Assembly: GCA_037974965.1 (NCBI GenBank)
Contig: JBBPFI010000001.1
Coordinates: 2,418,001-2,482,000 of the forward strand
Source: Dacryopinax spathularia
Taxonomy: Eukaryota; Basidiomycota; Dacrymycetes; Dacrymycetales; Dacrymycetaceae
DNA length: 64,000 nt
Direction of reading: 5' to 3'
Shown: piece after piece, positions 1 to 64,000 of the stretch
Numbering within the stretch: position 1 is the first letter of the stretch
How the letters are laid out: every line of letters starts with the position of its first letter
The notes under the pieces: model-generated
What the model was told of the DNA's origin: nothing
Databases searched by the model: none
The model's input: the letters and a program-made list of their open reading frames with translations, nothing else
Translations under genes and position numbers: made by a program

Positions 1-1
1 C

Positions 2-415
2 TTGGACTCCTTCGAGCGAGTTATGGAGGCTATGGAGGGAGAACTGGCGCGCGCGAAAGCCGAAAAGTCTGGCAAGGGCAAGAAGTCCTCCGCCAGTCCC
101 GTCCAGTCGAATACAAAAGCGCAAGATGCCAAGGGCAAAGGCAAAGCGCCCGCTTCTCCTGATGAAGATGAGGAAGACGCAGACGAGATGCTCCGCGCGA
201 TGGACGCCGAGCTAAAAAGCGCGCTCAAGAAAGGAGAAGGTGATGAGGGAGATTCGGACGACGAAGAGACCCCGATGGACTACAACCTCATCAAGAACTT
301 CCTCGAGAGCTTCAAGTCCCAGGCTGGGCTTGCGGGGCCCGTGTCTGGGATGGTTGGGAGGCTCGAGAAGGGGTGGGTGTGGCCGAGGGATGAGGGCGAG
401 GAGGGGAAGCACTGA
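2..415 (+). CDS. ECD: ECD/SGT1-family protein, C-terminal part (gene enters from the left)
   Basis: The reading frame is open at the window edge and ends at TGA 413-415, so only the last ~137 residues are present. The segment is lysine- and acid-rich, with a stretch of D/E near residues 53-62, and closes with MDYNLIKNFLESFKSQ followed by GLAGPVSGMVGRL. That closing block matches the conserved C-terminus of ecdysoneless/SGT1 proteins, in which an acidic linker precedes an MDY-L-KN-LESF motif. Members of this family are linked to pre-mRNA splicing and transcription and, in yeasts, to expression of glycolytic genes. The ATG is outside the window. The neighbouring gene at 2-6 kb points towards it (convergent), so the gap to 2061 contains both 3' ends. 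Confidence 0.75.
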   Translation: MDSFERVMEAMEGELARAKAEKSGKGKKSSASPVQSNTKAQDAKGKGKAPASPDEDEEDADEMLRAMDAELKSALKKGEGDEGDSDDEETPMDYNLIKNFLESFKSQAGLAGPVSGMVGRLEKGWVWPRDEGEEGKH

Positions 416-2061
416 ACATGTAGGATCGGAAGGAAATGTACGTTTATCTTTGGGCCGATGTTGGCAACGAGCATTGTACAACAACGCATCAATGGAAGTA
501 ATGAAGTCACTCAATCATGCACAATTGTTCTATGTCTGCTCCCTTTCCATCGTTCAGTCTCTCCGTTTTCGAACAATCTTTGCTGAATACTTGGTTAGCG
601 CGCTCTCGAGTTTCCATATCCGAAGAACTGAGCTTCTGACCCTCTTTCGACCGGCCGAGCTGTGGCAATTGGTCTGACATACCTTCATTTGCGGTCAATG
701 GGGAGGCCTACTTCGGCTGTTGCCTCTCCAGCCACCGGCATGGAAACATGGAATGCCCGACGAACTCGTGAAAAGCAACCCTTGAGGCCGATGAATGGAG
801 TGACAAAGCCATCTTCTTGCATCTTCGCATTCTCCCCTCATCAGAACCCTTTCACCTTTCAACGGGAAACAACTCCGTCTTCTTTCACGGTCCGACGCCT
901 TCTTTTCCCACCGCTCGGAAGCACCTTCCTAGCAACCGGCATGCCTCCCGCACATGTCCATGCTTCTTTCCTTGCGCCACCCTCACCACAAACCAACCAC
1001 CGCCCGCCCCGGCGGCCGCACCTGAAGCAAGCAAGAAACGCTCGAACCATGGCCCGTGCGTCCTCCTCTGGGCTATATAACTCACCCATGGTGGGCACTC
1101 TGGACACTCCGTACACCACACTCCCCACTCCCCGCTCCCTGCTCCCCTCCCTTGACTTTGCCCTACCCTCCACCCCTGTACCCGCCCCAGGGGAGCCCTC
1201 TCGGCCGAGGACGTATCTGCCTGGGCGGGCACCACTAGGTCGGCTCCTTGCGCGGCGCGTAGGAGTCTCCGACAGACCTAACCAAAAAAGCGCGCCGCAA
1301 GCACATACCCATATAAATATATATAGCGCGGCTCCCTCATCTCCCCGGGGAGCCAGAAAGATGCAGTTGGCCAGCATGAAAGCGCAACCGTTGCTGGGGA
1401 GGCAACTTTCCTTTTCTCTCTTTACCCATGCTTGTGCGACGGCCTGATCAACCGGCAAGCAAGCATGGGTGGGCGTCTGCGGGGCTGTTGCCCTCTCCTT
1501 GGAGAGGGTAATGGTAGGTGCCTGCAGGCGCCCAACCCCATTTTTTTGTGAGTCTCCTTTGTCCGCAATGTCTTGACCAGTACTAATGCCGCAAACATGT
1601 TCTAGGCATCTAAGCAGGCTTGAGTTACAGGTAAGTCATTTCCCTTCTTTCACCTAACTCTTCTTTGGCCTGCACTTTTATGCGCTCTTATACAACACCA
1701 TGCTACTTTTACCATACCAGATAACTTATGCCTTGGGTAATGCTACATCGTTGTCCCGTCTTCAGCTGTGTCTCTTTTGCAAAGAGAACAATTGGCACAG
1801 ATGTGACTTCACCGCAGGACAAACAGCCTCATCGGCGAGAGCCCTTGAGTCAATGCTCACTATGGAGCTCTCCCACCCCAAAAGCGCCGCATCGGCTTCA
1901 CACTGTACTTGCGATGGTGGCAGGAGGAGGCGCCGCCGCGGCTGATAGTGTCGCGCAAAAAGATGATGCCAGGCTGCAATGGTCGTTTGCCGATCGGGTA
2001 TCAAGGTATCGATATTAGCGAGCAAACGGTATACAAGTACGGCATTAGCCCAAGTGATATA
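416..2061. other. Intergenic region between two convergent host genes
   Basis: No protein gene is convincing here. Long open frames at 662-1447 (+) and 859-1458 (-) overlap on opposite strands, lack ATG starts and show no known motif; they look like by-products of GC-rich sequence. The part at 1311-1548 has a TATA-like block, several strong stems and a T run, and is listed separately as a candidate RNA. From 1549 to 2061 there are splice-like signals (for example ACAG followed by GTAAGT near 1627) but no coherent product. Confidence 0.5.
1340..1547 (+). ncRNA. Candidate structured RNA with Pol III-like signals, family unknown
   Basis: An AT-only block at 1311-1325 (atataaatatatata) lies about 20-30 nt before the first stem, and a run of seven T at 1541-1547 follows the last. 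Between them are a stem formed by GGCTCC/GGAGCC (about 1330-1353), a perfect 11-bp stem 1424-1434 with 1460-1470, and a stem 1488-1498 with 1501-1511. A helix of about 13 bp, 1467-1480 with 1524-1538, would enclose the 1488-1511 hairpin; it competes at its outer edge with the 11-bp stem. I looked for hallmarks of U1-U6, U3, SRP, RNase P and MRP RNA and did not recognise any. The call rests on structure and signals only. Confidence 0.35.
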
Positions 2062-5000
2062 TTAGTCTAGTTTCACAACCTTCCCATTATCCGTCCCGAC
2101 TTCTACACGTTTCGGACTCCACACATCCGTAGTTCCGGACATAAGCCATTCCCCCACCACGCAGATCCCCGCGTTCCAGACCAGCAAGAGCGAAGTAATT
2201 ACAAAATGCGACAGGGTCTGGCCGATCTCGAGCCAGGAGCCTTCGTCCCGCACGTTGTAGAACATCGCTAGTGTCATCCCTGCGAATCGTCAGCTCAACA
2301 CGAAGCTCGTGGAGTGCAGGAGAGCGAGCGTACCGTCGGTTAGGGGTAGGGCGACGAGGTATATCGAGAATGGTGGGAGGTTGAGGCGCTTGTTGAGGGT
2401 GGCGAGGCAGGCGGCGAAGATGGTATACGGGAGGAACACTTTGTACAACTATTCCCGCGTCAGCTCGTATTCTTCGATCTGCCGCGCTAGGAGACGTACC
2501 AGGAGAACCGCCATGAGGAACGGCTTGAACACCGGTACGAGGCGATATACGGGTTCGAGGTAGAAATTCGAGAGTGAGGCGACGCTGCTTCCTGTCAACA
2601 ACGAATCAAGGCATACGAGGCGAAATGCGCTCACTTCCCGGTCCCAAAGAACGCCACATTAACGAAAAACAAGAAAAACACCGCAATCCTCACATCGTCC
2701 GCCCTCAACACTCTCATCCCGTCCCTCCCATCCTTCAGCTCCGTACTGCTACTCTCCGGCGCAGGAGCAGGCGGGTCGACGGCGAGGGGAGGAGAGAACA
2801 AAGACTCGCATTCGATCCAGAGGAAAAGGGTTAACGAGAATGCGAGGTAGAAGAGTCCTTCCCACGAGATGGAGAGGATGAGGAACGCGGGACAGAAGGC
2901 GAGGAAGTAGGTCAGGAGGCGGGAGGTGGGGCGGTGGTCTGAGGAGGGGAGAAGGAAGGGCGAGGCGGAGGATAACACTACTCCCTATCAGTGACCGACC
3001 CTCTCATCTTTCGGTATTATCAAAAGGGGGAACGTACGAAGTGCAGTCCAGCCAAGCATCTGATAATTCGCCGGCAGTCCCTCCTTCGCCTGCAAGCTGA
3101 GAACCGCCCCGTACGTAGAATACATCGCAACCCCAATCAACGAAGTCTGGAGGCCGACGATCGCTACAAGAGGGTAAGAGCTCTGCATATCGAATGCCCA
3201 TGCTTGCGGGTCTTTCCATAGGTAGACGAGGGCTGTGAGGCCGACAAGGAGGTATGCAAGGCCGGTGAGCATCCTACCCATACTTTGTCAGCCTTGCATC
3301 CAACGGGAGATTCGGCTTCCAAGGAGAAGGAGTGGAAGGGAGGGAAGACGTACAGGATTGTGAGGTCCTCATGTTTCTCAACCGGCAACAACCCGAACGC
3401 CGCGTCCACGACGCACACGCTAGCCCAAGCGAGTACGAGCCATCTTCCTCTTGCGGTCGTCCACCATCTGCTGGAAAGAGCTGTTGCTGGCCATGCCAGG
3501 CCAAGGAGGGCGAAACCGAGCGACCAGACGTGGCGGTTCGTATATCCTGCCTAAATCCGTAATCAGCACACTGCCTCCCGCGTGCCGCCCAAACACGGCG
3601 AAGGCGAAGCAGAGGTAGAAGGATAAGGGGAAGGGGAAAGGAAGGGGGACGTACCACCATCCTCTCTATCGCCAGCCCCACCGCCACAGCCCTTAGAGCA
3701 AACCCGCCAATAGCTCGAACAGCGCTCTGCCCCTCCCTCATCCTCCCCCACACCATCCCAACGACCGGCCAATCCACCCCCACCCCCCTCCAAAACCCCA
3801 CCCCACAAGCCGCATACACCCACACCCTCCACCCACACCTTTGGACGACCAAATAACCCGCCAAGGCCAACCCGACCATCTCAGTCAAGAGGTCCGGGAT
3901 GGTCGATGGAAGCTGCGGGGCGAGGGGGAAAAGGTGGATGCGCAGGACTTGGAGGGCGGAGAAGATTGACCAGCCTGTGTACCCGAGGGTGACGAGCGTG
4001 CGGAGGAGGAGGTGGTCGTATGTCTGCAGATAGCGGAGGCCGCGGAGGGAGAGGAGGATGAGTTCGGAAGAGAGATGGCGGGCGGAGGTGTAGTCGCCCT
4101 GTTCGTAGAGAGAGTCTAGGACGGATAGTTGGGCCAAGCCAGGTGGGATGGTACGGTTTGTAGGGTCGGAGGAGAGAGGAGGGAAGGGGGTGTATATGGC
4201 GGTGTGGGCTTGCTTGAGCGCTGCTTCCCTGTCAGCCACACTCACACAAAGGCAACGCCCCGTAGCGCGACGGAAGGAATAGGGAGGAAACCGCGGAATG
4301 GAGAGCAGGGCGAAATGGAGAGCGAGGAAGTGAGGCAGAGGAGACGTACAATGCTTAACCCTATACTGCTCCAACACGACCCTCGCATTCGTCACACACG
4401 CCGCCGCCCTCCTCCTCTCCCCCTCCTCCCCCACTCCAAAATCCACATACCCCTCCTTCATCTCCGGGTCCCTACACTCCGGCAGGACGCCCACACTATT
4501 CACCGGCCAGTCCGTCCCCAGTAAGGTCGCCATAAGCGGCGCTATGTCCGCTTGCTCGACATCTTGTCTCTTTAGCCTTGTCAGCCTTTCTCCAAAAGGG
4601 AGCGAGAAGTCGTCCTGTGAGCTTCCGGAAGGGTCGGGGAGAGGCTTGCGGATCCCAGAGCCCCAGGCGATGAGCGGTGTGCGCGTGTTGTCCGGATGGC
4701 CGTCGCCGTGCGAGCCGATGTTGGACATCCCGTGGTCGGCTGTGAATATGTAGGCTGTTCTGTCGTCCTCGTAGAAAGAGGAGATGAGGGACTCGACGCG
4801 CTGGACGATATGGTCGACGTGGGCGATGTTGAGCATGTATTCCTGGCGGCGTAATCAGATTCTGCTCTTCTCCTCTCTTTCCTCGCAAGGGAAGCGGAGA
4901 GGCGGAAGGGAAGAGAGGAGAGGGAGGGAAGGGGAAGAGGGCGCACCTTCGAGTGAGGACGATACGCATGCCCCGTCGTATCCAGCCCCAGCAAATGCAA

Positions 5001-6090
5001 AAACCACACCCCCCTCCCCTGCCTCATCTCCCTCCCCAACGCCCCCGCCTCCCCACCTTCCTTCTCGCCCCTGGTGGCATTCGCGAGCAGCTCCTCCACC
5101 CTCTCAAAAACCCACGTATCCAACGCCCGCGCATCCCGCGTAAAGTCCTCCGCGTGCTCCTCGTACATCCAGGTTTTTACGCGTCCTGGCACAGCGCCGC
5201 GCGAGAACATGGGCAGTATGTCGGGCGAGCCGAAGGAGTAGGTTGTCGTGCTGCGGTTGAATAGGGAGTCGAATGTGACGGGGTTTGTTGTCCATCCTGT
5301 TTCCCACCACCACGCTCTGTATCAGTAAGAGGAGAGGAGAGGGGAGAGGGACAGATGCGCACCGGTCGTGACGGCCGAGACGTCCTCATACATCCCCGCG
5401 ATCATCGCCACGTCTACCCACGTCCATCAGCTCCAATCCTCACCGTCATCCTCACCGTCATCACATCCTCATACGAGGAAGAAGAAAGAGAAAGAGAAAG
5501 AGGAGAAGGAGGACGTACGACCCGGCCTACTCTCCGTCGGCACCCTCGTATGACTCACCCCATACGCCCCTCTCTCAGCCGCAATTTCCCTAAGATACGG
5601 CGCCACCACCTCCGGACTGCCCTCCACGTTGGGGAAACCGTTGAGGTGGAAGAGCGAGTCTGCACGGAGGCCGTCGGCTACGATGAGGACGAGGCGGTCG
5701 GCGGGGGCGGGGATTTGGGGGGGCAGGGAATGGGGGGGCATGCCGTGGACTACTGGGCTGTGGGGGGAGGTCAGCTCTGCGCACTGCTGTGGGTACGCCC
5801 GGGCGACGGTGGGCGCGGAGGAAGGAGAGCAGGAGGGAGGGGACGTACGAAGTGAAATAACAGTCAAACACGCTGGGTATATATGCGATATGGAATAACA
5901 GTCCGATCAGCAGCAGGCGGAGTGGGGAGGGCGTGCTGGGCGGTGGGGGCTGCTCGCCCTGCTTGTCCTGTTTGCTGGGCTCGCCATTGGTCGGGATCGT
6001 AATCGACGCCTCGTTCGGAGAAGGAGGTTGACCAGCTTGGGGTGGACGTCGTCCCCCCGTCTCCGAGCGGGGCTGAGCCGGCGCAGACAT
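2062..6090 (-). CDS. MCD4: GPI ethanolamine phosphate transferase 1 (Mcd4/PIG-N)
   Basis: This ER membrane enzyme adds ethanolamine phosphate from phosphatidylethanolamine to the first mannose of the GPI precursor. The chosen ATG (6088-6090) gives a ~60-residue Ser/Pro-rich leader, then a signal-anchor ([13 protein letters not shown]) and SVFDCYFTS, the family's N-terminal signature. The alkaline-phosphatase-like lumenal domain shows [10 protein letters not shown], then SRPG of the nucleophile region, [13 protein letters not shown] and [14 protein letters not shown], carrying the metal-binding Asp and His residues. The C-terminal half (about 4.1 kb down to 2.06 kb) is a series of hydrophobic segments, as in the PigN domain, ending in [15 protein letters not shown] and stop TAA at 2062-2064. 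Roughly ten exons are separated by short pyrimidine-rich introns; the first exon ends at 5849 before GTACGT. No defect is visible. The next gene, at 6.5-8.3 kb, lies upstream in the same orientation. Confidence 0.93.
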
Positions 6091-6467
6091 TCTATCCTCC
6101 CTGATCGCAAGAGTACTGCAATGCCAGCCCAGAGAAAGAAAGAAAAGGAAAAGTGAGCTAGAAGTAAGGAGTGGAGATGAAGGGCGAGTTTGGCCGGAAA
6201 TGTAGGACGAAGATGTTGGCGCACGTGTCGTCACTACTCAGGGACCGCGTTTCTCCGAGCTCGGAGAAGCAAGAAGCAGAAGAAGGGGGTCGGGTCCGGC
6301 TGGCCGCAAAGCAGCTCAAGAAATTAGAGAGCGGCAGCTACCGTCTGGGAGAGTGATGCAGCGGTACAAATTGACATTATTGGGCTGTTAAGAGGCAAGA
6401 GGTGGAAATCTCAGCCTCTCCAACCCGTCCTTCAAGTTCTACATCGTGGGACTCAAGGCGCGTACGC

Positions 6468-8314
6468 TCAAGACCCCTCCATCCACCCCCTCCTCCAACC
6501 CCTCGCCTCCTCCCCCCTCCGTCTCATCAACCCCCCCACCTCACCTCCCCAAACCTCCTCAGGCCTCTTCCCACCCCTCAAAACCTCCCTCTCATGCCTG
6601 TCCGCCTCTTCGGCCGACATGACCGCCACGTTATCGACCTGCAGCGGCTTGGTCGGGTCCCATCGGACCAGGGTTGGCCGGGAAAGGACGGGGTGGGGAG
6701 GGAGAGAGGACCGGGAGCGGGAGAGGTCTTCGTATAGGTATTCGATTTCGTGTTCCGATATCGGGAGTTTACTGTGCCCATTCATACCGCGATCAGCAAC
6801 CTTGTCAGAGATGACGGGTAGAGGCGGGGACGAACCTCTCAACGCCGTTGGAGTAGAGCTTTGCCTCGCGCGTACGGAGATCACGGGCCATTTTCTCGTA
6901 TAGCTTTCGCCTCCCCTTTGCCGCGAGGGGGTTTGTCAGAGGCTTGCCGGCGAGGTCGAGGATAATGTACGTCGCTGCATTCAGCCCAAATATGCTCGGC
7001 AGCGGTCCTGCCACGCACGCTCAGCACTGCGCCATACAGCGACAGAAGGCTGAAAGGAGCAGGGGACGTACCCAGCACCGGTAAGATCCTCACTCTAAAA
7101 TCATCAAACGGCCCCAACTCCGCCACCTTCCCCCTCTCCACCTCCTCCTGCGGCAGCGGCAGCAGCCTAACATCCCCCTCCACTTCAGTGCTGTACACCA
7201 CCGGGATCCCGCTCAGCACCCCGCGGGCTTTCAAGCGACGCCGGACTGCGCGGGCCAGGGGGTCTTCTTGCGTCGTGGAGATGTCGGTGATGTGAATTCG
7301 GGTGGGGTCGCGTTTTGCCCCGGCGCCCATGGAGGAGAAGATGCGGATTTGGTGGGTGTGGCAGTATGTTAGGAGGTCGACCTGTGCACAACAGTATCAG
7401 CTCATCACATTCTCCTGCAACTTTCCCTGCCGCTCCACCTCCCCAGGCTGACCACCCCAGGCCCAGCCTCCCGGCAGCCTAGGCCAGGAAGGAAGAAGGA
7501 AGAAGAAAAGAAAAGAAGGAAGGATGACGCCGTACCTTCGTAGAAATATTATCAATAGCATCAACGACCCAATCCGCGCCCTCCAACAAGCTCGCCCCCT
7601 CCTCCGAGTCCCTCCACAGACTCACACGGGCATCGACCTCACACCAAGGTGCGATGGCGTTCAGGAACTTCTTCATTGATGTGGCCTTTGGGGTGCCGAC
7701 GTCGGCGAGGGTTGCGGTTGCGTGGCGGTTTAGGGAGGAGAGGGTTATTTGGTCGAAGTCTGTCCTTGCGCATCAGTTTACTACATTCCTCCTGGGACGA
7801 GCGGAAAACTTGCCTATGAGACGAATATGCCCGACCCCGCTATAGTGAACAGTCTAGTCAGAGGGAGAAGGAGAGGGGAAGAAGGAGGGACGCACGACCG
7901 CACAAGCATAACAGCCGCCCAGCTCCCCACTCCCCCACACCCCACCACGACCACCCTACTCCCCCTGACCCTCCTCATCCCCTCCTCCCCAAGAAACGCA
8001 TAATTCCTGGCCAACTGCTCCCTCACCAGTTCCTCATCATACTCCCCTTCCCTGCCCCCATCCTCTCCGTCCAGCAACTTCTTACGCTTTTCTTCGACGG
8101 TCAGGGGCAGCGGGGAGGGGGAAGAGTCCAGCGCTTCGTGTACGGATTTTTTTAGTTCCTGGGCGCGCCGATGACGGGAGAGGAGTGTGTAGCTGTGGTA
8201 GGCGCTGAGGGAGAGGGCGGAGGAGGCGAGGGCTGTGAGGAGGAGGGTGAGGCGGGGATGGGAGGAGGGGGAGAAGGAGATAGTCGGGTGTGAGGAGGAG
8301 AGGTGCCAGGGCAT
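6468..8314 (-). CDS. TCD1: tRNA threonylcarbamoyladenosine dehydratase (Tcd1/Tcd2, TcdA/CsdL-like)
   Basis: The product converts t6A at position 37 of tRNAs to its cyclic form ct6A, using ATP; yeast Tcd1 and Tcd2 sit in the mitochondrial outer membrane. From the ATG at 8312-8314 there is a hydrophobic stretch at about residues 24-40 (LLLTALASSALSLSAYH), fitting a membrane anchor, then the conserved LVREQLARNYAFLGEEGM. The E1/ThiF-like Rossmann motif VVVVGCGGVGSWAAVMLVRS follows, then IRLIDFDQ, SSLNRHATA, WVVDAIDNISTK and FSSMGAGAKRDPTRI. The latter blocks are on separate exons joined by ~60-nt introns. The C-terminal region carries WDPTKPLQVDN and ends at TGA 6468-6470. All motifs needed for adenylation are present. 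The choice between TCD1 and TCD2 is nominal, as many fungi have one gene. Confidence 0.9.
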
Positions 8315-9153
8315 GCTGCTTGGCAGGGCACTCTAGGCTGAGGATAGACTGGGCTAGTAGGACCGTTGTAGCGATTGTTAGAGGAGACTACAACTGGATT
8401 CGGAGGAGGACGACAAGAAATGGCAGAGGAAGACGATTCCGCGCTGACGTCAAACTTTGGTTGCATGAACCCTGAGCGCTTCTTTCGCCGCTTCTCTTTT
8501 CTTTGGACAACCTTGTTAACTTCACCGCGCCCCCGTCCAAGCTGCAATACATCCCTTCATCTCGAAAGCAATCTTCTTGATGAAGGCGTTACTGTATACG
8601 TCAGCATCACCATCTTGCACTAAGTATCCGCGTCAGTCCTCCTCCTGCAGGCATCCCACGGCGGTCACTGGTAAGGCTCAACAACAAAGCTGTTCATCAT
8701 CATTTATTGTCTCACATCAAGCCTGTATCTCCAGAAACTGTCGTGCGGCCTGTGGTCACGAAAGCCTCCTGCCAAATCCGTGTGGTTAACACCTAACCTT
8801 CTGTCTATCACGCCCGCTGAGATGCCATACATGATACTCCGTTAGAGAACGACGCCAGAACGTTCATCAGTCACCTTCAGCGAGCGGAATGAGAGCGCTA
8901 CTAATTTAGGCACTCGGCTGGGCGCTACCACCCCGTTGGCAATACCTTGCCAGCTCAAACATGGTCCGACACAAGCTATCACCGGCACTACCCGTGATGT
9001 CAATTTAGCCAGCAAGGACGAGATCGCTGGCATAGCAGTGCCCTGCCAGGAGCCACCCCAAAATCCGGGTGTACGTTCAGGTAGCGTGACTTCGGTGAGT
9101 GGGCGGGTGGGTGCACGGGAGCATTAGCGACCGGAACCAACGAAGCGTCTGGC
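8315..9153. other. Gap between host genes and accessory island
   Basis: I see no gene, RNA or clear repeat here. It contains the promoter region of the leftward dehydratase gene and the left border of the accessory island. No terminal inverted repeat matching the right side of the island was evident by eye. Confidence 0.4.
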
Positions 9154-9211
9154 ATGGTGCTAGTCGGACGTCCGGGTGGCAGAAGCTTTTCAGTCTTCTG
9201 TTGCAGGCCTG

Positions 9212-11464
9212 ATGTTTCTCCTCGACCTTGCGACTGAACTCGCTCATCACGACATCGCTCTGCAAGATGTGTCCGTTAGTCAACTACTTTCATTCATGGC
9301 ACTTGCTCGCCGGCTACAGAGCCGTATTAGCTGGCAACAAGTTGTGGATCCCAGCAGCACACATATCCCGCCTATGTCTCTTCCGAACACAGTCACTGCT
9401 TTCCTAAGTACGTCTATTGGCATAACCTATGACCAAGTTGCAACTCTCTGGGAGTTAATGCGACCTGCCATTTGGAATCCGTATCATGCTCCTATTCGTC
9501 CGATATCCGCTCTCTTTGATGACCTCAAGCCGTTCATGGAATCTTCCGCTCCGCTCTCCCTAGGTTGGCTCTATACATTCAGCTTGTCCGGTGCTTACGT
9601 GGAGCCCAGCCTCAGAAGAATTCTACCCGCCTACTCGGTTTTGCTTGGAGGATTTGTGTCCAGTGTATGTCCGGTCAGGACGCCGACAGCAGTTACACGA
9701 TCCCCGACGCCATTGGGCAACGTTTTATACGTTGGACCAAGGTGCCTTCCCGGTCCTCATGGTGTCTCTACATTGTCGCTCATGCAAAGCCACTTACCAT
9801 GTCAACTTCTTTCGGCGACTGAGCAAACAATGCGATGCAGAGGAATCACTGCTGCGGGATATTCTAACGGACAACCCCTCGCGCTCACCGAATGGCGTCC
9901 AACGAGTCTATTACGGCGGGCTCCCCACCGTCATTCAAGCAGAGAAGCACATGATTTTCCATGAGGATGTATGCCGCTTATTCCGCGGCCAGACCGTCCA
10001 TTCACAGTTCGTCACTCATTGCGTAGCTTAATCTCTTCCTAATCCCTTGCAGCGCTTCCGCAGCCTCTATCGCCAATATCTACAATCGCTGTCTGTCTGG
10101 AAGACGCAATAGGCAGTTTCATGGCTATAAACCAGTATCTCTCCATGGACGTGTTGTGTCAGATTTGTTCGACCTTTTCTCCCTCCTCCTACATCACAGT
10201 GAGCGCGGCAGCCAGCTCTGCCTTCCAGACAATGCTCCCGATCAGACGTCTCGTCTCTCGGCTGCCATGGTCGAACGCAATGTGTTTATGGAAAGTATCG
10301 GACAGCCATTGCTCTCTCATGCTTGCGATTTGTGCCTAAAGGTAGTAGATCGAGAGGGGGAACCTTGTAATGCCTTCCATTCTTTTACCTGATCGTAACT
10401 TACCCCATCTTCACAGATGTGATCGCCTGCGCGGTCACGGACGGTGTGGCAATCGGGAGAATATGTTGCTCTGTACATAATTGCGCCAACTCTTTGCCCT
10501 CCAGCAGGGCGAGATACTGTTCTTCGCACTCAGTGCTGGCCGACATCTGTGCGATCGAAGGCTGTCAGCGGCCAGTCATCCTCGGGAAACAGAGTTGCGA
10601 GCTCCCCGAACATGCGAACTTGGAGTTGAACTACAGATCTTCCGGGCAATCCTTTACACTCCTCGACCGCCGTCTGCGTCGAGCATACGGTAAACCTGAC
10701 GAAAGCGAAAGCGAGCCAACCGCTGCAGAAGAGACGTCAGCAGTGGGCTCAGAGACTTCAAGCGCAACGCCAAAAGAGCATACCATCCCGACTGAGTCAC
10801 GGAAGTTGAAAGCACGATTTGGAAGGAACATGACTCACAATGAACAGTTGATCGTGAGGCCCTGTGGTGTTATCATAGCTCGCAGGACGTTTTACGGAGC
10901 CGAGGCTCTTTCCCTAGTTGCGGTCTGTGCCCTTGAGACTTGTGTTTGATTGCGTACTCAACGACATTTCTGCAGAAGTTTCTGGTCGACACATTTCCCA
11001 CGAAAGCCAGCATGCCAGACGTGCTATTTTTCGACAACAATTGCCAGTTCCACCGTTATATCCACGGACGTCCGGAGTATGCCAGTCATTTTTCACATAC
11101 CGCCCTGGTGGTCGATGTGTTCCATTTCCGAAGCAAGCACTCGAAGGACGACGTTTACTGCAGTAAGCACTGCAATCCGATGGCCTTTAAAGATCTCTAC
11201 GATGGTGAGAAGAAAGTGTGGACGTTCAATTCCTCCGCATGTGAACAAGTGAACTCCTGGATCACCAAATACCACTCGCAACTGCGCGAAATGTCGCCCG
11301 CTCGATACGATTTTTATTTGGATGAACTCATCAAGGAGCGAAACTCAGCTGTGGTGGAAGACCTGTCGCGTCAGGGCCACAGGCCGCACACTGTGCCGCC
11401 ATGGACCATGGAAGACAGCAGAGAAACAGAGATGGGCGGGGAGCATTCCTCTGCATGTAGATGA
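9212..11464 (+). CDS. KDZ-superfamily (Kyakuja-Dileera-Zisupton) transposase with N-terminal Cys clusters
   Basis: Blocks in order: a helical start (FLLDLATELAHHD, first in-frame ATG 9212; a CAG splice acceptor lies just before it, so an upstream exon is possible); FCLEDLCPVY and VSLHCRSCKATYHVNFF, the cysteine clusters of the CxC type described for fungal KDZ transposases; HACDLCLKVVDREG; a second cluster with CCSVHNCANSLPSSRARYC, CAIEGCQRPV; then KLKARFGRNMTHNEQLIVRPCG and the RNase H-fold core. The core shows VLFFDNNCQF (Asp), VVDVFHFRSKHSKDD (Asp) with following Cys residues, and FNSSACEQVNSW (Glu), then YDFYLDELIKERN. At least four exons are needed, with introns of ~50-60 nt near 9565-9615, 10031-10081, 10390-10420 and 10915-10975. 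The stop is TGA 11462-11464. All parts are present in order, so it may be functional. It is the only transposase in the 9-43 kb island. Confidence 0.85.
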
Positions 11465-12032
11465 TACGATACACTCACATGCAAGTCCTCAATATCAGCT
11501 ATGTACACAGCATGATTTAAGTGGACGAAGTAAAACGGCACAGAACGGAGCTCCGCTCAATCCCCAGACTCCCGCACGGGGTTCCGCCCCACCCGACCCA
11601 GAAGCGGAGCCCCGTTCAGCCCTTCATTATGCTAAGGATCGGAGAAGCGTTATCACTTGAGATTGTGGGACCGCTATGAAGGCAAGCGGCCTGGTTGTGG
11701 GACAACGTGTGTATTACGAAGAGGGGCAAGAAGCCTGGTGGGTCTGCTCCGCCACTCAGCTCCGTCCAGGGTCTCGCCCGGAGGGATTAGAATCAAGCCG
11801 GAGCTCCGCCCCTCTACCTCCTCACCCTCCCTAGTGCCGCCTCCCTGAGCTGGGAACCTGCTGACTTTGTCGCTTGTGCCGCTGTTCTCGTGTAGGTGAC
11901 GGTGCCCCAAGTGGAGGACGAGTGGAGCTCCTCTCACAATCTTAGTGCTCTGTATATCGATCTCTTCCGGGCGTGACCGACAACGGCCGCGCCACTGCCC
12001 TTCACGGATCCGGACGACTTGCTCCGTTCAGC
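11465..12032. other. Spacer after the transposase with two copies of the island palindrome
   Basis: This stretch holds exact CGGAGCTCCG copies at 11546 and 11799 and near copies at about 11603 and 11924. An ATG near 11675 opens a frame (GLVVGQRVYYEEGQEAWWV) that could be a first exon of the next gene, but I could not join it with confidence. Confidence 0.3.
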
Positions 12033-13603
12033 ATGAAGCACGCAATGGAGGATCTTCGCGTCCCGACGATCTTCTCTTCTCCCTCTCGTGTCACGGAACA
12101 CGCAATGAAGCAGGCGTTGGACGAGTATATCAAGCAGTGGAAACAGCTGCAGGACCTTGCCGATACCAGGGTGACCTCGGCCAATGATTGGCGAGGGGTA
12201 TACACCGCGGACCCAGATCATCATCACGCACGGTCCTTTCTCGTTCTTTCCCAGCCCTTTGTTCTGATTCAAGTTGAATAGGCACTAGCAGATCAGATCA
12301 TGGAGCTTGCCCCGGAGTGCTGCCTATCCCTTTCGGAAGCCTTTCTGGAGCCTTGGTTACCCCGTTATCGCGAAGCCCTGCGACGGATCGGGCAATGTCC
12401 AGCAACGGCCAGTGTCGAAAGCGAGAAGGTCTGCTGATCTTCTATCGCGGAGGAGTTGACATCCAACATGTTACAGGCGTCCAGTGGCACAAGCGCTTTT
12501 TTCCAGCGGACTGAGGTCGCGCTGCCTGTGATACCTTCCGCATTGTACGAAATCTTGGCGCGATGCTGACACCTCTAGCAGGACGAGATCCCATCATCCA
12601 CCGGGCCTGCTATCCAGGACAGCGAAGAGCGTAGCGAAACTTTGTATGTATCATGTTCACTCTCGGTTCTCCTCTCCCAATAGACTCACAATGAACAGGT
12701 ATGCTGGGCAAGCTGGGCCTAGCAGAATTATGACCTACCCGGATCCCCCAACTCCGCTTACCCATTCACCCCACAGTATTCCGGACGGTACTTCATATTC
12801 CAACGGGGACCAAAGAGTTGTAAGCCCGGACTATTGTTCGCTGTACATCTCGCTTTTGACCCTGCAGCAAATTTCGTCCGACAAGCATGCAGTACCTGTC
12901 GTCACGGAGGAGCATGCTGGCAATCTGGCCGAACTTGACAAAGTTTGGAAGGACAACAAATTGCGCCTGCTCGCGGTCCTCGCAGAAAAGGTTCGGACTG
13001 GAGAAGATCTTACGTTTCTGCAAGCTTGCGGGGAGGACTTCGTGGTATGCCTTCCTCACCTCGCTCGGGTTCGCGTCCATCACATTACAGCAGTGTGATT
13101 TCTGCCTGTATACCTCCACCCTTTCCGAGGGGCCGGATCCAAGGCCTCGTTGGAACTGTCATGCGGTTGAGGATGGAGATGGTTCCTGTGTTCACTGTGT
13201 ACGAGCAGGACGGCAGTGCACGCTCTCCGGTACGCCTTCTCGTTTGCACATAGGGGTCTCTTCCTATCTTCTGTAGGCCATCGTCAAACAGGTGGGGAGC
13301 CACGCTACCGTCCACTGACTTCAGATCGCCTCCGCCGTATGGACGACATGTTTCGCGCGGAGATAGAAGATCGGCGGGCGGCCGTCGACGAGCAGATTGC
13401 GGCTCTTCAAACTCGTATAATGAAAGGCATTTTACGTGAGCGATTCTAATTGACGAAGGAAACCGTGTTTACCCTCTTCCGCAGGAGCGAAGCAGAGTTT
13501 CGAAACTGCACAAGCATTGCTTCGTTCTGCGCGTACTCATGTCCAGTCAGGCTGGAGTTACCTTGGGGACGCTGAGGGCTTCTTTCCGAATGCCGAGACG
13601 TAG
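12033..13603 (+). CDS. Cys-cluster protein A, island family shared with the 38-40.7 kb gene (function unknown)
   Basis: I propose a spliced gene starting at ATG 12033. Its exons give a lysine-rich helical start, then ALADQIMELAPECCLSLSEA with FLEPWLPRYREALRRIG, a Ser/Pro-rich middle (near 12600-12820), a helical stretch (ELDKVWKDNKLRLLAVLAEK), a cysteine cluster at 13094-13219 beginning CDFCLYTST, and a C-terminal coiled-coil-like part (DRLRRMDDMFRAEIEDRR, KQSFETAQALLRSARTH), stop TAG 13601-13603. Cysteine spacing is C-x2-C-x17-C-x9-C-x2-C-x6-C. The second half fits a Zn2Cys6 cluster, while the first spacing is longer than usual. The gene on the far side of the island (38072-40657) has the same parts in the same order, which supports both models. 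A role in DNA binding is inference. Exon edges at 12.4-12.65 kb are the least certain. Confidence 0.55.
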
Positions 13604-15137
13604 GGCTGTGCGATATGGATTTACGCACTAGCCCTGGTAGGAGATCCAAGCTCTGAACCCAATATGTATTTCTGTGTACCATGGATTGCAATCGGGAAAC
13701 TCCATCTCGAGTCCTCGACGCCCGCTTGGTACCACACCGGCACCCCCTCTTGTTTCCCTTTCGCCCGACGTGCCTGCATAAAGTATTTCGGAGCTCCGAC
13801 TGCTTCCCTTGAACATCGCCCAATCGATGTCTTCAAGGTGGCAAGACAGGTAAAGCTGAGGGGCACAGTAACAAAGCTCAAATCGATCCACTTTGCATTC
13901 TGGCATTGCATTGTTTTGATCGACATGGACTACTTGGTTCTGGTTGTATAAGCCTGGGCCTCGAGTCACCTGTGCTCACGCCGAGCGCTGAGCGGATCTA
14001 TACCAGAATCGGCGTTCCGTTTCCGCGATTCTGCAGGTCCCTTCGCTGCCCTCCGTGCACCACATCGCCAGAAAGCCACTACTGAACTGCGGTCTATATC
14101 TTCACTTCCAGGCGCAGCGGCTGTTGTTCCTGTGGCATCTTGTTCTATTCATCGTCGGCCTTTTCGCTACGTGCCGTCTTTCTGCAGTTAGAACCGCGCG
14201 ACTCTTGGCTTCTCCGAGGACGCGTTTGAGCGAGACGCAGAGAGACCTCCACCCTAAAATGTCTCAATCTCTTCCGACCAGTTCTCTCGTTCCGTGGACA
14301 CGGCTGTCGTCCTCTCGATCAGTCGGCTTTCCGCATGCCAGGACGCCGCATTGTCCTACTCCTCAAGCAAGGAGGTGGAAACTCAAGTCGAACTCGAGGT
14401 AACGATGTGAGGGTGCCTACAGAAACGGGCCTCCTTTTCGGGACTGACACATTAGCACACTGTCGCCGAATTCCGTCCTGAACGAGCATGAGGGAGGGTC
14501 GTGGAACCCACATGCGTTGTGGAGGCGGATCGAGCCACCAGGAGGGTATCGGGTTGTAGGCTGGTCAATCGGACATGGGAAGGTAGAGATGGAGCCGTAC
14601 CACGCCAAGCGGCACCATCTTGTTTTCCTCCTTCCAACATGTTCCAAGATATTGCGATCACACACGGACTGAACGCCAGCTTACCCGGCAATCTTTCCGG
14701 TTGGCCTGACAACTGTCTGATGTTTCTGAAGGGCGACACACCGTTAGACCGGGAACTCGGTTGCTCTCCTACCACGGGCTTTCTTTCAGGTGCCACGTTT
14801 CAAATACAGAGCGCAACCCCACTGGGCGACTCCGAGGAGCGCACAACGGCAACATTGCGCTTGTTTGACGCCTTGAAAGGTGTGTGCTCAGCAGTACGAT
14901 GGATTACAATGCAAGGGAGATGTGAGGAAAGTACAGTTCACGTGGGAGGGAACTTGTGTTACAATGCATCTGTATGGGTCTAACCACGAGTTGTCCGTCC
15001 TCCAGCGCCATCCTGTCCCGCAGCTCGCTCCCATGCGTATCACATCGTGAATTCCACTCGAGGACGTAAAACAAGATGGTAGCTCCTCGGCCCCTTTCCG
15101 AAGAGAAGGCTCATCCATCCTCGTACCCTGGATGGCG
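13604..15137. other. Island stretch with short frames, no recognisable gene
   Basis: One exact island palindrome lies at 13789. A plus-strand frame around 14455-14665 (WRRIEPPGGYRVVGWSIGHG) looks coding-like and might be an exon of a small gene, but I could not find convincing partners. Nothing else is supported. Confidence 0.3.
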
Positions 15138-16135
15138 TCAGAAGGCAACGACGTCCCACCTCGGCTCCCCCGGTTTCCATCCAACACGAACCATCATCTG
15201 AAGAGTTCTTCCGGCGCCAGTGTCTGTGATGCAGATCATTAAGAGTGCTGGAGCCAAGCGCTGCATCTGTACACAAATCTCTTCGTTCTCCTGTTGCAAG
15301 CCGGCGGACGATAGATGAGCCGAAATAAGGAGTGTTTTCAACTGAGGCAAGCGAGAGAGGAAAGCGAGGACAGAAGGGTCGCTCAACTCCTTGAACAGCT
15401 CCATGGAGTTCAGCAGACATACCAACGACAAGTCAACGAAGGACAAGGAAATACCTGATACTTGAGGCGGGTCGCACGAATATGCAGCGTAGTGTAGGAG
15501 CAACCGCGACGAAGAAGCAGGGGAGCAGTTTGAAGTAGGTCCTCCATGTCATGCACGGAGATGCGCAGTACGGAGAGAGTACGGCACTTGCAGATGTCCT
15601 CGCCAAGCTGCAATGCGAGAGACAGTTGTGCAGGAGGGGTTGCAATTTCCAGCGTGACGAGATGGTTAGTCGGTATCAGGAGGGTTGATAGAGGGGCCGG
15701 CACATTGATCGCTTGCAAACGAGGCAGGGCGCACTCGCTCAGCTGGGACACAGCGAGGAACAAGACGTCCTCGAGCGCCGGGTGAATAGCCAGATCGCAA
15801 AGACTATGCATCGACCGCAGCACGCGTACAACAAGCCTCGTCAAGGCAGTGTGGGATAGAGAAGCACCCGTTGGCAAACGATCGAGCACAAAGACTTGGA
15901 CATAATTTGCGAGATGAGGCATTGCGTCGAGAGTTTGCAGAAGCTTGAAGTTCGCGGAGGATGACAGCGGTTTATATTGCTGCGGTCTGCGGTAGACCAA
16001 GCGATTTCTTTGGTGGCGAAGAATACGACAGGTGAAGCCTAGGGCATTGAGCGTGGAGAGATCTTGGTTAGCAGCAACTTCGTCCATGATGTCTAGAAGG
16101 AGGTCGAGGGGATAAGGCGTTGTGGACGGCGGCAT
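15138..16135 (-). CDS. F-box-like protein (substrate unknown)
   Basis: From the ATG at about 16135 the protein starts MPPSTTPYPLDLLLDIMDEV, followed by STLNALGFTCRILRHQRNR and LVYRR. This is the pattern of basidiomycete F-box-like proteins: a Pro-Leu-(D/E)-Leu-Leu-hydrophobic start and a C-R-x-L-R-x-x-R/H end of the first ~45 residues. The rest is a leucine-rich run with LRR-like spacing (TRLVVRVLRSMHSLCDLAIH, LPRLQAINVPAPLSTLLIP). A short intron near 15420-15480 is needed to reach a second exon (FLSRLPQLKTLLISAHL), which ends at about 15138. An upstream in-frame ATG at 16186 would add 17 residues. Such proteins normally recruit substrates to SCF ubiquitin ligases. They are greatly expanded in Agaricomycetes, so its presence in the island need not reflect a dedicated role. 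Confidence 0.55.
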
Positions 16136-17110
16136 GGCGAATGTGTGCTCTACAGGACGTCCTGGTGGATGGAAACGAACGCGCATCCCAGTTGCTCATC
16201 CTGACCGGTGCTCCGACCGACGTGTGCGTCGGAACCAACCGGAGTGGCGGTGCTGCGGGAAAGCTCAGAGGGGTGATCCGGAACTCCGTTTTGCCTGTTT
16301 CCCACCACGGACTGTCCGCTCGCTTTTACCCAGACTATATAGTTGCAACACGTCCTCCTCCCTCATGAACCGTTCCACCGCAGGGATTCCGACGTCCTTG
16401 ATTGTGCTTGACCTCCTGGAATTTCTATATATCATTCAATCGCGACCCGCAACCCATCAGCGCACATTTTTGCCGGTGCCCTGCCTCGCACGGTTGCAGG
16501 CATGTGCGGAGCGCACAGTATGTACCGGTCACCATCCATATTCACGGTCAGTCGATCTCTAGGACAAACGAGGAATGGGTTCAGAGTATATTGACCCCAT
16601 TGTCAGAATTCTGTGACCATTCCGCTCACGGGATTTCCCAACGCGTGTTTGGGGGAAACGAGCGACCGCTGTTATGTGCTGGAGTCGTCCTTGATTTACT
16701 TCTTTAGTGTGACGGTAACCAACTTTCTTCAGTAGCACGGTGATCTGACCAGGCGTGCTTCTACTCGCACAGTGGTTTCTCACCCCCCCCCAAGTCTCGA
16801 GCACTTCAGCACGCCTGTCTTTTGTGTGAGCTCGGAACTCCAGTCGCTCGCCAGCCTTGGCAAGAGTCAGGGCAAGCTCAGTACTCAAGTGGGGTGCGCC
16901 GCATCCGGCTTTAAGGACCAGCCTGCTCTAAAATAGCAGGCAATCAGACCCTAAACCGCCGTGAATGGTTGTCGTGAAAGCAAGCTCGTGGCAACGCTCC
17001 CTGGAGGCAGCGAGTGAACCTGCCACCGGGATCATGTACGACACTATCTCGAGCAGAAGACGCCCTGGAAAGAGAGACGAGGATCCTCTCAGATGCTCTC
17101 GCCTGGCAGA
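16136..17110. other. Region left of the inverted repeat
   Basis: It has one exact island palindrome (16279) and a minus-strand frame from 17110 down to 16928 whose LFPGRLLLEIVSYMIP resembles the start of an F-box-like domain. It may be a remnant of another F-box-like gene. Nothing else is recognised. Confidence 0.3.
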
Positions 17111-17187
17111 AGGGATGCGACGGCCTGGGTTCTCCCAACGCCACAAATGCATTAAGAAGGGACATAAGGGACATGCATAGGAACACG

Positions 17188-18879
17188 TCATGGCTCTAAC
17201 TTCTGCCGCTCCTCTAGGATCCAGTCGAAAATCTTGGTCAGGCGGGCTTGTTTTCTCGTATACTCCTCCAACCTCACATGAAGGGAAGCGTTTTCCTGAT
17301 ACAATGACAACCACGCTCCCGCGAAAGCTATGGTAGCAGCTATGAGGGAAATCAGCAAAGACTCCGCCGGGATGGGGATCTCCCACCGTAGGAGTCCATG
17401 TCCTCCGCTATATTCTGACCCATCTCCCGGAGCACGAGTAGGAATTCCCGTGGATAGGGTGGAAGGCCTGCGCTCCAATGCGGGCGTTGCTCGCTGATTG
17501 ACTGCAAGTGCGAGGTGCTCTGCTCATCCCCAGCTAGATGTGGGGTGGGTGTGCTGACCTCATTGGTTTCCCGTCGCTTCCCTTCTACGACACGTCTCTC
17601 TCGGGGTAGGGAAGTGGCCGGAGGCAGCTCATCCGTCTTACCGAATCCTGGCAAGGCGTCGTTAGAATGGGCATCTACCCGCGAGCAAGATGTCCTCACG
17701 CTCAAAGAAGGAACAATTCCGTCTCGGGCTGCAACCTGAACAAGCCCATCGACCCGTGTATCTTCCCCCCAAACGCTGCGGTCCATCGCATGAGCAGACG
17801 ATTCGGTTACCTTCGACGTACGCTGCCTCCCAGCATGCATCACACTAGGAAGACATAGTGATTGGACTTCGTGGGTTCATTCAGGGAAGACATTGGAATG
17901 GGACGTACTGTCATATCCTTTCCATATTTCAGCGCGTCTTCCGGACTCAGTGCATCAGTGATCGAATATTTGCTGCTTGCTTCGACGCCTCCAGATTTAT
18001 GTACACGCTTCCCTCTGGGAGACGCGCACGTCGTTGCGCCGTCAGGTGAATGAGATCGTTCAGGGCTCTGCAAGTCATTACCTGTCTGCTGCGACGAGGA
18101 CGATCTGCGTTCACTCACACCGAGTGACGGGCAGCTCTCCTGCTCCTCTATGAAGCGAGCATGTTTATGTTGGTGGCTTGGACTCGGTGGGTTCGATCGC
18201 TTTCTCTTCAGGATGGAGCTGGTCCGATTCGGCGGCAGACCTTCCGAGCTTCGCGCCCCTCGCGGTAATTCTACTGATCTCGCTGAAGTAGAAGGCTCGG
18301 TTACCGGATTGTCCAACAATCCATATACGCGCTTCTTGATAGCCTCGTCGAGTACAGAATACGCATCCCTTGGCATCATTCCCAAGAGGGTTGGCTCTGT
18401 TTCACATACTTGCAATACCAGGCCCTACTATACTGAGTGATCCTCGCACACGGGTACTTGCCCTGTACTCACTTGGACTCCTGCGGTTTGACCTGCGTAT
18501 ACCTTCGCCCAGTCCCCTTGGTCCAAACGTTTTTGCGCATACGCACATAGATGTTCCCACTTCGTTCTGAGCGGGATCGCCATTTGGCCACTGAGCAAAG
18601 ATGAACGTGCTCTTGTGACGCCGTGGTCCAGGTGCCATTTTCGGACTTCCGGCCACAAAGACCCTGAACCACAGGTTTGACTCCGAGGATCGGAGGCAAA
18701 CCGGATGTCCGCTCGCTAGGCGTACGGTCGAACTTCGAAGGTACTACCGAATTATCACGATGCATTCGTGGAGAGCAAAGCACATAAATTTCGAGAGAAT
18801 CCTTACGGGCGTTCCCGGAGAGCCGTACATTCAAGTGGAATCGCTTGGCTATTCCCTCCTCTGCACACAGCAGCTCCAA
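17188..18879 (-). CDS. Membrane-anchored protein of unknown function, left-arm copy
   Basis: Minus-strand exons give, in order: KRFHLNVRLSGNARKDSLEI and RMHRDNSVVPSKFDRTPSE (near 18.7-18.85 kb), PEVRKWHLDHGVTRARSSLL (about 18.6 kb), ETEPTLLGMMPRDAYSVLDE with a long Ser/Pro/Arg-rich disordered part (18.4-17.85 kb), another disordered segment (17.84-17.45 kb), and a final exon with one hydrophobic helix (LLISLIAATIAFAGAWLSLY) followed by a charged coiled-coil-like tail, ending at 17188. The layout suggests a tail-anchored protein with a cytosolic disordered N-terminal region. The true start is not fixed; it probably lies upstream of 18879 in another exon. I recognise no family. The right-arm copy lacks the 5' part. 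Confidence 0.5.
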
Positions 18880-19228
18880 TAACAGCCATTTTCTGCGTCT
18901 TTTCCTGCATGGCTTGTTGGGAGCGAGACACTGTAGGGCTTGAAAGGACGTGCACCTCTCGGTCAGACGGACTTACACGAGTGCTTAAGACCTACCTCAA
19001 TAAGTGCATAGGCTGCACAACACGGCGAACAATGGTGCGCCATGCCCTCATATTGACCTTTGCAACGCACCGAGGGGCGGATCCTGAGTGTTGCACACCG
19101 GACGTGTGGACGTTAACAGCCGTAGACAACAGCCGTGGGCGTCGCAGCATGAAAATTTGTCACAAATTGTAGTCATATCATGAGAGGGCGCCGAGGTCAT
19201 CGAATGCAATATATCCATCTGTTGGTGG
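18786..19228. other. 443-bp block present in the left arm only
   Basis: In the right arm the sequences on either side of this block are joined directly (33690/33691). The block continues a coding-looking frame of the membrane-anchored gene (for example LSGNARKDSLEIY), so loss from the right arm is more likely than gain on the left. I see no target duplication, terminal repeat or useful microhomology at its ends. Confidence 0.85.
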
Positions 19229-19480
19229 TGGAAGCGGGAGACATCGATGTAGCTGTACAGAGTTCACCGACATCCCGAATAAGGTTCACAGAGCGGAAGC
19301 GGAGTTCAAAAACGGAAGTGCCTATCTGAGGGTATGAAGCCACCAGGCATGTGATCCACATCAGACAGGGGGTCATCATACAGTAGGTAGTCAATCATAC
19401 AAATCCGACCACGTCGCCAATAAGTCCCATATTGCCGTCTCCATTTCCCGCAGTCCAAAGCATATTCGGTCACCGCCGCT

Positions 19481-21361
19481 ATGAGGGGAGCATTGCAAGC
19501 GCGGGATCCTTGGCTGAAAGCCCACAAGGGGCCCCAGAACGACAGGCGGCGGAGCGCGTCGTCCTGTGCCCACTACCATGTTACGGCAGCCCTTCCCACC
19601 CCCCATACTCTCATTCGTCGATATCCACCTCCGGCAGCCTCGTCGGCCTCTCTGTCGGATGAGGAGTGGGAGCTGCAGGGCAGCATAGAGGGTGAGCGGG
19701 ACGAGGATGAGGGGGACAGTGATTATGGCGGACTCAGAGGAGTCCGCCAGCACTGGGACAAAAATCAGGACGAGGACGAGGACGAGGAAATGGAAGTGGA
19801 AGTGGAAGTGGACGAGGACGAAGAGGATGAGGACGAGGACGAAGAGGACGAGGACGAGGAAGAGGAAGAGGACGAGGACGAGGAGGCCTCGACGCCGTGC
19901 GCAGGAGTGAGTTACGCGTCGCTGGTGAACCCCGAGGCCGCTGTGGAAGAACTCCTGGCAGCCCGGCACATCGGACGTTTCGCTTTCGCCTCGCTTCGTC
20001 GGGGAGAATGTCTTCTCGATCGCTTCCTGGTGTGGCGTAAATTGGGCTGGGGTTTGTATTCGACCGTGTACATGGTGCAAGACCTGTGGTGGGCATACCT
20101 TCTCTCTCGATAGCGCATGAACTGACGATCACAGGGCCGACGAGCGACGATATTACGCGGTGAAAATCCTAGAAGCGGGCCAGACTTTAGTCCCCGAGCT
20201 CCGAAGCGAAGCACGGTTCATGACCAGGATAAGGGAAATGAATCCCGCACATCCAGGCTACGCGCATGTTCCACATATCATCGACACTTTCCAAATTCGA
20301 GACTGGTTCGGCACGCATCTCTGCATGCTCTTGCCTTTGCTGGGCACGCACCTGGATCCATCATGGACAGCATCGCAACCGATAGGCGTGAGCTGCCGAA
20401 TTCTCGCCCAGCTCCTGAAAGCTCTTGATTATTTGCACTCGGTTTGTCGAGTCGTACATGCCGGTGAGTAGAGTCATGCATGCCTCCTTTAAGCGCATCT
20501 CAAACATATACGTTCTTAGATATCAAGGTTGCAAATATCCTGTGTCAGCTCCGCCCCGATTTCTCGCCGGAGCAGGTTCTCGCAAGCCAACCGCCCCGTT
20601 CTCGTGGAGCCCTACACCTAACCAACGGTGCTGGCATGACTCATACGGTACACTTACTGAATTCCCAGCCGTTTGAACCCGATAACAAAGACAATCCTCA
20701 CATCGTACTCACGGATTTCGGGCAAGGTACGTGCACCAGGCGTTCGGTCGCTTCTCTTCCTGAACGTTCTGTTAGCTGCCTGGGTCGATGACCCCCACTC
20801 TCGGCAAATCCAAACGCCAAGACACCGAGCGCCAGAGGTCTTGCTGGAAGGCAACTTTGGTTCCAGAGCGGACATATGGAGCGTGGGCTGCGTGGTACGT
20901 GCAATTGCATCCGCTTGAGCTCGTCATTCCTCATGACACAGGCGTACGAAATAATCACCGGGAAACATCTTTTCGTCCAGGAAGCCAAGGGCATGCATAC
21001 TTGGGTTGAGCGCAATCTATCCCTAATGAACACAATGTTCGGTCCGTTCGACCCTGAGTTCCTCTCGCGATGCCCCCGGAGCTCTCAATACTTCGATCCA
21101 CACGGTTCGTTCCCGTCAATTCTCATTCGATGATCGCGGCTGACACCCCAGAAAACAGGTACTCTTCTTCGCGACGCATTGGAATGTTCCGCAGATCTGG
21201 GAGCAAGGGTGGCTTCCGCACGGTCAATGATGGGTGAAGAACACTCCCTCTTCGTCTCGTTTCTGCGCGACGCCTTACAGCTGGATCCCCTTCTGCGCTC
21301 TTCCGCTGCACAACTTCTGCTGCATCCGTTCATTCGGCTGTCGCAGCCCGGACTTGAATAG
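19481..21361 (+). CDS. SRPK-like serine/threonine protein kinase, left-arm copy
   Basis: ATG 19481 starts a basic N-terminal part, then an acidic run of almost only D/E (about residues 90-140, 19750-19890). The kinase domain follows: LVWRKLGWGLYSTVYMVQDL (glycine loop), YYAVKILEAG (lysine), PHIIDTF, LLKALDYLHSVCRVVHA joined across an intron to DIKVANIL (catalytic Asp and Lys, as in SRPK H-x-D-I-K), IVLTDFGQA (DFG), HRAPEVLLEG (APE), ADIWSVGCVAYEIITGKHLF, and LQLDPLLRSSAAQLLLHPFI at the end. Stop TAG 21359-21361. Six exons with introns near 20092-20133, 20465-20518, 20728-20775, 20895-20940 and 21104-21158. SR-protein kinases phosphorylate Arg/Ser repeats, and SRPK-like genes are much expanded in fungi. 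All catalytic residues are in place, so activity is plausible; the substrate is unknown. Confidence 0.85.
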
Positions 21362-22896
21362 CCCGCAAGTGTTTTCATTCAGATATTGTGCTCCATAGAC
21401 ATCGTGCTCTGAATCGAATACGGCCTTGGTGAAGGGTAGGGAATCTGTGCGTGTAGCCTGTCGGCTCCAATGGTGCACCCACCCGGCCTTAAGTCTGACC
21501 GGGTATTCCGTTTGGCGGTTTTTGACAGGCCGCGAAAAGGTCCAACACGGAACTCCGTTCTGAGTAGAGAAAGATCTGACGCATATCCGTTAGCGTGTCT
21601 GACCCCTTCAAGCCCCTGATCCGCATTAATTGCTTAGGGGAGCATACCTGCAGCGTTCACATAATCTCCTGCGCATACCTGACTCCTCCCATCTCGTTTG
21701 CACCGTCTTTCCGGTGTGCAGAAGGCAGATATGTTGCCGCCCAATACGTGCATCCATGCGTGACCACTATCATGTGCCGATCGGACACGCCTAACTCGTA
21801 CGTAACTACCACGCATGGATACGGAGCATCAAATTCGTCTGCCCTGGCGACGATATTCGGCAGTGAGGAAGGAGTTCCGGTGAGGCTGTGAGTGGCGCAC
21901 TTGTGCGAAAACGGAGTTCCACCCATCTTCGCAACTTCTGCCTCTCGGTGAGGTGACCGCGTTGGTTCTCCTTACTATGGGAGGACCGTTCCCCAACCGA
22001 GGAGCCCAGAAATAAGCGGAAAAGGCAGACAGAGCAGATGTGCCGGCGACTACCTAATTGCGGCACGGGTGATGTCTTACATCTATCTCACCAGGCGCGG
22101 TGTGCGAACATGTTCTGTGCAACCACCATCACCAGCAGCCGTTCTTTCTCACCCACTGTTCGGGACCCTATGTACTGGATCCGTGAAATCGATCAATAAC
22201 AGCTATTCGTGTGTCTTCTGTGAAGGCCTCGGTCTTCCGAGCCGGAACGGACCTCCGATCGGCCCACTCCCTCGGTCCAAAGAAGCTCCACCCCGTTGAT
22301 GTTTTCGTTCTGATCATTGACAAAATACGAGGCAGACTTGTGGAACCAAGTTAGGGAATGTGGTCAGCTCCTACAGCAGAAGACGAGGTCACGTCTACAA
22401 CGAGGACATCACTGCGCGCGCGCTCTTCCGGTCTGCCCTCTTCCGGTCTGAGGGTAGACGAGAACGGAATTCCGTATTCGGCCGGAGACCCGCTCCCTGA
22501 TTTGCCCCCGCTGGTTTGATTGATGTCTGATGCTTCCCTCCGGAAGACTGCGCGCTCGTGCTACGAACACCCGGTCCTTGGGATAGAATCTCTGATGTGT
22601 CACAGTGACAATCGAGCAGAGACTGACGTACATTACACACAAGTGGTGTGCGATTTCATTTGTCACAGCGGAATGATGAAGCCACATTCTCAACGGAACG
22701 GAGTTCCGTTTCCAAGTTCGGGAGACGGAGACGGAACCTACTTCGTGGCTTGAGCAGCAACCCAAACACCGTGATCTCCTACGAAAGTGGGGTTGACTCG
22801 GTCTTACCACACGTGTGGAATAAGCACCCTCGGCTGTCCCTCTGAAGCTCGTCGGAAAAAACTCATGTCGCTCTGGAGACGGCCATCACCGCACAA
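21362..22896. other. Inner part of left arm, palindrome-rich, no firm gene
   Basis: Exact palindromes lie at 21548, 22248, 22465 and 22699, with near copies at about 21869 and 21912. Open frames at 22409-22810 (-) and 21595-21891 (+) exist but lack family features. This is the densest noncoding-looking stretch of the motif. Confidence 0.4.
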
Positions 22897-23844
22897 GATC
22901 GCAACCAAGGGACGTTCAGCCGACCACCACATAAACTGGGAAAGAAACCGCGTTGTTTACATGGGCATTTGAACCTAAGATGGCCCGAATTAGCACTACG
23001 CTTTGTGCCGGAGTCTGAACACACCAATTTTGCAGCAATTGAAGGAAGCGCATGGGACTTGCACCTTGTCTCACAGTAGCTGTTGTAATATGCCGGACGG
23101 GCAGGTCCACTAGGTCATGAAGGCCTGCGCGAGGCTCCCCACGGATGTACAAACCCGCCTCGGGTAAGAGGACGTTTTGACAGGAACGCCTTGCATGCTA
23201 GGCATGAAAAGCTCGGACGCACGGCATGTCTCTTGCTGGGGGTGTTGCCTTGGTGATCCAGCAAATGCCATCGTCCGTCCTGGCTGCTGGGAATCGGAGG
23301 GCCGGTCCGGAGCCGAGGTTGTCATGGAGGTCCGAACGAGTGGTAAATGCGAGCGCTCTCTTGATCGATTACTAGCTTCGGAGCTCCGGCAGGAAGTTGC
23401 CTCGCGGGCGGACGCTTGAGGGGAGATCCATTGCATTGGTGAAGGCAGGAGGTTCCACATCCACCCGTCTCTGTGGGCATCCCCGATGCTTCATTTCTCC
23501 TTCCACACGAATACATGACAGTCGGCCCCGCGTTGGAGCGCTCGTCGTCGGGCAACAACGACTCCGATCTCTGGCTGAGAGTGTTCAATATTGACGGCGA
23601 ATCATTCAAGCAACCAGGTAACCGTAAGATGTTTCTCCCCTGGCGCAGAACGCCTCAAGAGTTAGTTGCAGAGTCCATTTTGTCTCGCATGACGTTGCAT
23701 CGATCGGAGCTCCGACCGTAGCTGACGACATTTGAAGCCGGACGGAGTTCCGAAAGAGTCAGGGAGCCAGACCCACCAAATCACTTCTTAACTCACACCT
23801 TGACCAGTACACCCACTTACGCACCTTTACCAGCCACTTTCACT
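22897..23844. other. Left part of the 7.1-kb centre between the arms
   Basis: Unique sequence begins at 22897. It contains three exact palindromes (23379, 23705, 23743), the last two only 38 bp apart and about 100-140 bp before the ATG of the next gene, where a promoter would be expected. Short frames are present without a recognisable product. Confidence 0.4.
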
Positions 23845-25485
23845 ATGCCAAAAAGGACACGTTCTGAAGGGGAGACGCGGGAAACTAAAGAAGCCATGCA
23901 GCAGCCAGCCCAAAGTTGGGGGAAGGAGAAAGAGCGCGCATACATTGCGAATATAGTCCCGGCAGCCGTGCAGAGCAATGGTCTGCAGGCATCTGGAATG
24001 TCAGCCCGACCTTCCAAGTACAGTCCAGTGGAGAACGAGTCTCAGGATTCCGATCATGAGGACGAGGTGTTCCTTAATGCGGAAGGGAAACGCAGGCGAC
24101 TGACCTCGGTTACGGACGCTGCTAATCGGCATAATGGCGATACTGGTGAATCGTCCCGACCTACACGCACACAGTTCCGAGATCATGGACCTCGCATTCA
24201 GAACTCGAATCGTTCTCCCTATCTCACTCGCTCGAGGACCGCTGCACTCGCTGCAGCTGCTAACAACGTAACTCGCGACGGAGTTCCGGAACTCGAGGAT
24301 GAAGATGGAGCTCGGAAGGACGCAGCCGTGTCTGAACTGGACAATGAAGAGGGAAATGACGCGCAAAGTGTATGCGCCGATATGGACGCGGACATCATTC
24401 CCCTTCCTCATGAGGTTGAACGTGATGTGGCGAGGAAGGAAATGGAAAGAGTCGACCATCAAGTGAGTGCGTGTGTTGCGAATTGCGTTTACGGCTCTAA
24501 CTTTTGTGTATCCAGGATATATGCGTCGATTTGTCATTGGTCGGCCGCTTGAACGCTCAGTCAATCACACTCGCCAATGATGAAACTATTGGAGAAGGCC
24601 TGTGTGGAGAGGTGAGTAGTTTTATGTCTCCTTCGTACAATGTTCACATACCGAGCTAGGATTACGCTGTTCCCACCTCGCCTCCGGCGCTAACTAGAAC
24701 CCCGTCTTCCAGTACAACACGAGAGCGCACCACGCAGCCGCAGGCCATACATGAAGAAACGCATTCCCCAACACCCGATGGGCCCTCTTCCCCTCCGGTA
24801 TGGCTTGTTCCTCTGGTCGAGCTTGCCATTCTGATGCTGCGGCCAGGTCTCGCGCGCTTCTCCATTTGCTGACTCCCAGCTATCACTAAAGCTTCACGAT
24901 CCCGGCTGCCGGCGCCCCACTCTGGAGGAGGGTCTAGCCATATGGACAGAGTATCTCAGCGCCCGCCTGCCCTTTGCTCTTCGCCTTGCCCGTGCCCTCG
25001 TGGAAGATGATGGACTCCGCTCCACAAGCGAGCGAAGCCTGATCTGCGCCATTTTCGAGCTTTATGAGGCTGCGAAGACGCCCAGTACGACCTTGATGCA
25101 GATCCGCCGCAGAGTCCAGCGCCTGCGCCAGTTTCTTCGCGACTTCGTAGACTGGCTTACCACCATCGCTTGTCAAGGTTCACTGGTCCAGATATCTCCA
25201 GCACTACGTGATGCTCTGCCTCACCGTATGGATGCACTGGCTGACGTAACGGCCTGGTTGGAGAGCATTCGCAAGTGTCCCCGGTTTGCTAGGCACTTCC
25301 CCTGCGCTCTCTGGGGCAATCAACGGTTCTCTCTCGGTCCGGCCCAACCCATTGTCCACTCCATTCTTACGCTCGCCCATATTGCGCAGCAGCCTACTAC
25401 AACACTTTATGAATTACGTCAAGGGGTGGATAGCCTTCATCAAGATCTCGAAGCGTTTGTGGACCAACAGCTATCTCTCCTGTAA
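23845..25485 (+). CDS. Island protein with duplicated helical repeat, function unknown
   Basis: ATG 23845 begins MPKRTRSEGETRETKE. The first exon runs to about 24462 and is hydrophilic and disordered (several Asp/Glu and Arg clusters). Introns with good GTGAGT/CAG or TAG signals near 24463-24514, 24612-24660 and 24798-24880 link to a last exon ending TAA 25483-25485. The C-terminal half is helical and contains an internal duplication of about 40 residues: IFELYEAAKTPSTTLMQIRR with QRLRQFLRDFVDWL, and LTLAHIAQQPTTTLYELRQG with DSLHQDLEAFVDQ. Both have the pattern P-x-T-T-L-x-x-(I/L)-R. I recognise no family. The gene carries an exact palindrome inside its first exon (24279). Confidence 0.55.
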
Positions 25486-25575
25486 CCGCTATTTGCCTTC
25501 TCGCTATCATACGCCCACCGTACTCTATGGCGATGTCTGGATGAGCATACGTCCAGATTCTCACTCATCTTTTCA

Positions 25576-26330
25576 TCATTCTTCTCGGCTGTCTGCTGTC
25601 GATCGAGGGCTAGCAATCTGCGCGACCGATCGACGTTCAAATACTATGGGGGAGACAGCTCGTGCTATGTACCAATAAAAAATAAAAAGACCCACCAGTG
25701 TGCCCAGTGCTCGGATGAACATAGCAAGGTTGAAGTTGTACCTGCCTTCTCCAGATGCTTGCACCATTTCCAGGAACGTGTTGAGCAGGACAGTCGCCGT
25801 AGGAGGGGTAGTCTGAGTTATGTCAAAACAAAGGAGAGGGCATAGACGTTATCCGGGGTAGCAAGTTGGGAGTGGATGCGAGAAGTGTTCCACCTAGGGT
25901 GACAGCGGGTTCGATCCTGTGCGGCACGTTAAGAAGAAAGTCTCACGTAGCCGGCATATGAGCGCACAGCTTAGTGAGAATGATATTTGATAGGACTTGC
26001 GTGGCAGTATCGGCGTGGGTTCGCCCTCCAGGATCCAGTAGCGGGGCCTCCTGCATCGGCTCGGACAGAAGTGACGAGCGCACTCCACGGCCTTTCTCGG
26101 CAGTCAGATCCCCCGAATCGAACGCAGTTGCTTGCGCTAGTTGAGCCACCAGTGCTGCGAGCACGCCCTTTGCCTTGCAGGGCAAGTACGCACCGGCTGA
26201 CGTTTCAGGCCACATGAGCCGCAAGGATAGCCCACTCCAGCGGGTTGAGGTGTACAGCATTGGCGAACTAAAAAAACACGAAAGACATCGCCTTCCTCAC
26301 CCTCGATTGCAACACGAAACCAACCTGCTT
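25576..26330 (-). CDS. Possible small membrane protein (unknown)
   Basis: A minus-strand frame from about 26260 down to 25943 encodes a helical, Ala/Leu-rich segment (VLAALVAQLAQATAF). A further exon near 25800-25680 encodes a hydrophobic helix (FIRALGTLVGLFIFYWYIAR). The 3' end is taken from the open frame and the 5' end is a guess. The combination of a helical region and a single C-terminal membrane segment resembles the arm gene at 17188-18879, but there is no sequence identity that I can see. The exon joins are not resolved. Confidence 0.3.
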
Positions 26331-26823
26331 AGGATGGTGTTCTGGTAAGCCTTCTAACCTCTTTCGACAGCATACGGAACGGAAGCGAGCCAGCAGGATG
26401 TAAGGCCTCACACTCTGGTGAGTGATCGAAGCAAGGCTAGGTCGATTTCGGGTCTATGCTGGTCGCAAGGAAACAGACGAGGCCGCACAAGTCCCACGCA
26501 GGCTACTATTGTCAGACTAACGTTTGAATGGCGGGCGGGGTGATGCGCCTAGGAGATCATTGGCGTGGGAAGGCCAGACGGAGCTCCGGTGGCTCCCATC
26601 GTCAGACCCACGAGGTGCCGTCGGCGGAAGTCAGCGAACCGGAGGTCCCGGTCAGATGTAGGGGGAAGGGGCGAGATAATCGGAGCTCCGCATTTCTCGT
26701 ATTTCCCCACACAGCCATGCGGAATGGAAGCATGCGGAGCTTGGAAGATTGCCCGACGCGGTTCTGTACCCTGGAAACCGGTGAGCTGGCGAGCTTTCTC
26801 CTGCCCTCGACGAAAGTCTGAAC

Positions 26824-27682
26824 ATGCCTACCGACCTGCTCGCACGGTGGAAGACGTTCGTCGACGTTATGGTGCAGAAACCACTGGTTTGGGATTCCGT
26901 TTCTAAGATGCAGGCTCGCAATTGGGAGGTACGTCTTGCCCCAGCATCTTATAAGATTCGCCCTCACAAGTCCTCCTCGGTCAGTACCTCGTGCGAGATG
27001 TGGCAAAGATATGTCCGGATGCGCTACTCCAAATACCGAACGAGTTGATCAGATTCTGTTCACCCGACGCACAAGCTTCCTTTCGGGCCGGGCTGGAGAG
27101 ACTTCAAGGAAAACCGCGGTCCATCTCACCATATAGGGTGGCTCCTCCCACCCCCCTCATTCGGGAGGACGACCTGCAGATGGTATGTACCTCGCTGGTG
27201 TTCGAGTACATTTATCCGGATCATCGCATGTGCAGGTTTTGTCAATTCTTGAGCAGGGCTGGCGGGACTTGAAGGAAGCCGATCTCCTTGTTCCTGCACT
27301 TGCGAGCCTTCAACAACGAGAGGAGCATGGTTCTACGCCGTCTCCCCATCCTCATACTATGAACAGCACAATGCCCACTCAACCAGGCAGCTCGATCGGT
27401 GATGATGAGCAGACTGATCTACACATGTCAGTTTGGCCAGATCCCTCAACTCCAAACTCCGCGGGCGTGAGGCAGACCTTCAACGTTGAAGCGGTCAAGG
27501 ATAGGCTAGTCGGTACGTGGCCTTTGCCGCTACTCTTATACCACTTCTTCACGTATGTAGGAATGACCGGCAAACTCGACGTGGCTAGGAAGGCCTTTGG
27601 TGACTTGAGGGTCTCCTATAGGTCCACGCTTTCATTCCTCGTGGACAAATGTGCTTCCGATCCGCTTCATCAGCACAGTTGA
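26824..27682 (+). CDS. Island protein of unknown function, four exons
   Basis: ATG 26824 opens MPTDLLARWKTFVDVMVQK. Introns with canonical GTACGT, GTATGT and GTACGT donors (near 26930, 27184 and 27514) and CAG/TAG acceptors link four exons into one frame ending TGA 27680-27682. Later blocks are YLVRDVAKICPDALLQIPNE, QMVLSILEQGWRDLKEADLL and VGMTGKLDVARKAFGDLRVS. The protein of roughly 230 residues is mostly helical with a Ser/Pro-rich middle. Two exact island palindromes (26579, 26681) lie in the ~250 bp before the ATG, in a promoter-like position. No known family is recognised, but the regular exon structure argues that it is a real gene. Confidence 0.5.
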
Positions 27683-28093
27683 ATGGTTCCAGTCCGAGAA
27701 GGTGTAGTGTACTACGTTCTGTGATTCCACATCGTGCTTGCTAGGAAGCGTGGGTGTAACTTGCGCTGGTGGCGCCATGTGACATAGAAGTGGGAAACGT
27801 GCTTTGCACTCAACATTTCAGCTTTGCTTGAGGAAGTTGGACGTTATGCCGTGGTTTCTAACCACGACCAGGGCCCACGGTCGCTCTTAAGAAGCTGACT
27901 GCCTTACTCCTGGTCACAGCGATGTAACGGAGCAATAGTTCGGTTGGGCAGATGCCGCCCGTTTCCGTGAACGTTCCCTGACTTGCAGGACTTCTGCATC
28001 GGCCCCTGCATCCCGTCGGACTTCCTCCCCCGGTTGCGCCATGCGGAAAACGGTATACCTAATTACGAAGTATCGAACCAATTGAGATAACCA

Positions 28094-30020
28094 TTACTTC
28101 TGTTCATCCTCGTCCACGCCACCATCCCTGAGGATCTTGTTCGCCTGTTGCCGAAATCTGGTGTATGGCTGTTGTGGGAGACGCTGATATTTAGCGCGGA
28201 GGGCCACTATGTCCGGATGGTCCGACCGGAAACCCCGCGTGCTATCCTTCCACGTATTGTAAGATTTGTGGAAACCATACTCCTTGGGGAAGGCCAGGGC
28301 AAACTTGGCTCGATCGCCACCGATGCGACGATAGGCCTCTGCTATCTCCCCAAAACTTCTCTTCCCGGGCCACTCCTGCTTCCGCCGGGCCTCACAAGGG
28401 CTCGAGGCAACGTCGGATGATGTTTTGCTACCGCTGCGAGCCGACGAGGATATGGGCGTATTCGAAGGGGGAGACGAAGGAGGGAGGCCCGAAAAGTCCG
28501 GCGGTGATCGCGGCGGGGTGGAATCAACGGTGAGATCCACGTCAACTCGTGGCCCTCGTGAGGCAGTTCTTCTCTCGGGCACATGGAAAGGCTGAGAATG
28601 CGAAGGTGGGCTTGCAGGAGGGTGTTCTCCTTGCAGGCACTTGCGGGCCCTCCTGGCGTCGCGGATGACCTTGGGCTCGACCTTGCGCAACTCTTCCTGT
28701 ACGTCCGCACGGGTTTCGGATACCGTTGAGAGACGGCAGATAATGGTCTCCCCGCGTGCAATGGTGCATAAGCCATCCCAGCCGTACACTGACCAAGAGG
28801 CAGTGGTGGGATCAAAGATAGACACGGCTTCCTCCCCTGGGCTGTCGGTGGCCTGGCGAATGTCCTTCTGGATATGCCCCGGCCATTCCGAAGGCCGAGT
28901 CGTAAGGATGCCGCTGGCAGTTGCTTTAGCTACCAGCCCACTGTAGGTCGCTCTGCCCGTCTACTCCGTCCTCAGCAGATGACTCAAGCGTGCAGAAATT
29001 ATGGGAGCACACCGGAGAAAAGACCAACAGGTCGAACCGCCTGGCTAGCTCATCTTCTCTTGACGCAGCACTGCTGACCGCCTCTCTCCTCGTTTCCTCC
29101 TGGCTGAGATACTGGGAGCGTAGAACACCGTAGGGCTTGTGGTTAAGAGGGCGTCCAATGCGATGGGAGTAATTGGAGTCTACCGTCGCTGGCCCCGTGC
29201 ATGACCCACCGGTGTGCGATGGGGGCGGAACTGAGGGCGAATAGAGTGTAGGTGTGCCTTGCATGGCCGTGTCGAGTGAGGTACCTTGGCTCAGCCCTTC
29301 CACTCCGCGATGGAAGTCGCAAGATTCTGGAGCCCGGAAGCGACGGCAGATCCTCGCGTCGGAGCAGCACGACTTGCACATCGACTTTAGACATGCCACA
29401 GCACCTCGTTTTCCGCAGGCCTGGCAAAGAAGAATCCGCTTGCCGTTCTTGATTACAAGTGTGGTGGTGCGGTCTACTCGCGCGGCTTGTTGGATGGGCG
29501 ATGGGGTCCAGTCCGTGCTGAGGCCGTCTAATGCTCTTTTCAGATCCTCCCGAACAGCCGGATCCCACGGATTGTTGTGCCACTGCCAAGACTCGTTCTT
29601 ATGCCTCCAGCACTGGGAGGTATAAGATACATGTCTCAGCATGTCGAGGAAAGTACGTACCACGGAGTAGATTCTCCCGTAGTTCTCGGCATCGCTTGTT
29701 TGCGCTCGAGCAAGGCTGACTCGCACGGAGCGCATGTAACCACAACCCGCTACTGAGCAAGTAGTTGGGCGAGGCACTGGTATACCGCACAGCTCGGCAA
29801 CCTTGAAAAGTGCCGCCTGGTCGGGCCTAGATCCTGGACGAGAATACATGGCGACCGCGAAGGCTGACAGGGGTAGTCCTGGAAGGCGCACCTGGCGATG
29901 TGGAATGGTGGGGGTGAAGAGTATTCGTAGAGTCCGTCCACGCAGGGTCCGGTTATATAGAAGTGCAAGCCCGAGTGATCGCGCTCCCTCGATAAACGCG
30001 GGCTCGGCCCCGCGGCTCAA
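28094..30020 (-). CDS. Cys-rich island protein, centre gene next to right arm (unknown)
   Basis: The frame is open from 30020, three bases from the inner edge of the right arm, but there the start codon would be TTG; the first in-frame ATG is near 29850 (MYSRPGSRPDQAALFKVAEL). The first exon includes CSVAGCGYMRSVR and a second cluster with CQACGKRGAVACLKSMCKSC followed by further Cys and a C-x2-H pair, which looks like a zinc-binding fold. A short intron near 28830-28930 leads to a second exon with WSVYGWDGLCTIARGET, a Ser/Pro-rich linker and a helical end (FGEIAEAYRRIGGDRAKFAL), stop about 28094. If the real start is upstream of 30020 it would fall in the repeat arm and the gene would have been cut by the arm boundary. 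I recognise no family. Confidence 0.5.
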
Positions 30021-31557
30021 TATTGTGCGGTGATGGCCGTCTCCAGAGCGACATGAGTTTTTTCCGACGAGCTTCAGAGGGACAGCCGAGGGTGCTTATT
30101 CCACACGTGTGGTAAGACCGAGTCAACCCCACTTTCGTAGGAGATCACGGTGTTTGGGTTGCTGCTCAAGCCACGAAGTAGGTTCCGTCTCCGTCTCCCG
30201 AACTTGGAAACGGAACTCCGTTCCGTTGAGAATGTGGCTTCATCATTCCGCTGTGACAAATGAAATCGCACACCACTTGTGTGTAATGTACGTCAGTCTC
30301 TGCTCGATTGTCACTGTGACACATCAGAGATTCTATCCCAAGGACCGGGTGTTCGTAGCACGAGCGCGCAGTCTTCCGGAGGGAAGCATCAGACATCAAT
30401 CAAACCAGCGGGGGCAAATCAGGGAGCGGGTCTCCGGCCGAATACGGAATTCCGTTCTCGTCTACCCTCAGACCGGAAGAGGGCAGACCGGAAGAGCGCG
30501 CGCGCAGTGATGTCCTCGTTGTAGACGTGACCTCGTCTTCTGCTGTAGGAGCTGACCACATTCCCTAACTTGGTTCCACAAGTCTGCCTCGTATTTTGTC
30601 AATGATCAGAACGAAAACATCAACGGGGTGGAGCTTCTTTGGACCGAGGGAGTGGGCCGATCGGAGGTCCGTTCCGGCTCGGAAGACCGAGGCCTTCACA
30701 GAAGACACACGAATAGCTGTTATTGATCGATTTCACGGATCCAGTACATAGGGTCCCGAACAGTGGGTGAGAAAGAACGGCTGCTGGTGATGGTGGTTGC
30801 ACAGAACATGTTCGCACACCGCGCCTGGTGAGATAGATGTAAGACATCACCCGTGCCGCAATTAGGTAGTCGCCGGCACATCTGCTCTGTCTGCCTTTTC
30901 CGCTTATTTCTGGGCTCCTCGGTTGGGGAACGGTCCTCCCATAGTAAGGAGAACCAACGCGGTCACCTCACCGAGAGGCAGAAGTTGCGAAGATGGGTGG
31001 AACTCCGTTTTCGCACAAGTGCGCCACTCACAGCCTCACCGGAACTCCTTCCTCACTGCCGAATATCGTCGCCAGGGCAGACGAATTTGATGCTCCGTAT
31101 CCATGCGTGGTAGTTACGTACGAGTTAGGCGTGTCCGATCGGCACATGATAGTGGTCACGCATGGATGCACGTATTGGGCGGCAACATATCTGCCTTCTG
31201 CACACCGGAAAGACGGTGCAAACGAGATGGGAGGAGTCAGGTATGCGCAGGAGATTATGTGAACGCTGCAGGTATGCTCCCCTAAGCAATTAATGCGGAT
31301 CAGGGGCTTGAAGGGGTCAGACACGCTAACGGATATGCGTCAGATCTTTCTCTACTCAGAACGGAGTTCCGTGTTGGACCTTTTCGCGGCCTGTCAAAAA
31401 CCGCCAAACGGAATACCCGGTCAGACTTAAGGCCGGGTGGGTGCACCATTGGAGCCGACAGGCTACACGCACAGATTCCCTACCCTTCACCAAGGCCGTA
31501 TTCGATTCAGAGCACGATGTCTATGGAGCACAATATCTGAATGAAAACACTTGCGGG

Positions 31558-33438
31558 CTATTCAAGTCCGGGCTGCGACAGCCGAATGAACGGATGCAGC
31601 AGAAGTTGTGCAGCGGAAGAGCGCAGAAGGGGATCCAGCTGTAAGGCGTCGCGCAGAAACGAGACGAAGAGGGAGTGTTCTTCACCCATCATTGACCGTG
31701 CGGAAGCCACCCTTGCTCCCAGATCTGCGGAACATTCCAATGCGTCGCGAAGAAGAGTACCTGTTTTCTGGGGTGTCAGCCGCGATCATCGAATGAGAAT
31801 TGACGGGAACGAACCGTGTGGATCGAAGTATTGAGAGCTCCGGGGGCATCGCGAGAGGAACTCAGGGTCGAACGGACCGAACATTGTGTTCATTAGGGAT
31901 AGATTGCGCTCAACCCAAGTATGCATGCCCTTGGCTTCCTGGACGAAAAGATGTTTCCCGGTGATTATTTCGTACGCCTGTGTCATGAGGAATGACGAGC
32001 TCAAGCGGATGCAATTGCACGTACCACGCAGCCCACGCTCCATATGTCCGCTCTGGAACCAAAGTTGCCTTCCAGCAAGACCTCTGGCGCTCGGTGTCTT
32101 GGCGTTTGGATTTGCCGAGAGTGGGGGTCATCGACCCAGGCAGCTAACAGAACGTTCAGGAAGAGAAGCGACCGAACGCCTGGTGCACGTACCTTGCCCG
32201 AAATCCGTGAGTACGATGTGAGGATTGTCTTTGTTATCGGGTTCAAACGGCTGGGAATTCAGTAAGTGTACCGTATGAGTCATGCCAGCACCGTTGGTTA
32301 GGTGTAGGGCTCCACGAGAACGGGGCGGTTGGCTTGCGAGAACCTGCTCCGGCGAGAAATCGGGGCGGAGCTGACACAGGATATTTGCAACCTTGATATC
32401 TAAGAACGTATATGTTTGAGATGCGCTTAAAGGAGGCATGCATGACTCTACTCACCGGCATGTACGACTCGACAAACCGAGTGCAAATAATCAAGAGCTT
32501 TCAGGAGCTGGGCGAGAATTCGGCAGCTCACGCCTATCGGTTGCGATGCTGTCCATGATGGATCCAGGTGCGTGCCCAGCAAAGGCAAGAGCATGCAGAG
32601 ATGCGTGCCGAACCAGTCTCGAATTTGGAAAGTGTCGATGATATGTGGAACATGCGCGTAGCCTGGATGTGCGGGATTCATTTCCCTTATCCTGGTCATG
32701 AACCGTGCTTCGCTTCGGAGCTCGGGGACTAAAGTCTGGCCCGCTTCTAGGATTTTCACCGCGTAATATCGTCGCTCGTCGGCCCTGTGATCGTCAGTTC
32801 ATGCGCTATCGAGAGAGAAGGTATGCCCACCACAGGTCTTGCACCATGTACACGGTCGAATACAAACCCCAGCCCAATTTACGCCACACCAGGAAGCGAT
32901 CGAGAAGACATTCTCCCCGACGAAGCGAGGCGAAAGCGAAACGTCCGATGTGCCGGGCTGCCAGGAGTTCTTCCACAGCGGCCTCGGGGTTCACCAGCGA
33001 CGCGTAACTCACTCCTGCGCACGGCGTCGAGGCCTCCTCGTCCTCGTCCTCTTCCTCTTCCTCGTCCTCGTCCTCTTCGTCCTCGTCCTCATCCTCTTCG
33101 TCCTCGTCCACTTCCACTTCCACTTCCATTTCCTCGTCCTCGTCCTCGTCCTGATTTTTGTCCCAGTGCTGGCGGACTCCTCTGAGTCCGCCATAATCAC
33201 TGTCCCCCTCATCCTCGTCCCGCTCACCCTCTATGCTGCCCTGCAGCTCCCACTCCTCATCCGACAGAGAGGCCGACGAGGCTGCCGGAGGTGGATATCG
33301 ACGAATGAGAGTATGGGGGGTGGGAAGGGCTGCCGTAACATGGTAGTGGGCACAGGACGACGCGCTCCGCCGCCTGTCGTTCTGGGGCCCCTTGTGGGCT
33401 TTCAGCCAAGGATCCCGCGCTTGCAATGCTCCCCTCAT
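31558..33438 (-). CDS. SRPK-like protein kinase, right-arm copy
   Basis: Mirror image of the gene at 19481-21361 (both ends map by 52919 minus position). All exon blocks I compared read identically, including the acidic run, VK lysine, H-A-D-I-K, DFG and APE. The two copies are transcribed towards each other across the 7.1-kb centre. Near identity implies either a very recent inverted duplication or continuing gene conversion. Confidence 0.85.
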
Positions 33439-33690
33439 AGCGGCGGTGACCGAATATGCTTTGGACTGCGGGAAATGGAGACGGCAATATGGGACTTATT
33501 GGCGACGTGGTCGGATTTGTATGATTGACTACCTACTGTATGATGACCCCCTGTCTGATGTGGATCACATGCCTGGTGGCTTCATACCCTCAGATAGGCA
33601 CTTCCGTTTTTGAACTCCGCTTCCGCTCTGTGAACCTTATTCGGGATGTCGGTGAACTCTGTACAGCTACATCGATGTCTCCCGCTTCCA

Positions 33691-35288
33691 ATGTGCTTTG
33701 CTCTCCACGAATGCATCGTGATAATTCGGTAGTACCTTCGAAGTTCGACCGTACGCCTAGCGAGCGGACATCCGGTTTGCCTCCGATCCTCGGAGTCAAA
33801 CCTGTGGTTCAGGGTCTTTGTGGCCGGAAGTCCGAAAATGGCACCTGGACCACGGCGTCACAAGAGCACGTTCATCTTTGCTCAGTGGCCAAATGGCGAT
33901 CCCGCTCAGAACGAAGTGGGAACATCTATGTGCGTATGCGCAAAAACGTTTGGACCAAGGGGACTGGGCGAAGGTATACGCAGGTCAAACCGCAGGAGTC
34001 CAAGTGAGTACAGGGCAAGTACCCGTGTGCGAGGATCACTCAGTATAGTAGGGCCTGGTATTGCAAGTATGTGAAACAGAGCCAACCCTCTTGGGAATGA
34101 TGCCAAGGGATGCGTATTCTGTACTCGACGAGGCTATCAAGAAGCGCGTATATGGATTGTTGGACAATCCGGTAACCGAGCCTTCTACTTCAGCGAGATC
34201 AGTAGAATTACCGCGAGGGGCGCGAAGCTCGGAAGGTCTGCCGCCGAATCGGACCAGCTCCATCCTGAAGAGAAAGCGATCGAACCCACCGAGTCCAAGC
34301 CACCAACATAAACATGCTCGCTTCATAGAGGAGCAGGAGAGCTGCCCGTCACTCGGTGTGAGTGAACGCAGATCGTCCTCGTCGCAGCAGACAGGTAATG
34401 ACTTGCAGAGCCCTGAACGATCTCATTCACCTGACGGCGCAACGACGTGCGCGTCTCCCAGAGGGAAGCGTGTACATAAATCTGGAGGCGTCGAAGCAAG
34501 CAGCAAATATTCGATCACTGATGCACTGAGTCCGGAAGACGCGCTGAAATATGGAAAGGATATGACAGTACGTCCCATTCCAATGTCTTCCCTGAATGAA
34601 CCCACGAAGTCCAATCACTATGTCTTCCTAGTGTGATGCATGCTGGGAGGCAGCGTACGTCGAAGGTAACCGAATCGTCTGCTCATGCGATGGACCGCAG
34701 CGTTTGGGGGGAAGATACACGGGTCGATGGGCTTGTTCAGGTTGCAGCCCGAGACGGAATTGTTCCTTCTTTGAGCGTGAGGACATCTTGCTCGCGGGTA
34801 GATGCCCATTCTAACGACGCCTTGCCAGGATTCGGTAAGACGGATGAGCTGCCTCCGGCCACTTCCCTACCCCGAGAGAGACGTGTCGTAGAAGGGAAGC
34901 GACGGGAAACCATTGAGGTCAGCACACCCACCCCACATCTAGCTGGGGATGAGCAGAGCACCTCGCACTTGCAGTCAATCAGCGAGCAACGCCCGCATTG
35001 GAGCGCAGGCCTTCCACCCTATCCACGGGAATTCCTACTCGTGCTCCGGGAGATGGGTCAGAATATAGCGGAGGACATGGACTCCTACGGTGGGAGATCC
35101 CCATCCCGGCGGAGTCTTTGCTGATTTCCCTCATAGCTGCTACCATAGCTTTCGCGGGAGCGTGGTTGTCATTGTATCAGGAAAACGCTTCCCTTCATGT
35201 GAGGTTGGAGGAGTATACGAGAAAACAAGCCCGCCTGACCAAGATTTTCGACTGGATCCTAGAGGAGCGGCAGAAGTTAGAGCCATGA
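33691..35288 (+). pseudogene. Membrane-anchored protein gene, right-arm copy lacking its 5' part
   Basis: This copy matches 17188-18785 and retains the disordered region, the hydrophobic helix and the coiled-coil-like tail (stop 35286-35288). The 443 bp that precede it in the left arm, including coding-looking sequence, are missing. Upstream it is now joined to sequence that in the left arm lies beyond the block, giving a chimeric frame from 33525. It may be a decayed copy or start at an internal ATG. One substitution (34913) changes Asn to Ile relative to the left copy. Confidence 0.5.
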
Positions 35289-35562
35289 CGTGTTCCTATG
35301 CATGTCCCTTATGTCCCTTCTTAATGCATTTGTGGCGTTGGGAGAACCCAGGCCGTCGCATCCCTCTTCTCTGCCGGGCGAGAGCGTCTGTAAGAACCAT
35401 CAACAGCTATACAGCCGAAAAGTGGCTATGCGCCCGTAGCACCGATAAGTCCCTTTTACATAGGGTCTCGGCGCTGAGTGTACATTCCTGCCCTCCATAT
35501 ATAAGCCTTACCAAGCGTCGTGGCGGCATCATCTCGTGCCAGCTTACCGACTTCGAGACGAG

Positions 35563-37214
35563 ATGGCCCATGTGCTTATGCATGACCGCATGCGGCCGTC
35601 CAGCTCGCGGACGAAGGACGGGCGGCGTACAGCAAATGCTTCTCAATTGCTAGACACCCGGAGACCCGCAGGCAGTGACAATACCTCAATCTCAGGCAAC
35701 GTCTGCAAATGCGAGGTGTGCAACACCGCAATGTTAACCAGCCAGGATTCGCCCCAGCTTTCCAGCGGCAATATCACTACCATGGTCTTTCTGAAGCCTG
35801 GAAACGACCCGGAAGAAGTAGGGTTTGCATCTGAACGAGGGTGCTTCACGTTTTGCACATACCAACGCGGGTCCGTGGTGTCAGATGCATATCTTGTGTG
35901 GAATAAATTAGGATGGGGGCCACGCTCAACTGTCTGGCTGGTGCAGGACACTCAGTACGTGTATAATTTGATTACAGGTTGTGGTCATCGCGACTTATCT
36001 CGCAAGCAGGGCCGTTCAAAGGCGTCACTACGCCGTTAAAGTCCTCCTGCCCCGCCCTATCGCGCCGGGCACTCGATCAAAGGAAGCGGAGATGCTGCTA
36101 CGCACGAATGCAGATCCTGCAGATCCAGGCTATCCACATGTGATGCACATTGTCGACACCTTCGTCACCACAAGCGTTTACGGGAAGCATCCTTGCCTCC
36201 TCCTGCCCCTAGCGGGGGCCCCAATCCCGTCTACTTGGTGTTCCAAGCAGCCACTCTCTACGCTCCGCAATATCCTTGGCCAATTGCTTGAGGGGTTGCG
36301 CTACCTTCATGAGCATTGTGGTATCATACATGGAGGTGAGGAAGCCGTCGCTGTCAGTTTCAGCATCTGCTAATAGAAGCTCTCAGGGGTACACTTAAGT
36401 AACCTTCTTTTCACTCTCCCCTCGAAATTTCGAGCGGAGCCCTTCACTGCATCCCACGAACCACGCTCAATCGGCAAGGTCCTCGTCGAGATGCCGTGCG
36501 GAGCCTCCTTTGAGGAGCAGCTGTTGCAATCTCAGCCCATTGAGCCAAACACATCGCAATGTCCAGGTATCGTACTGGCTGGCTTCGGCAATGGTGAGCC
36601 CTTCTGTCTACGCATGGCGTGCTCTCAATGGCTCTCTAGCTCGACAGAGCGAAGACCCAGACTGCGTCGCCCGTCAAATGCCTATTCACCGAGCCCCAGA
36701 AACAATCTTGAAAGGTATCGCTAGCTCCAAGAGCGACGTCTGGAGCTTTGGCTGCACGGTATGTACGTTACGGTCGAGAGCCACTGTGGATCCTCAGTCA
36801 TTCCCTAGGCATTTGAGATTTTGACAGGGGAAGAGCTGTTCCGAGAGGACAGTAACGCGCCTTTTACATGGGAACAGCGACTTCTAGCCTGCGTTAACGA
36901 TATTCTTCGACCTTTCGAGCCAGCCTTCCTCCAATCATGTCCCGACGCCCATAAGTTCTTCGCAAGCGACGGTATGCTCCAGCTTACGTCGTTGCCTTCT
37001 ATTTCGAGCTCATCCCCAAATAGGCCGGCTCCTGCAACATCCAAGTGAGCAATACATCGATCTTCGGACCAGAATACGGGCGCGTCGATCGATGAGGCCC
37101 GTGGACCTCGACAATGCCGAATCTTTCTTGCGGCAAGCATTAGACCCAGATCCGGGACGTCGTTTGACCGCGTGCCAGTTGTCAAGGCAGGCTTTCATTG
37201 TCGATAGCCACTAA
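35563..37214 (+). CDS. SRPK-like pseudokinase, paralogue of the arm kinases
   Basis: ATG 35563 starts MAHVLMHDRMRPSSS. The kinase fold is recognisable: LVWNKLGWGPRSTVWLVQDT, HYAVKVLL, PHVMHIVDTF, LLEGLRYLHEHCGIIHG, then GVHLSNLLF, IVLAGFGNA, HRAPETILKG, SDVWSFGCTAFEILTGEELF, and a C-terminal LDPDPGRRLTACQL, stop TAA 37212-37214. The catalytic H-x-D is H-G-G and the DFG is GFG, so both aspartates are replaced by glycine, while the VK lysine and APE remain. The replaced residue of H-x-D spans an intron placed exactly as in the arm kinases (phase 1). Introns lie near 35955-36000, 36337-36387, 36594-36640, 36760-36808 and 36971-37033. It lacks the long acidic run of its paralogue. Frames are intact, so it is more likely a scaffold or decoy than a dead gene. 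Confidence 0.8.
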
Positions 37215-38071
37215 GTAGCTTCAGTTCCGACACCAATGCACGTTCATCAACTTTGAATTATAGTTGTCCCACTGCATGCTGAATGCGTGTACATAAGGTG
37301 CTATTACAGTAGCACTCCACCGGTGAGCTCCACCCTGCCTTCAGATCGTCAGCGGGGTGTGCTTTCGCTGCTCGCTGCGCACAGCAAGCTCGCCAGACTG
37401 GCTGAGTGTACCGCCGTATTTGTATGACCCGTCTGACATGTGGGGATCAGGCATCGTTCTGAGCAGCAGGAGAGCTGCGGTTCCCAGCTCACGCCGTCTG
37501 TTCACTACCGCATCCTTGCAGAGCCTTTGCGTAGATACTTGCTCCACGGAGCTGTGTTTCCAGAAGCGCGTATCTGCTAAACGAGGAGTGAAGGATGGCT
37601 AGAAACAGAAATGGAAATTGGAGGAAGCGAGATTGGGAGTTTGCCACCAAATGTGCAACACAGACCAAGGATGAGTTGAGAGTGCTTCGACCCAATACCC
37701 CACCCCGCTTCACGGTAATCCGCACGGAGCTCCGCGCGAAGGAAAGACATGGAGAACAGTCAAACCGGAGTTCCTTTCTGCATTCCGCCGTGAAATACGT
37801 CGTGCTTACCGCCGAGACTGCCGCTGAGCACTCGCATCCCATTGGCAAGTCGGATGACAAGTTTGGCCCTCGCAGGCAGGCATCGCATGCGCTGCAGGGG
37901 TTAAGCAGCGATTCCTAACACCCGCTTCGAATACACGCCCTTCGTGGTAGTGAACCCTGGCCACAATTCTTCGAGCCCAAATACCCGAACTCCCCATAGC
38001 TAGCCATTCAAGAGTCAGGAGGCATTATCCGTTACACATGTCGGTGGAAAGCCAGGCCTGGCCGGACGTCT
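37215..38071. other. Gap with one palindrome, no firm gene
   Basis: An exact palindrome is at 37725 and a near copy at 37766. A plus-strand frame at 37595-37918 begins MARNRNGNWRKRDWEF from an ATG, is lysine/arginine-rich and might be a small gene or exon. Nothing supports a function. Confidence 0.3.
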
Positions 38072-40657
38072 CTATTTCTTTTTCGGGCCCTTGGCCGCGG
38101 CGGGCGAGCAATGCGACAACTCAACTCTCTTCCTCTCACCCTTCGCAGGATCCGCTGGCTCAGATGGACGCCACGCATGAGGAGAATGCCCAGGAGTTCT
38201 TAGAGTGTATCGACTGTTCGTTCGGGATGAGGGAGCGGTAAGATACAAGGGTTGTGGTGGGCATAAACGAGTTAGAAAGGCCAATGTCTAACCGAGCTGG
38301 CCCTCCGCCATCTTGTACGGTACATTCACATGTCATTCTAGTAGTTTGCCGTCAAACGGACCCTGTACAGTCAAAGCGTATATTCACTCACCCTTGCCTC
38401 CTCGTACTGCTGCAATAGGTGAATGTCTGCCTCTAAAGCAGCCAGCTGCTCGAACGCGGCGCTCATGGAGGATTGAGCAGACTTGAAGACAGTTTGGGCG
38501 CGATTGAGCTCAGCCCTCGCTTCTGAGGAGGAGTGTCAGGTCCCGTAGGTGAGCTAGTACTCTGAACAAACCCTGGATGAGCTGAGCTGGCTGAACGCCA
38601 TCCACCGACTTCTCCTCAGCCTCAGCCACGGCACCGTTTTTGACTGTAGACTTATTCTTCCGGGACATCTCATCCCGGAAAAGCTTTTGCAGCCGAGGGA
38701 TGCGATCCATGGTGAGGTTGGACGGGGGTGGAATCGGCATATTCCGATTGAATTCTGCGGACTATCAGCAGACAGACAGGGACCTGAGGAAGGGACTTAG
38801 ACCTTTAAGCGAACAGGCTTGCTTCCGAGTGTAACGACACATGTCGCAAGCCCACTCGGCCTTGCCACTCGCTTCTTTCGATGCGCCCTTTCCAGCTTTG
38901 GTCTGTCCGGGCTCACACTTGAAAATGAGATCGTCGTCCTTCACCGTTGCAAGATATAGACACAAGTCGCACTGCACGCCTACCCTTCAATACAGTTCAT
39001 ATACGAGAGGTTCTCACTCACAACCAACTCAGGCGAGCACTTCTTCAGGAAAGCGTGATCGCTTCCTTCCTGCAGTTTCCGCTCCAATAGGGCCATCACT
39101 TCGCGTCTGCGATGCTCCCAGCCGGAGGTGGAGTCGGCCCGCTTTTTCTTCATAACCTGCGTAGCTCCCGGAGGTCCGTCCGCCCTCTTACGCTTTCGCG
39201 AGGAGCTGAGTTCCTGCTTTGATAACCTCAGTATTCCGTCCGAAAGAGGTGAGCGGGTGTCATACCTGGGATAGAGGTTCGGCAGCCGATCCTCCAGAGG
39301 TCACTGCGCCCTCGACACTCCCGCTGGTTCCCTGCTTGTTCTGTGGACCGAATGCTTCTCCTCGCTTGCGCGTGACCATCGTGGTTTTAATGGCGGCCGA
39401 CGATGGTGTCCGTTGTAATTGCGTATCCACACAAGAGCCTGCGGGGGGACCCTCATTGTCCAAAGCGGTGAAAGTGACATTCTTACGGGATAGTTAGGTC
39501 TGATAGAATCAAAGAGGAGCCACATACCTGATCTTGGCCAGGCGACTCGGAGCTCGCCACGTTTTCGCCCATATGGAGGATTTCCCAAAGCGCCCGCTCA
39601 GCTTCATCCTCAATCTCATGCTCGATCCCTCCCCGGATCTCCTCCGGAGCAATATCTGGCCCAGAAAGCTCCTTTGTAGAGGTGGTGGTCGTGGCATTCG
39701 CGATTGATTTAGCTGTAGGAAATGCATCGTTGCCAAATGCGGTCGGCGCCGAAGCGGCCGTGGACGTGAGCGGCCCTGATGGAGTTCCCCCCTCGTCCTG
39801 CCCAACAGGCGACTCGGCGCTCAACAGGCCGGTAGGCACGACTGCGTCAGGCGGAACTTGCTCGCCGGACAGAGACGCTGGGGTATCCGTAGCATCTGCA
39901 TCCCCATCGATCGCCCCCTCTTGCGGAGGTAGAGAAGGGGGAAGAGTGCGGGGCGATTTCTTCGCCATGCGCGGCACTGGTCTGCGCCCGCCCGCCTTGT
40001 TCGATACCGCGGTGCTTTTCTGTTTCGGCAAAGGTCTTTCTTGATCGCTCTCCGAAACCGGTGCAGGATCCCGTGGGGAGGCGACCGTACCTGTGCCAGA
40101 CGTATTCTTGAGGGTGGGAGAAACGCCTCTCGAACTGCGCGGCGACGTAGGGGGAGCATTCTCTTTGAGCTGTGATGGCTCTCCTTCTTTGGCGCCAGTG
40201 CCGTTCTCTTCCAGCGCTTTCTCCTTCAGTGCAGCGCTTCTAGTCACCCTTCCGGATGCGGGGAGCTCACTGCGCTTGGATGGAGAAACGGTCTTGGATC
40301 CAGTGCTATTCGGTGCGGATTCGCCGCTTTGCGAAAGATCGCCGGCGATTTCGAGCTCCTTCCGAATGGCAGGGGGGAATAGCGCTAGGAAGCTCTGCGG
40401 AAGCTCTAGGCAGAACTCCGGTGCATGCGTATAGATCATCTTCGCAAGGTCCTAAGCGCATATCAGCAACGGTTCCCAATGATCTTAAATCCTATACCTA
40501 CGATGTATTTTAGCTTCTGCAGTTTAAACAACTCGGGCCATGATTTTTGACTCCTCAGCAGATTCTTTTTGTTTGAAAGATTAATGGCAGCCAACCAAGT
40601 ATCAGTATCATGCTTGGATGGCTCTGGAATAGACTTCGTAGTCCTTGTTTTGTACAT
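38072..40657 (-). CDS. Cys-cluster protein B, paralogue of the 12.0-13.6 kb gene (function unknown)
   Basis: ATG 40655-40657 starts MYKTRTTKSIPEPSKHDTDT. After an intron near 40440-40500 comes DLAKMIYTHAPEFCLELPQS with FLALFPPAIRKELEIAG, matching ALADQIMELAPECCLSLSEA and its continuation in gene A. A long Ser/Pro/Thr-rich disordered part follows (40.35-39.5 kb), then a cysteine cluster near 38.8-38.98 kb starting CDLCLYLATVKDDDL with spacing C-x2-C-x14-C-x22-C-x2-C-x7-C, and a C-terminal coiled-coil-like part (MDRIPRLQKLFRDEMSRKNK, RAQTVFKSAQSSMSAAFEQL). The same order of parts as gene A, on the opposite strand at the other side of the island, supports a real family. The last exon (to 38072, ending in PKKK) is tentative, and an exon between 39.0 and 39.5 kb is not resolved. 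Confidence 0.6.
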
Positions 40658-40722
40658 TGTAGCGTAAGGGTTTGTGGAGTACGTGTATTGGTCGTCTAGG
40701 TAATAATGATATGGATTGACGA

Positions 40723-40893
40723 TCTTCGTTGTGGGTGTATGCGTCGCCTAGAATTGCCTCCGCGCAGACCTCCGGGTGAAGCGGATGTCCGTTTGGAACA
40801 CCAGGCTCAACGACTTCTCCGTTGTGAGTGTTCGCGTCACCGGGATTTGCCTCCGCAAGAGGACACATTCCTTAGCGGATGTCCGCTGACGAA
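40723..40893. repeat. Imperfect tandem duplication, period ~93 bp
   Basis: Two copies share TTGCCTCCG (40754 and 40847) and GCGGATGTCCG (40781 and 40875), with about 70% similarity between. They lie just upstream of gene B, where its promoter should be. Confidence 0.6.
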
Positions 40894-40997
40894 TGACGCA
40901 GAACAACATTTCCGTCCTGTATGGATGCGTCAGCTGTTTTTGCCTTCCAACTGGAATCTTTTGCATCGGGAGGGCATACAAGCACTGCGACCATAGT

Positions 40998-42863
40998 GTC
41001 CCCCCCCCCCTCTTGAACAGAAGGGCACCTAAACTCTTCCCCCATGGTCAGTCACCGGAACATTCCTGTCAGACGGTGTTCAGAGGCCCGCTGACCCATT
41101 GAGGAGGCGACAAGAGATCTAGAAGTACGTCGTCAAAGGAGAGATAAACCCTGATCTACCTGCAGTTGGTCGTCCCCGCGTAGAGGTAAAGACCCAACAT
41201 GGGCTGAAACGGACAATTCCTTGGTCTTCGCGGTCGTCCCAATGGGCTTGATTGATGTGAATAACTTGACCGAAGAACAGCAGAAAAACAAAACTTCCTC
41301 TAAAGACTCCGACCGGAGTTCGCATCCAACGACAGTGAAGCGTCCGTCGAACAGCTGAATCAGATCCAGCTGCAACGGGCTACAGCAATGCTTGAACCGG
41401 AACACCGTCGTCCGCCCGGACTAATCAACACAGGAAGAGAACGGAGCTCCGATTGCGGTCTGTGGCCCGCGGCCCATGCGGGATCCTAACTCCAATCCCC
41501 CAAACAACAACTTCAGAACGCCTGATGGATTCCAGCTTTGCTCCGAGGCCGAAAGTAAACGCCGGTGACAAATGTGTGACCAGCCGTGCCGCGCAATGGT
41601 TGGTGACTCCAGCCCTATCCGTTGCAGACCTTGGACCAGATGGTCAGCCGAACCTTTAACTAGTCCTTGCGGCCAAAAGTTCAAATGGAACTCCGGTTTA
41701 GTGTTTCAATCAACGTTCCTGCTGGTTTTGCGTAATGAATGCATTTTGTCATCGAATGCGGGGTGTTCTAGCCTGGAAGTCACTTTCCCCGCGCACCTGC
41801 CAGTGTGACGCCCACGGCGGCATCAGCCTGAAAGGCCTTTTGCGCACTGTCCACGAGTCGGACGAAACAGTGTTGGGTACGTTTAGGAACTGGATCGCAT
41901 TGAGTTTGTTATGGTAGAAGTGACCTTCATGTCACGATACACGCCAGGAGCAATTCGTTATGTGCCCGGCGCTTTTTATGTACGGTCGTCCGTTTAGCAT
42001 GATTCCAGACAGATTGCCGAAACGGAGCTCCGTGCCCACGACGAGGGTTTACAACTCGTCTCCCTGTGAAGTCCGTAAGCCTAGGGTAGCCACATGGTCC
42101 GTGAATCCGGCCTGTGTTTCCCTACCGAGGGAGATGGGGACTGTTCATTTTCCAGTCCTAGTCTCTGTCTCTCTTAATGGTCTTCCTCCTTTCTTGCGGC
42201 TCGATCGGGACTTCCCACTGAACCGCGCGGCCGCGGATGAGTTGTAACTGGAAGAAGTACACACGTCTTTTGTGCCAGTGGATTCTCCACATTGGCTGTC
42301 ACACCATTGTATTTCTTTTTCCTTTCCTACTTCCTCGGAAGTTGCCAGGTAAAAATACTCTCAATGGAGCGGGGCACTTCTGCGGACCTGCGAGGTCGGA
42401 TCCTCCGGCAACCCGCTGATCCGGACGTCTTTTTGTCTGGCCACAACAAAGACGTGACGGAAGGCTACTTGTCTCCACCTCGGAGCGGAAACGAGGGGCT
42501 CAGTGGTTCAGTCCATCCTATAAACGAGTCGGACGAAGGATCGTCTGCCGCCTTGTTGAGGGCGAAATCGTGTATTCCGGAGGTCCGTTGGCATGTGCTA
42601 TCTTTGAACTTGGAAGGTCACCTTCCACCCGCGTACTATGAAAGGCCCTCAACCGGAGCTCCGAACGTCCTCATTCAGCATGCCGGAGGTCCGTTTTGGG
42701 GGCTCCTGCGCACACTGGGACCCTAGTCACTTATCTGAAGGTATGACGTGGCAGATCTCAAAAGGCATGCTTTTATACAATGTTGAGGTGTCAAGTGGTA
42801 CAGCGCGCGTCTGGTATAGGATGATGCGATCTTGAATGCAGCCCGATGATGGGTACTGGCAAG
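40998..42863. other. Right end of the island: C run, palindromes, one open frame
   Basis: A run of about a dozen C lies near 41000. Exact palindromes are at 41442, 42023, 42578, 42654 and 42684. A plus-strand frame from ATG 42364 to 42726 (MERGTSADLRGRILRQPADP) contains three of them and might be a small gene, but shows no known motif. No palindrome occurs to the right of this stretch. Confidence 0.35.
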
Positions 42864-42864
42864 T

Positions 42865-43153
42865 CGGCGGACTGACGGACTGGCGGACTGGCGGATTGGC
42901 GGACTGGCGGATTGGCGGACTGGCGGATTGGCGGACTGACGGATTGGCGGACTGACGGACTGGCGGACCGACGGACTGGCGGACTGACGGATTGGTGGAC
43001 TGACGGATTGGCGGACTGACGGATTGGCGGACTGACGGATTGGCGGACTGGCGGACTGGCGGACTGACGGACTGGTGGACTGACGCATTGGTGGACTGAC
43101 GGATTGCCGGACTGACGGATTGCCGGACTGACGGATTGGCGGACTGACGGACT
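42865..43153. repeat. 8-bp satellite, ~36 units of TGRCGGAY
   Basis: Units alternate mainly between TGGCGGAC and TGACGGAT, giving a 16-bp higher-order pattern in places. A few units carry substitutions (TGGTGGAC, TGCCGGAC, CGACGGAC). Three units equal 24 bp, so every frame reads an 8-residue repeat, and all three minus-strand frames stay open through it. Those frames are a product of the repeat, not evidence of genes. Confidence 0.95.
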
Positions 43154-43400
43154 CCCGACTGGCGGGCAGAGGGGCAAGCGGACAGGGCACAGATGGACCG
43201 GCCGTGAAGGAACCCTGCGCTCTGCAAAGATTCAGCTGAACTAGCTTGTGCCAAAAGAGAGGAGTTGGAGTGTGGCTGGTTTTGTGTTGCAAAGACAAAG
43301 GTTATAGGGATTGACTGCCTGTTGAGGACGGAGGTCGATATTTGGATCGCCGGAGTTTCGTATGTGCGACATGTGTTGGTGACGGCTGACTCGATTTGTA

Positions 43401-46400
43401 TCATCCCGGCGAATTGCTCTGTGTTGTCTGAGGCCCGTCTGTGGATAAGGGCGTAGCACTGGGAGGTGGAGCTTCTTGAGTGCTGTGTTTGTCGCGTCCA
43501 AACTGGATATCGTCGTCCCAACCTTGTTGGGCGGCGAAATCTTGCGTTCCCTTGGACCGAGTCAGACGCGCTCGTTTTGGCTTTGGATGGCCATTGCCAT
43601 AGCGTGTGAAGTCTTCGTCAGTGTCGGACGAGAAAAGGCCTGGCGAGGCGTCTTTCGCTCGTTTCCGTTTATGCTGTTGGGGGGGCACGGGATCATTTTT
43701 GGTACAATTACGTGCTTCTGAAGTTTCCCCAGTTCTGGACATTGCATCGACCGGCGTTCTTTCATTTCGTTTGGTGGTTCGAACGACCGTCTCGCTCCCT
43801 CTTGCAATGGCTTCTTTCTTTTTACGTTCGCGAGCCTCGCAGTCGTGTTGTGCTTGAGCGGACTTGTGATATTTGGTAACAGGTCGACAACCCCTTTCGG
43901 GCTTGAATATTGTCTCGAATCGATCGAAGAGCGTATTGATAGCAGGTGCTTTGCCAGAGGCGTTGAGGCTTGTATGCGCGAGGTCAAACACAAAGTAGGG
44001 TACTGCGAAGCGTTACAGGGTGGAACGAATCGCCAATATGATAGCAAAACGCACTGGCTTTGTATCTGTCGCTGCACCATTCGCATTTGCCGCTCAGGCA
44101 TGTGCATAGAATGCACTTATTGCCGGCCACATGAATGCATATTTCTAGCCAGTCGTCGACCGTTTGTTTGGAGAGCTTTCGTTTTTGACAGTCCCAGCAA
44201 CGATAGATGCCGGCGGCGATCTGAGACTCGAGTTAGTCTTGGACTGCTTCGGACGAAAGGTTGGAGACCCACAATGATGTACTTCTCGCCGGGCCAACGC
44301 GTCATCACGAAACCAGCTTTCCTCATGTTCCATGGAGAAAGGTCTTTGACAGGCATGTATATGGGTCGAAAGGGCCAACCACCATCTGGAGTCGTTCTAC
44401 CCTTAGGCCATGGAGTGAGACCGGCAACCTCGAGCTTGTCATAGCTGTGCACATCGAAATTGTGTTTTTCGAAGTAGGCCCTATAAGGTTCTTGTTTGCG
44501 TCGGGGGTCTTTGCTTACGAGAGGCAGGACATGATGGTCGTCGTCGGTCGGCCGTTCGTCTTCTTCTGCTCTTGAATCCGTGAGTTCTGATAAGTCGTCC
44601 TCGATTTCACTCCTGGTTTCAGCCTTACGAGGCCTGCGAGGTCGATCTTGACGTAGGATTGGAACCTGTTTCCCAGTATGACCATGGGTTTGTGCATTGG
44701 GTGAGGGTAATGAAATTGAAAGTGAGGTAGAGTGTTCGGAATGGAGATGCACTTCCTTAGACTTGGTAGTGCGATGCTTTTCCTTTGCCAACGCTCCCTG
44801 GGATGTCAAGTGCGATGAGGTTGATGAGCTAGAAATATAGCCGGAGTTGCGTGACGGATGCGTGGGTTGGGCCGGACGGCGATCGTTTTTGGCGGTCCTG
44901 TGGGCTGAAGGCCCAGCAGAGTCAGATGCACTGGAACTCCAGCTGAACTTCCGCCGCAACTTGATGGAGTTGCCGGTCGGGCGATTCTTCGTCCGCGATG
45001 GTTGTGTTGAACGTGGTGGTGAGGGACTAGAGGGTATTGCAGCGTGCCAGAACTCATCTCGCGGGTTGACGTTTTTTCTCCAGCGGTGAGGGGCTGGAGA
45101 CTTGAAGGTTTTGATTGTTGTGACGGCTTTCGTAGGCTGAGGCAGTGAACTCGAGGAGGATGATGTGTAGAGCCGATCCTGTTGCTCATTCATGGGGTTT
45201 CCCACGGACTCATCGCAATTTGGCGGTGTACGCGGAGACCCTGGAGGGGTGGGTGTTCGGTCGAAGGAACCTTGGGAAAGCGGTCTTGACGCTGGTCGGC
45301 GGACAGTATTATTGTTCCTTGGCCAGCCCCTGCTGATGTTCGTGTCTTTCGCATGGTGGGTAAGTGTTCTGTTCTGGGCGAAAGGGGAAGACGGGTAGCT
45401 GTCGTGGAAGGATGGAAGCAGAGGTGAGTCCACGTCGCCTCTGTTTGTTCCTGGTTGCGGAGCATTTGAGGGGTCCGGAGGGGGGGAAGGTGTGGGAAGA
45501 TCGATGGGCGAGGTTCCTGTTGGCGTATCCATGTGGGATGTAGTTTTACTTGGCTGCGCGGAGCAAAAATTGGAAGCCTGGGACGCCTCTGCGGTAGATG
45601 GAGTTCGAGGCGGTAGACTGGCAAGGTAGTCGGTGTAACCACCATTCCATAAGTTCAGGGGTTGCCCGGATCGTGGAGTGGACTCCGAATGGAAGGACCT
45701 AGGGTGTGTTGTATCCTTGCCTGCTATGTCATGGGCACTTGGATTGTCTGTTTTGGAGGAGTCGTTTATTTTCGTTGTCGCATGCGCAGTGGAGCTTGCT
45801 GTACGTCGTGCGTCGTGTGTGGAGCTAGCTTCGGTTTGGGCATTGGAATTGGGACACGTTTTCGAACGTACACGGGAATCCACATCTTGTGCGTGAAGGG
45901 CTGTTGAACGCTCGGCTTCGTTTCTCGATCGACGAGGGAGGCCTGAGGTATGGAAGGGTTGTTCAGAAAGCTTAACGATGGCGTTTTTTGAGTATTTGAC
46001 ATGCTTCTGGTATAGCACAGAGACCTGCGCCGACCCTGCTTGGTATTTGAGAAGATGCTCTTGTCTTATTGACCAGGGAATCCGCGTGGCATCTGGAAAA
46101 AGGTCGAGAAGATGTGTGTTGCCTTTAACGATGAGGGAATATGCTTGATGAAGGCAGCTGAGGGCGTCGTCGTGAATGTGTTGTGAGAGTGCCTGCAAAG
46201 TTGTTTCCTTGTATGTAGAATATAGAAGTGCCTGTCCTATCGTCAATATATGATGGGGCGCGGACAGAATGACGGACTGCTTGACGGCAGGCAAATCCTA
46301 ATCGCGTTATTTTGTCCTCGACGGGTTCGGGATACTTCGCTGGGGCGACGAGGTTGGAGAAACGATGTTCCCAAATAGCAACTTCGACATGGTTGGAGGG

Positions 46401-47826
46401 CCGAGGTGACAACGCAGGAAACACCCGGCAGCGATCTGTGAGGCCAAGGGGCATGTCCCGTGGTAGGAGAACTTTTGGGATGGGGAACCGGACCTCGGGT
46501 TCAGCCGATACCAAATCGTCCAGTTGATGCAGCAAGGCAAGCACCTGCTTGGTGGCGTACTTGGTGATCTTGATGTTCAGCATATATGCGTGTAAGAGAA
46601 ACACCAACTGCACATCGCGATCAATGTTTACAACTCGCAAGGTATCGAATTCCCCAGGCTTACCGCAGAGTCGGTCTTCCACGTGACATACAAATGCGCA
46701 CTCAATCCGTTTACCGGCTTCTTCCATTTCGGTTGCACCAATGTGCTTGCGGACAGCCCGGGCCCTAATTTCGCATCTAAGAGAGTAGCTAGGTAGCTGG
46801 CTCTTTTATCGGTGTCTGCGTCCCACCACTGGAGAGGTTCCACCGCTTTGATCGTGGGTGGCGCAGTCCGCCACAGTACCGGTATCTGGCCAAGGATGTA
46901 AGCTTTGTGTATGGCGGGCATGTAAGGGGCCCCAATTATGCTCCCTTCAAGGGGGAGATCGAATGCGATGTGATAGTCTCGATATTTCAGCGCGTCTTCC
47001 AACAATCGGACTTGCAGGATACCTGGCATGTCGCCCAGTTGTAGGGTGACCCAAGCTGCGTGAAAAGTATCCTGTTCAGATCAGACCGGTAACCGAAATG
47101 ACCATCTGATAGGACATACCCAGACCTTTTTGATCATATGGGCATGGTTCTGAGCCCACCTAGCAGGTTGTTCGGCAACCTCGGGACCGAGTTCGACAAA
47201 GTCTAAGACGCTTTTGCCCACCACAGCGAAAACCAAGCGTAGTCGTTCCTCCCAAGTCATGACAGACTGCATTGGTCGGTCCTGCGAGGTAAACATTATA
47301 TTTAGCATACCGAGCTGGTCAATCGCTCTTTCGATGTCTCGCGCATAGGGAGGTGAGCGTTCGATGAACGTGTCGAAAGCCTCAAAGTAGTCGTCGGGCA
47401 GCATGTCAACAGGAAGCCCTTCTCGATGTGCTATTGGAGGCGCAAAGTGGTGATCTCTTAATTTACGAGATGCTCTTAGGATGAAGTTGATTAGGTTACG
47501 CAACGAAACAGGGTGTTCTTCTTTCATGTTCATGAGGAAGAAGAACGCGATGTACGGCGTCTGGGGAACGGATTAGTGTGGGTTGATTATGAGACAATAC
47601 TACGCACGACCACATGGCATATCTTGCGTATGTCTGCTTTCATATCATCGCTCCTGCTCACATCCTCGCACATCCTTAGTTGACGGTATCTTGTCACCAT
47701 AGGTATAATTTTGTCAATCCATGGTATGACTGTTAGACGAACGACGGTCTGGATCTGAGATTGGGAACGGGACGGGCCAATTGTTACACGGTAGAGCTCA
47801 TTGAACTCGCTCGATGCGGTAGACAT
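43401..47826 (-). CDS. Large Cys-cluster protein of unknown function
   Basis: ATG 47824-47826 starts MSTASSEFNELYRVTIGPSR. Introns near 47550-47610, 47060-47110 and 46615-46670 (GTAAGC...GTGCAG) join further helical exons (YFEAFDTFIERSPPYARDIE, GDMPGILQVRLLEDALKYRD, LVFLLHAYMLNIKITKYATK). A very long exon (about 46.29-44.2 kb) is Ser/Pro/Thr-rich and disordered, then contains YEKLEVAGL-like and GGWPFRPIYMPVKDLSPWNM blocks. A C-terminal cysteine cluster follows near 44.05-44.2 kb (CWDCQKRKL, CILCTCLSGKCEWC), then a basic tail (to 43401) with KRKRAKDASPG. The joint near 46.27 kb is not resolved. Zinc binding and a nuclear location are inferred from composition. The family is not recognised. Confidence 0.5.
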
Positions 47827-48052
47827 GGCCTATTGTTCATTGGCGAAGAAAAGGGGCGGTCGTGCTTCTGCGGTATTGGGCACAATATGGATGGTTCAAG
47901 GAACAGACGACGACTCGAAGTGGATGTCGAAATGAGTTGGATAAGGTTTTGAGTGGCGGGGGTGCAAGAGCTGTGCGCGTCGCTAGGTCGAAGTGCACCC
48001 GTTGGTATTCTGATTCCGTGTGAGTTTGACATGGCCGGGAGAAACATAGCAC

Positions 48053-50303
48053 ATGAGCCTGACCAACCCCTGTTTCTGCTGTCACTGCAACTTAACTCTA
48101 AACAACCATCCTATAGCTCGCATCTCCACACATATGGCCCCCGGTATTGTGCGATACAATACCCGTCTGCGCAACCCGGTGCCGCCTTGGCCGCAGTCTA
48201 GCTCGACCTCGACCCCGACCTCGACCCCGACGGTGACTTCGACGGCGATCTCCAAGTCTAACCCGTACTCGTACGCGAATGAGAATCTGAGAGGTTCACG
48301 GAGAACATCGCAGCCTGCGAGCTCCAGGCTTGCCAGCCGTAAACGGAAGCATCGTGCCGTTGATGAAGCCGACATTGAAACCCCCGTGCCTGTGCCCGTC
48401 TCCAATCCTGCGGAATCACTCGGAGCCGCATTTCCGGGTATCATGGATGGCGTTGTGTGGACACGTTTCACACAGAACTGGCTCGTGGCTCTCTCGGCGC
48501 GAGGCATCCTTCACTGCTGGAGCGGTTCAAATATCGAGGCACATCAAGTTACCCTGTTCGAACCTGTGCTCCTTGAAGGAGAGTTCCTTTCCTTGGAAGG
48601 CACGCCTCAGGTCAGCGTGGAGGGTGACAGGCAGTGCAGTATCGTCCTGTCCGTTGTAGGGTTCAACCGATCCGGGACCAAAGTTCGCGATGCAATAACA
48701 GAGCATATCTGTGTCGAGGCAACTGGTCACGTGCATCGTGTCCCCATTTTTTCCTCGTCGCAGCCCCTCGCCATCGGGCCAACCTGGGTTTGTTTTGGAA
48801 AGCGCGATGGTGTTGCGATGATTCACCTGCTCCCTTTGAACAACGGACTCTACGTGTTGGATCTTCCGTTGGATTGCTGGGTCAGTGTTTGCCCCCACTG
48901 GCATCGTCGCTTATGCACTAATGCACTTGGTCAGCATGGAACCGTCACCGCGATATATGCGTCGGGGCCGAAAATGTTGTACCTGGCATGTACCGAATGG
49001 GCCGGCATCCGTGCGATCCACATCACGGAAGATATGTTCCGAGACGCGAAGTCGCCCTTCCAACTGGAGATGAATTATCACGATATTCTATTGGAGGAAA
49101 TCCCTCACGGCATTGACGCCATCACCGATGAGCAGTCTCACGCCAGGCTCGCAGTGCGCCTTCAACAGAAGCTTGTCGTCTTTACTGCTGCGGAACTGCG
49201 CCATGATGTGGAGTCGCCGTCACCCGTGCCGTCCGAAGTTATCCTTATACCCGACATGAATTACATCACGAATTTCAGTTTCACCTCAGATGGCACGGCA
49301 CTGTTGTTCTTGTTGCACTCTGTCAGCCCGAACACACCCAGCTCACTTCGCATACATCGTATCGGCAGTCGGTCTGGTCAAGGAAGTATGTCGGCCGGAG
49401 ATGCGCACGTTCTCTGCCAAGCAAGCCCCGAAAACGACTGCCTGCGACATATGGATCGGATTTGCGCGTCGTGGGATGGAGCAAGCCACCTTCGTCTTAT
49501 CATGGGCGTGACAGCTTCTACCCTCTGGGTGAAGCTGTATGCACTCATGGAAGGAGGGCGCCCGTCCCGCCGTTATACCCTTTCTTTCGAACCCGAGTCT
49601 GGCAATGATCAAGTGCCGGATGTGGACCAGGTGAGAGATCCGGCATATCGTATGCACCCTGACTGATTTGTGGTAGCTCATTGATGTGCAACAGCGTGTA
49701 GCTGCAGGGGGACCCAGATCCGTCCCCTACACCCTTCCCACCTTATCTGAGAGCGATAGCATGTTGGATTGGAAGTCACTTCCAGAAGACTGGGTGCTGG
49801 GTGACAAAATCACCCGCTTGTCCGCGGCATGGTTCCGGCAGCCTTTGGGAGGAGCCAACATCCTTCGGCTGGGTTACGATGTTACCTGTGCACTCACAGT
49901 TGTAGCCGGCCACACGGATGGATACACCACATCATTTCTCTGTTTTAGTCGTACCATCGAAGGTCATCGTTGGTTTTCTCTTCGCATTGGAGAAGACGAT
50001 GGTGACCCCGCCGATCCTCGACGTTTTACATTTCGGTACTCCGACGACGCCGATCCTATACTTTGCCTGGAATTACTCGTAGAAGAGGTATCCTGCAGTC
50101 TCATCAAGGCGATGGATCGGGATCGCATTCGTCAGGCCGTAGCTCTTCATCGCGATGTGGAGCTGGTCAGAAACAACACGGCATCCGAACGAGAGCGACG
50201 GCTGGCCGGTTGGCGGCTTGGCATATTCAAATGGAGGAGCATTAAGGGTGAACGTGATGCGTCAAACATCACCCCAACGGAGGCGGAGATGGTGTTAGAG
50301 TAG
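48053..50303 (+). CDS. Large protein, possible beta-propeller, function unknown
   Basis: The frame runs from ATG 48053 (or ATG 48133, MAPGIVRYNTRLRNPVPPWP) to about 49630, then through one intron (GTGAGA...GTAG, ~49631-49677) to TAG at about 50303. After a Ser/Thr/Pro- and Arg-rich start with KRKHR, repeated beta-rich blocks appear, each with a hydrophobic-Trp pattern (VVWTRFTQNWLVALSARGIL, GPTWVCFGKRDGVAMIHLLP, NYITNFSFTSDGTALLFLLH). These resemble the blades of a propeller but lack clear WD dipeptides at regular spacing. The frame is uninterrupted over nearly 700 residues. It diverges from the leftward neighbour starting at 47826, so the ~230 bp between them is a probable shared promoter. 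Confidence 0.5.
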
Positions 50304-50430
50304 CAATCGACCTTTTCATTAACCACCGATAACTGTTCTGCCATTGTCTGCCGTATCGGTACATGAATGAGATATGATGCCCAGCAAATCTCTACGCTAC
50401 TGTACGTGCTTTTCGGGCGCTCGCGGGCCC

Positions 50431-52179
50431 TCAGCGTGCGCCACGTGCCCCTTGTCGTCGTTGTGCTTGGCCTTGCCGTTTCAGGCGCGAACCTTTCGGC
50501 TGTCGTGGCAACGTCTCGTCCAGGTCATCTCGTATTTGCTGTACGGTCCAGATCGCCATGTTCTGCGGTCCGTAGCATGAATACCATCGGAGCGAGATTT
50601 CGTGGGCGGCCAGATTGCCAAATACTGTTGATGCCCATAGGTAGCATCTCCAACAAGGCGCGATTAACAGTGCGTCGTCCGAATTGCTAGATGTAAGACG
50701 AGTGTGCAGAAAGCTTAGCATCTCTGAGACTTCAGCCTTTTTGGCGATCTCGCGCAAAGAGTTGACCAGGGCAAGTGCAGAGGCATGTTCGAATTCAAGG
50801 GTGACCATCGTGATTGGCGCACCCTTGAGCTGAGTAAGTAGCCCTTCGTTCCGTGCGAGAACAATAAGCCTATTCAACAATTAGTTCAGGGCTAATGACA
50901 GAATAGCCGGTCGCACCACATGAGTGTCGGTGTTTCACCACAGTTCCCGATCTTGGCCTTCGTCGGATTCGTGAGCTTACCGGCCAAGGTTCCCTTCCTT
51001 CCAGCCTTCTCTTCCCAGTCCAGCATCTCAGCGCCCAGGTTGCCGAGCAGCTCTCGTATTTGACCGCGATGAGCGTCTTCTATCGCAGTCTTCTCTGTAC
51101 CATGCTCGATCCAACGACCTGGCGTGCTGCTACCGGCCAATGATCTGAAGAGAGCCTGTACTTCATCGGAGCGATGCGCGTCTTCGTCTAAGCATGCAGA
51201 AGAAAAAACTACGAAGGGAAGGTCGTCTTGGCTGAACATGAGAGATGACCAATGCCAGGCCAAGAGCAACGACATCGCGTTTTCCATCCGAGTCTTCGGC
51301 TTAAGGATCTGTCGCACTAACTGGACTAGCAAAGCATTTAGAGTCGCCCATCATGGTTATAACAAGACACTTACTGATGTAGTTGCAGGCGTCTGCGATG
51401 GGGTAGATGAGATCCCCGATCTCCATCCAAATGGTCATCAACCTCTGTCCGCCCGCGACAGGAATTCCGGTTTCGCATTCTTTGGTGTCCACAAGTCGAT
51501 AGAAGCTGATGTTGCTGGTGGGATCGCTATATTAAATGTCAACAACGTGCTAGTTTACAGAGATTGAAACTCGTACTCAATTTTGGCTTGAAGCTTCTCC
51601 TTGAGCAGGACGCGATAGCCTTCATGCATCCAGGCGATGTCGGCGAACTCAGGAGAGCCAAGTATGCCATCGATTTTGTCCTGCAACGCCTGTGGTTTAC
51701 GTCAGTAGCAGATAGTAAAGCAAATTAGTCGTTCACCTGTGGACTGGCGATGAGGATGCATTCCCGCACCTCTTCTGTCTCAAATCCCATCGGCTCGGCA
51801 ACTTCCTTGAATTGCGGGAGGCTCGGCAGGGACCAAATGGAGTGGCGCCACTGCAGTGCTTGATTAGTAAGCACCTCTCACCTCTTTACCTAATCAGGTG
51901 CGATACAAAAATTAGAGTACTGACCAGATCAAATGACTTTTGCTAGTGCTAGGTGCGTTAACTTGACCGAGTCTGCAAAGCACGAGGAAGCGCGGGAGGC
52001 TTGTGGCTTGCCTGTAAGTGGATCCAGACCTTTGTGTGGTGGAAATTGGGCTGTCTTTGTGTGGTGCGTTTGGGGTTGTGGCAGTGGTAAACACGACTCA
52101 AGCAAGAATTCCTGGGCGAAATTTTAGAGGTCATCAATGGAGTCCTTAGGCATTCACTTGGATTATCCGTGTAAGACAT
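50431..52179 (-). CDS. Helical protein of unknown function
   Basis: Minus-strand exons can be read from about 51850 (or an ATG at 52179) to 50431: FETEEVRECILIASPQ, KIDGILGSPEFADIAWMHEG, IWMEIGDLIYPIADACNYIS, RQILKPKTRMENAMSLLLAW, SLMFSQDDLPFVVFSSACLD, then LIVLARNEGLLTQLKG, ending in a basic tail (RQPKGSRLKRQGQAQRRQ). Short introns near 51700, 51560, 51350 and 50885 are needed. No domain is recognised. The gene converges with the plus-strand gene ending at 50303, about 130 bp away. Confidence 0.4.
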
Positions 52180-52267
52180 ATGTACAGTAGGTAGCTACCA
52201 GGACATTGTCTCTAGTATATTGATACATTGTAGAACTTGCATTACATCCAGATGTCCATCACGCAGT

Positions 52268-54617
52268 TCAGCTCTTAATGGGCAGAATCTTGGGAACCGA
52301 ATGACATGGCTTCTTCGTGGGTAATGGCTTGTCTCCCCTTTGCAGTAGCGTCCGCCATCTGACGAGTTGCGAGTGTGCTTTAGGATAATCAGCGGCTCTA
52401 TAACGGGGGTAGAGGAAGGACACGGACGGGCACTGCGTCGTCAACTGGTCCTGTAGCGCATAGAATCTGACCGCCTTATGCAAGCGGTACCTCCTAAGAT
52501 CATCCATATATTTCTCGAAGTTGGCGGCTTCAATCTTTGTTGATGTGAACTTCACAAATACGCCGGATCGGTAATGTTCGAGCGCATGACGTAGCTGTTT
52601 AGATATAAATAGCATGATCGCGGGCTGAATCAACGACGACTCACATATGTTGCTGCAAGTGCAATTGTTCGTATGGCTCCAGGTTCGAAAAGGGTCGGGT
52701 GCCTGTATGCTTCCCCAGAACCGCCTTCGGGAGTGTAGAATACGGTCGATATGAGCATTGCCAGAGTTGGGTTCCCAAAGGCACGTCCAGGTTTGGAACT
52801 CGGCTAACGTATGTGGTAAGATCGGGTAATAAATCCAGCGAGGGTTGCGCACATCACATGGGTCAAATCCCTCGTGTAGGAATTTGCTCTGGTGCAGCAT
52901 TCGGTCAACGCGGGCTTGGATTTCGGCAGGCGATCCCGAAAGCGCATTCCGCCAGTACGTTAAGGTAAGTTGGATTGCTTTCTCACGAATTTTCGATCTG
53001 AGCCATTTCCCGGCATCGTCAACCTGCATCTTGGTGTTTGAGAAGTTTATGATAAGCGCAAATACTGGGAGCGCACCACATGGAATATGTATGGATAACG
53101 AGACAAGTTGATCTTGGGCCTGTCGCCCTGTGCTGTCTGGTTCGCGGCGACGATAGCTTTCTTCACACTTTCGATGCGTTCCTGGTCGGATGGAAAGGGG
53201 AATAACTGGGCATGGAAAAGCTTGAGAAATCCTTTGGCGACCGTCAAGCTGGCTTGCATTTCGGTCGAGTAAGCTTGCATCTGATACGGCGGATTCAGAG
53301 CTGGTGAGACGAGATGTTCGCGATTGTGCATGTCATCCTCCGGTTGTATCGCAGGATGTCGGGCGGTCGACGTGGATTCCTTCTATACCCATGAGAAGCG
53401 GTCCAGATCGGTTTAGAAATTGCCTACCTGGGAGGCTACGTTGCGCTGCGGAACGCGTTTTGCGCTTCTCCGTCCCTTCTAGAGCGCATGAGGGATGCTG
53501 TTTCTCGCCGAGGACACTTGCCCGCCTACCGTTGTTACTTGCTTCTTCTGGCGCTTTCGCGGCCTCTCGCTGTCCTTTTCTGTCTGGATTCGTTTTCTGT
53601 CAATGGTCTGCAAGCTCGTGTAAGGCCGTGTCCTGACGAGAACAGGTACCACATACGGCTGCGGACCCACGCAATGGCACAGCGAAATCCATAGACGAGA
53701 CGTCCAGGTTTTTGTAGAACTTTTCCGATGATGAGCCGCGGATGGAGTAAGTGGAAATATAGCTCACTTCTTGCAACGGAGATTCCTCCTCTACGAGTTC
53801 TAGAGACCATATTTAGAGCCGTGACAACATACAACGGCAAGGACAGTACGCGCCATCGAAGTCACGAATACTCGCGTGGGTATTGACTGGCACCGCCTTC
53901 TCCTCGGGACTCATAAGAGCTGGAGCTGCGAGACGTTCTTCATACGCCACTCGATGCAAACGGGCAAGGCTGAGTGGCATAGCTTCTTGCCAGTAGACTT
54001 CATTCTCTCGTTCTGGATCGTTGATGATGACCAAGGGATCCGGGTTGTCCTCTTCATCACTCGAAGTGACAGATGGACCGTCCTGTAGATGATCAGGAGA
54101 GGAACCGTCTGAACATACCGGAACTTACTTCCAATGCTTTGAATGGCACTGTCTTGTCGCTATAATCCGCGTCCGATTCCGCTGATCGAGTGATTTGTTG
54201 GTCGTATTCGTGGTCCAAGTCCATCATCTTTCCGATGTCGCTATCCATGTGTGGCTCTTGTTGTGGTGCAATATCCCCAGAGCTGCAACAGGCTTCTCTC
54301 TGCTTCCCCTCGAAGTCGCGTTCGCCCATCCCCTTCCCTTTACGGAACTTCCGACTCTCCAATTCTGGGCGGAAACGGTCGTCTGAGACGTTTGCTATTA
54401 AAAACGACGCATATATGCGCGATCCGGAGGGGCGTACAGGGAATGAATGCTTCACCGGATGTGGGACTGCCGGTGAATCCCTCTGGTGACAGATCGGCAT
54501 GCAGCATGGCGGGTACGGTGGATAAGCCTTACCAAGACTGCCCAGATCGGGGTCTTCCTCCTCATCCGCTTGTTCGAGTGTGTTTTTCAGGTAGGTGGCC
54601 ACGCCATACTCTTGCAT
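52268..54617 (-). CDS. Protein of unknown function with acidic N-terminal part
   Basis: ATG 54615-54617 starts MQEYGVATYLKNTLEQADEE. An intron with GTAAGT donor near 54136 joins KALE to DGSSPDHLQDGPSVTSSDEE in frame. Later exons contain MSPEEKAVPVNTHASIRDFD, a basic KRIQTEKDSERPRKRQKKQV (probable nuclear signal), FLKLFHAQLFPFPSDQERIE with KKAIVAANQTAQGDRPKINL, and a last exon (53029-52268) with WIYYPILPHTLAEFQTWTCL and several Cys (CTCSNICESS). The pattern of a basic region followed by a helical C-terminal domain occurs in multicopy basidiomycete genes, but I cannot assign a family. Exon edges at 53.3-53.8 kb are uncertain. Confidence 0.4.
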
Positions 54618-56074
54618 GCCCTTGTCGAGATGGGTATCAGAAAAGATCCGCGTGTCCCACTGCTTGTCTTACCCACAACTGATCGGCCTCGTCTATCGCT
54701 TGTTGCACTCGCTGCATAACGCATCAGTCATGAGCACTCATTTAGTATGCTAACCTGACCTGAAATGTGCTAACCATTTTCAGATACACCTTGGAGATAC
54801 CGCCTGACTCCTCCAGGGCTGAGCGATGGATGGGAACAGGCAGGCAGGCCCGACACGCGCCTGGGTATGTCGCGAAGTCGCGTCCAGGCTCAGGGTTCGG
54901 GGTCGCCTTGAGCAACTGTATTCAGACAGCCCCAATACTTCGCGACTATGCTAGAAGACTTACCACGGTATCCTGTATTCCCGCGCTCTTAGGTAGCTGC
55001 GTATGCGATTGGCTGTGCGCATCCATCCTCATCGAAGTCTCGGAGGCACGCAGGCTACACTCTCGTGCCTGTCCAGTCGGGCGTGCCCAGGTAAATGCAT
55101 ATTGACCTCCGTACCTCCACATACATCGCCGTACATTGCCGTACATTGCCGTACATTGCTGTACATCGCAGTACACCGTGTTATCGTGACAGGGGTCGGG
55201 CTTCAGCAAATAACATCCATCATGGTGACAGTGTTATGCCGAAGGTTCTGGTGTGGAAGATAGATAATCCTATGTGTATCGGATTAGAAATGAGCCCAGA
55301 GTCTTGTGGTCGACAGCGTTGCGGTTCCAGGCTACATAAAATTGCGTAACAGGACACTTGTCAATTTCAGGGAAGCTGCGAAGACATTGCCGGCGGGTGA
55401 CTTCAGCGGTATTGCATGTCGCTGGGTCCCGATACATGATCTTCTTCGCCTGAAAACACTCTACAGCGTCTTCAATTTAGCCATGCTTCTCATCATTCAT
55501 TGTCTTGGATGGACACGTACAAGGGATTGTTCGACGTGATGGGATCTCGCTACCCTGGGCTCGAGTGCGTCCTTCCCGCACACTTCCTGCATCTCCAAAC
55601 AGACCCCACCAGCTCAGCCTACCCTCGTCCGTCTCGTCCTCTTCCCCTTTTCCCGGGTCCCTTTGCCCTCTTGGCTAGTGTTACATCCAGTTCGGTAGGC
55701 GTGTTCCAGACGTAGACAGGAAGGCGTGTGGATGGGACAAGATGGATACCAATGCCAGGAGATTATGTATGGCCTCCCGAAGTCATGCATTCTGTCAGTG
55801 TTGTTGAAGCACAAGCTTGGTGGTGGGGTATGTCGACCAGCAGAGACAGTATAAGCCGAAGCAGAATGAGTGTATGCAATGCCGATGACGACAGAGGAAG
55901 CGCCTTTACTTCGCATGACTTTTGAAGGTAAAGGGTTCTGTGGCGTTTGCTCCCGCTACGTCTGGGAGAACAGCCGCTCGGCTCGGCCTTGAGGCAGGGG
56001 CAACCCTGGCGGGCTAAGTCCGAGCGGACAATGCCATTGTGCCTGCTACGGATGTAATCCGTGAGGGTTAATAT
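54618..56074. other. Intergenic stretch left of the pogo element
   Basis: It includes the 10-bp tandem repeat at 55121-55176. Several short frames occur on both strands, none with a motif or a clean exon structure. Confidence 0.4.
55121..55176. repeat. 10-bp tandem repeat, about five copies
   Basis: The unit GTACATTGCC is repeated head to tail, with the outer copies changed to GTACATCGC-like forms. The copy-number range is small and the change is at the same positions of the unit. Confidence 0.8.
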
Positions 56075-58467
56075 ACTGTACGTCCCAGCGAAGGTGCGCG
56101 GGTCACCTGTCACCAGGCGCTTCGTCGCGCACTTTTGGGCACCCGTCACCAGCTTTTCTTTGCATCGCGCACTGTCATAGGGGAGAAGGGGCCGGAGCCC
56201 ATTTATATTGTCAAATCGTCTATCATCAGTATGAGGTCTGCGCGATAATCTTCTGCATCATTTCCGAGCTCTTCATTGTCCATGTCAACGTCGGTTGCAT
56301 CTGTGCCTGATACTTCCACATCGTCCTCCGGAAAGTGCACCCCCTGGAGGGTGAGATCATGAACACCTCCTCGAGGCAAGATCTGACGGAATAGCTCATT
56401 GTTGTCAAAGGGCAGCTCTTCAAGAAGGCAGAGCGTTGCGGGGCTTGTAAGGCAGTCATATGAGAGGGCCATGTCTCCGACACCACATCGACAGAGCTGC
56501 CATGCCCGCAGTACCAGTTCTTGTTTGTTGCATTCTGCATATGCTCTTGTGACCCAGCGGACTGCTCGCTTTCGCATGGTGGGCATTGTGACATCAACTC
56601 GCAGTTCTTCAGGTGGTACCCCGCGTTTCAGCTTCTCTTGCGTCTCCTTGACCACGTCGTCAAGAGCAGCTTTGCGGATGACATTCTTCAGAGGTCGTTG
56701 CATGCCGGTATCTGCAGGTTGTGTGACACCGGTGCACCCACCTGGGACAAATTGTAGGAGGATCCAGGGATATGTTGTCCGCATCCAAGTCCGAAAAGCC
56801 TCGCTTCAATGAACACTCCAGCAATTGATGATCCAAACACATCTTGCCTCTGGATCTCGATGATGCTGCTCGTTATAGCAATGGAAGTGTGGGACAAGCA
56901 ACTTGTTGACATATGTGTGCATTGTTGGCTCAGTAGACCAGTACGTGCCCTTGGAGAGGTTGAAGAGGTGTCCGGCGTCTATAGCATCTCGAAGCTCCTT
57001 GGACTGGCTGACTTTGCCGCCATAGGGTAGACAGATTGACCGGGTCCCTTCCCAGATTGTCTGGAAGGGAAGGAGCTTGCCATTCATCGAAAGGCTGGTC
57101 ATTACAGTGCAGGCCCGCTTTTCCTCCTTCCCCAAAACAGCAACCTGCTTTGCCCCACGTCCTGCATATGTGATTGTTCCGCCATACTGAAGCTGAAGTT
57201 GCATTTGGTCGCTATTAACAATGCAGTCTGCAGGGATACTGTAATGCTTGATCAACCAGGCCACTCGAAGGCAGAGCTTGTAGCATTGGTCTCGGAAATC
57301 ATTGGGCACCTTCTGTGCTGCTTTTGTTGCGCGGCGGAGTGACCAATTCAGCTGATGCTCGAGGAACCGACGGACAAAATTGAGCGAGACTTCAAAGGGC
57401 TGTCTGGTGCGCCCAACAATGCGAGTGAACACTTCTGGATGGTCTTTGGTAAGATGTGCAATGATGATACCTTGGCACAAATGAGCGGTGAGAGCAATAC
57501 CGGGGATGCGGAGCTCGACAAGCTGTTTCTTGATTTTCTCGACAGTATCAACACATCCAGCCTTTCTGAGTGGTCAGTACAGTGGTCTGAAGAGAGGAGA
57601 TGGTGCGTACCAGTACACCATGCTCTCCTACAGCATTGTAGACTTGACGCGAGCCCATCTTCATCCGCCTCAGAACTGCATCGGTCCATCCACCATCCGG
57701 TTTGATCCAACACACGATTGTGCCATGATGGATGGCTGGTTTGCCATTGAACGTCTGTGGATTCCGCTTCTTGAGAAGAGCGGCTATCTCATATGGATGC
57801 CAGCCCACTGCTTTGCGGGCAGCATCGATCTGAACCCATATGAACGGCTCAAACCAGTTCATGTTCTTCGCAAGCAGTGCATCAGGTGTTGCATTAGGAT
57901 TCCGGTATGGACGTGATAGCTCTGCTTTCCAGCCCTCTACAAGAAGTGTGTGCTGCTGTTGTGGCTCGGATTCTGATGCTGAAGAGTCTGAATCACTGAG
58001 CTCAATGATCTGTCGCTTCTGGAGATTGGAATCAGCGCGGAGCACAGTGATGAATATCACTGGTGAGCGCACCTTTGTACCCTGCGGACTTCTCAAGCCT
58101 GCTTCAATCTCCCTCTCTCTTCTCTGTGCTCTGGAGCGTCTCTGATCCTCTCTCTTCCTCACTTTCAGTGCCTCCTTGGCCCGCCTCTCTTCCACAGCTG
58201 CCTGAAGTCTACGCTCTCGTCTCTGCTGCTCTCGCTCATCCTGGCTCTCTCTGAGTCGAACATTGGTCTGATCTCTATATTCTGCTGCACTGATACGAGG
58301 CAGATAGCTCAGAAGACCACCAGGCAGATATCCAGCAGCTCTTCCAGCCATGGTTATAGTCAAGAGCGCGCACTGTCACCACGAATCTGCGCTCTCGCGC
58401 GGTCTCGTAGGCGAAAACTTTGCTTCTGCCCAACCCTTAACGCGCACCTTCGCTGGGACGTACAGTA
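56075..58467 (-). mobile_element. Complete pogo-type (Tc1/mariner superfamily) DNA transposon with TA duplication
   Basis: Perfect 25-bp terminal inverted repeats start CTGTACGTCCCAGCGAAGGT at 56077 and end at 58465 in reverse complement, each bordered by TA (56075-56076 and 58466-58467), the target duplication of the superfamily. The element of ~2.39 kb contains a single transposase gene on the minus strand. Identical terminal repeats and an intact target site suggest a fairly young insertion, though the transposase is damaged. Confidence 0.93.
56203..58351 (-). pseudogene. pogo-type DDE transposase gene with stop codon and altered catalytic residue
   Basis: ATG 58349-58351 starts MAGRAAGYLPGGLLSYLPR, then an Arg/Glu-rich coiled-coil-like part. 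Two introns (near 58020-58075 and 57545-57600) lead to the DDE domain. The first Asp lies in CIVNSDQM. The second should be in the motif I-D-x-W-S-V-H, here WIINCWSVH with Asn (AAT, 56824-56826). The third is in QPADTGMQRPLK. A TGA at 56806-56808 directly follows the SVH and the same frame continues without a gap (SEAFRTWMRTTYPW) to the end at 56203. Both changes fit C-to-T transitions (one on each strand), as expected of deamination. The copy is probably inactive but could still be moved in trans by a related element. Confidence 0.85.
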
Positions 58468-60060
58468 ATCCGGAGCGGTTCCTAACCCCCCCGTCAAGAT
58501 CGAAACGGAAGCTGGTCTAATGACAGCTATCTCGACGCTTATGACAATGGTCAAAACGCTTCTGCGACACAACATGGAACGTGGCCCGTTACCACCGGCT
58601 GTAAATGGGAATTTTGGTCAGGGGTACCCAACACAGGTGCCGCAACCTGCAGCGAATGTGAACCTGTCCAATAATGGAGGGTGTCTGTGGTGCGGGCAGT
58701 CTGGACACATGCTGCGAGAGTGTAACGACCTCAAAGACCACCTTTGACGGGGTCAGGTAATCCGAAATGCTACTATGAACCGCCTGACACTGCCAAATGG
58801 TATGCTGCTTCCCCACATAATGGGAGCGAATATGAAAGAGAACGTTATTTCTTGGCATAGTCGCAATCCAAATCAGATGGTTGCAGACCTAAATGCTTGG
58901 GCAAATATTCTGAACCATGCCAATGCCTCAGTAAACCTTGTCTCAGTCATCTCGGATGTCCCACCCTTTACGATAGATGTGCCTAATGACGCCTTGCCCT
59001 TTTTGGTCGCTGATGTTCATTTGGCCCCAGCCGCGGACGAAGATGACATGACGGAGCTGGAACGGGCACTCGCGGTGCTCCAAACACAGCTAAATTGAGC
59101 CCAAACCCGGAAACAACAAGAAGGGCAGCCACTCCCAATACATTGAGAGCATGCGCCCGAACCAGCGAGAGCTAAGAATGTACCAAACCGTCGCGTACGG
59201 GAAACAATGCCGGAGGAAATTATCGAACGCTCGGTCGAAGAGCGGGAGATGGTCGATAAGCCAGTCGAAAACACCAAAGTCAAAGAGCAGGCTCGCACCC
59301 ATCTCAGAGCCCCAGTAGAGGATGACACCTGAGCCGAAAAGGTTATCTGGTCGATAATGGCTAGCGAGCTCACCGTGTCGGTCCGGGATATGCTCGTCAT
59401 CTCTCCTCAAATCCAAAAATACTTTTGTCAGCAAACCACCATGAAGCGGCTACCCAAAACCAACACGGTTTTATCGGTAGACCCTAGGCACCCCTAGAGG
59501 TGGTCTCGGAAGATATCGAAAAACAGCTGCTTCTCGAGGCGCGTAGTGATATCTACAATTAGGTAATGCATGTGTCCGGAAATCCGAAAGCACCTACAGG
59601 AGCCATTGTGGCTCCATCGATGGTTGAGCTTCGGACCATAAATGTGCTGGTTGGAGATGACGATGTAGCTGTTGCTGGTGAGCTGGATTCCGGCGCATCA
59701 GTGGTTCTTATGGACCACGATATTTGGAAGAAGCTGCACATCGTTTACGAACAAACTTCAGGACATATCTGTTCTGCCAAAGGAGCGACCACGGCAACCG
59801 AAGGTCTGATCCGAAACCTCCATTTATAGGTTGGACCGTCCAGGCTCTTTCAAGTTCACATCATAAAGAATCTTCCGGTCCTACTGCATTTAGGCAGGCC
59901 GTTCCTTACGCTATTCAATGGTGAAATGAAAGACTTCGGTAATGGGGAATCGGAGCTGACCATAACCTGCCCAAATACCGGAGTCACTGTTGTCCTTGCG
60001 ACTCACGCGGCCGGAAATCATTCCGAACTGGCTGCAGTAGAGGAGGATTTTTAGTAGTCA

Positions 60061-61370
60061 AGGACCCGGTGAATAGATACTGTTAGGTTAGACCCAAAGC
60101 ATCAAGGGTTAGCATCGATATGGCTTTTCGGTGGTGTCCCATACGTATTTCGGAGTCGAAAAGAGTGATCTGGCGTGGGGTCAAGTCGGAGGGTTAGATA
60201 GAGCAAACAAGGGGCAAACGGAATCGATAACGAATGTCTGCTACACATCTCTGCTTATATACGAATCTAACTAATGAGTTCGGACTCGTCCGCCACCCTT
60301 TTCGTATCCGAAACGCAGGTTTCGGATCGCGGATCCAGCCCAGCAGTCCTGCCTGTGCGTCCGGTCCCTATGTCAAAGTCGCGATAGTGGCCGAAATTCC
60401 AATAAGCAGCTCATCCACACCCCACCTTAGATCTTGACTGTCCCCAGTCAACTGGCTTGTAGGGCATCATGTTGGGGTGGAAACGAAAGGAAGGAAAGGA
60501 GTGAATAGAAAATGGCAAGAACGATGGAAGGGACGAGAGGAAGAGAGAGAAGGAGAGAAAGAGAGAGAGAAAGAGAAAGAGAGAGAGAGAGATGATCGCG
60601 GACGTTTGGAACCAACCGAGATGCTGCTGGGTCGTACTGGAGTCGGGTGCGACGTATTGGCGGCAGTCCTATCCAACCATTACAGCTGAGTTTGAGCAGT
60701 TTTGCCATTTCGAATGGCGACTTGTCCGAATTTCTGTTGGTCCTCACTAGGGTCTTTGCCGAAAGAGAAGCACGTGTCGGCATCCGCATGCGGAACCAAA
60801 ATTTCGACTCATTATGTTTGTCTCTGACGCCGCCCATTTTGTTGTCTCTCTCTTTTCTCCACCTTCGTCACCACTGACATCTCAACTTTCAATTTCGCTT
60901 GCTTCAAATGTCTATGGCGCCCCACATGCAGCCCGAAGACCGGCTTCGCAAGGCCGAAATGGAGCTTGCTGGACTTCGCGCCCAGCAGGAAGAACACGCA
61001 AAGCGTGCGGCAGCGCGCAAGTCGACAATGCCCGCCGAGACGACTCCGAAGGCGGCGGAGGAGGAGGAGAAGGAGGAAGGAGAAGTAGGGGAAGTCGAAC
61101 AGGTGCGCCCGGTATTGTTTTTCGAATGAAACTCGCTGCTGACACTTTTATAGGAGGCCGATAGTGAAGCGGAGGCAGCCGATACGATGGAGGAAGACGC
61201 AGCGCCCGCGCCTGCTCCAAAGGTCGCAAAGACGGTTGCTGCGCCAAAGGTCGCCGAAAAGGCGAAGTCGACCTCCGTCCGGAGGTCAGCTACGCTGAAG
61301 TCCTGCCCGTGCACCTGGTCCCTAGATCGAAGTCACGATAGTGGCCGAAATTCCGATAAGCAGCTCACCG
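60061..61370. repeat. Inserted or rearranged segment inside the LTR element, flanked by ~65-bp direct repeats
   Basis: Similar blocks at 60351-60415 and 61305-61370 (both with GATAGTGGCCGAAATTCC) bound ~0.9 kb that does not belong to the protease-to-reverse-transcriptase sequence. The segment contains a purine microsatellite and, at about 60.9-61.3 kb, a Gag-like start (acidic, Ala/Glu-rich, coiled-coil-like). This suggests a nested or duplicated piece of a related retroelement. Confidence 0.5.
60530..60593. repeat. GA-rich microsatellite
   Basis: A run of GA and GAAA units (for example AGAGAGAGAAAGAGAAAGAG). It produces long open frames of Arg/Glu on one strand and Ser/Leu on the other, which are not genes. 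Confidence 0.9.
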
Positions 61371-64000
61371 GTAAACCTACGGCAAGACGACCAGCCTATA
61401 TTGGCATTTGCCCTTCTTATTCCACGAATAGATCTTATCGATCGTGAAACCTGATCTCAACATTATTACTTTGATGCCCTCCAACATGCGCTTGCGATTC
61501 GAAAATACAAGAAAGTTGATGAGCGGGTGAAGCCCGTCCCAGCACCACACCCCAAGCACCTAAAAATACGACATCATTTCCCCTCAAATCCTCTCAAACA
61601 CATGAAAGCCTTACAAAAACATCCGCCCAAGTTCTCTCCAGGTTTTCGACTTACCCAGGAACGGTTTGATGCCTTGAACATCAACCAACATAATTTCCTT
61701 TGGCCAGAAGAGGAGAAACTAGTGGCATGGATTTATCACAAACACGAAAATGCTTTTTCTTGGACAGAGTCCGAAATTGGGCGCTTTTGTGATGACTACT
61801 TCGATCCAGTCGTTTTTCCCACAGTCGAACACACTCCATGGCAGGAGCGAAATATACCCATCCTGCCCGGTATTCTCGAGAGCGTCCTCGACATGCTTCG
61901 CGAGAAGGTGAAGGCCGGAACGTATGAGCCCTCCCAATCTGCGTACAGGTCGAAGTGGTTCGTTGTACCGAAAAAGAGTGGGGAGCACCGATTGGTTATC
62001 GATGCACAACCGCTCAATGGCGTCATGATCCGAAGCATGTCGGTCCCACCTATTATGGAACATCTTCTGGAGAGTTATGGCGGACGAGCATGCTATGGAC
62101 TCCTAGACTTCTATCGCGGTTTTGAGCAGCATTTGCTCGCCCCAGAATCGCGGGATCTGACGTCCTTCCAAACGCTCATCGGGCCTCTCCGCTATACTGT
62201 CGCCCCTATGGGAGCTCACAATATGCCTGGCATCATGCAGGATAATGTGAATTTCTTGTTTAGCGACGAGATTCCTCATATCACAACGCCCTTTATCGGC
62301 GACCTAGGCATCAAAGGCCTACAACTTGTTACAAGACTAAAGGTGGGTACAAAACGATCTGCGAAAACAAGGGGATACACCGCTTTGTTTTCGAACACCT
62401 CACAAATGTTCACCGGATCATTACCTGAGCGGAATATGCTGGAGCGACCTTTTCCAGGCCAAAGGCGGAGCTATGCTCACCCAAAATTATCCTTTTAGGC
62501 CATCGATGCATGTATGAAGGGCAACACCCTGATCCAGCTAAGGTTCAAAAGACAATCGAATGGAAACTACCTTGCGAAAGTATTTCGGAGGTACGCGCGT
62601 TCTTGGGGACTCTTGGTATCATGCGGATTTTCATTCGCGATTTTGCCCATATCGCTTGACCCCCAGAGAACCTCAAACAAAGGGACATCGAGTTTTGTTT
62701 TGGTGATCGCAAATTGAACACGGTATGCCAACTACAGGCAGCAGCCCTCGAAGCGGAACACAACCACGTTCTGACCCCAATCGATTACAAATGTGGATGC
62801 CGCGTCATCCTTGCTGTAGACTCTTCGAACATTGCGGTAGGTTTCGTACTATATCAAGAGGATGAAAAGGGACGGCGGTGTCCATGTCGATTCGGTTCAG
62901 TCGCATGGAACGATAGAGAATCCAAGTACTCACAACCTAAACTCGAACTCTACGGAGTGTATCAGGCACTTTGACATTACTGTAACTGGCTGGTCGGCTT
63001 GCCCGAATTTACGCTCGAAGTGGACGCAAAATATATCAAAGGAATGCTGAACAATCCCAACGCATGCCCAACTATGGTGCTTAACCGATGGGTCTCCTGG
63101 ATTCACCTATTCCCATTCAAACTTGTACATGTACCGGCTGACCGACACGTTGCTCCGGACGGTTTATCGCGGCGGGCGCCAGCCGATATTGCCGAAATTC
63201 AGGACCGACTCCCAGACAAATTTGAAGATGATACGCTTAACCTGTCTCAGGTGTTCACACTAGAACTCGTGTCGCAGGCGCGAGTTCCGGTTCTTTTGGC
63301 CCAGCAGGACGAGACAATCGAAAAGGTTATTCGATACCTTTGGTCCTTCTGCCGGCCTCCGTGTATGCTCGACAAGGAGTTCAAGGCGTTCTTACGGTAT
63401 ACTACAAAATTCTTCCTGCGGGGCGAAGACGATTTGTATAAGAGAGACAGCAACGGAAAGCACCGGCTTTACGTTTCATATCCAGATCGATTCGAGATAT
63501 TAGAGGCAATGCATGACGACCTTGGTCACCGCAGGTTCAGGACGGTACACGCTCACATCCGGCTCCGGTATTGGTGGCCCAGTCTTACACAAGACGTTAA
63601 GTGGTTTCTCAAGACATGCAACCAATGCCAGGCGCAACAAATGAAGCATGTACACACTCCGCCAACTGCACAAATGCCACAGAACCTCTTCTATAGAGCT
63701 CACTGCAATACGATGTTCATGCCAGTATCGAGAGGGAAGCAACGGGGATATTGGTACATATTTCAAGCTTGCTGCTCTCTTACACATTATCCGGAGTTCA
63801 CGATCTCGAAAACCGAAAATGCCGAAAATATCGCTGAGTTCCTCTATAGCTCAGTGCTATGCCGCTGGGGTGCTATTGCCGAAATTGTCAGCGACAATGG
63901 TATGCCTTGGGTCCGTGCCTTAGAGCAGCTCGCGGCAAAATATAACATAACACATATCCGAATTTTGGGGTACAACTCGTGCACAAACGGAACGGTGGAA

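Follow-up and report, generated by a model that had tools for sequence, protein, structure and literature searches.

The palindrome CGGANNTCCG is concentrated in three giant elements, which make up 0.9% of the genome and contain at least 145 of its 702 exact copies (67 in the C1 element, 40 in the parts of the C8 copy that were read, and 38 in the parts of the C11 relative that were read). These carriers are cut-and-paste transposons of 40–113 kb in a fungal-type genome, and each begins with a CxC5-CxC6 cysteine-cluster gene. Judging from sequence features, the palindrome is probably bound by a protein that the transposons themselves encode.

Element Boundaries and Copies

We analyzed a 64,000-bp stretch of DNA (the window, C1:2418001-2482000) from a 29.2 Mb genome in 24 contigs, which its gene families lead us to regard as probably that of a basidiomycete. 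The first-pass annotation had described a palindrome-marked island with limits at 11546 and 42693. Confinement to 11.5–42.7 kb is ruled out by the element termini: a DNA search with window positions 1-16000 as the query places the left edge at 9069, where identity to contig C8 starts, and the right edge lies outside the window at C1:2539790. The C1 element measures 112,722 bp (C1:2427069-2539790), of which the window covers only the left part.

9069-64000, forward strand: giant DNA transposon, left 54.9 kb; identity to the C8 copy starts at 9069, AAATCCGG lies just outside both ends, and the element continues past the window
9061-9068, forward strand: left copy of the 8-bp target-site duplication AAATCCGG; the right copy is at C1:2539791-2539798
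17111-22899, forward strand: large internal inverted repeat, left arm; only this arm has the 443 bp at 18786-19228
30020-35365, reverse strand: right arm of the inverted repeat; 5,346 bp aligned, with 2 differences
42700-64000, no strand: site-poor interior of the element, containing repeats and further transposon-like frames

The C8 copy spans 106,827 bp and is bordered by the perfect 8-bp duplication CGCCTTCC. Reading both ends at the C1 and C8 loci revealed identical terminal bases and different flanking 8-mers. Identity between the two copies reaches 99.9% in the leftmost 8 kb and 99.7% in the rightmost 40 kb, with two intervening stretches at 98.5% and 99.1% (C8 was read except for ~38 kb). 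On C11 there is a divergent relative of 39,692 bp (28.7 kb of it read), with ends homologous to these and CAAAAGTC as its duplication. The target-site duplications at these three loci are thus three different perfect 8-mers. Exact matches to the 20-nt left terminus are confined to the three elements in this genome; allowing 3 mismatches adds one more place, compared to two for the backward control. Similarity between the two ends of an element is short and imperfect. We regard it as nearly certain that the C1, C8, and C11 elements are transposons.

The arms of the internal inverted repeat are separated by 7.1 kb. Transposon-like frames in the site-poor stretch are probably nested insertions; they include a frame at 56203-58375 resembling a DDE_1 transposase (15.2 bits, below the cutoff of 22) and one at 61455-64000 with a likeness to Gypsy-type polyproteins that was judged by eye only. 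A further frame at 52271-53332 (reverse strand) matches DUF6532 barely above cutoff (24.5 bits versus 24). Bordering the site-rich part, from 42791 to ~43200, tandem repeats keep an 8/16-bp register, and long frames run through them.

Genes of the Elements

Gene A, which we presume to be the transposase, lies just inside the left end.

9212-11464, forward strand: gene A, intron-split CxC5-CxC6 cysteine-cluster gene (CxC6 85.4 bits, cutoff 27.5; CxC5 77.8 bits, cutoff 26.9); start estimated
12033-12392, forward strand: gene D1, from a small family common to the C11 element; limits estimated
39483-40648 (reverse strand), C1:2503010-2503954, and C1:2523405-2523704: other members of the D family; limits estimated
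17388-18424, reverse strand: gene B, cysteine-rich, common to the C11 element; no Pfam match
34052-35088, forward strand: second copy of gene B, in the right inverted-repeat arm
23845-25485, forward strand: gene E, a frame shared with the C11 element
28121-29846, reverse strand: gene C, encoding a cysteine-finger protein, common to the C11 element and partner of CxC6 loci

The cysteine cluster associated with KDZ (Kyakuja-Dileera-Zisupton) transposons is present in gene A, with both CxC5 and CxC6 over cutoff. The KDZ core (PF18758) scored below its cutoff of 26.6 in all three families, at 18.5 (C1), 20.7 (C11), and 15.3 bits (C17), with partial matches at model positions 119-217 in C1 and C11 and 119-161 in C17; a two-exon reading of gene A gave 17.8 bits, also below cutoff. 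Here, C17 denotes a family with a related CxC5-CxC6 element at C17:122001-129000 and a copy at C1:2.19 Mb (C1:2186249-2199017). The CxC5-CxC6 proteins of the C1 and C11 families match at ~41–73%, depending on the stretch. A genome search returned 52 KDZ matches and 28 CxC6 matches, and comparison of the two sets found no KDZ match within 20 kb of any CxC6 locus. This separation is in line with the oyster mushroom, where CxC5/CxC6 frames are reported not to adjoin KDZ transposons (PMC7641404).

Genes B, C, D, and E are common to the C1 and C11 elements, and none received a Pfam name among the frames scanned. Near the right end, the C1 and C8 elements carry a PRP8-derived gene (C1:2532464-2539708, outside the window), which is split among several frames in the element and shares 97% identity over 558 residues with a C5 locus that has a 1,425-residue open frame.

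Gene C is paired with CxC6 loci across the genome. Its finger retains eight Cys/His positions that are invariant in three elements (C-x2-C-x7-C-x4-C-x2-CC ... C-x2-H). A protein search with the C17 gene C homologue gave 27 matches, of which two weak ones (E 1.4e-4) were excluded; each of the 25 that reached an E of at most 1.5e-6 has a CxC6 locus no more than 20 kb away and is on the 3' side of that locus. Conversely, 25 of the 28 CxC6 loci have a gene C partner. The nearest-hit rule yields 24 pairs, and C14:118387 also has its own downstream partner, C14:104079, at 14.3 kb. The protein search of the genome gave no gene C match for the CxC6 loci at C4:1750268, C10:636333, and C8:912854. At six CxC6 loci (one each on C2, C6, C14, and C15, and two on C7), gene C is ~14 kb off in the same orientation, and these loci perhaps represent another enlarged-element family.

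The plant SHI-type domain DUF702 scored 16.8 bits in the C17 gene C homologue, below the cutoff of 20.6, and gave no match for gene C of C1 or C11. The predicted structure of the gene C protein had a mean pLDDT of 36, too low for use, and a sequence search against solved structures returned 7 matches (best E 0.66). We consider the gene C protein a candidate reader of the palindrome.

Enrichment of the Palindrome

The window contains 34 exact copies of CGGANNTCCG, compared to a mean of 1.49 and a maximum of 5 in 100 dinucleotide shuffles, indicating that the enrichment proposed in the first-pass annotation is real. Since the element extends past the window to C1:2539790 and includes the site-poor right 21 kb, all 34 copies lie inside it.

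9165-42693, no strand: 33 exact CGGANNTCCG sites, 27 of them non-redundant, the first one 96 bp inside the left end; the 34th is at 59577

Between 11546 and 42693 there are 31 copies rather than the 25 counted earlier (inner bases GC 11, GT 4, GG 4, AC 3, AT 2, and CC 1). The inner bases had been described as limited to GC, AC/GT, GG/CC, and AT, a rule that missed copies with TG (3), CA (1), CT (1), and AG (1), as well as the two CG copies at 9165 and 11065. The latter pair disproves the supposed absence of copies from the left 11.5 kb, as the copy at 59577 does for the right 21 kb. Six copies in one arm of the inverted repeat mirror six in the other, so some copies do have common flanks, contrary to the earlier claim that none are shared. 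Flanks otherwise differ, and 27 of the 33 copies are non-redundant.

Genome-wide, the 702 copies compare with 491 for the pattern read backward, and copies outside the three elements are close to control density. The C1 flanks hold no copy in C1:2398001-2427068 (29 kb on the left) and one in C1:2539791-2552000; those of C8 hold one in 290001-309238 and none in 416066-428000. The edges are those of the element and not the limits first drawn. The palindrome was said to mark this island and nothing else. It is indeed concentrated in three elements, but both the C8 copy and the divergent C11 relative carry the motif.

Among palindromes of the 4+2+4 form, CGGANNTCCG ranks first in the non-redundant window island (27, next 4), in C1:2482001-2539790 (33, next 7), and in the parts of C11 read (38, next 6). 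Close pairs of sites (60 bp or less) number 46 genome-wide versus 0 for the control (C1 12, C8 12, C11 21, C15 1), and 45 of the 46 fall within the three elements. Shuffles, backward-pattern controls, and the spacing spectrum described below rule out chance or base composition as the source of the enrichment. Decay of methylated CpG also fails to explain the pattern, since the CpG ratios of the elements (0.97 and 0.98) equal that of comparison DNA (0.98). We found no mention of the CGGANNTCCG string in the literature searched.

Placement Relative to Ends and Genes

The outermost palindromes occupy similar positions in the two divergent families. At the left end, a site lies at 96 bp in both C1 and C11; at the right end, the outermost site leaves 86 and 88 bp in the two families, and the last 332 bp of C11 contain 8 sites.

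We compared site positions with 16 gene starts, 14 from genes common to C1 and C11 and 2 from a frame duplicated in C1 that was added after its upstream sites had been noticed; all of these starts are estimates. (The duplicated frame looked like an F-box gene by eye; Pfam gave no match for it.) The count covers C1 apart from the right inverted-repeat arm and the site-poor interior, and all but 11 kb of C11. In C1, 16 of 59 sites fall within 500 bp upstream of a chosen start, where 3.8 would be expected (P 0.0006 by circular shift); conserved coding sequence contains 2 of the 59 (9.8 expected, P 0.005). C11 shows no significant upstream excess, whether within 500 bp (7 of 38, 3.5 expected, P 0.19) or within 1 kb (9 of 38, 6.8 expected, P 0.37), and the depletion of sites from its coding sequence, with 0 of 38 against 9.3 expected, is borderline (P 0.05). 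For 15 of the 16 starts a site is present within 820 bp upstream; the remaining one has none within 1.5 kb. Gene E is preceded by sites at 93 and 131 bp in C1 and at 140 bp in C11. For gene C in C1 the upstream distance is 365 bp, a value taken from site positions, as this region belongs to the arm omitted from the count.

The near-terminal positions shared by both families (96 bp in from the left, 86–88 bp in from the right), the site array at the right end of C11, and the nonsignificant upstream counts in C11 would all be compatible with sites that serve transposition only, as many transposase-binding sites across the element with no regulatory role. However, most sites are tens of kb from the ends, and both the upstream excess in C1 and the presence of a site within 820 bp of 15 of the 16 starts speak against this explanation, which we consider unlikely.

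Architecture of the Palindrome

Inverted pairs of the half-site CGGA occur 2 bp apart 43 times in C1 and 38 times in C11, compared to 0–5 times at every other spacing from 0 to 15, so that among inverted pairs the 2-bp spacing alone shows a clear excess. The spacing spectrum shows no excess of everted pairs and a small one of direct pairs 10 bp apart (7 and 9 versus 1); the comparison DNA, consisting of the 29 kb left flank and the site-poor interior of the C1 element, has an excess of its own at 4 and 12 bp. Outside palindromes, half-site density is 10.1 per kb in each family, against 10.5 per kb for comparison DNA. When the A and T positions are relaxed, C11 contains 59 instances of CGG-N4-CCG versus 38 exact copies; the outer triplets may therefore be the core of the palindrome.

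Inverted CGG triplets with a fixed spacing are likewise found in Zn2Cys6-type binding sites, and CGG-N4-CCG is a layout recognized by dimeric Zn2Cys6 factors. A host transcription factor of this type could thus read the palindrome, in which case the element would have recruited a host regulator for its own genes. The preference of C1 sites for upstream regions and the surplus of relaxed over exact copies in C11 agree with this idea. On the other hand, near-control density outside the elements means that no dense host regulon is visible, the end positions are conserved between families beyond what a promoter role alone would need, and no Zn2Cys6 domain was found among the subset of element frames scanned. 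Taken together, we judge a host reader improbable.

The retention of sites across duplicated modules is mixed, with four homologous sites kept at 82–87% identity and others carrying one mismatch or lost, and this counts against the explanation that we favor, a site bound by an element-encoded protein. The alternative of a by-product, with a tiny sequence multiplying inside the elements by tandem or segmental duplication and no protein bound to it, accounts for the copies in duplicated modules and the inverted repeat but is highly improbable, given 27 non-redundant copies with different flanks in the window island and two families at 41–73% protein identity with the same spacing and end positions.

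A Different Motif in the C17 Family

No CGGANNTCCG is present in the 7 kb read of the C17 element, which has another repeat; a single motif for all CxC6 elements is thereby ruled out. The other repeat, CACAAACCAGAC, was chosen after inspection of repeats, and 33 of its 35 genome copies are at two C17-family loci (control pattern, 6). It is a dispersed repeat with arrays of opposite orientation; because part of the copies sit in a regular 102-bp tandem array, not all are independent. This result supports, from two families only, the view that each family has its own private motif.

Proposed Role of the Palindrome

The suggestion that an element-encoded protein binds the palindrome, which would then resemble the subterminal repeats of large DNA transposons in role, agrees with the termini and 8-bp duplications, the gene at the end, the fixed end distances, the sites before genes, and the divergent second element; binding and the reader are what we infer. 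We think it quite likely that the palindrome serves such a protein as a functional site, with the gene C and gene A proteins about equally likely readers. Our favored model, in which it is a private cis-site of a giant-transposon lineage, bound by an element-encoded dimer or complex for both transposition and gene control, is likely as well.

In this model, the left end of each element would encode a transposase-type protein with CxC5-CxC6 clusters, and gene C, further in, its cysteine-finger partner. A dimer of either protein, or a complex of both, might bind the two CGGA half-sites 2 bp apart. Sites ~90 bp from each end could help join the ends for excision, and sites before element genes would set their expression, so that the element would regulate itself. 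More tentatively, and with somewhat less than even confidence, CxC5-CxC6 transposons could constitute a two-gene lineage of transposase and gene C. Each family would write a private DNA address, read by its finger protein at both ends and before genes, which might have let some families become self-regulating giants of >100 kb carrying host-derived genes.

Comparison with Known Systems

To our knowledge, Kyakuja elements have been reported without terminal inverted repeats. The elements described here resemble KDZ transposons in their 8-bp target duplications, described for Zisupton (PMC12730594) and Cryptococcus KDZ1 (PMC12810828), and, through gene A, in a presumed transposase with a cysteine cluster. 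The Cryptococcus KDZ1-KDZ3 elements, as portrayed there, are ~9–11 kb long with 139–241 bp terminal repeats and a CxC1 cluster (PMC12810828), whereas ours are 40–113 kb long, with short imperfect terminal similarity, CxC5-CxC6, and a core below the KDZ cutoff. Moreover, our elements are at none of the 52 KDZ matches in the genome.

A closer parallel in gene content is the insert in MSH4 of a sporeless oyster mushroom, a mobile sequence of 6,792 bp with CxC5 plus CxC6 in one frame and small internal repeats; its authors found no KDZ transposon nearby and linked the insert to Copia retrotransposons (PMC7641404). Compared with that account, the CxC5-CxC6 gene here lies just inside one end of an element with exact ends, 8-bp duplications, and a partner gene. 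Our elements suggest a role for CxC5/CxC6 genes, which had remained an unexplained companion of retrotransposons in oyster mushroom (PMC7641404). These genes also gain a conserved partner in gene C.

Among the literature matches listed, we saw none describing giant elements of the CxC5/CxC6 or KDZ type. Giant gene-carrying fungal transposons are known mainly as Starships, very large elements in which a single presumed mobility gene, placed at one end, reads inward and other genes are carried along; the Starship captain is a DUF3435 tyrosine recombinase. The elements described here share the large size and this layout, including cargo genes, but their end gene matches CxC5 and CxC6 and not the DUF3435 tyrosine recombinase. 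Precisely bounded elements of 40–113 kb thus carry a type of mobility gene other than that of Starships.

TnpA of En/Spm is a second element protein that reads many short subterminal sites and also acts on element expression. By description, the system proposed here would be similar, with a second element protein, many short sites near the ends, and a role in expression. With a motif this private, one binding assay could test whether a transposon has a regulon to itself. In contrast to En/Spm, the sites here are spread through elements of up to 113 kb.
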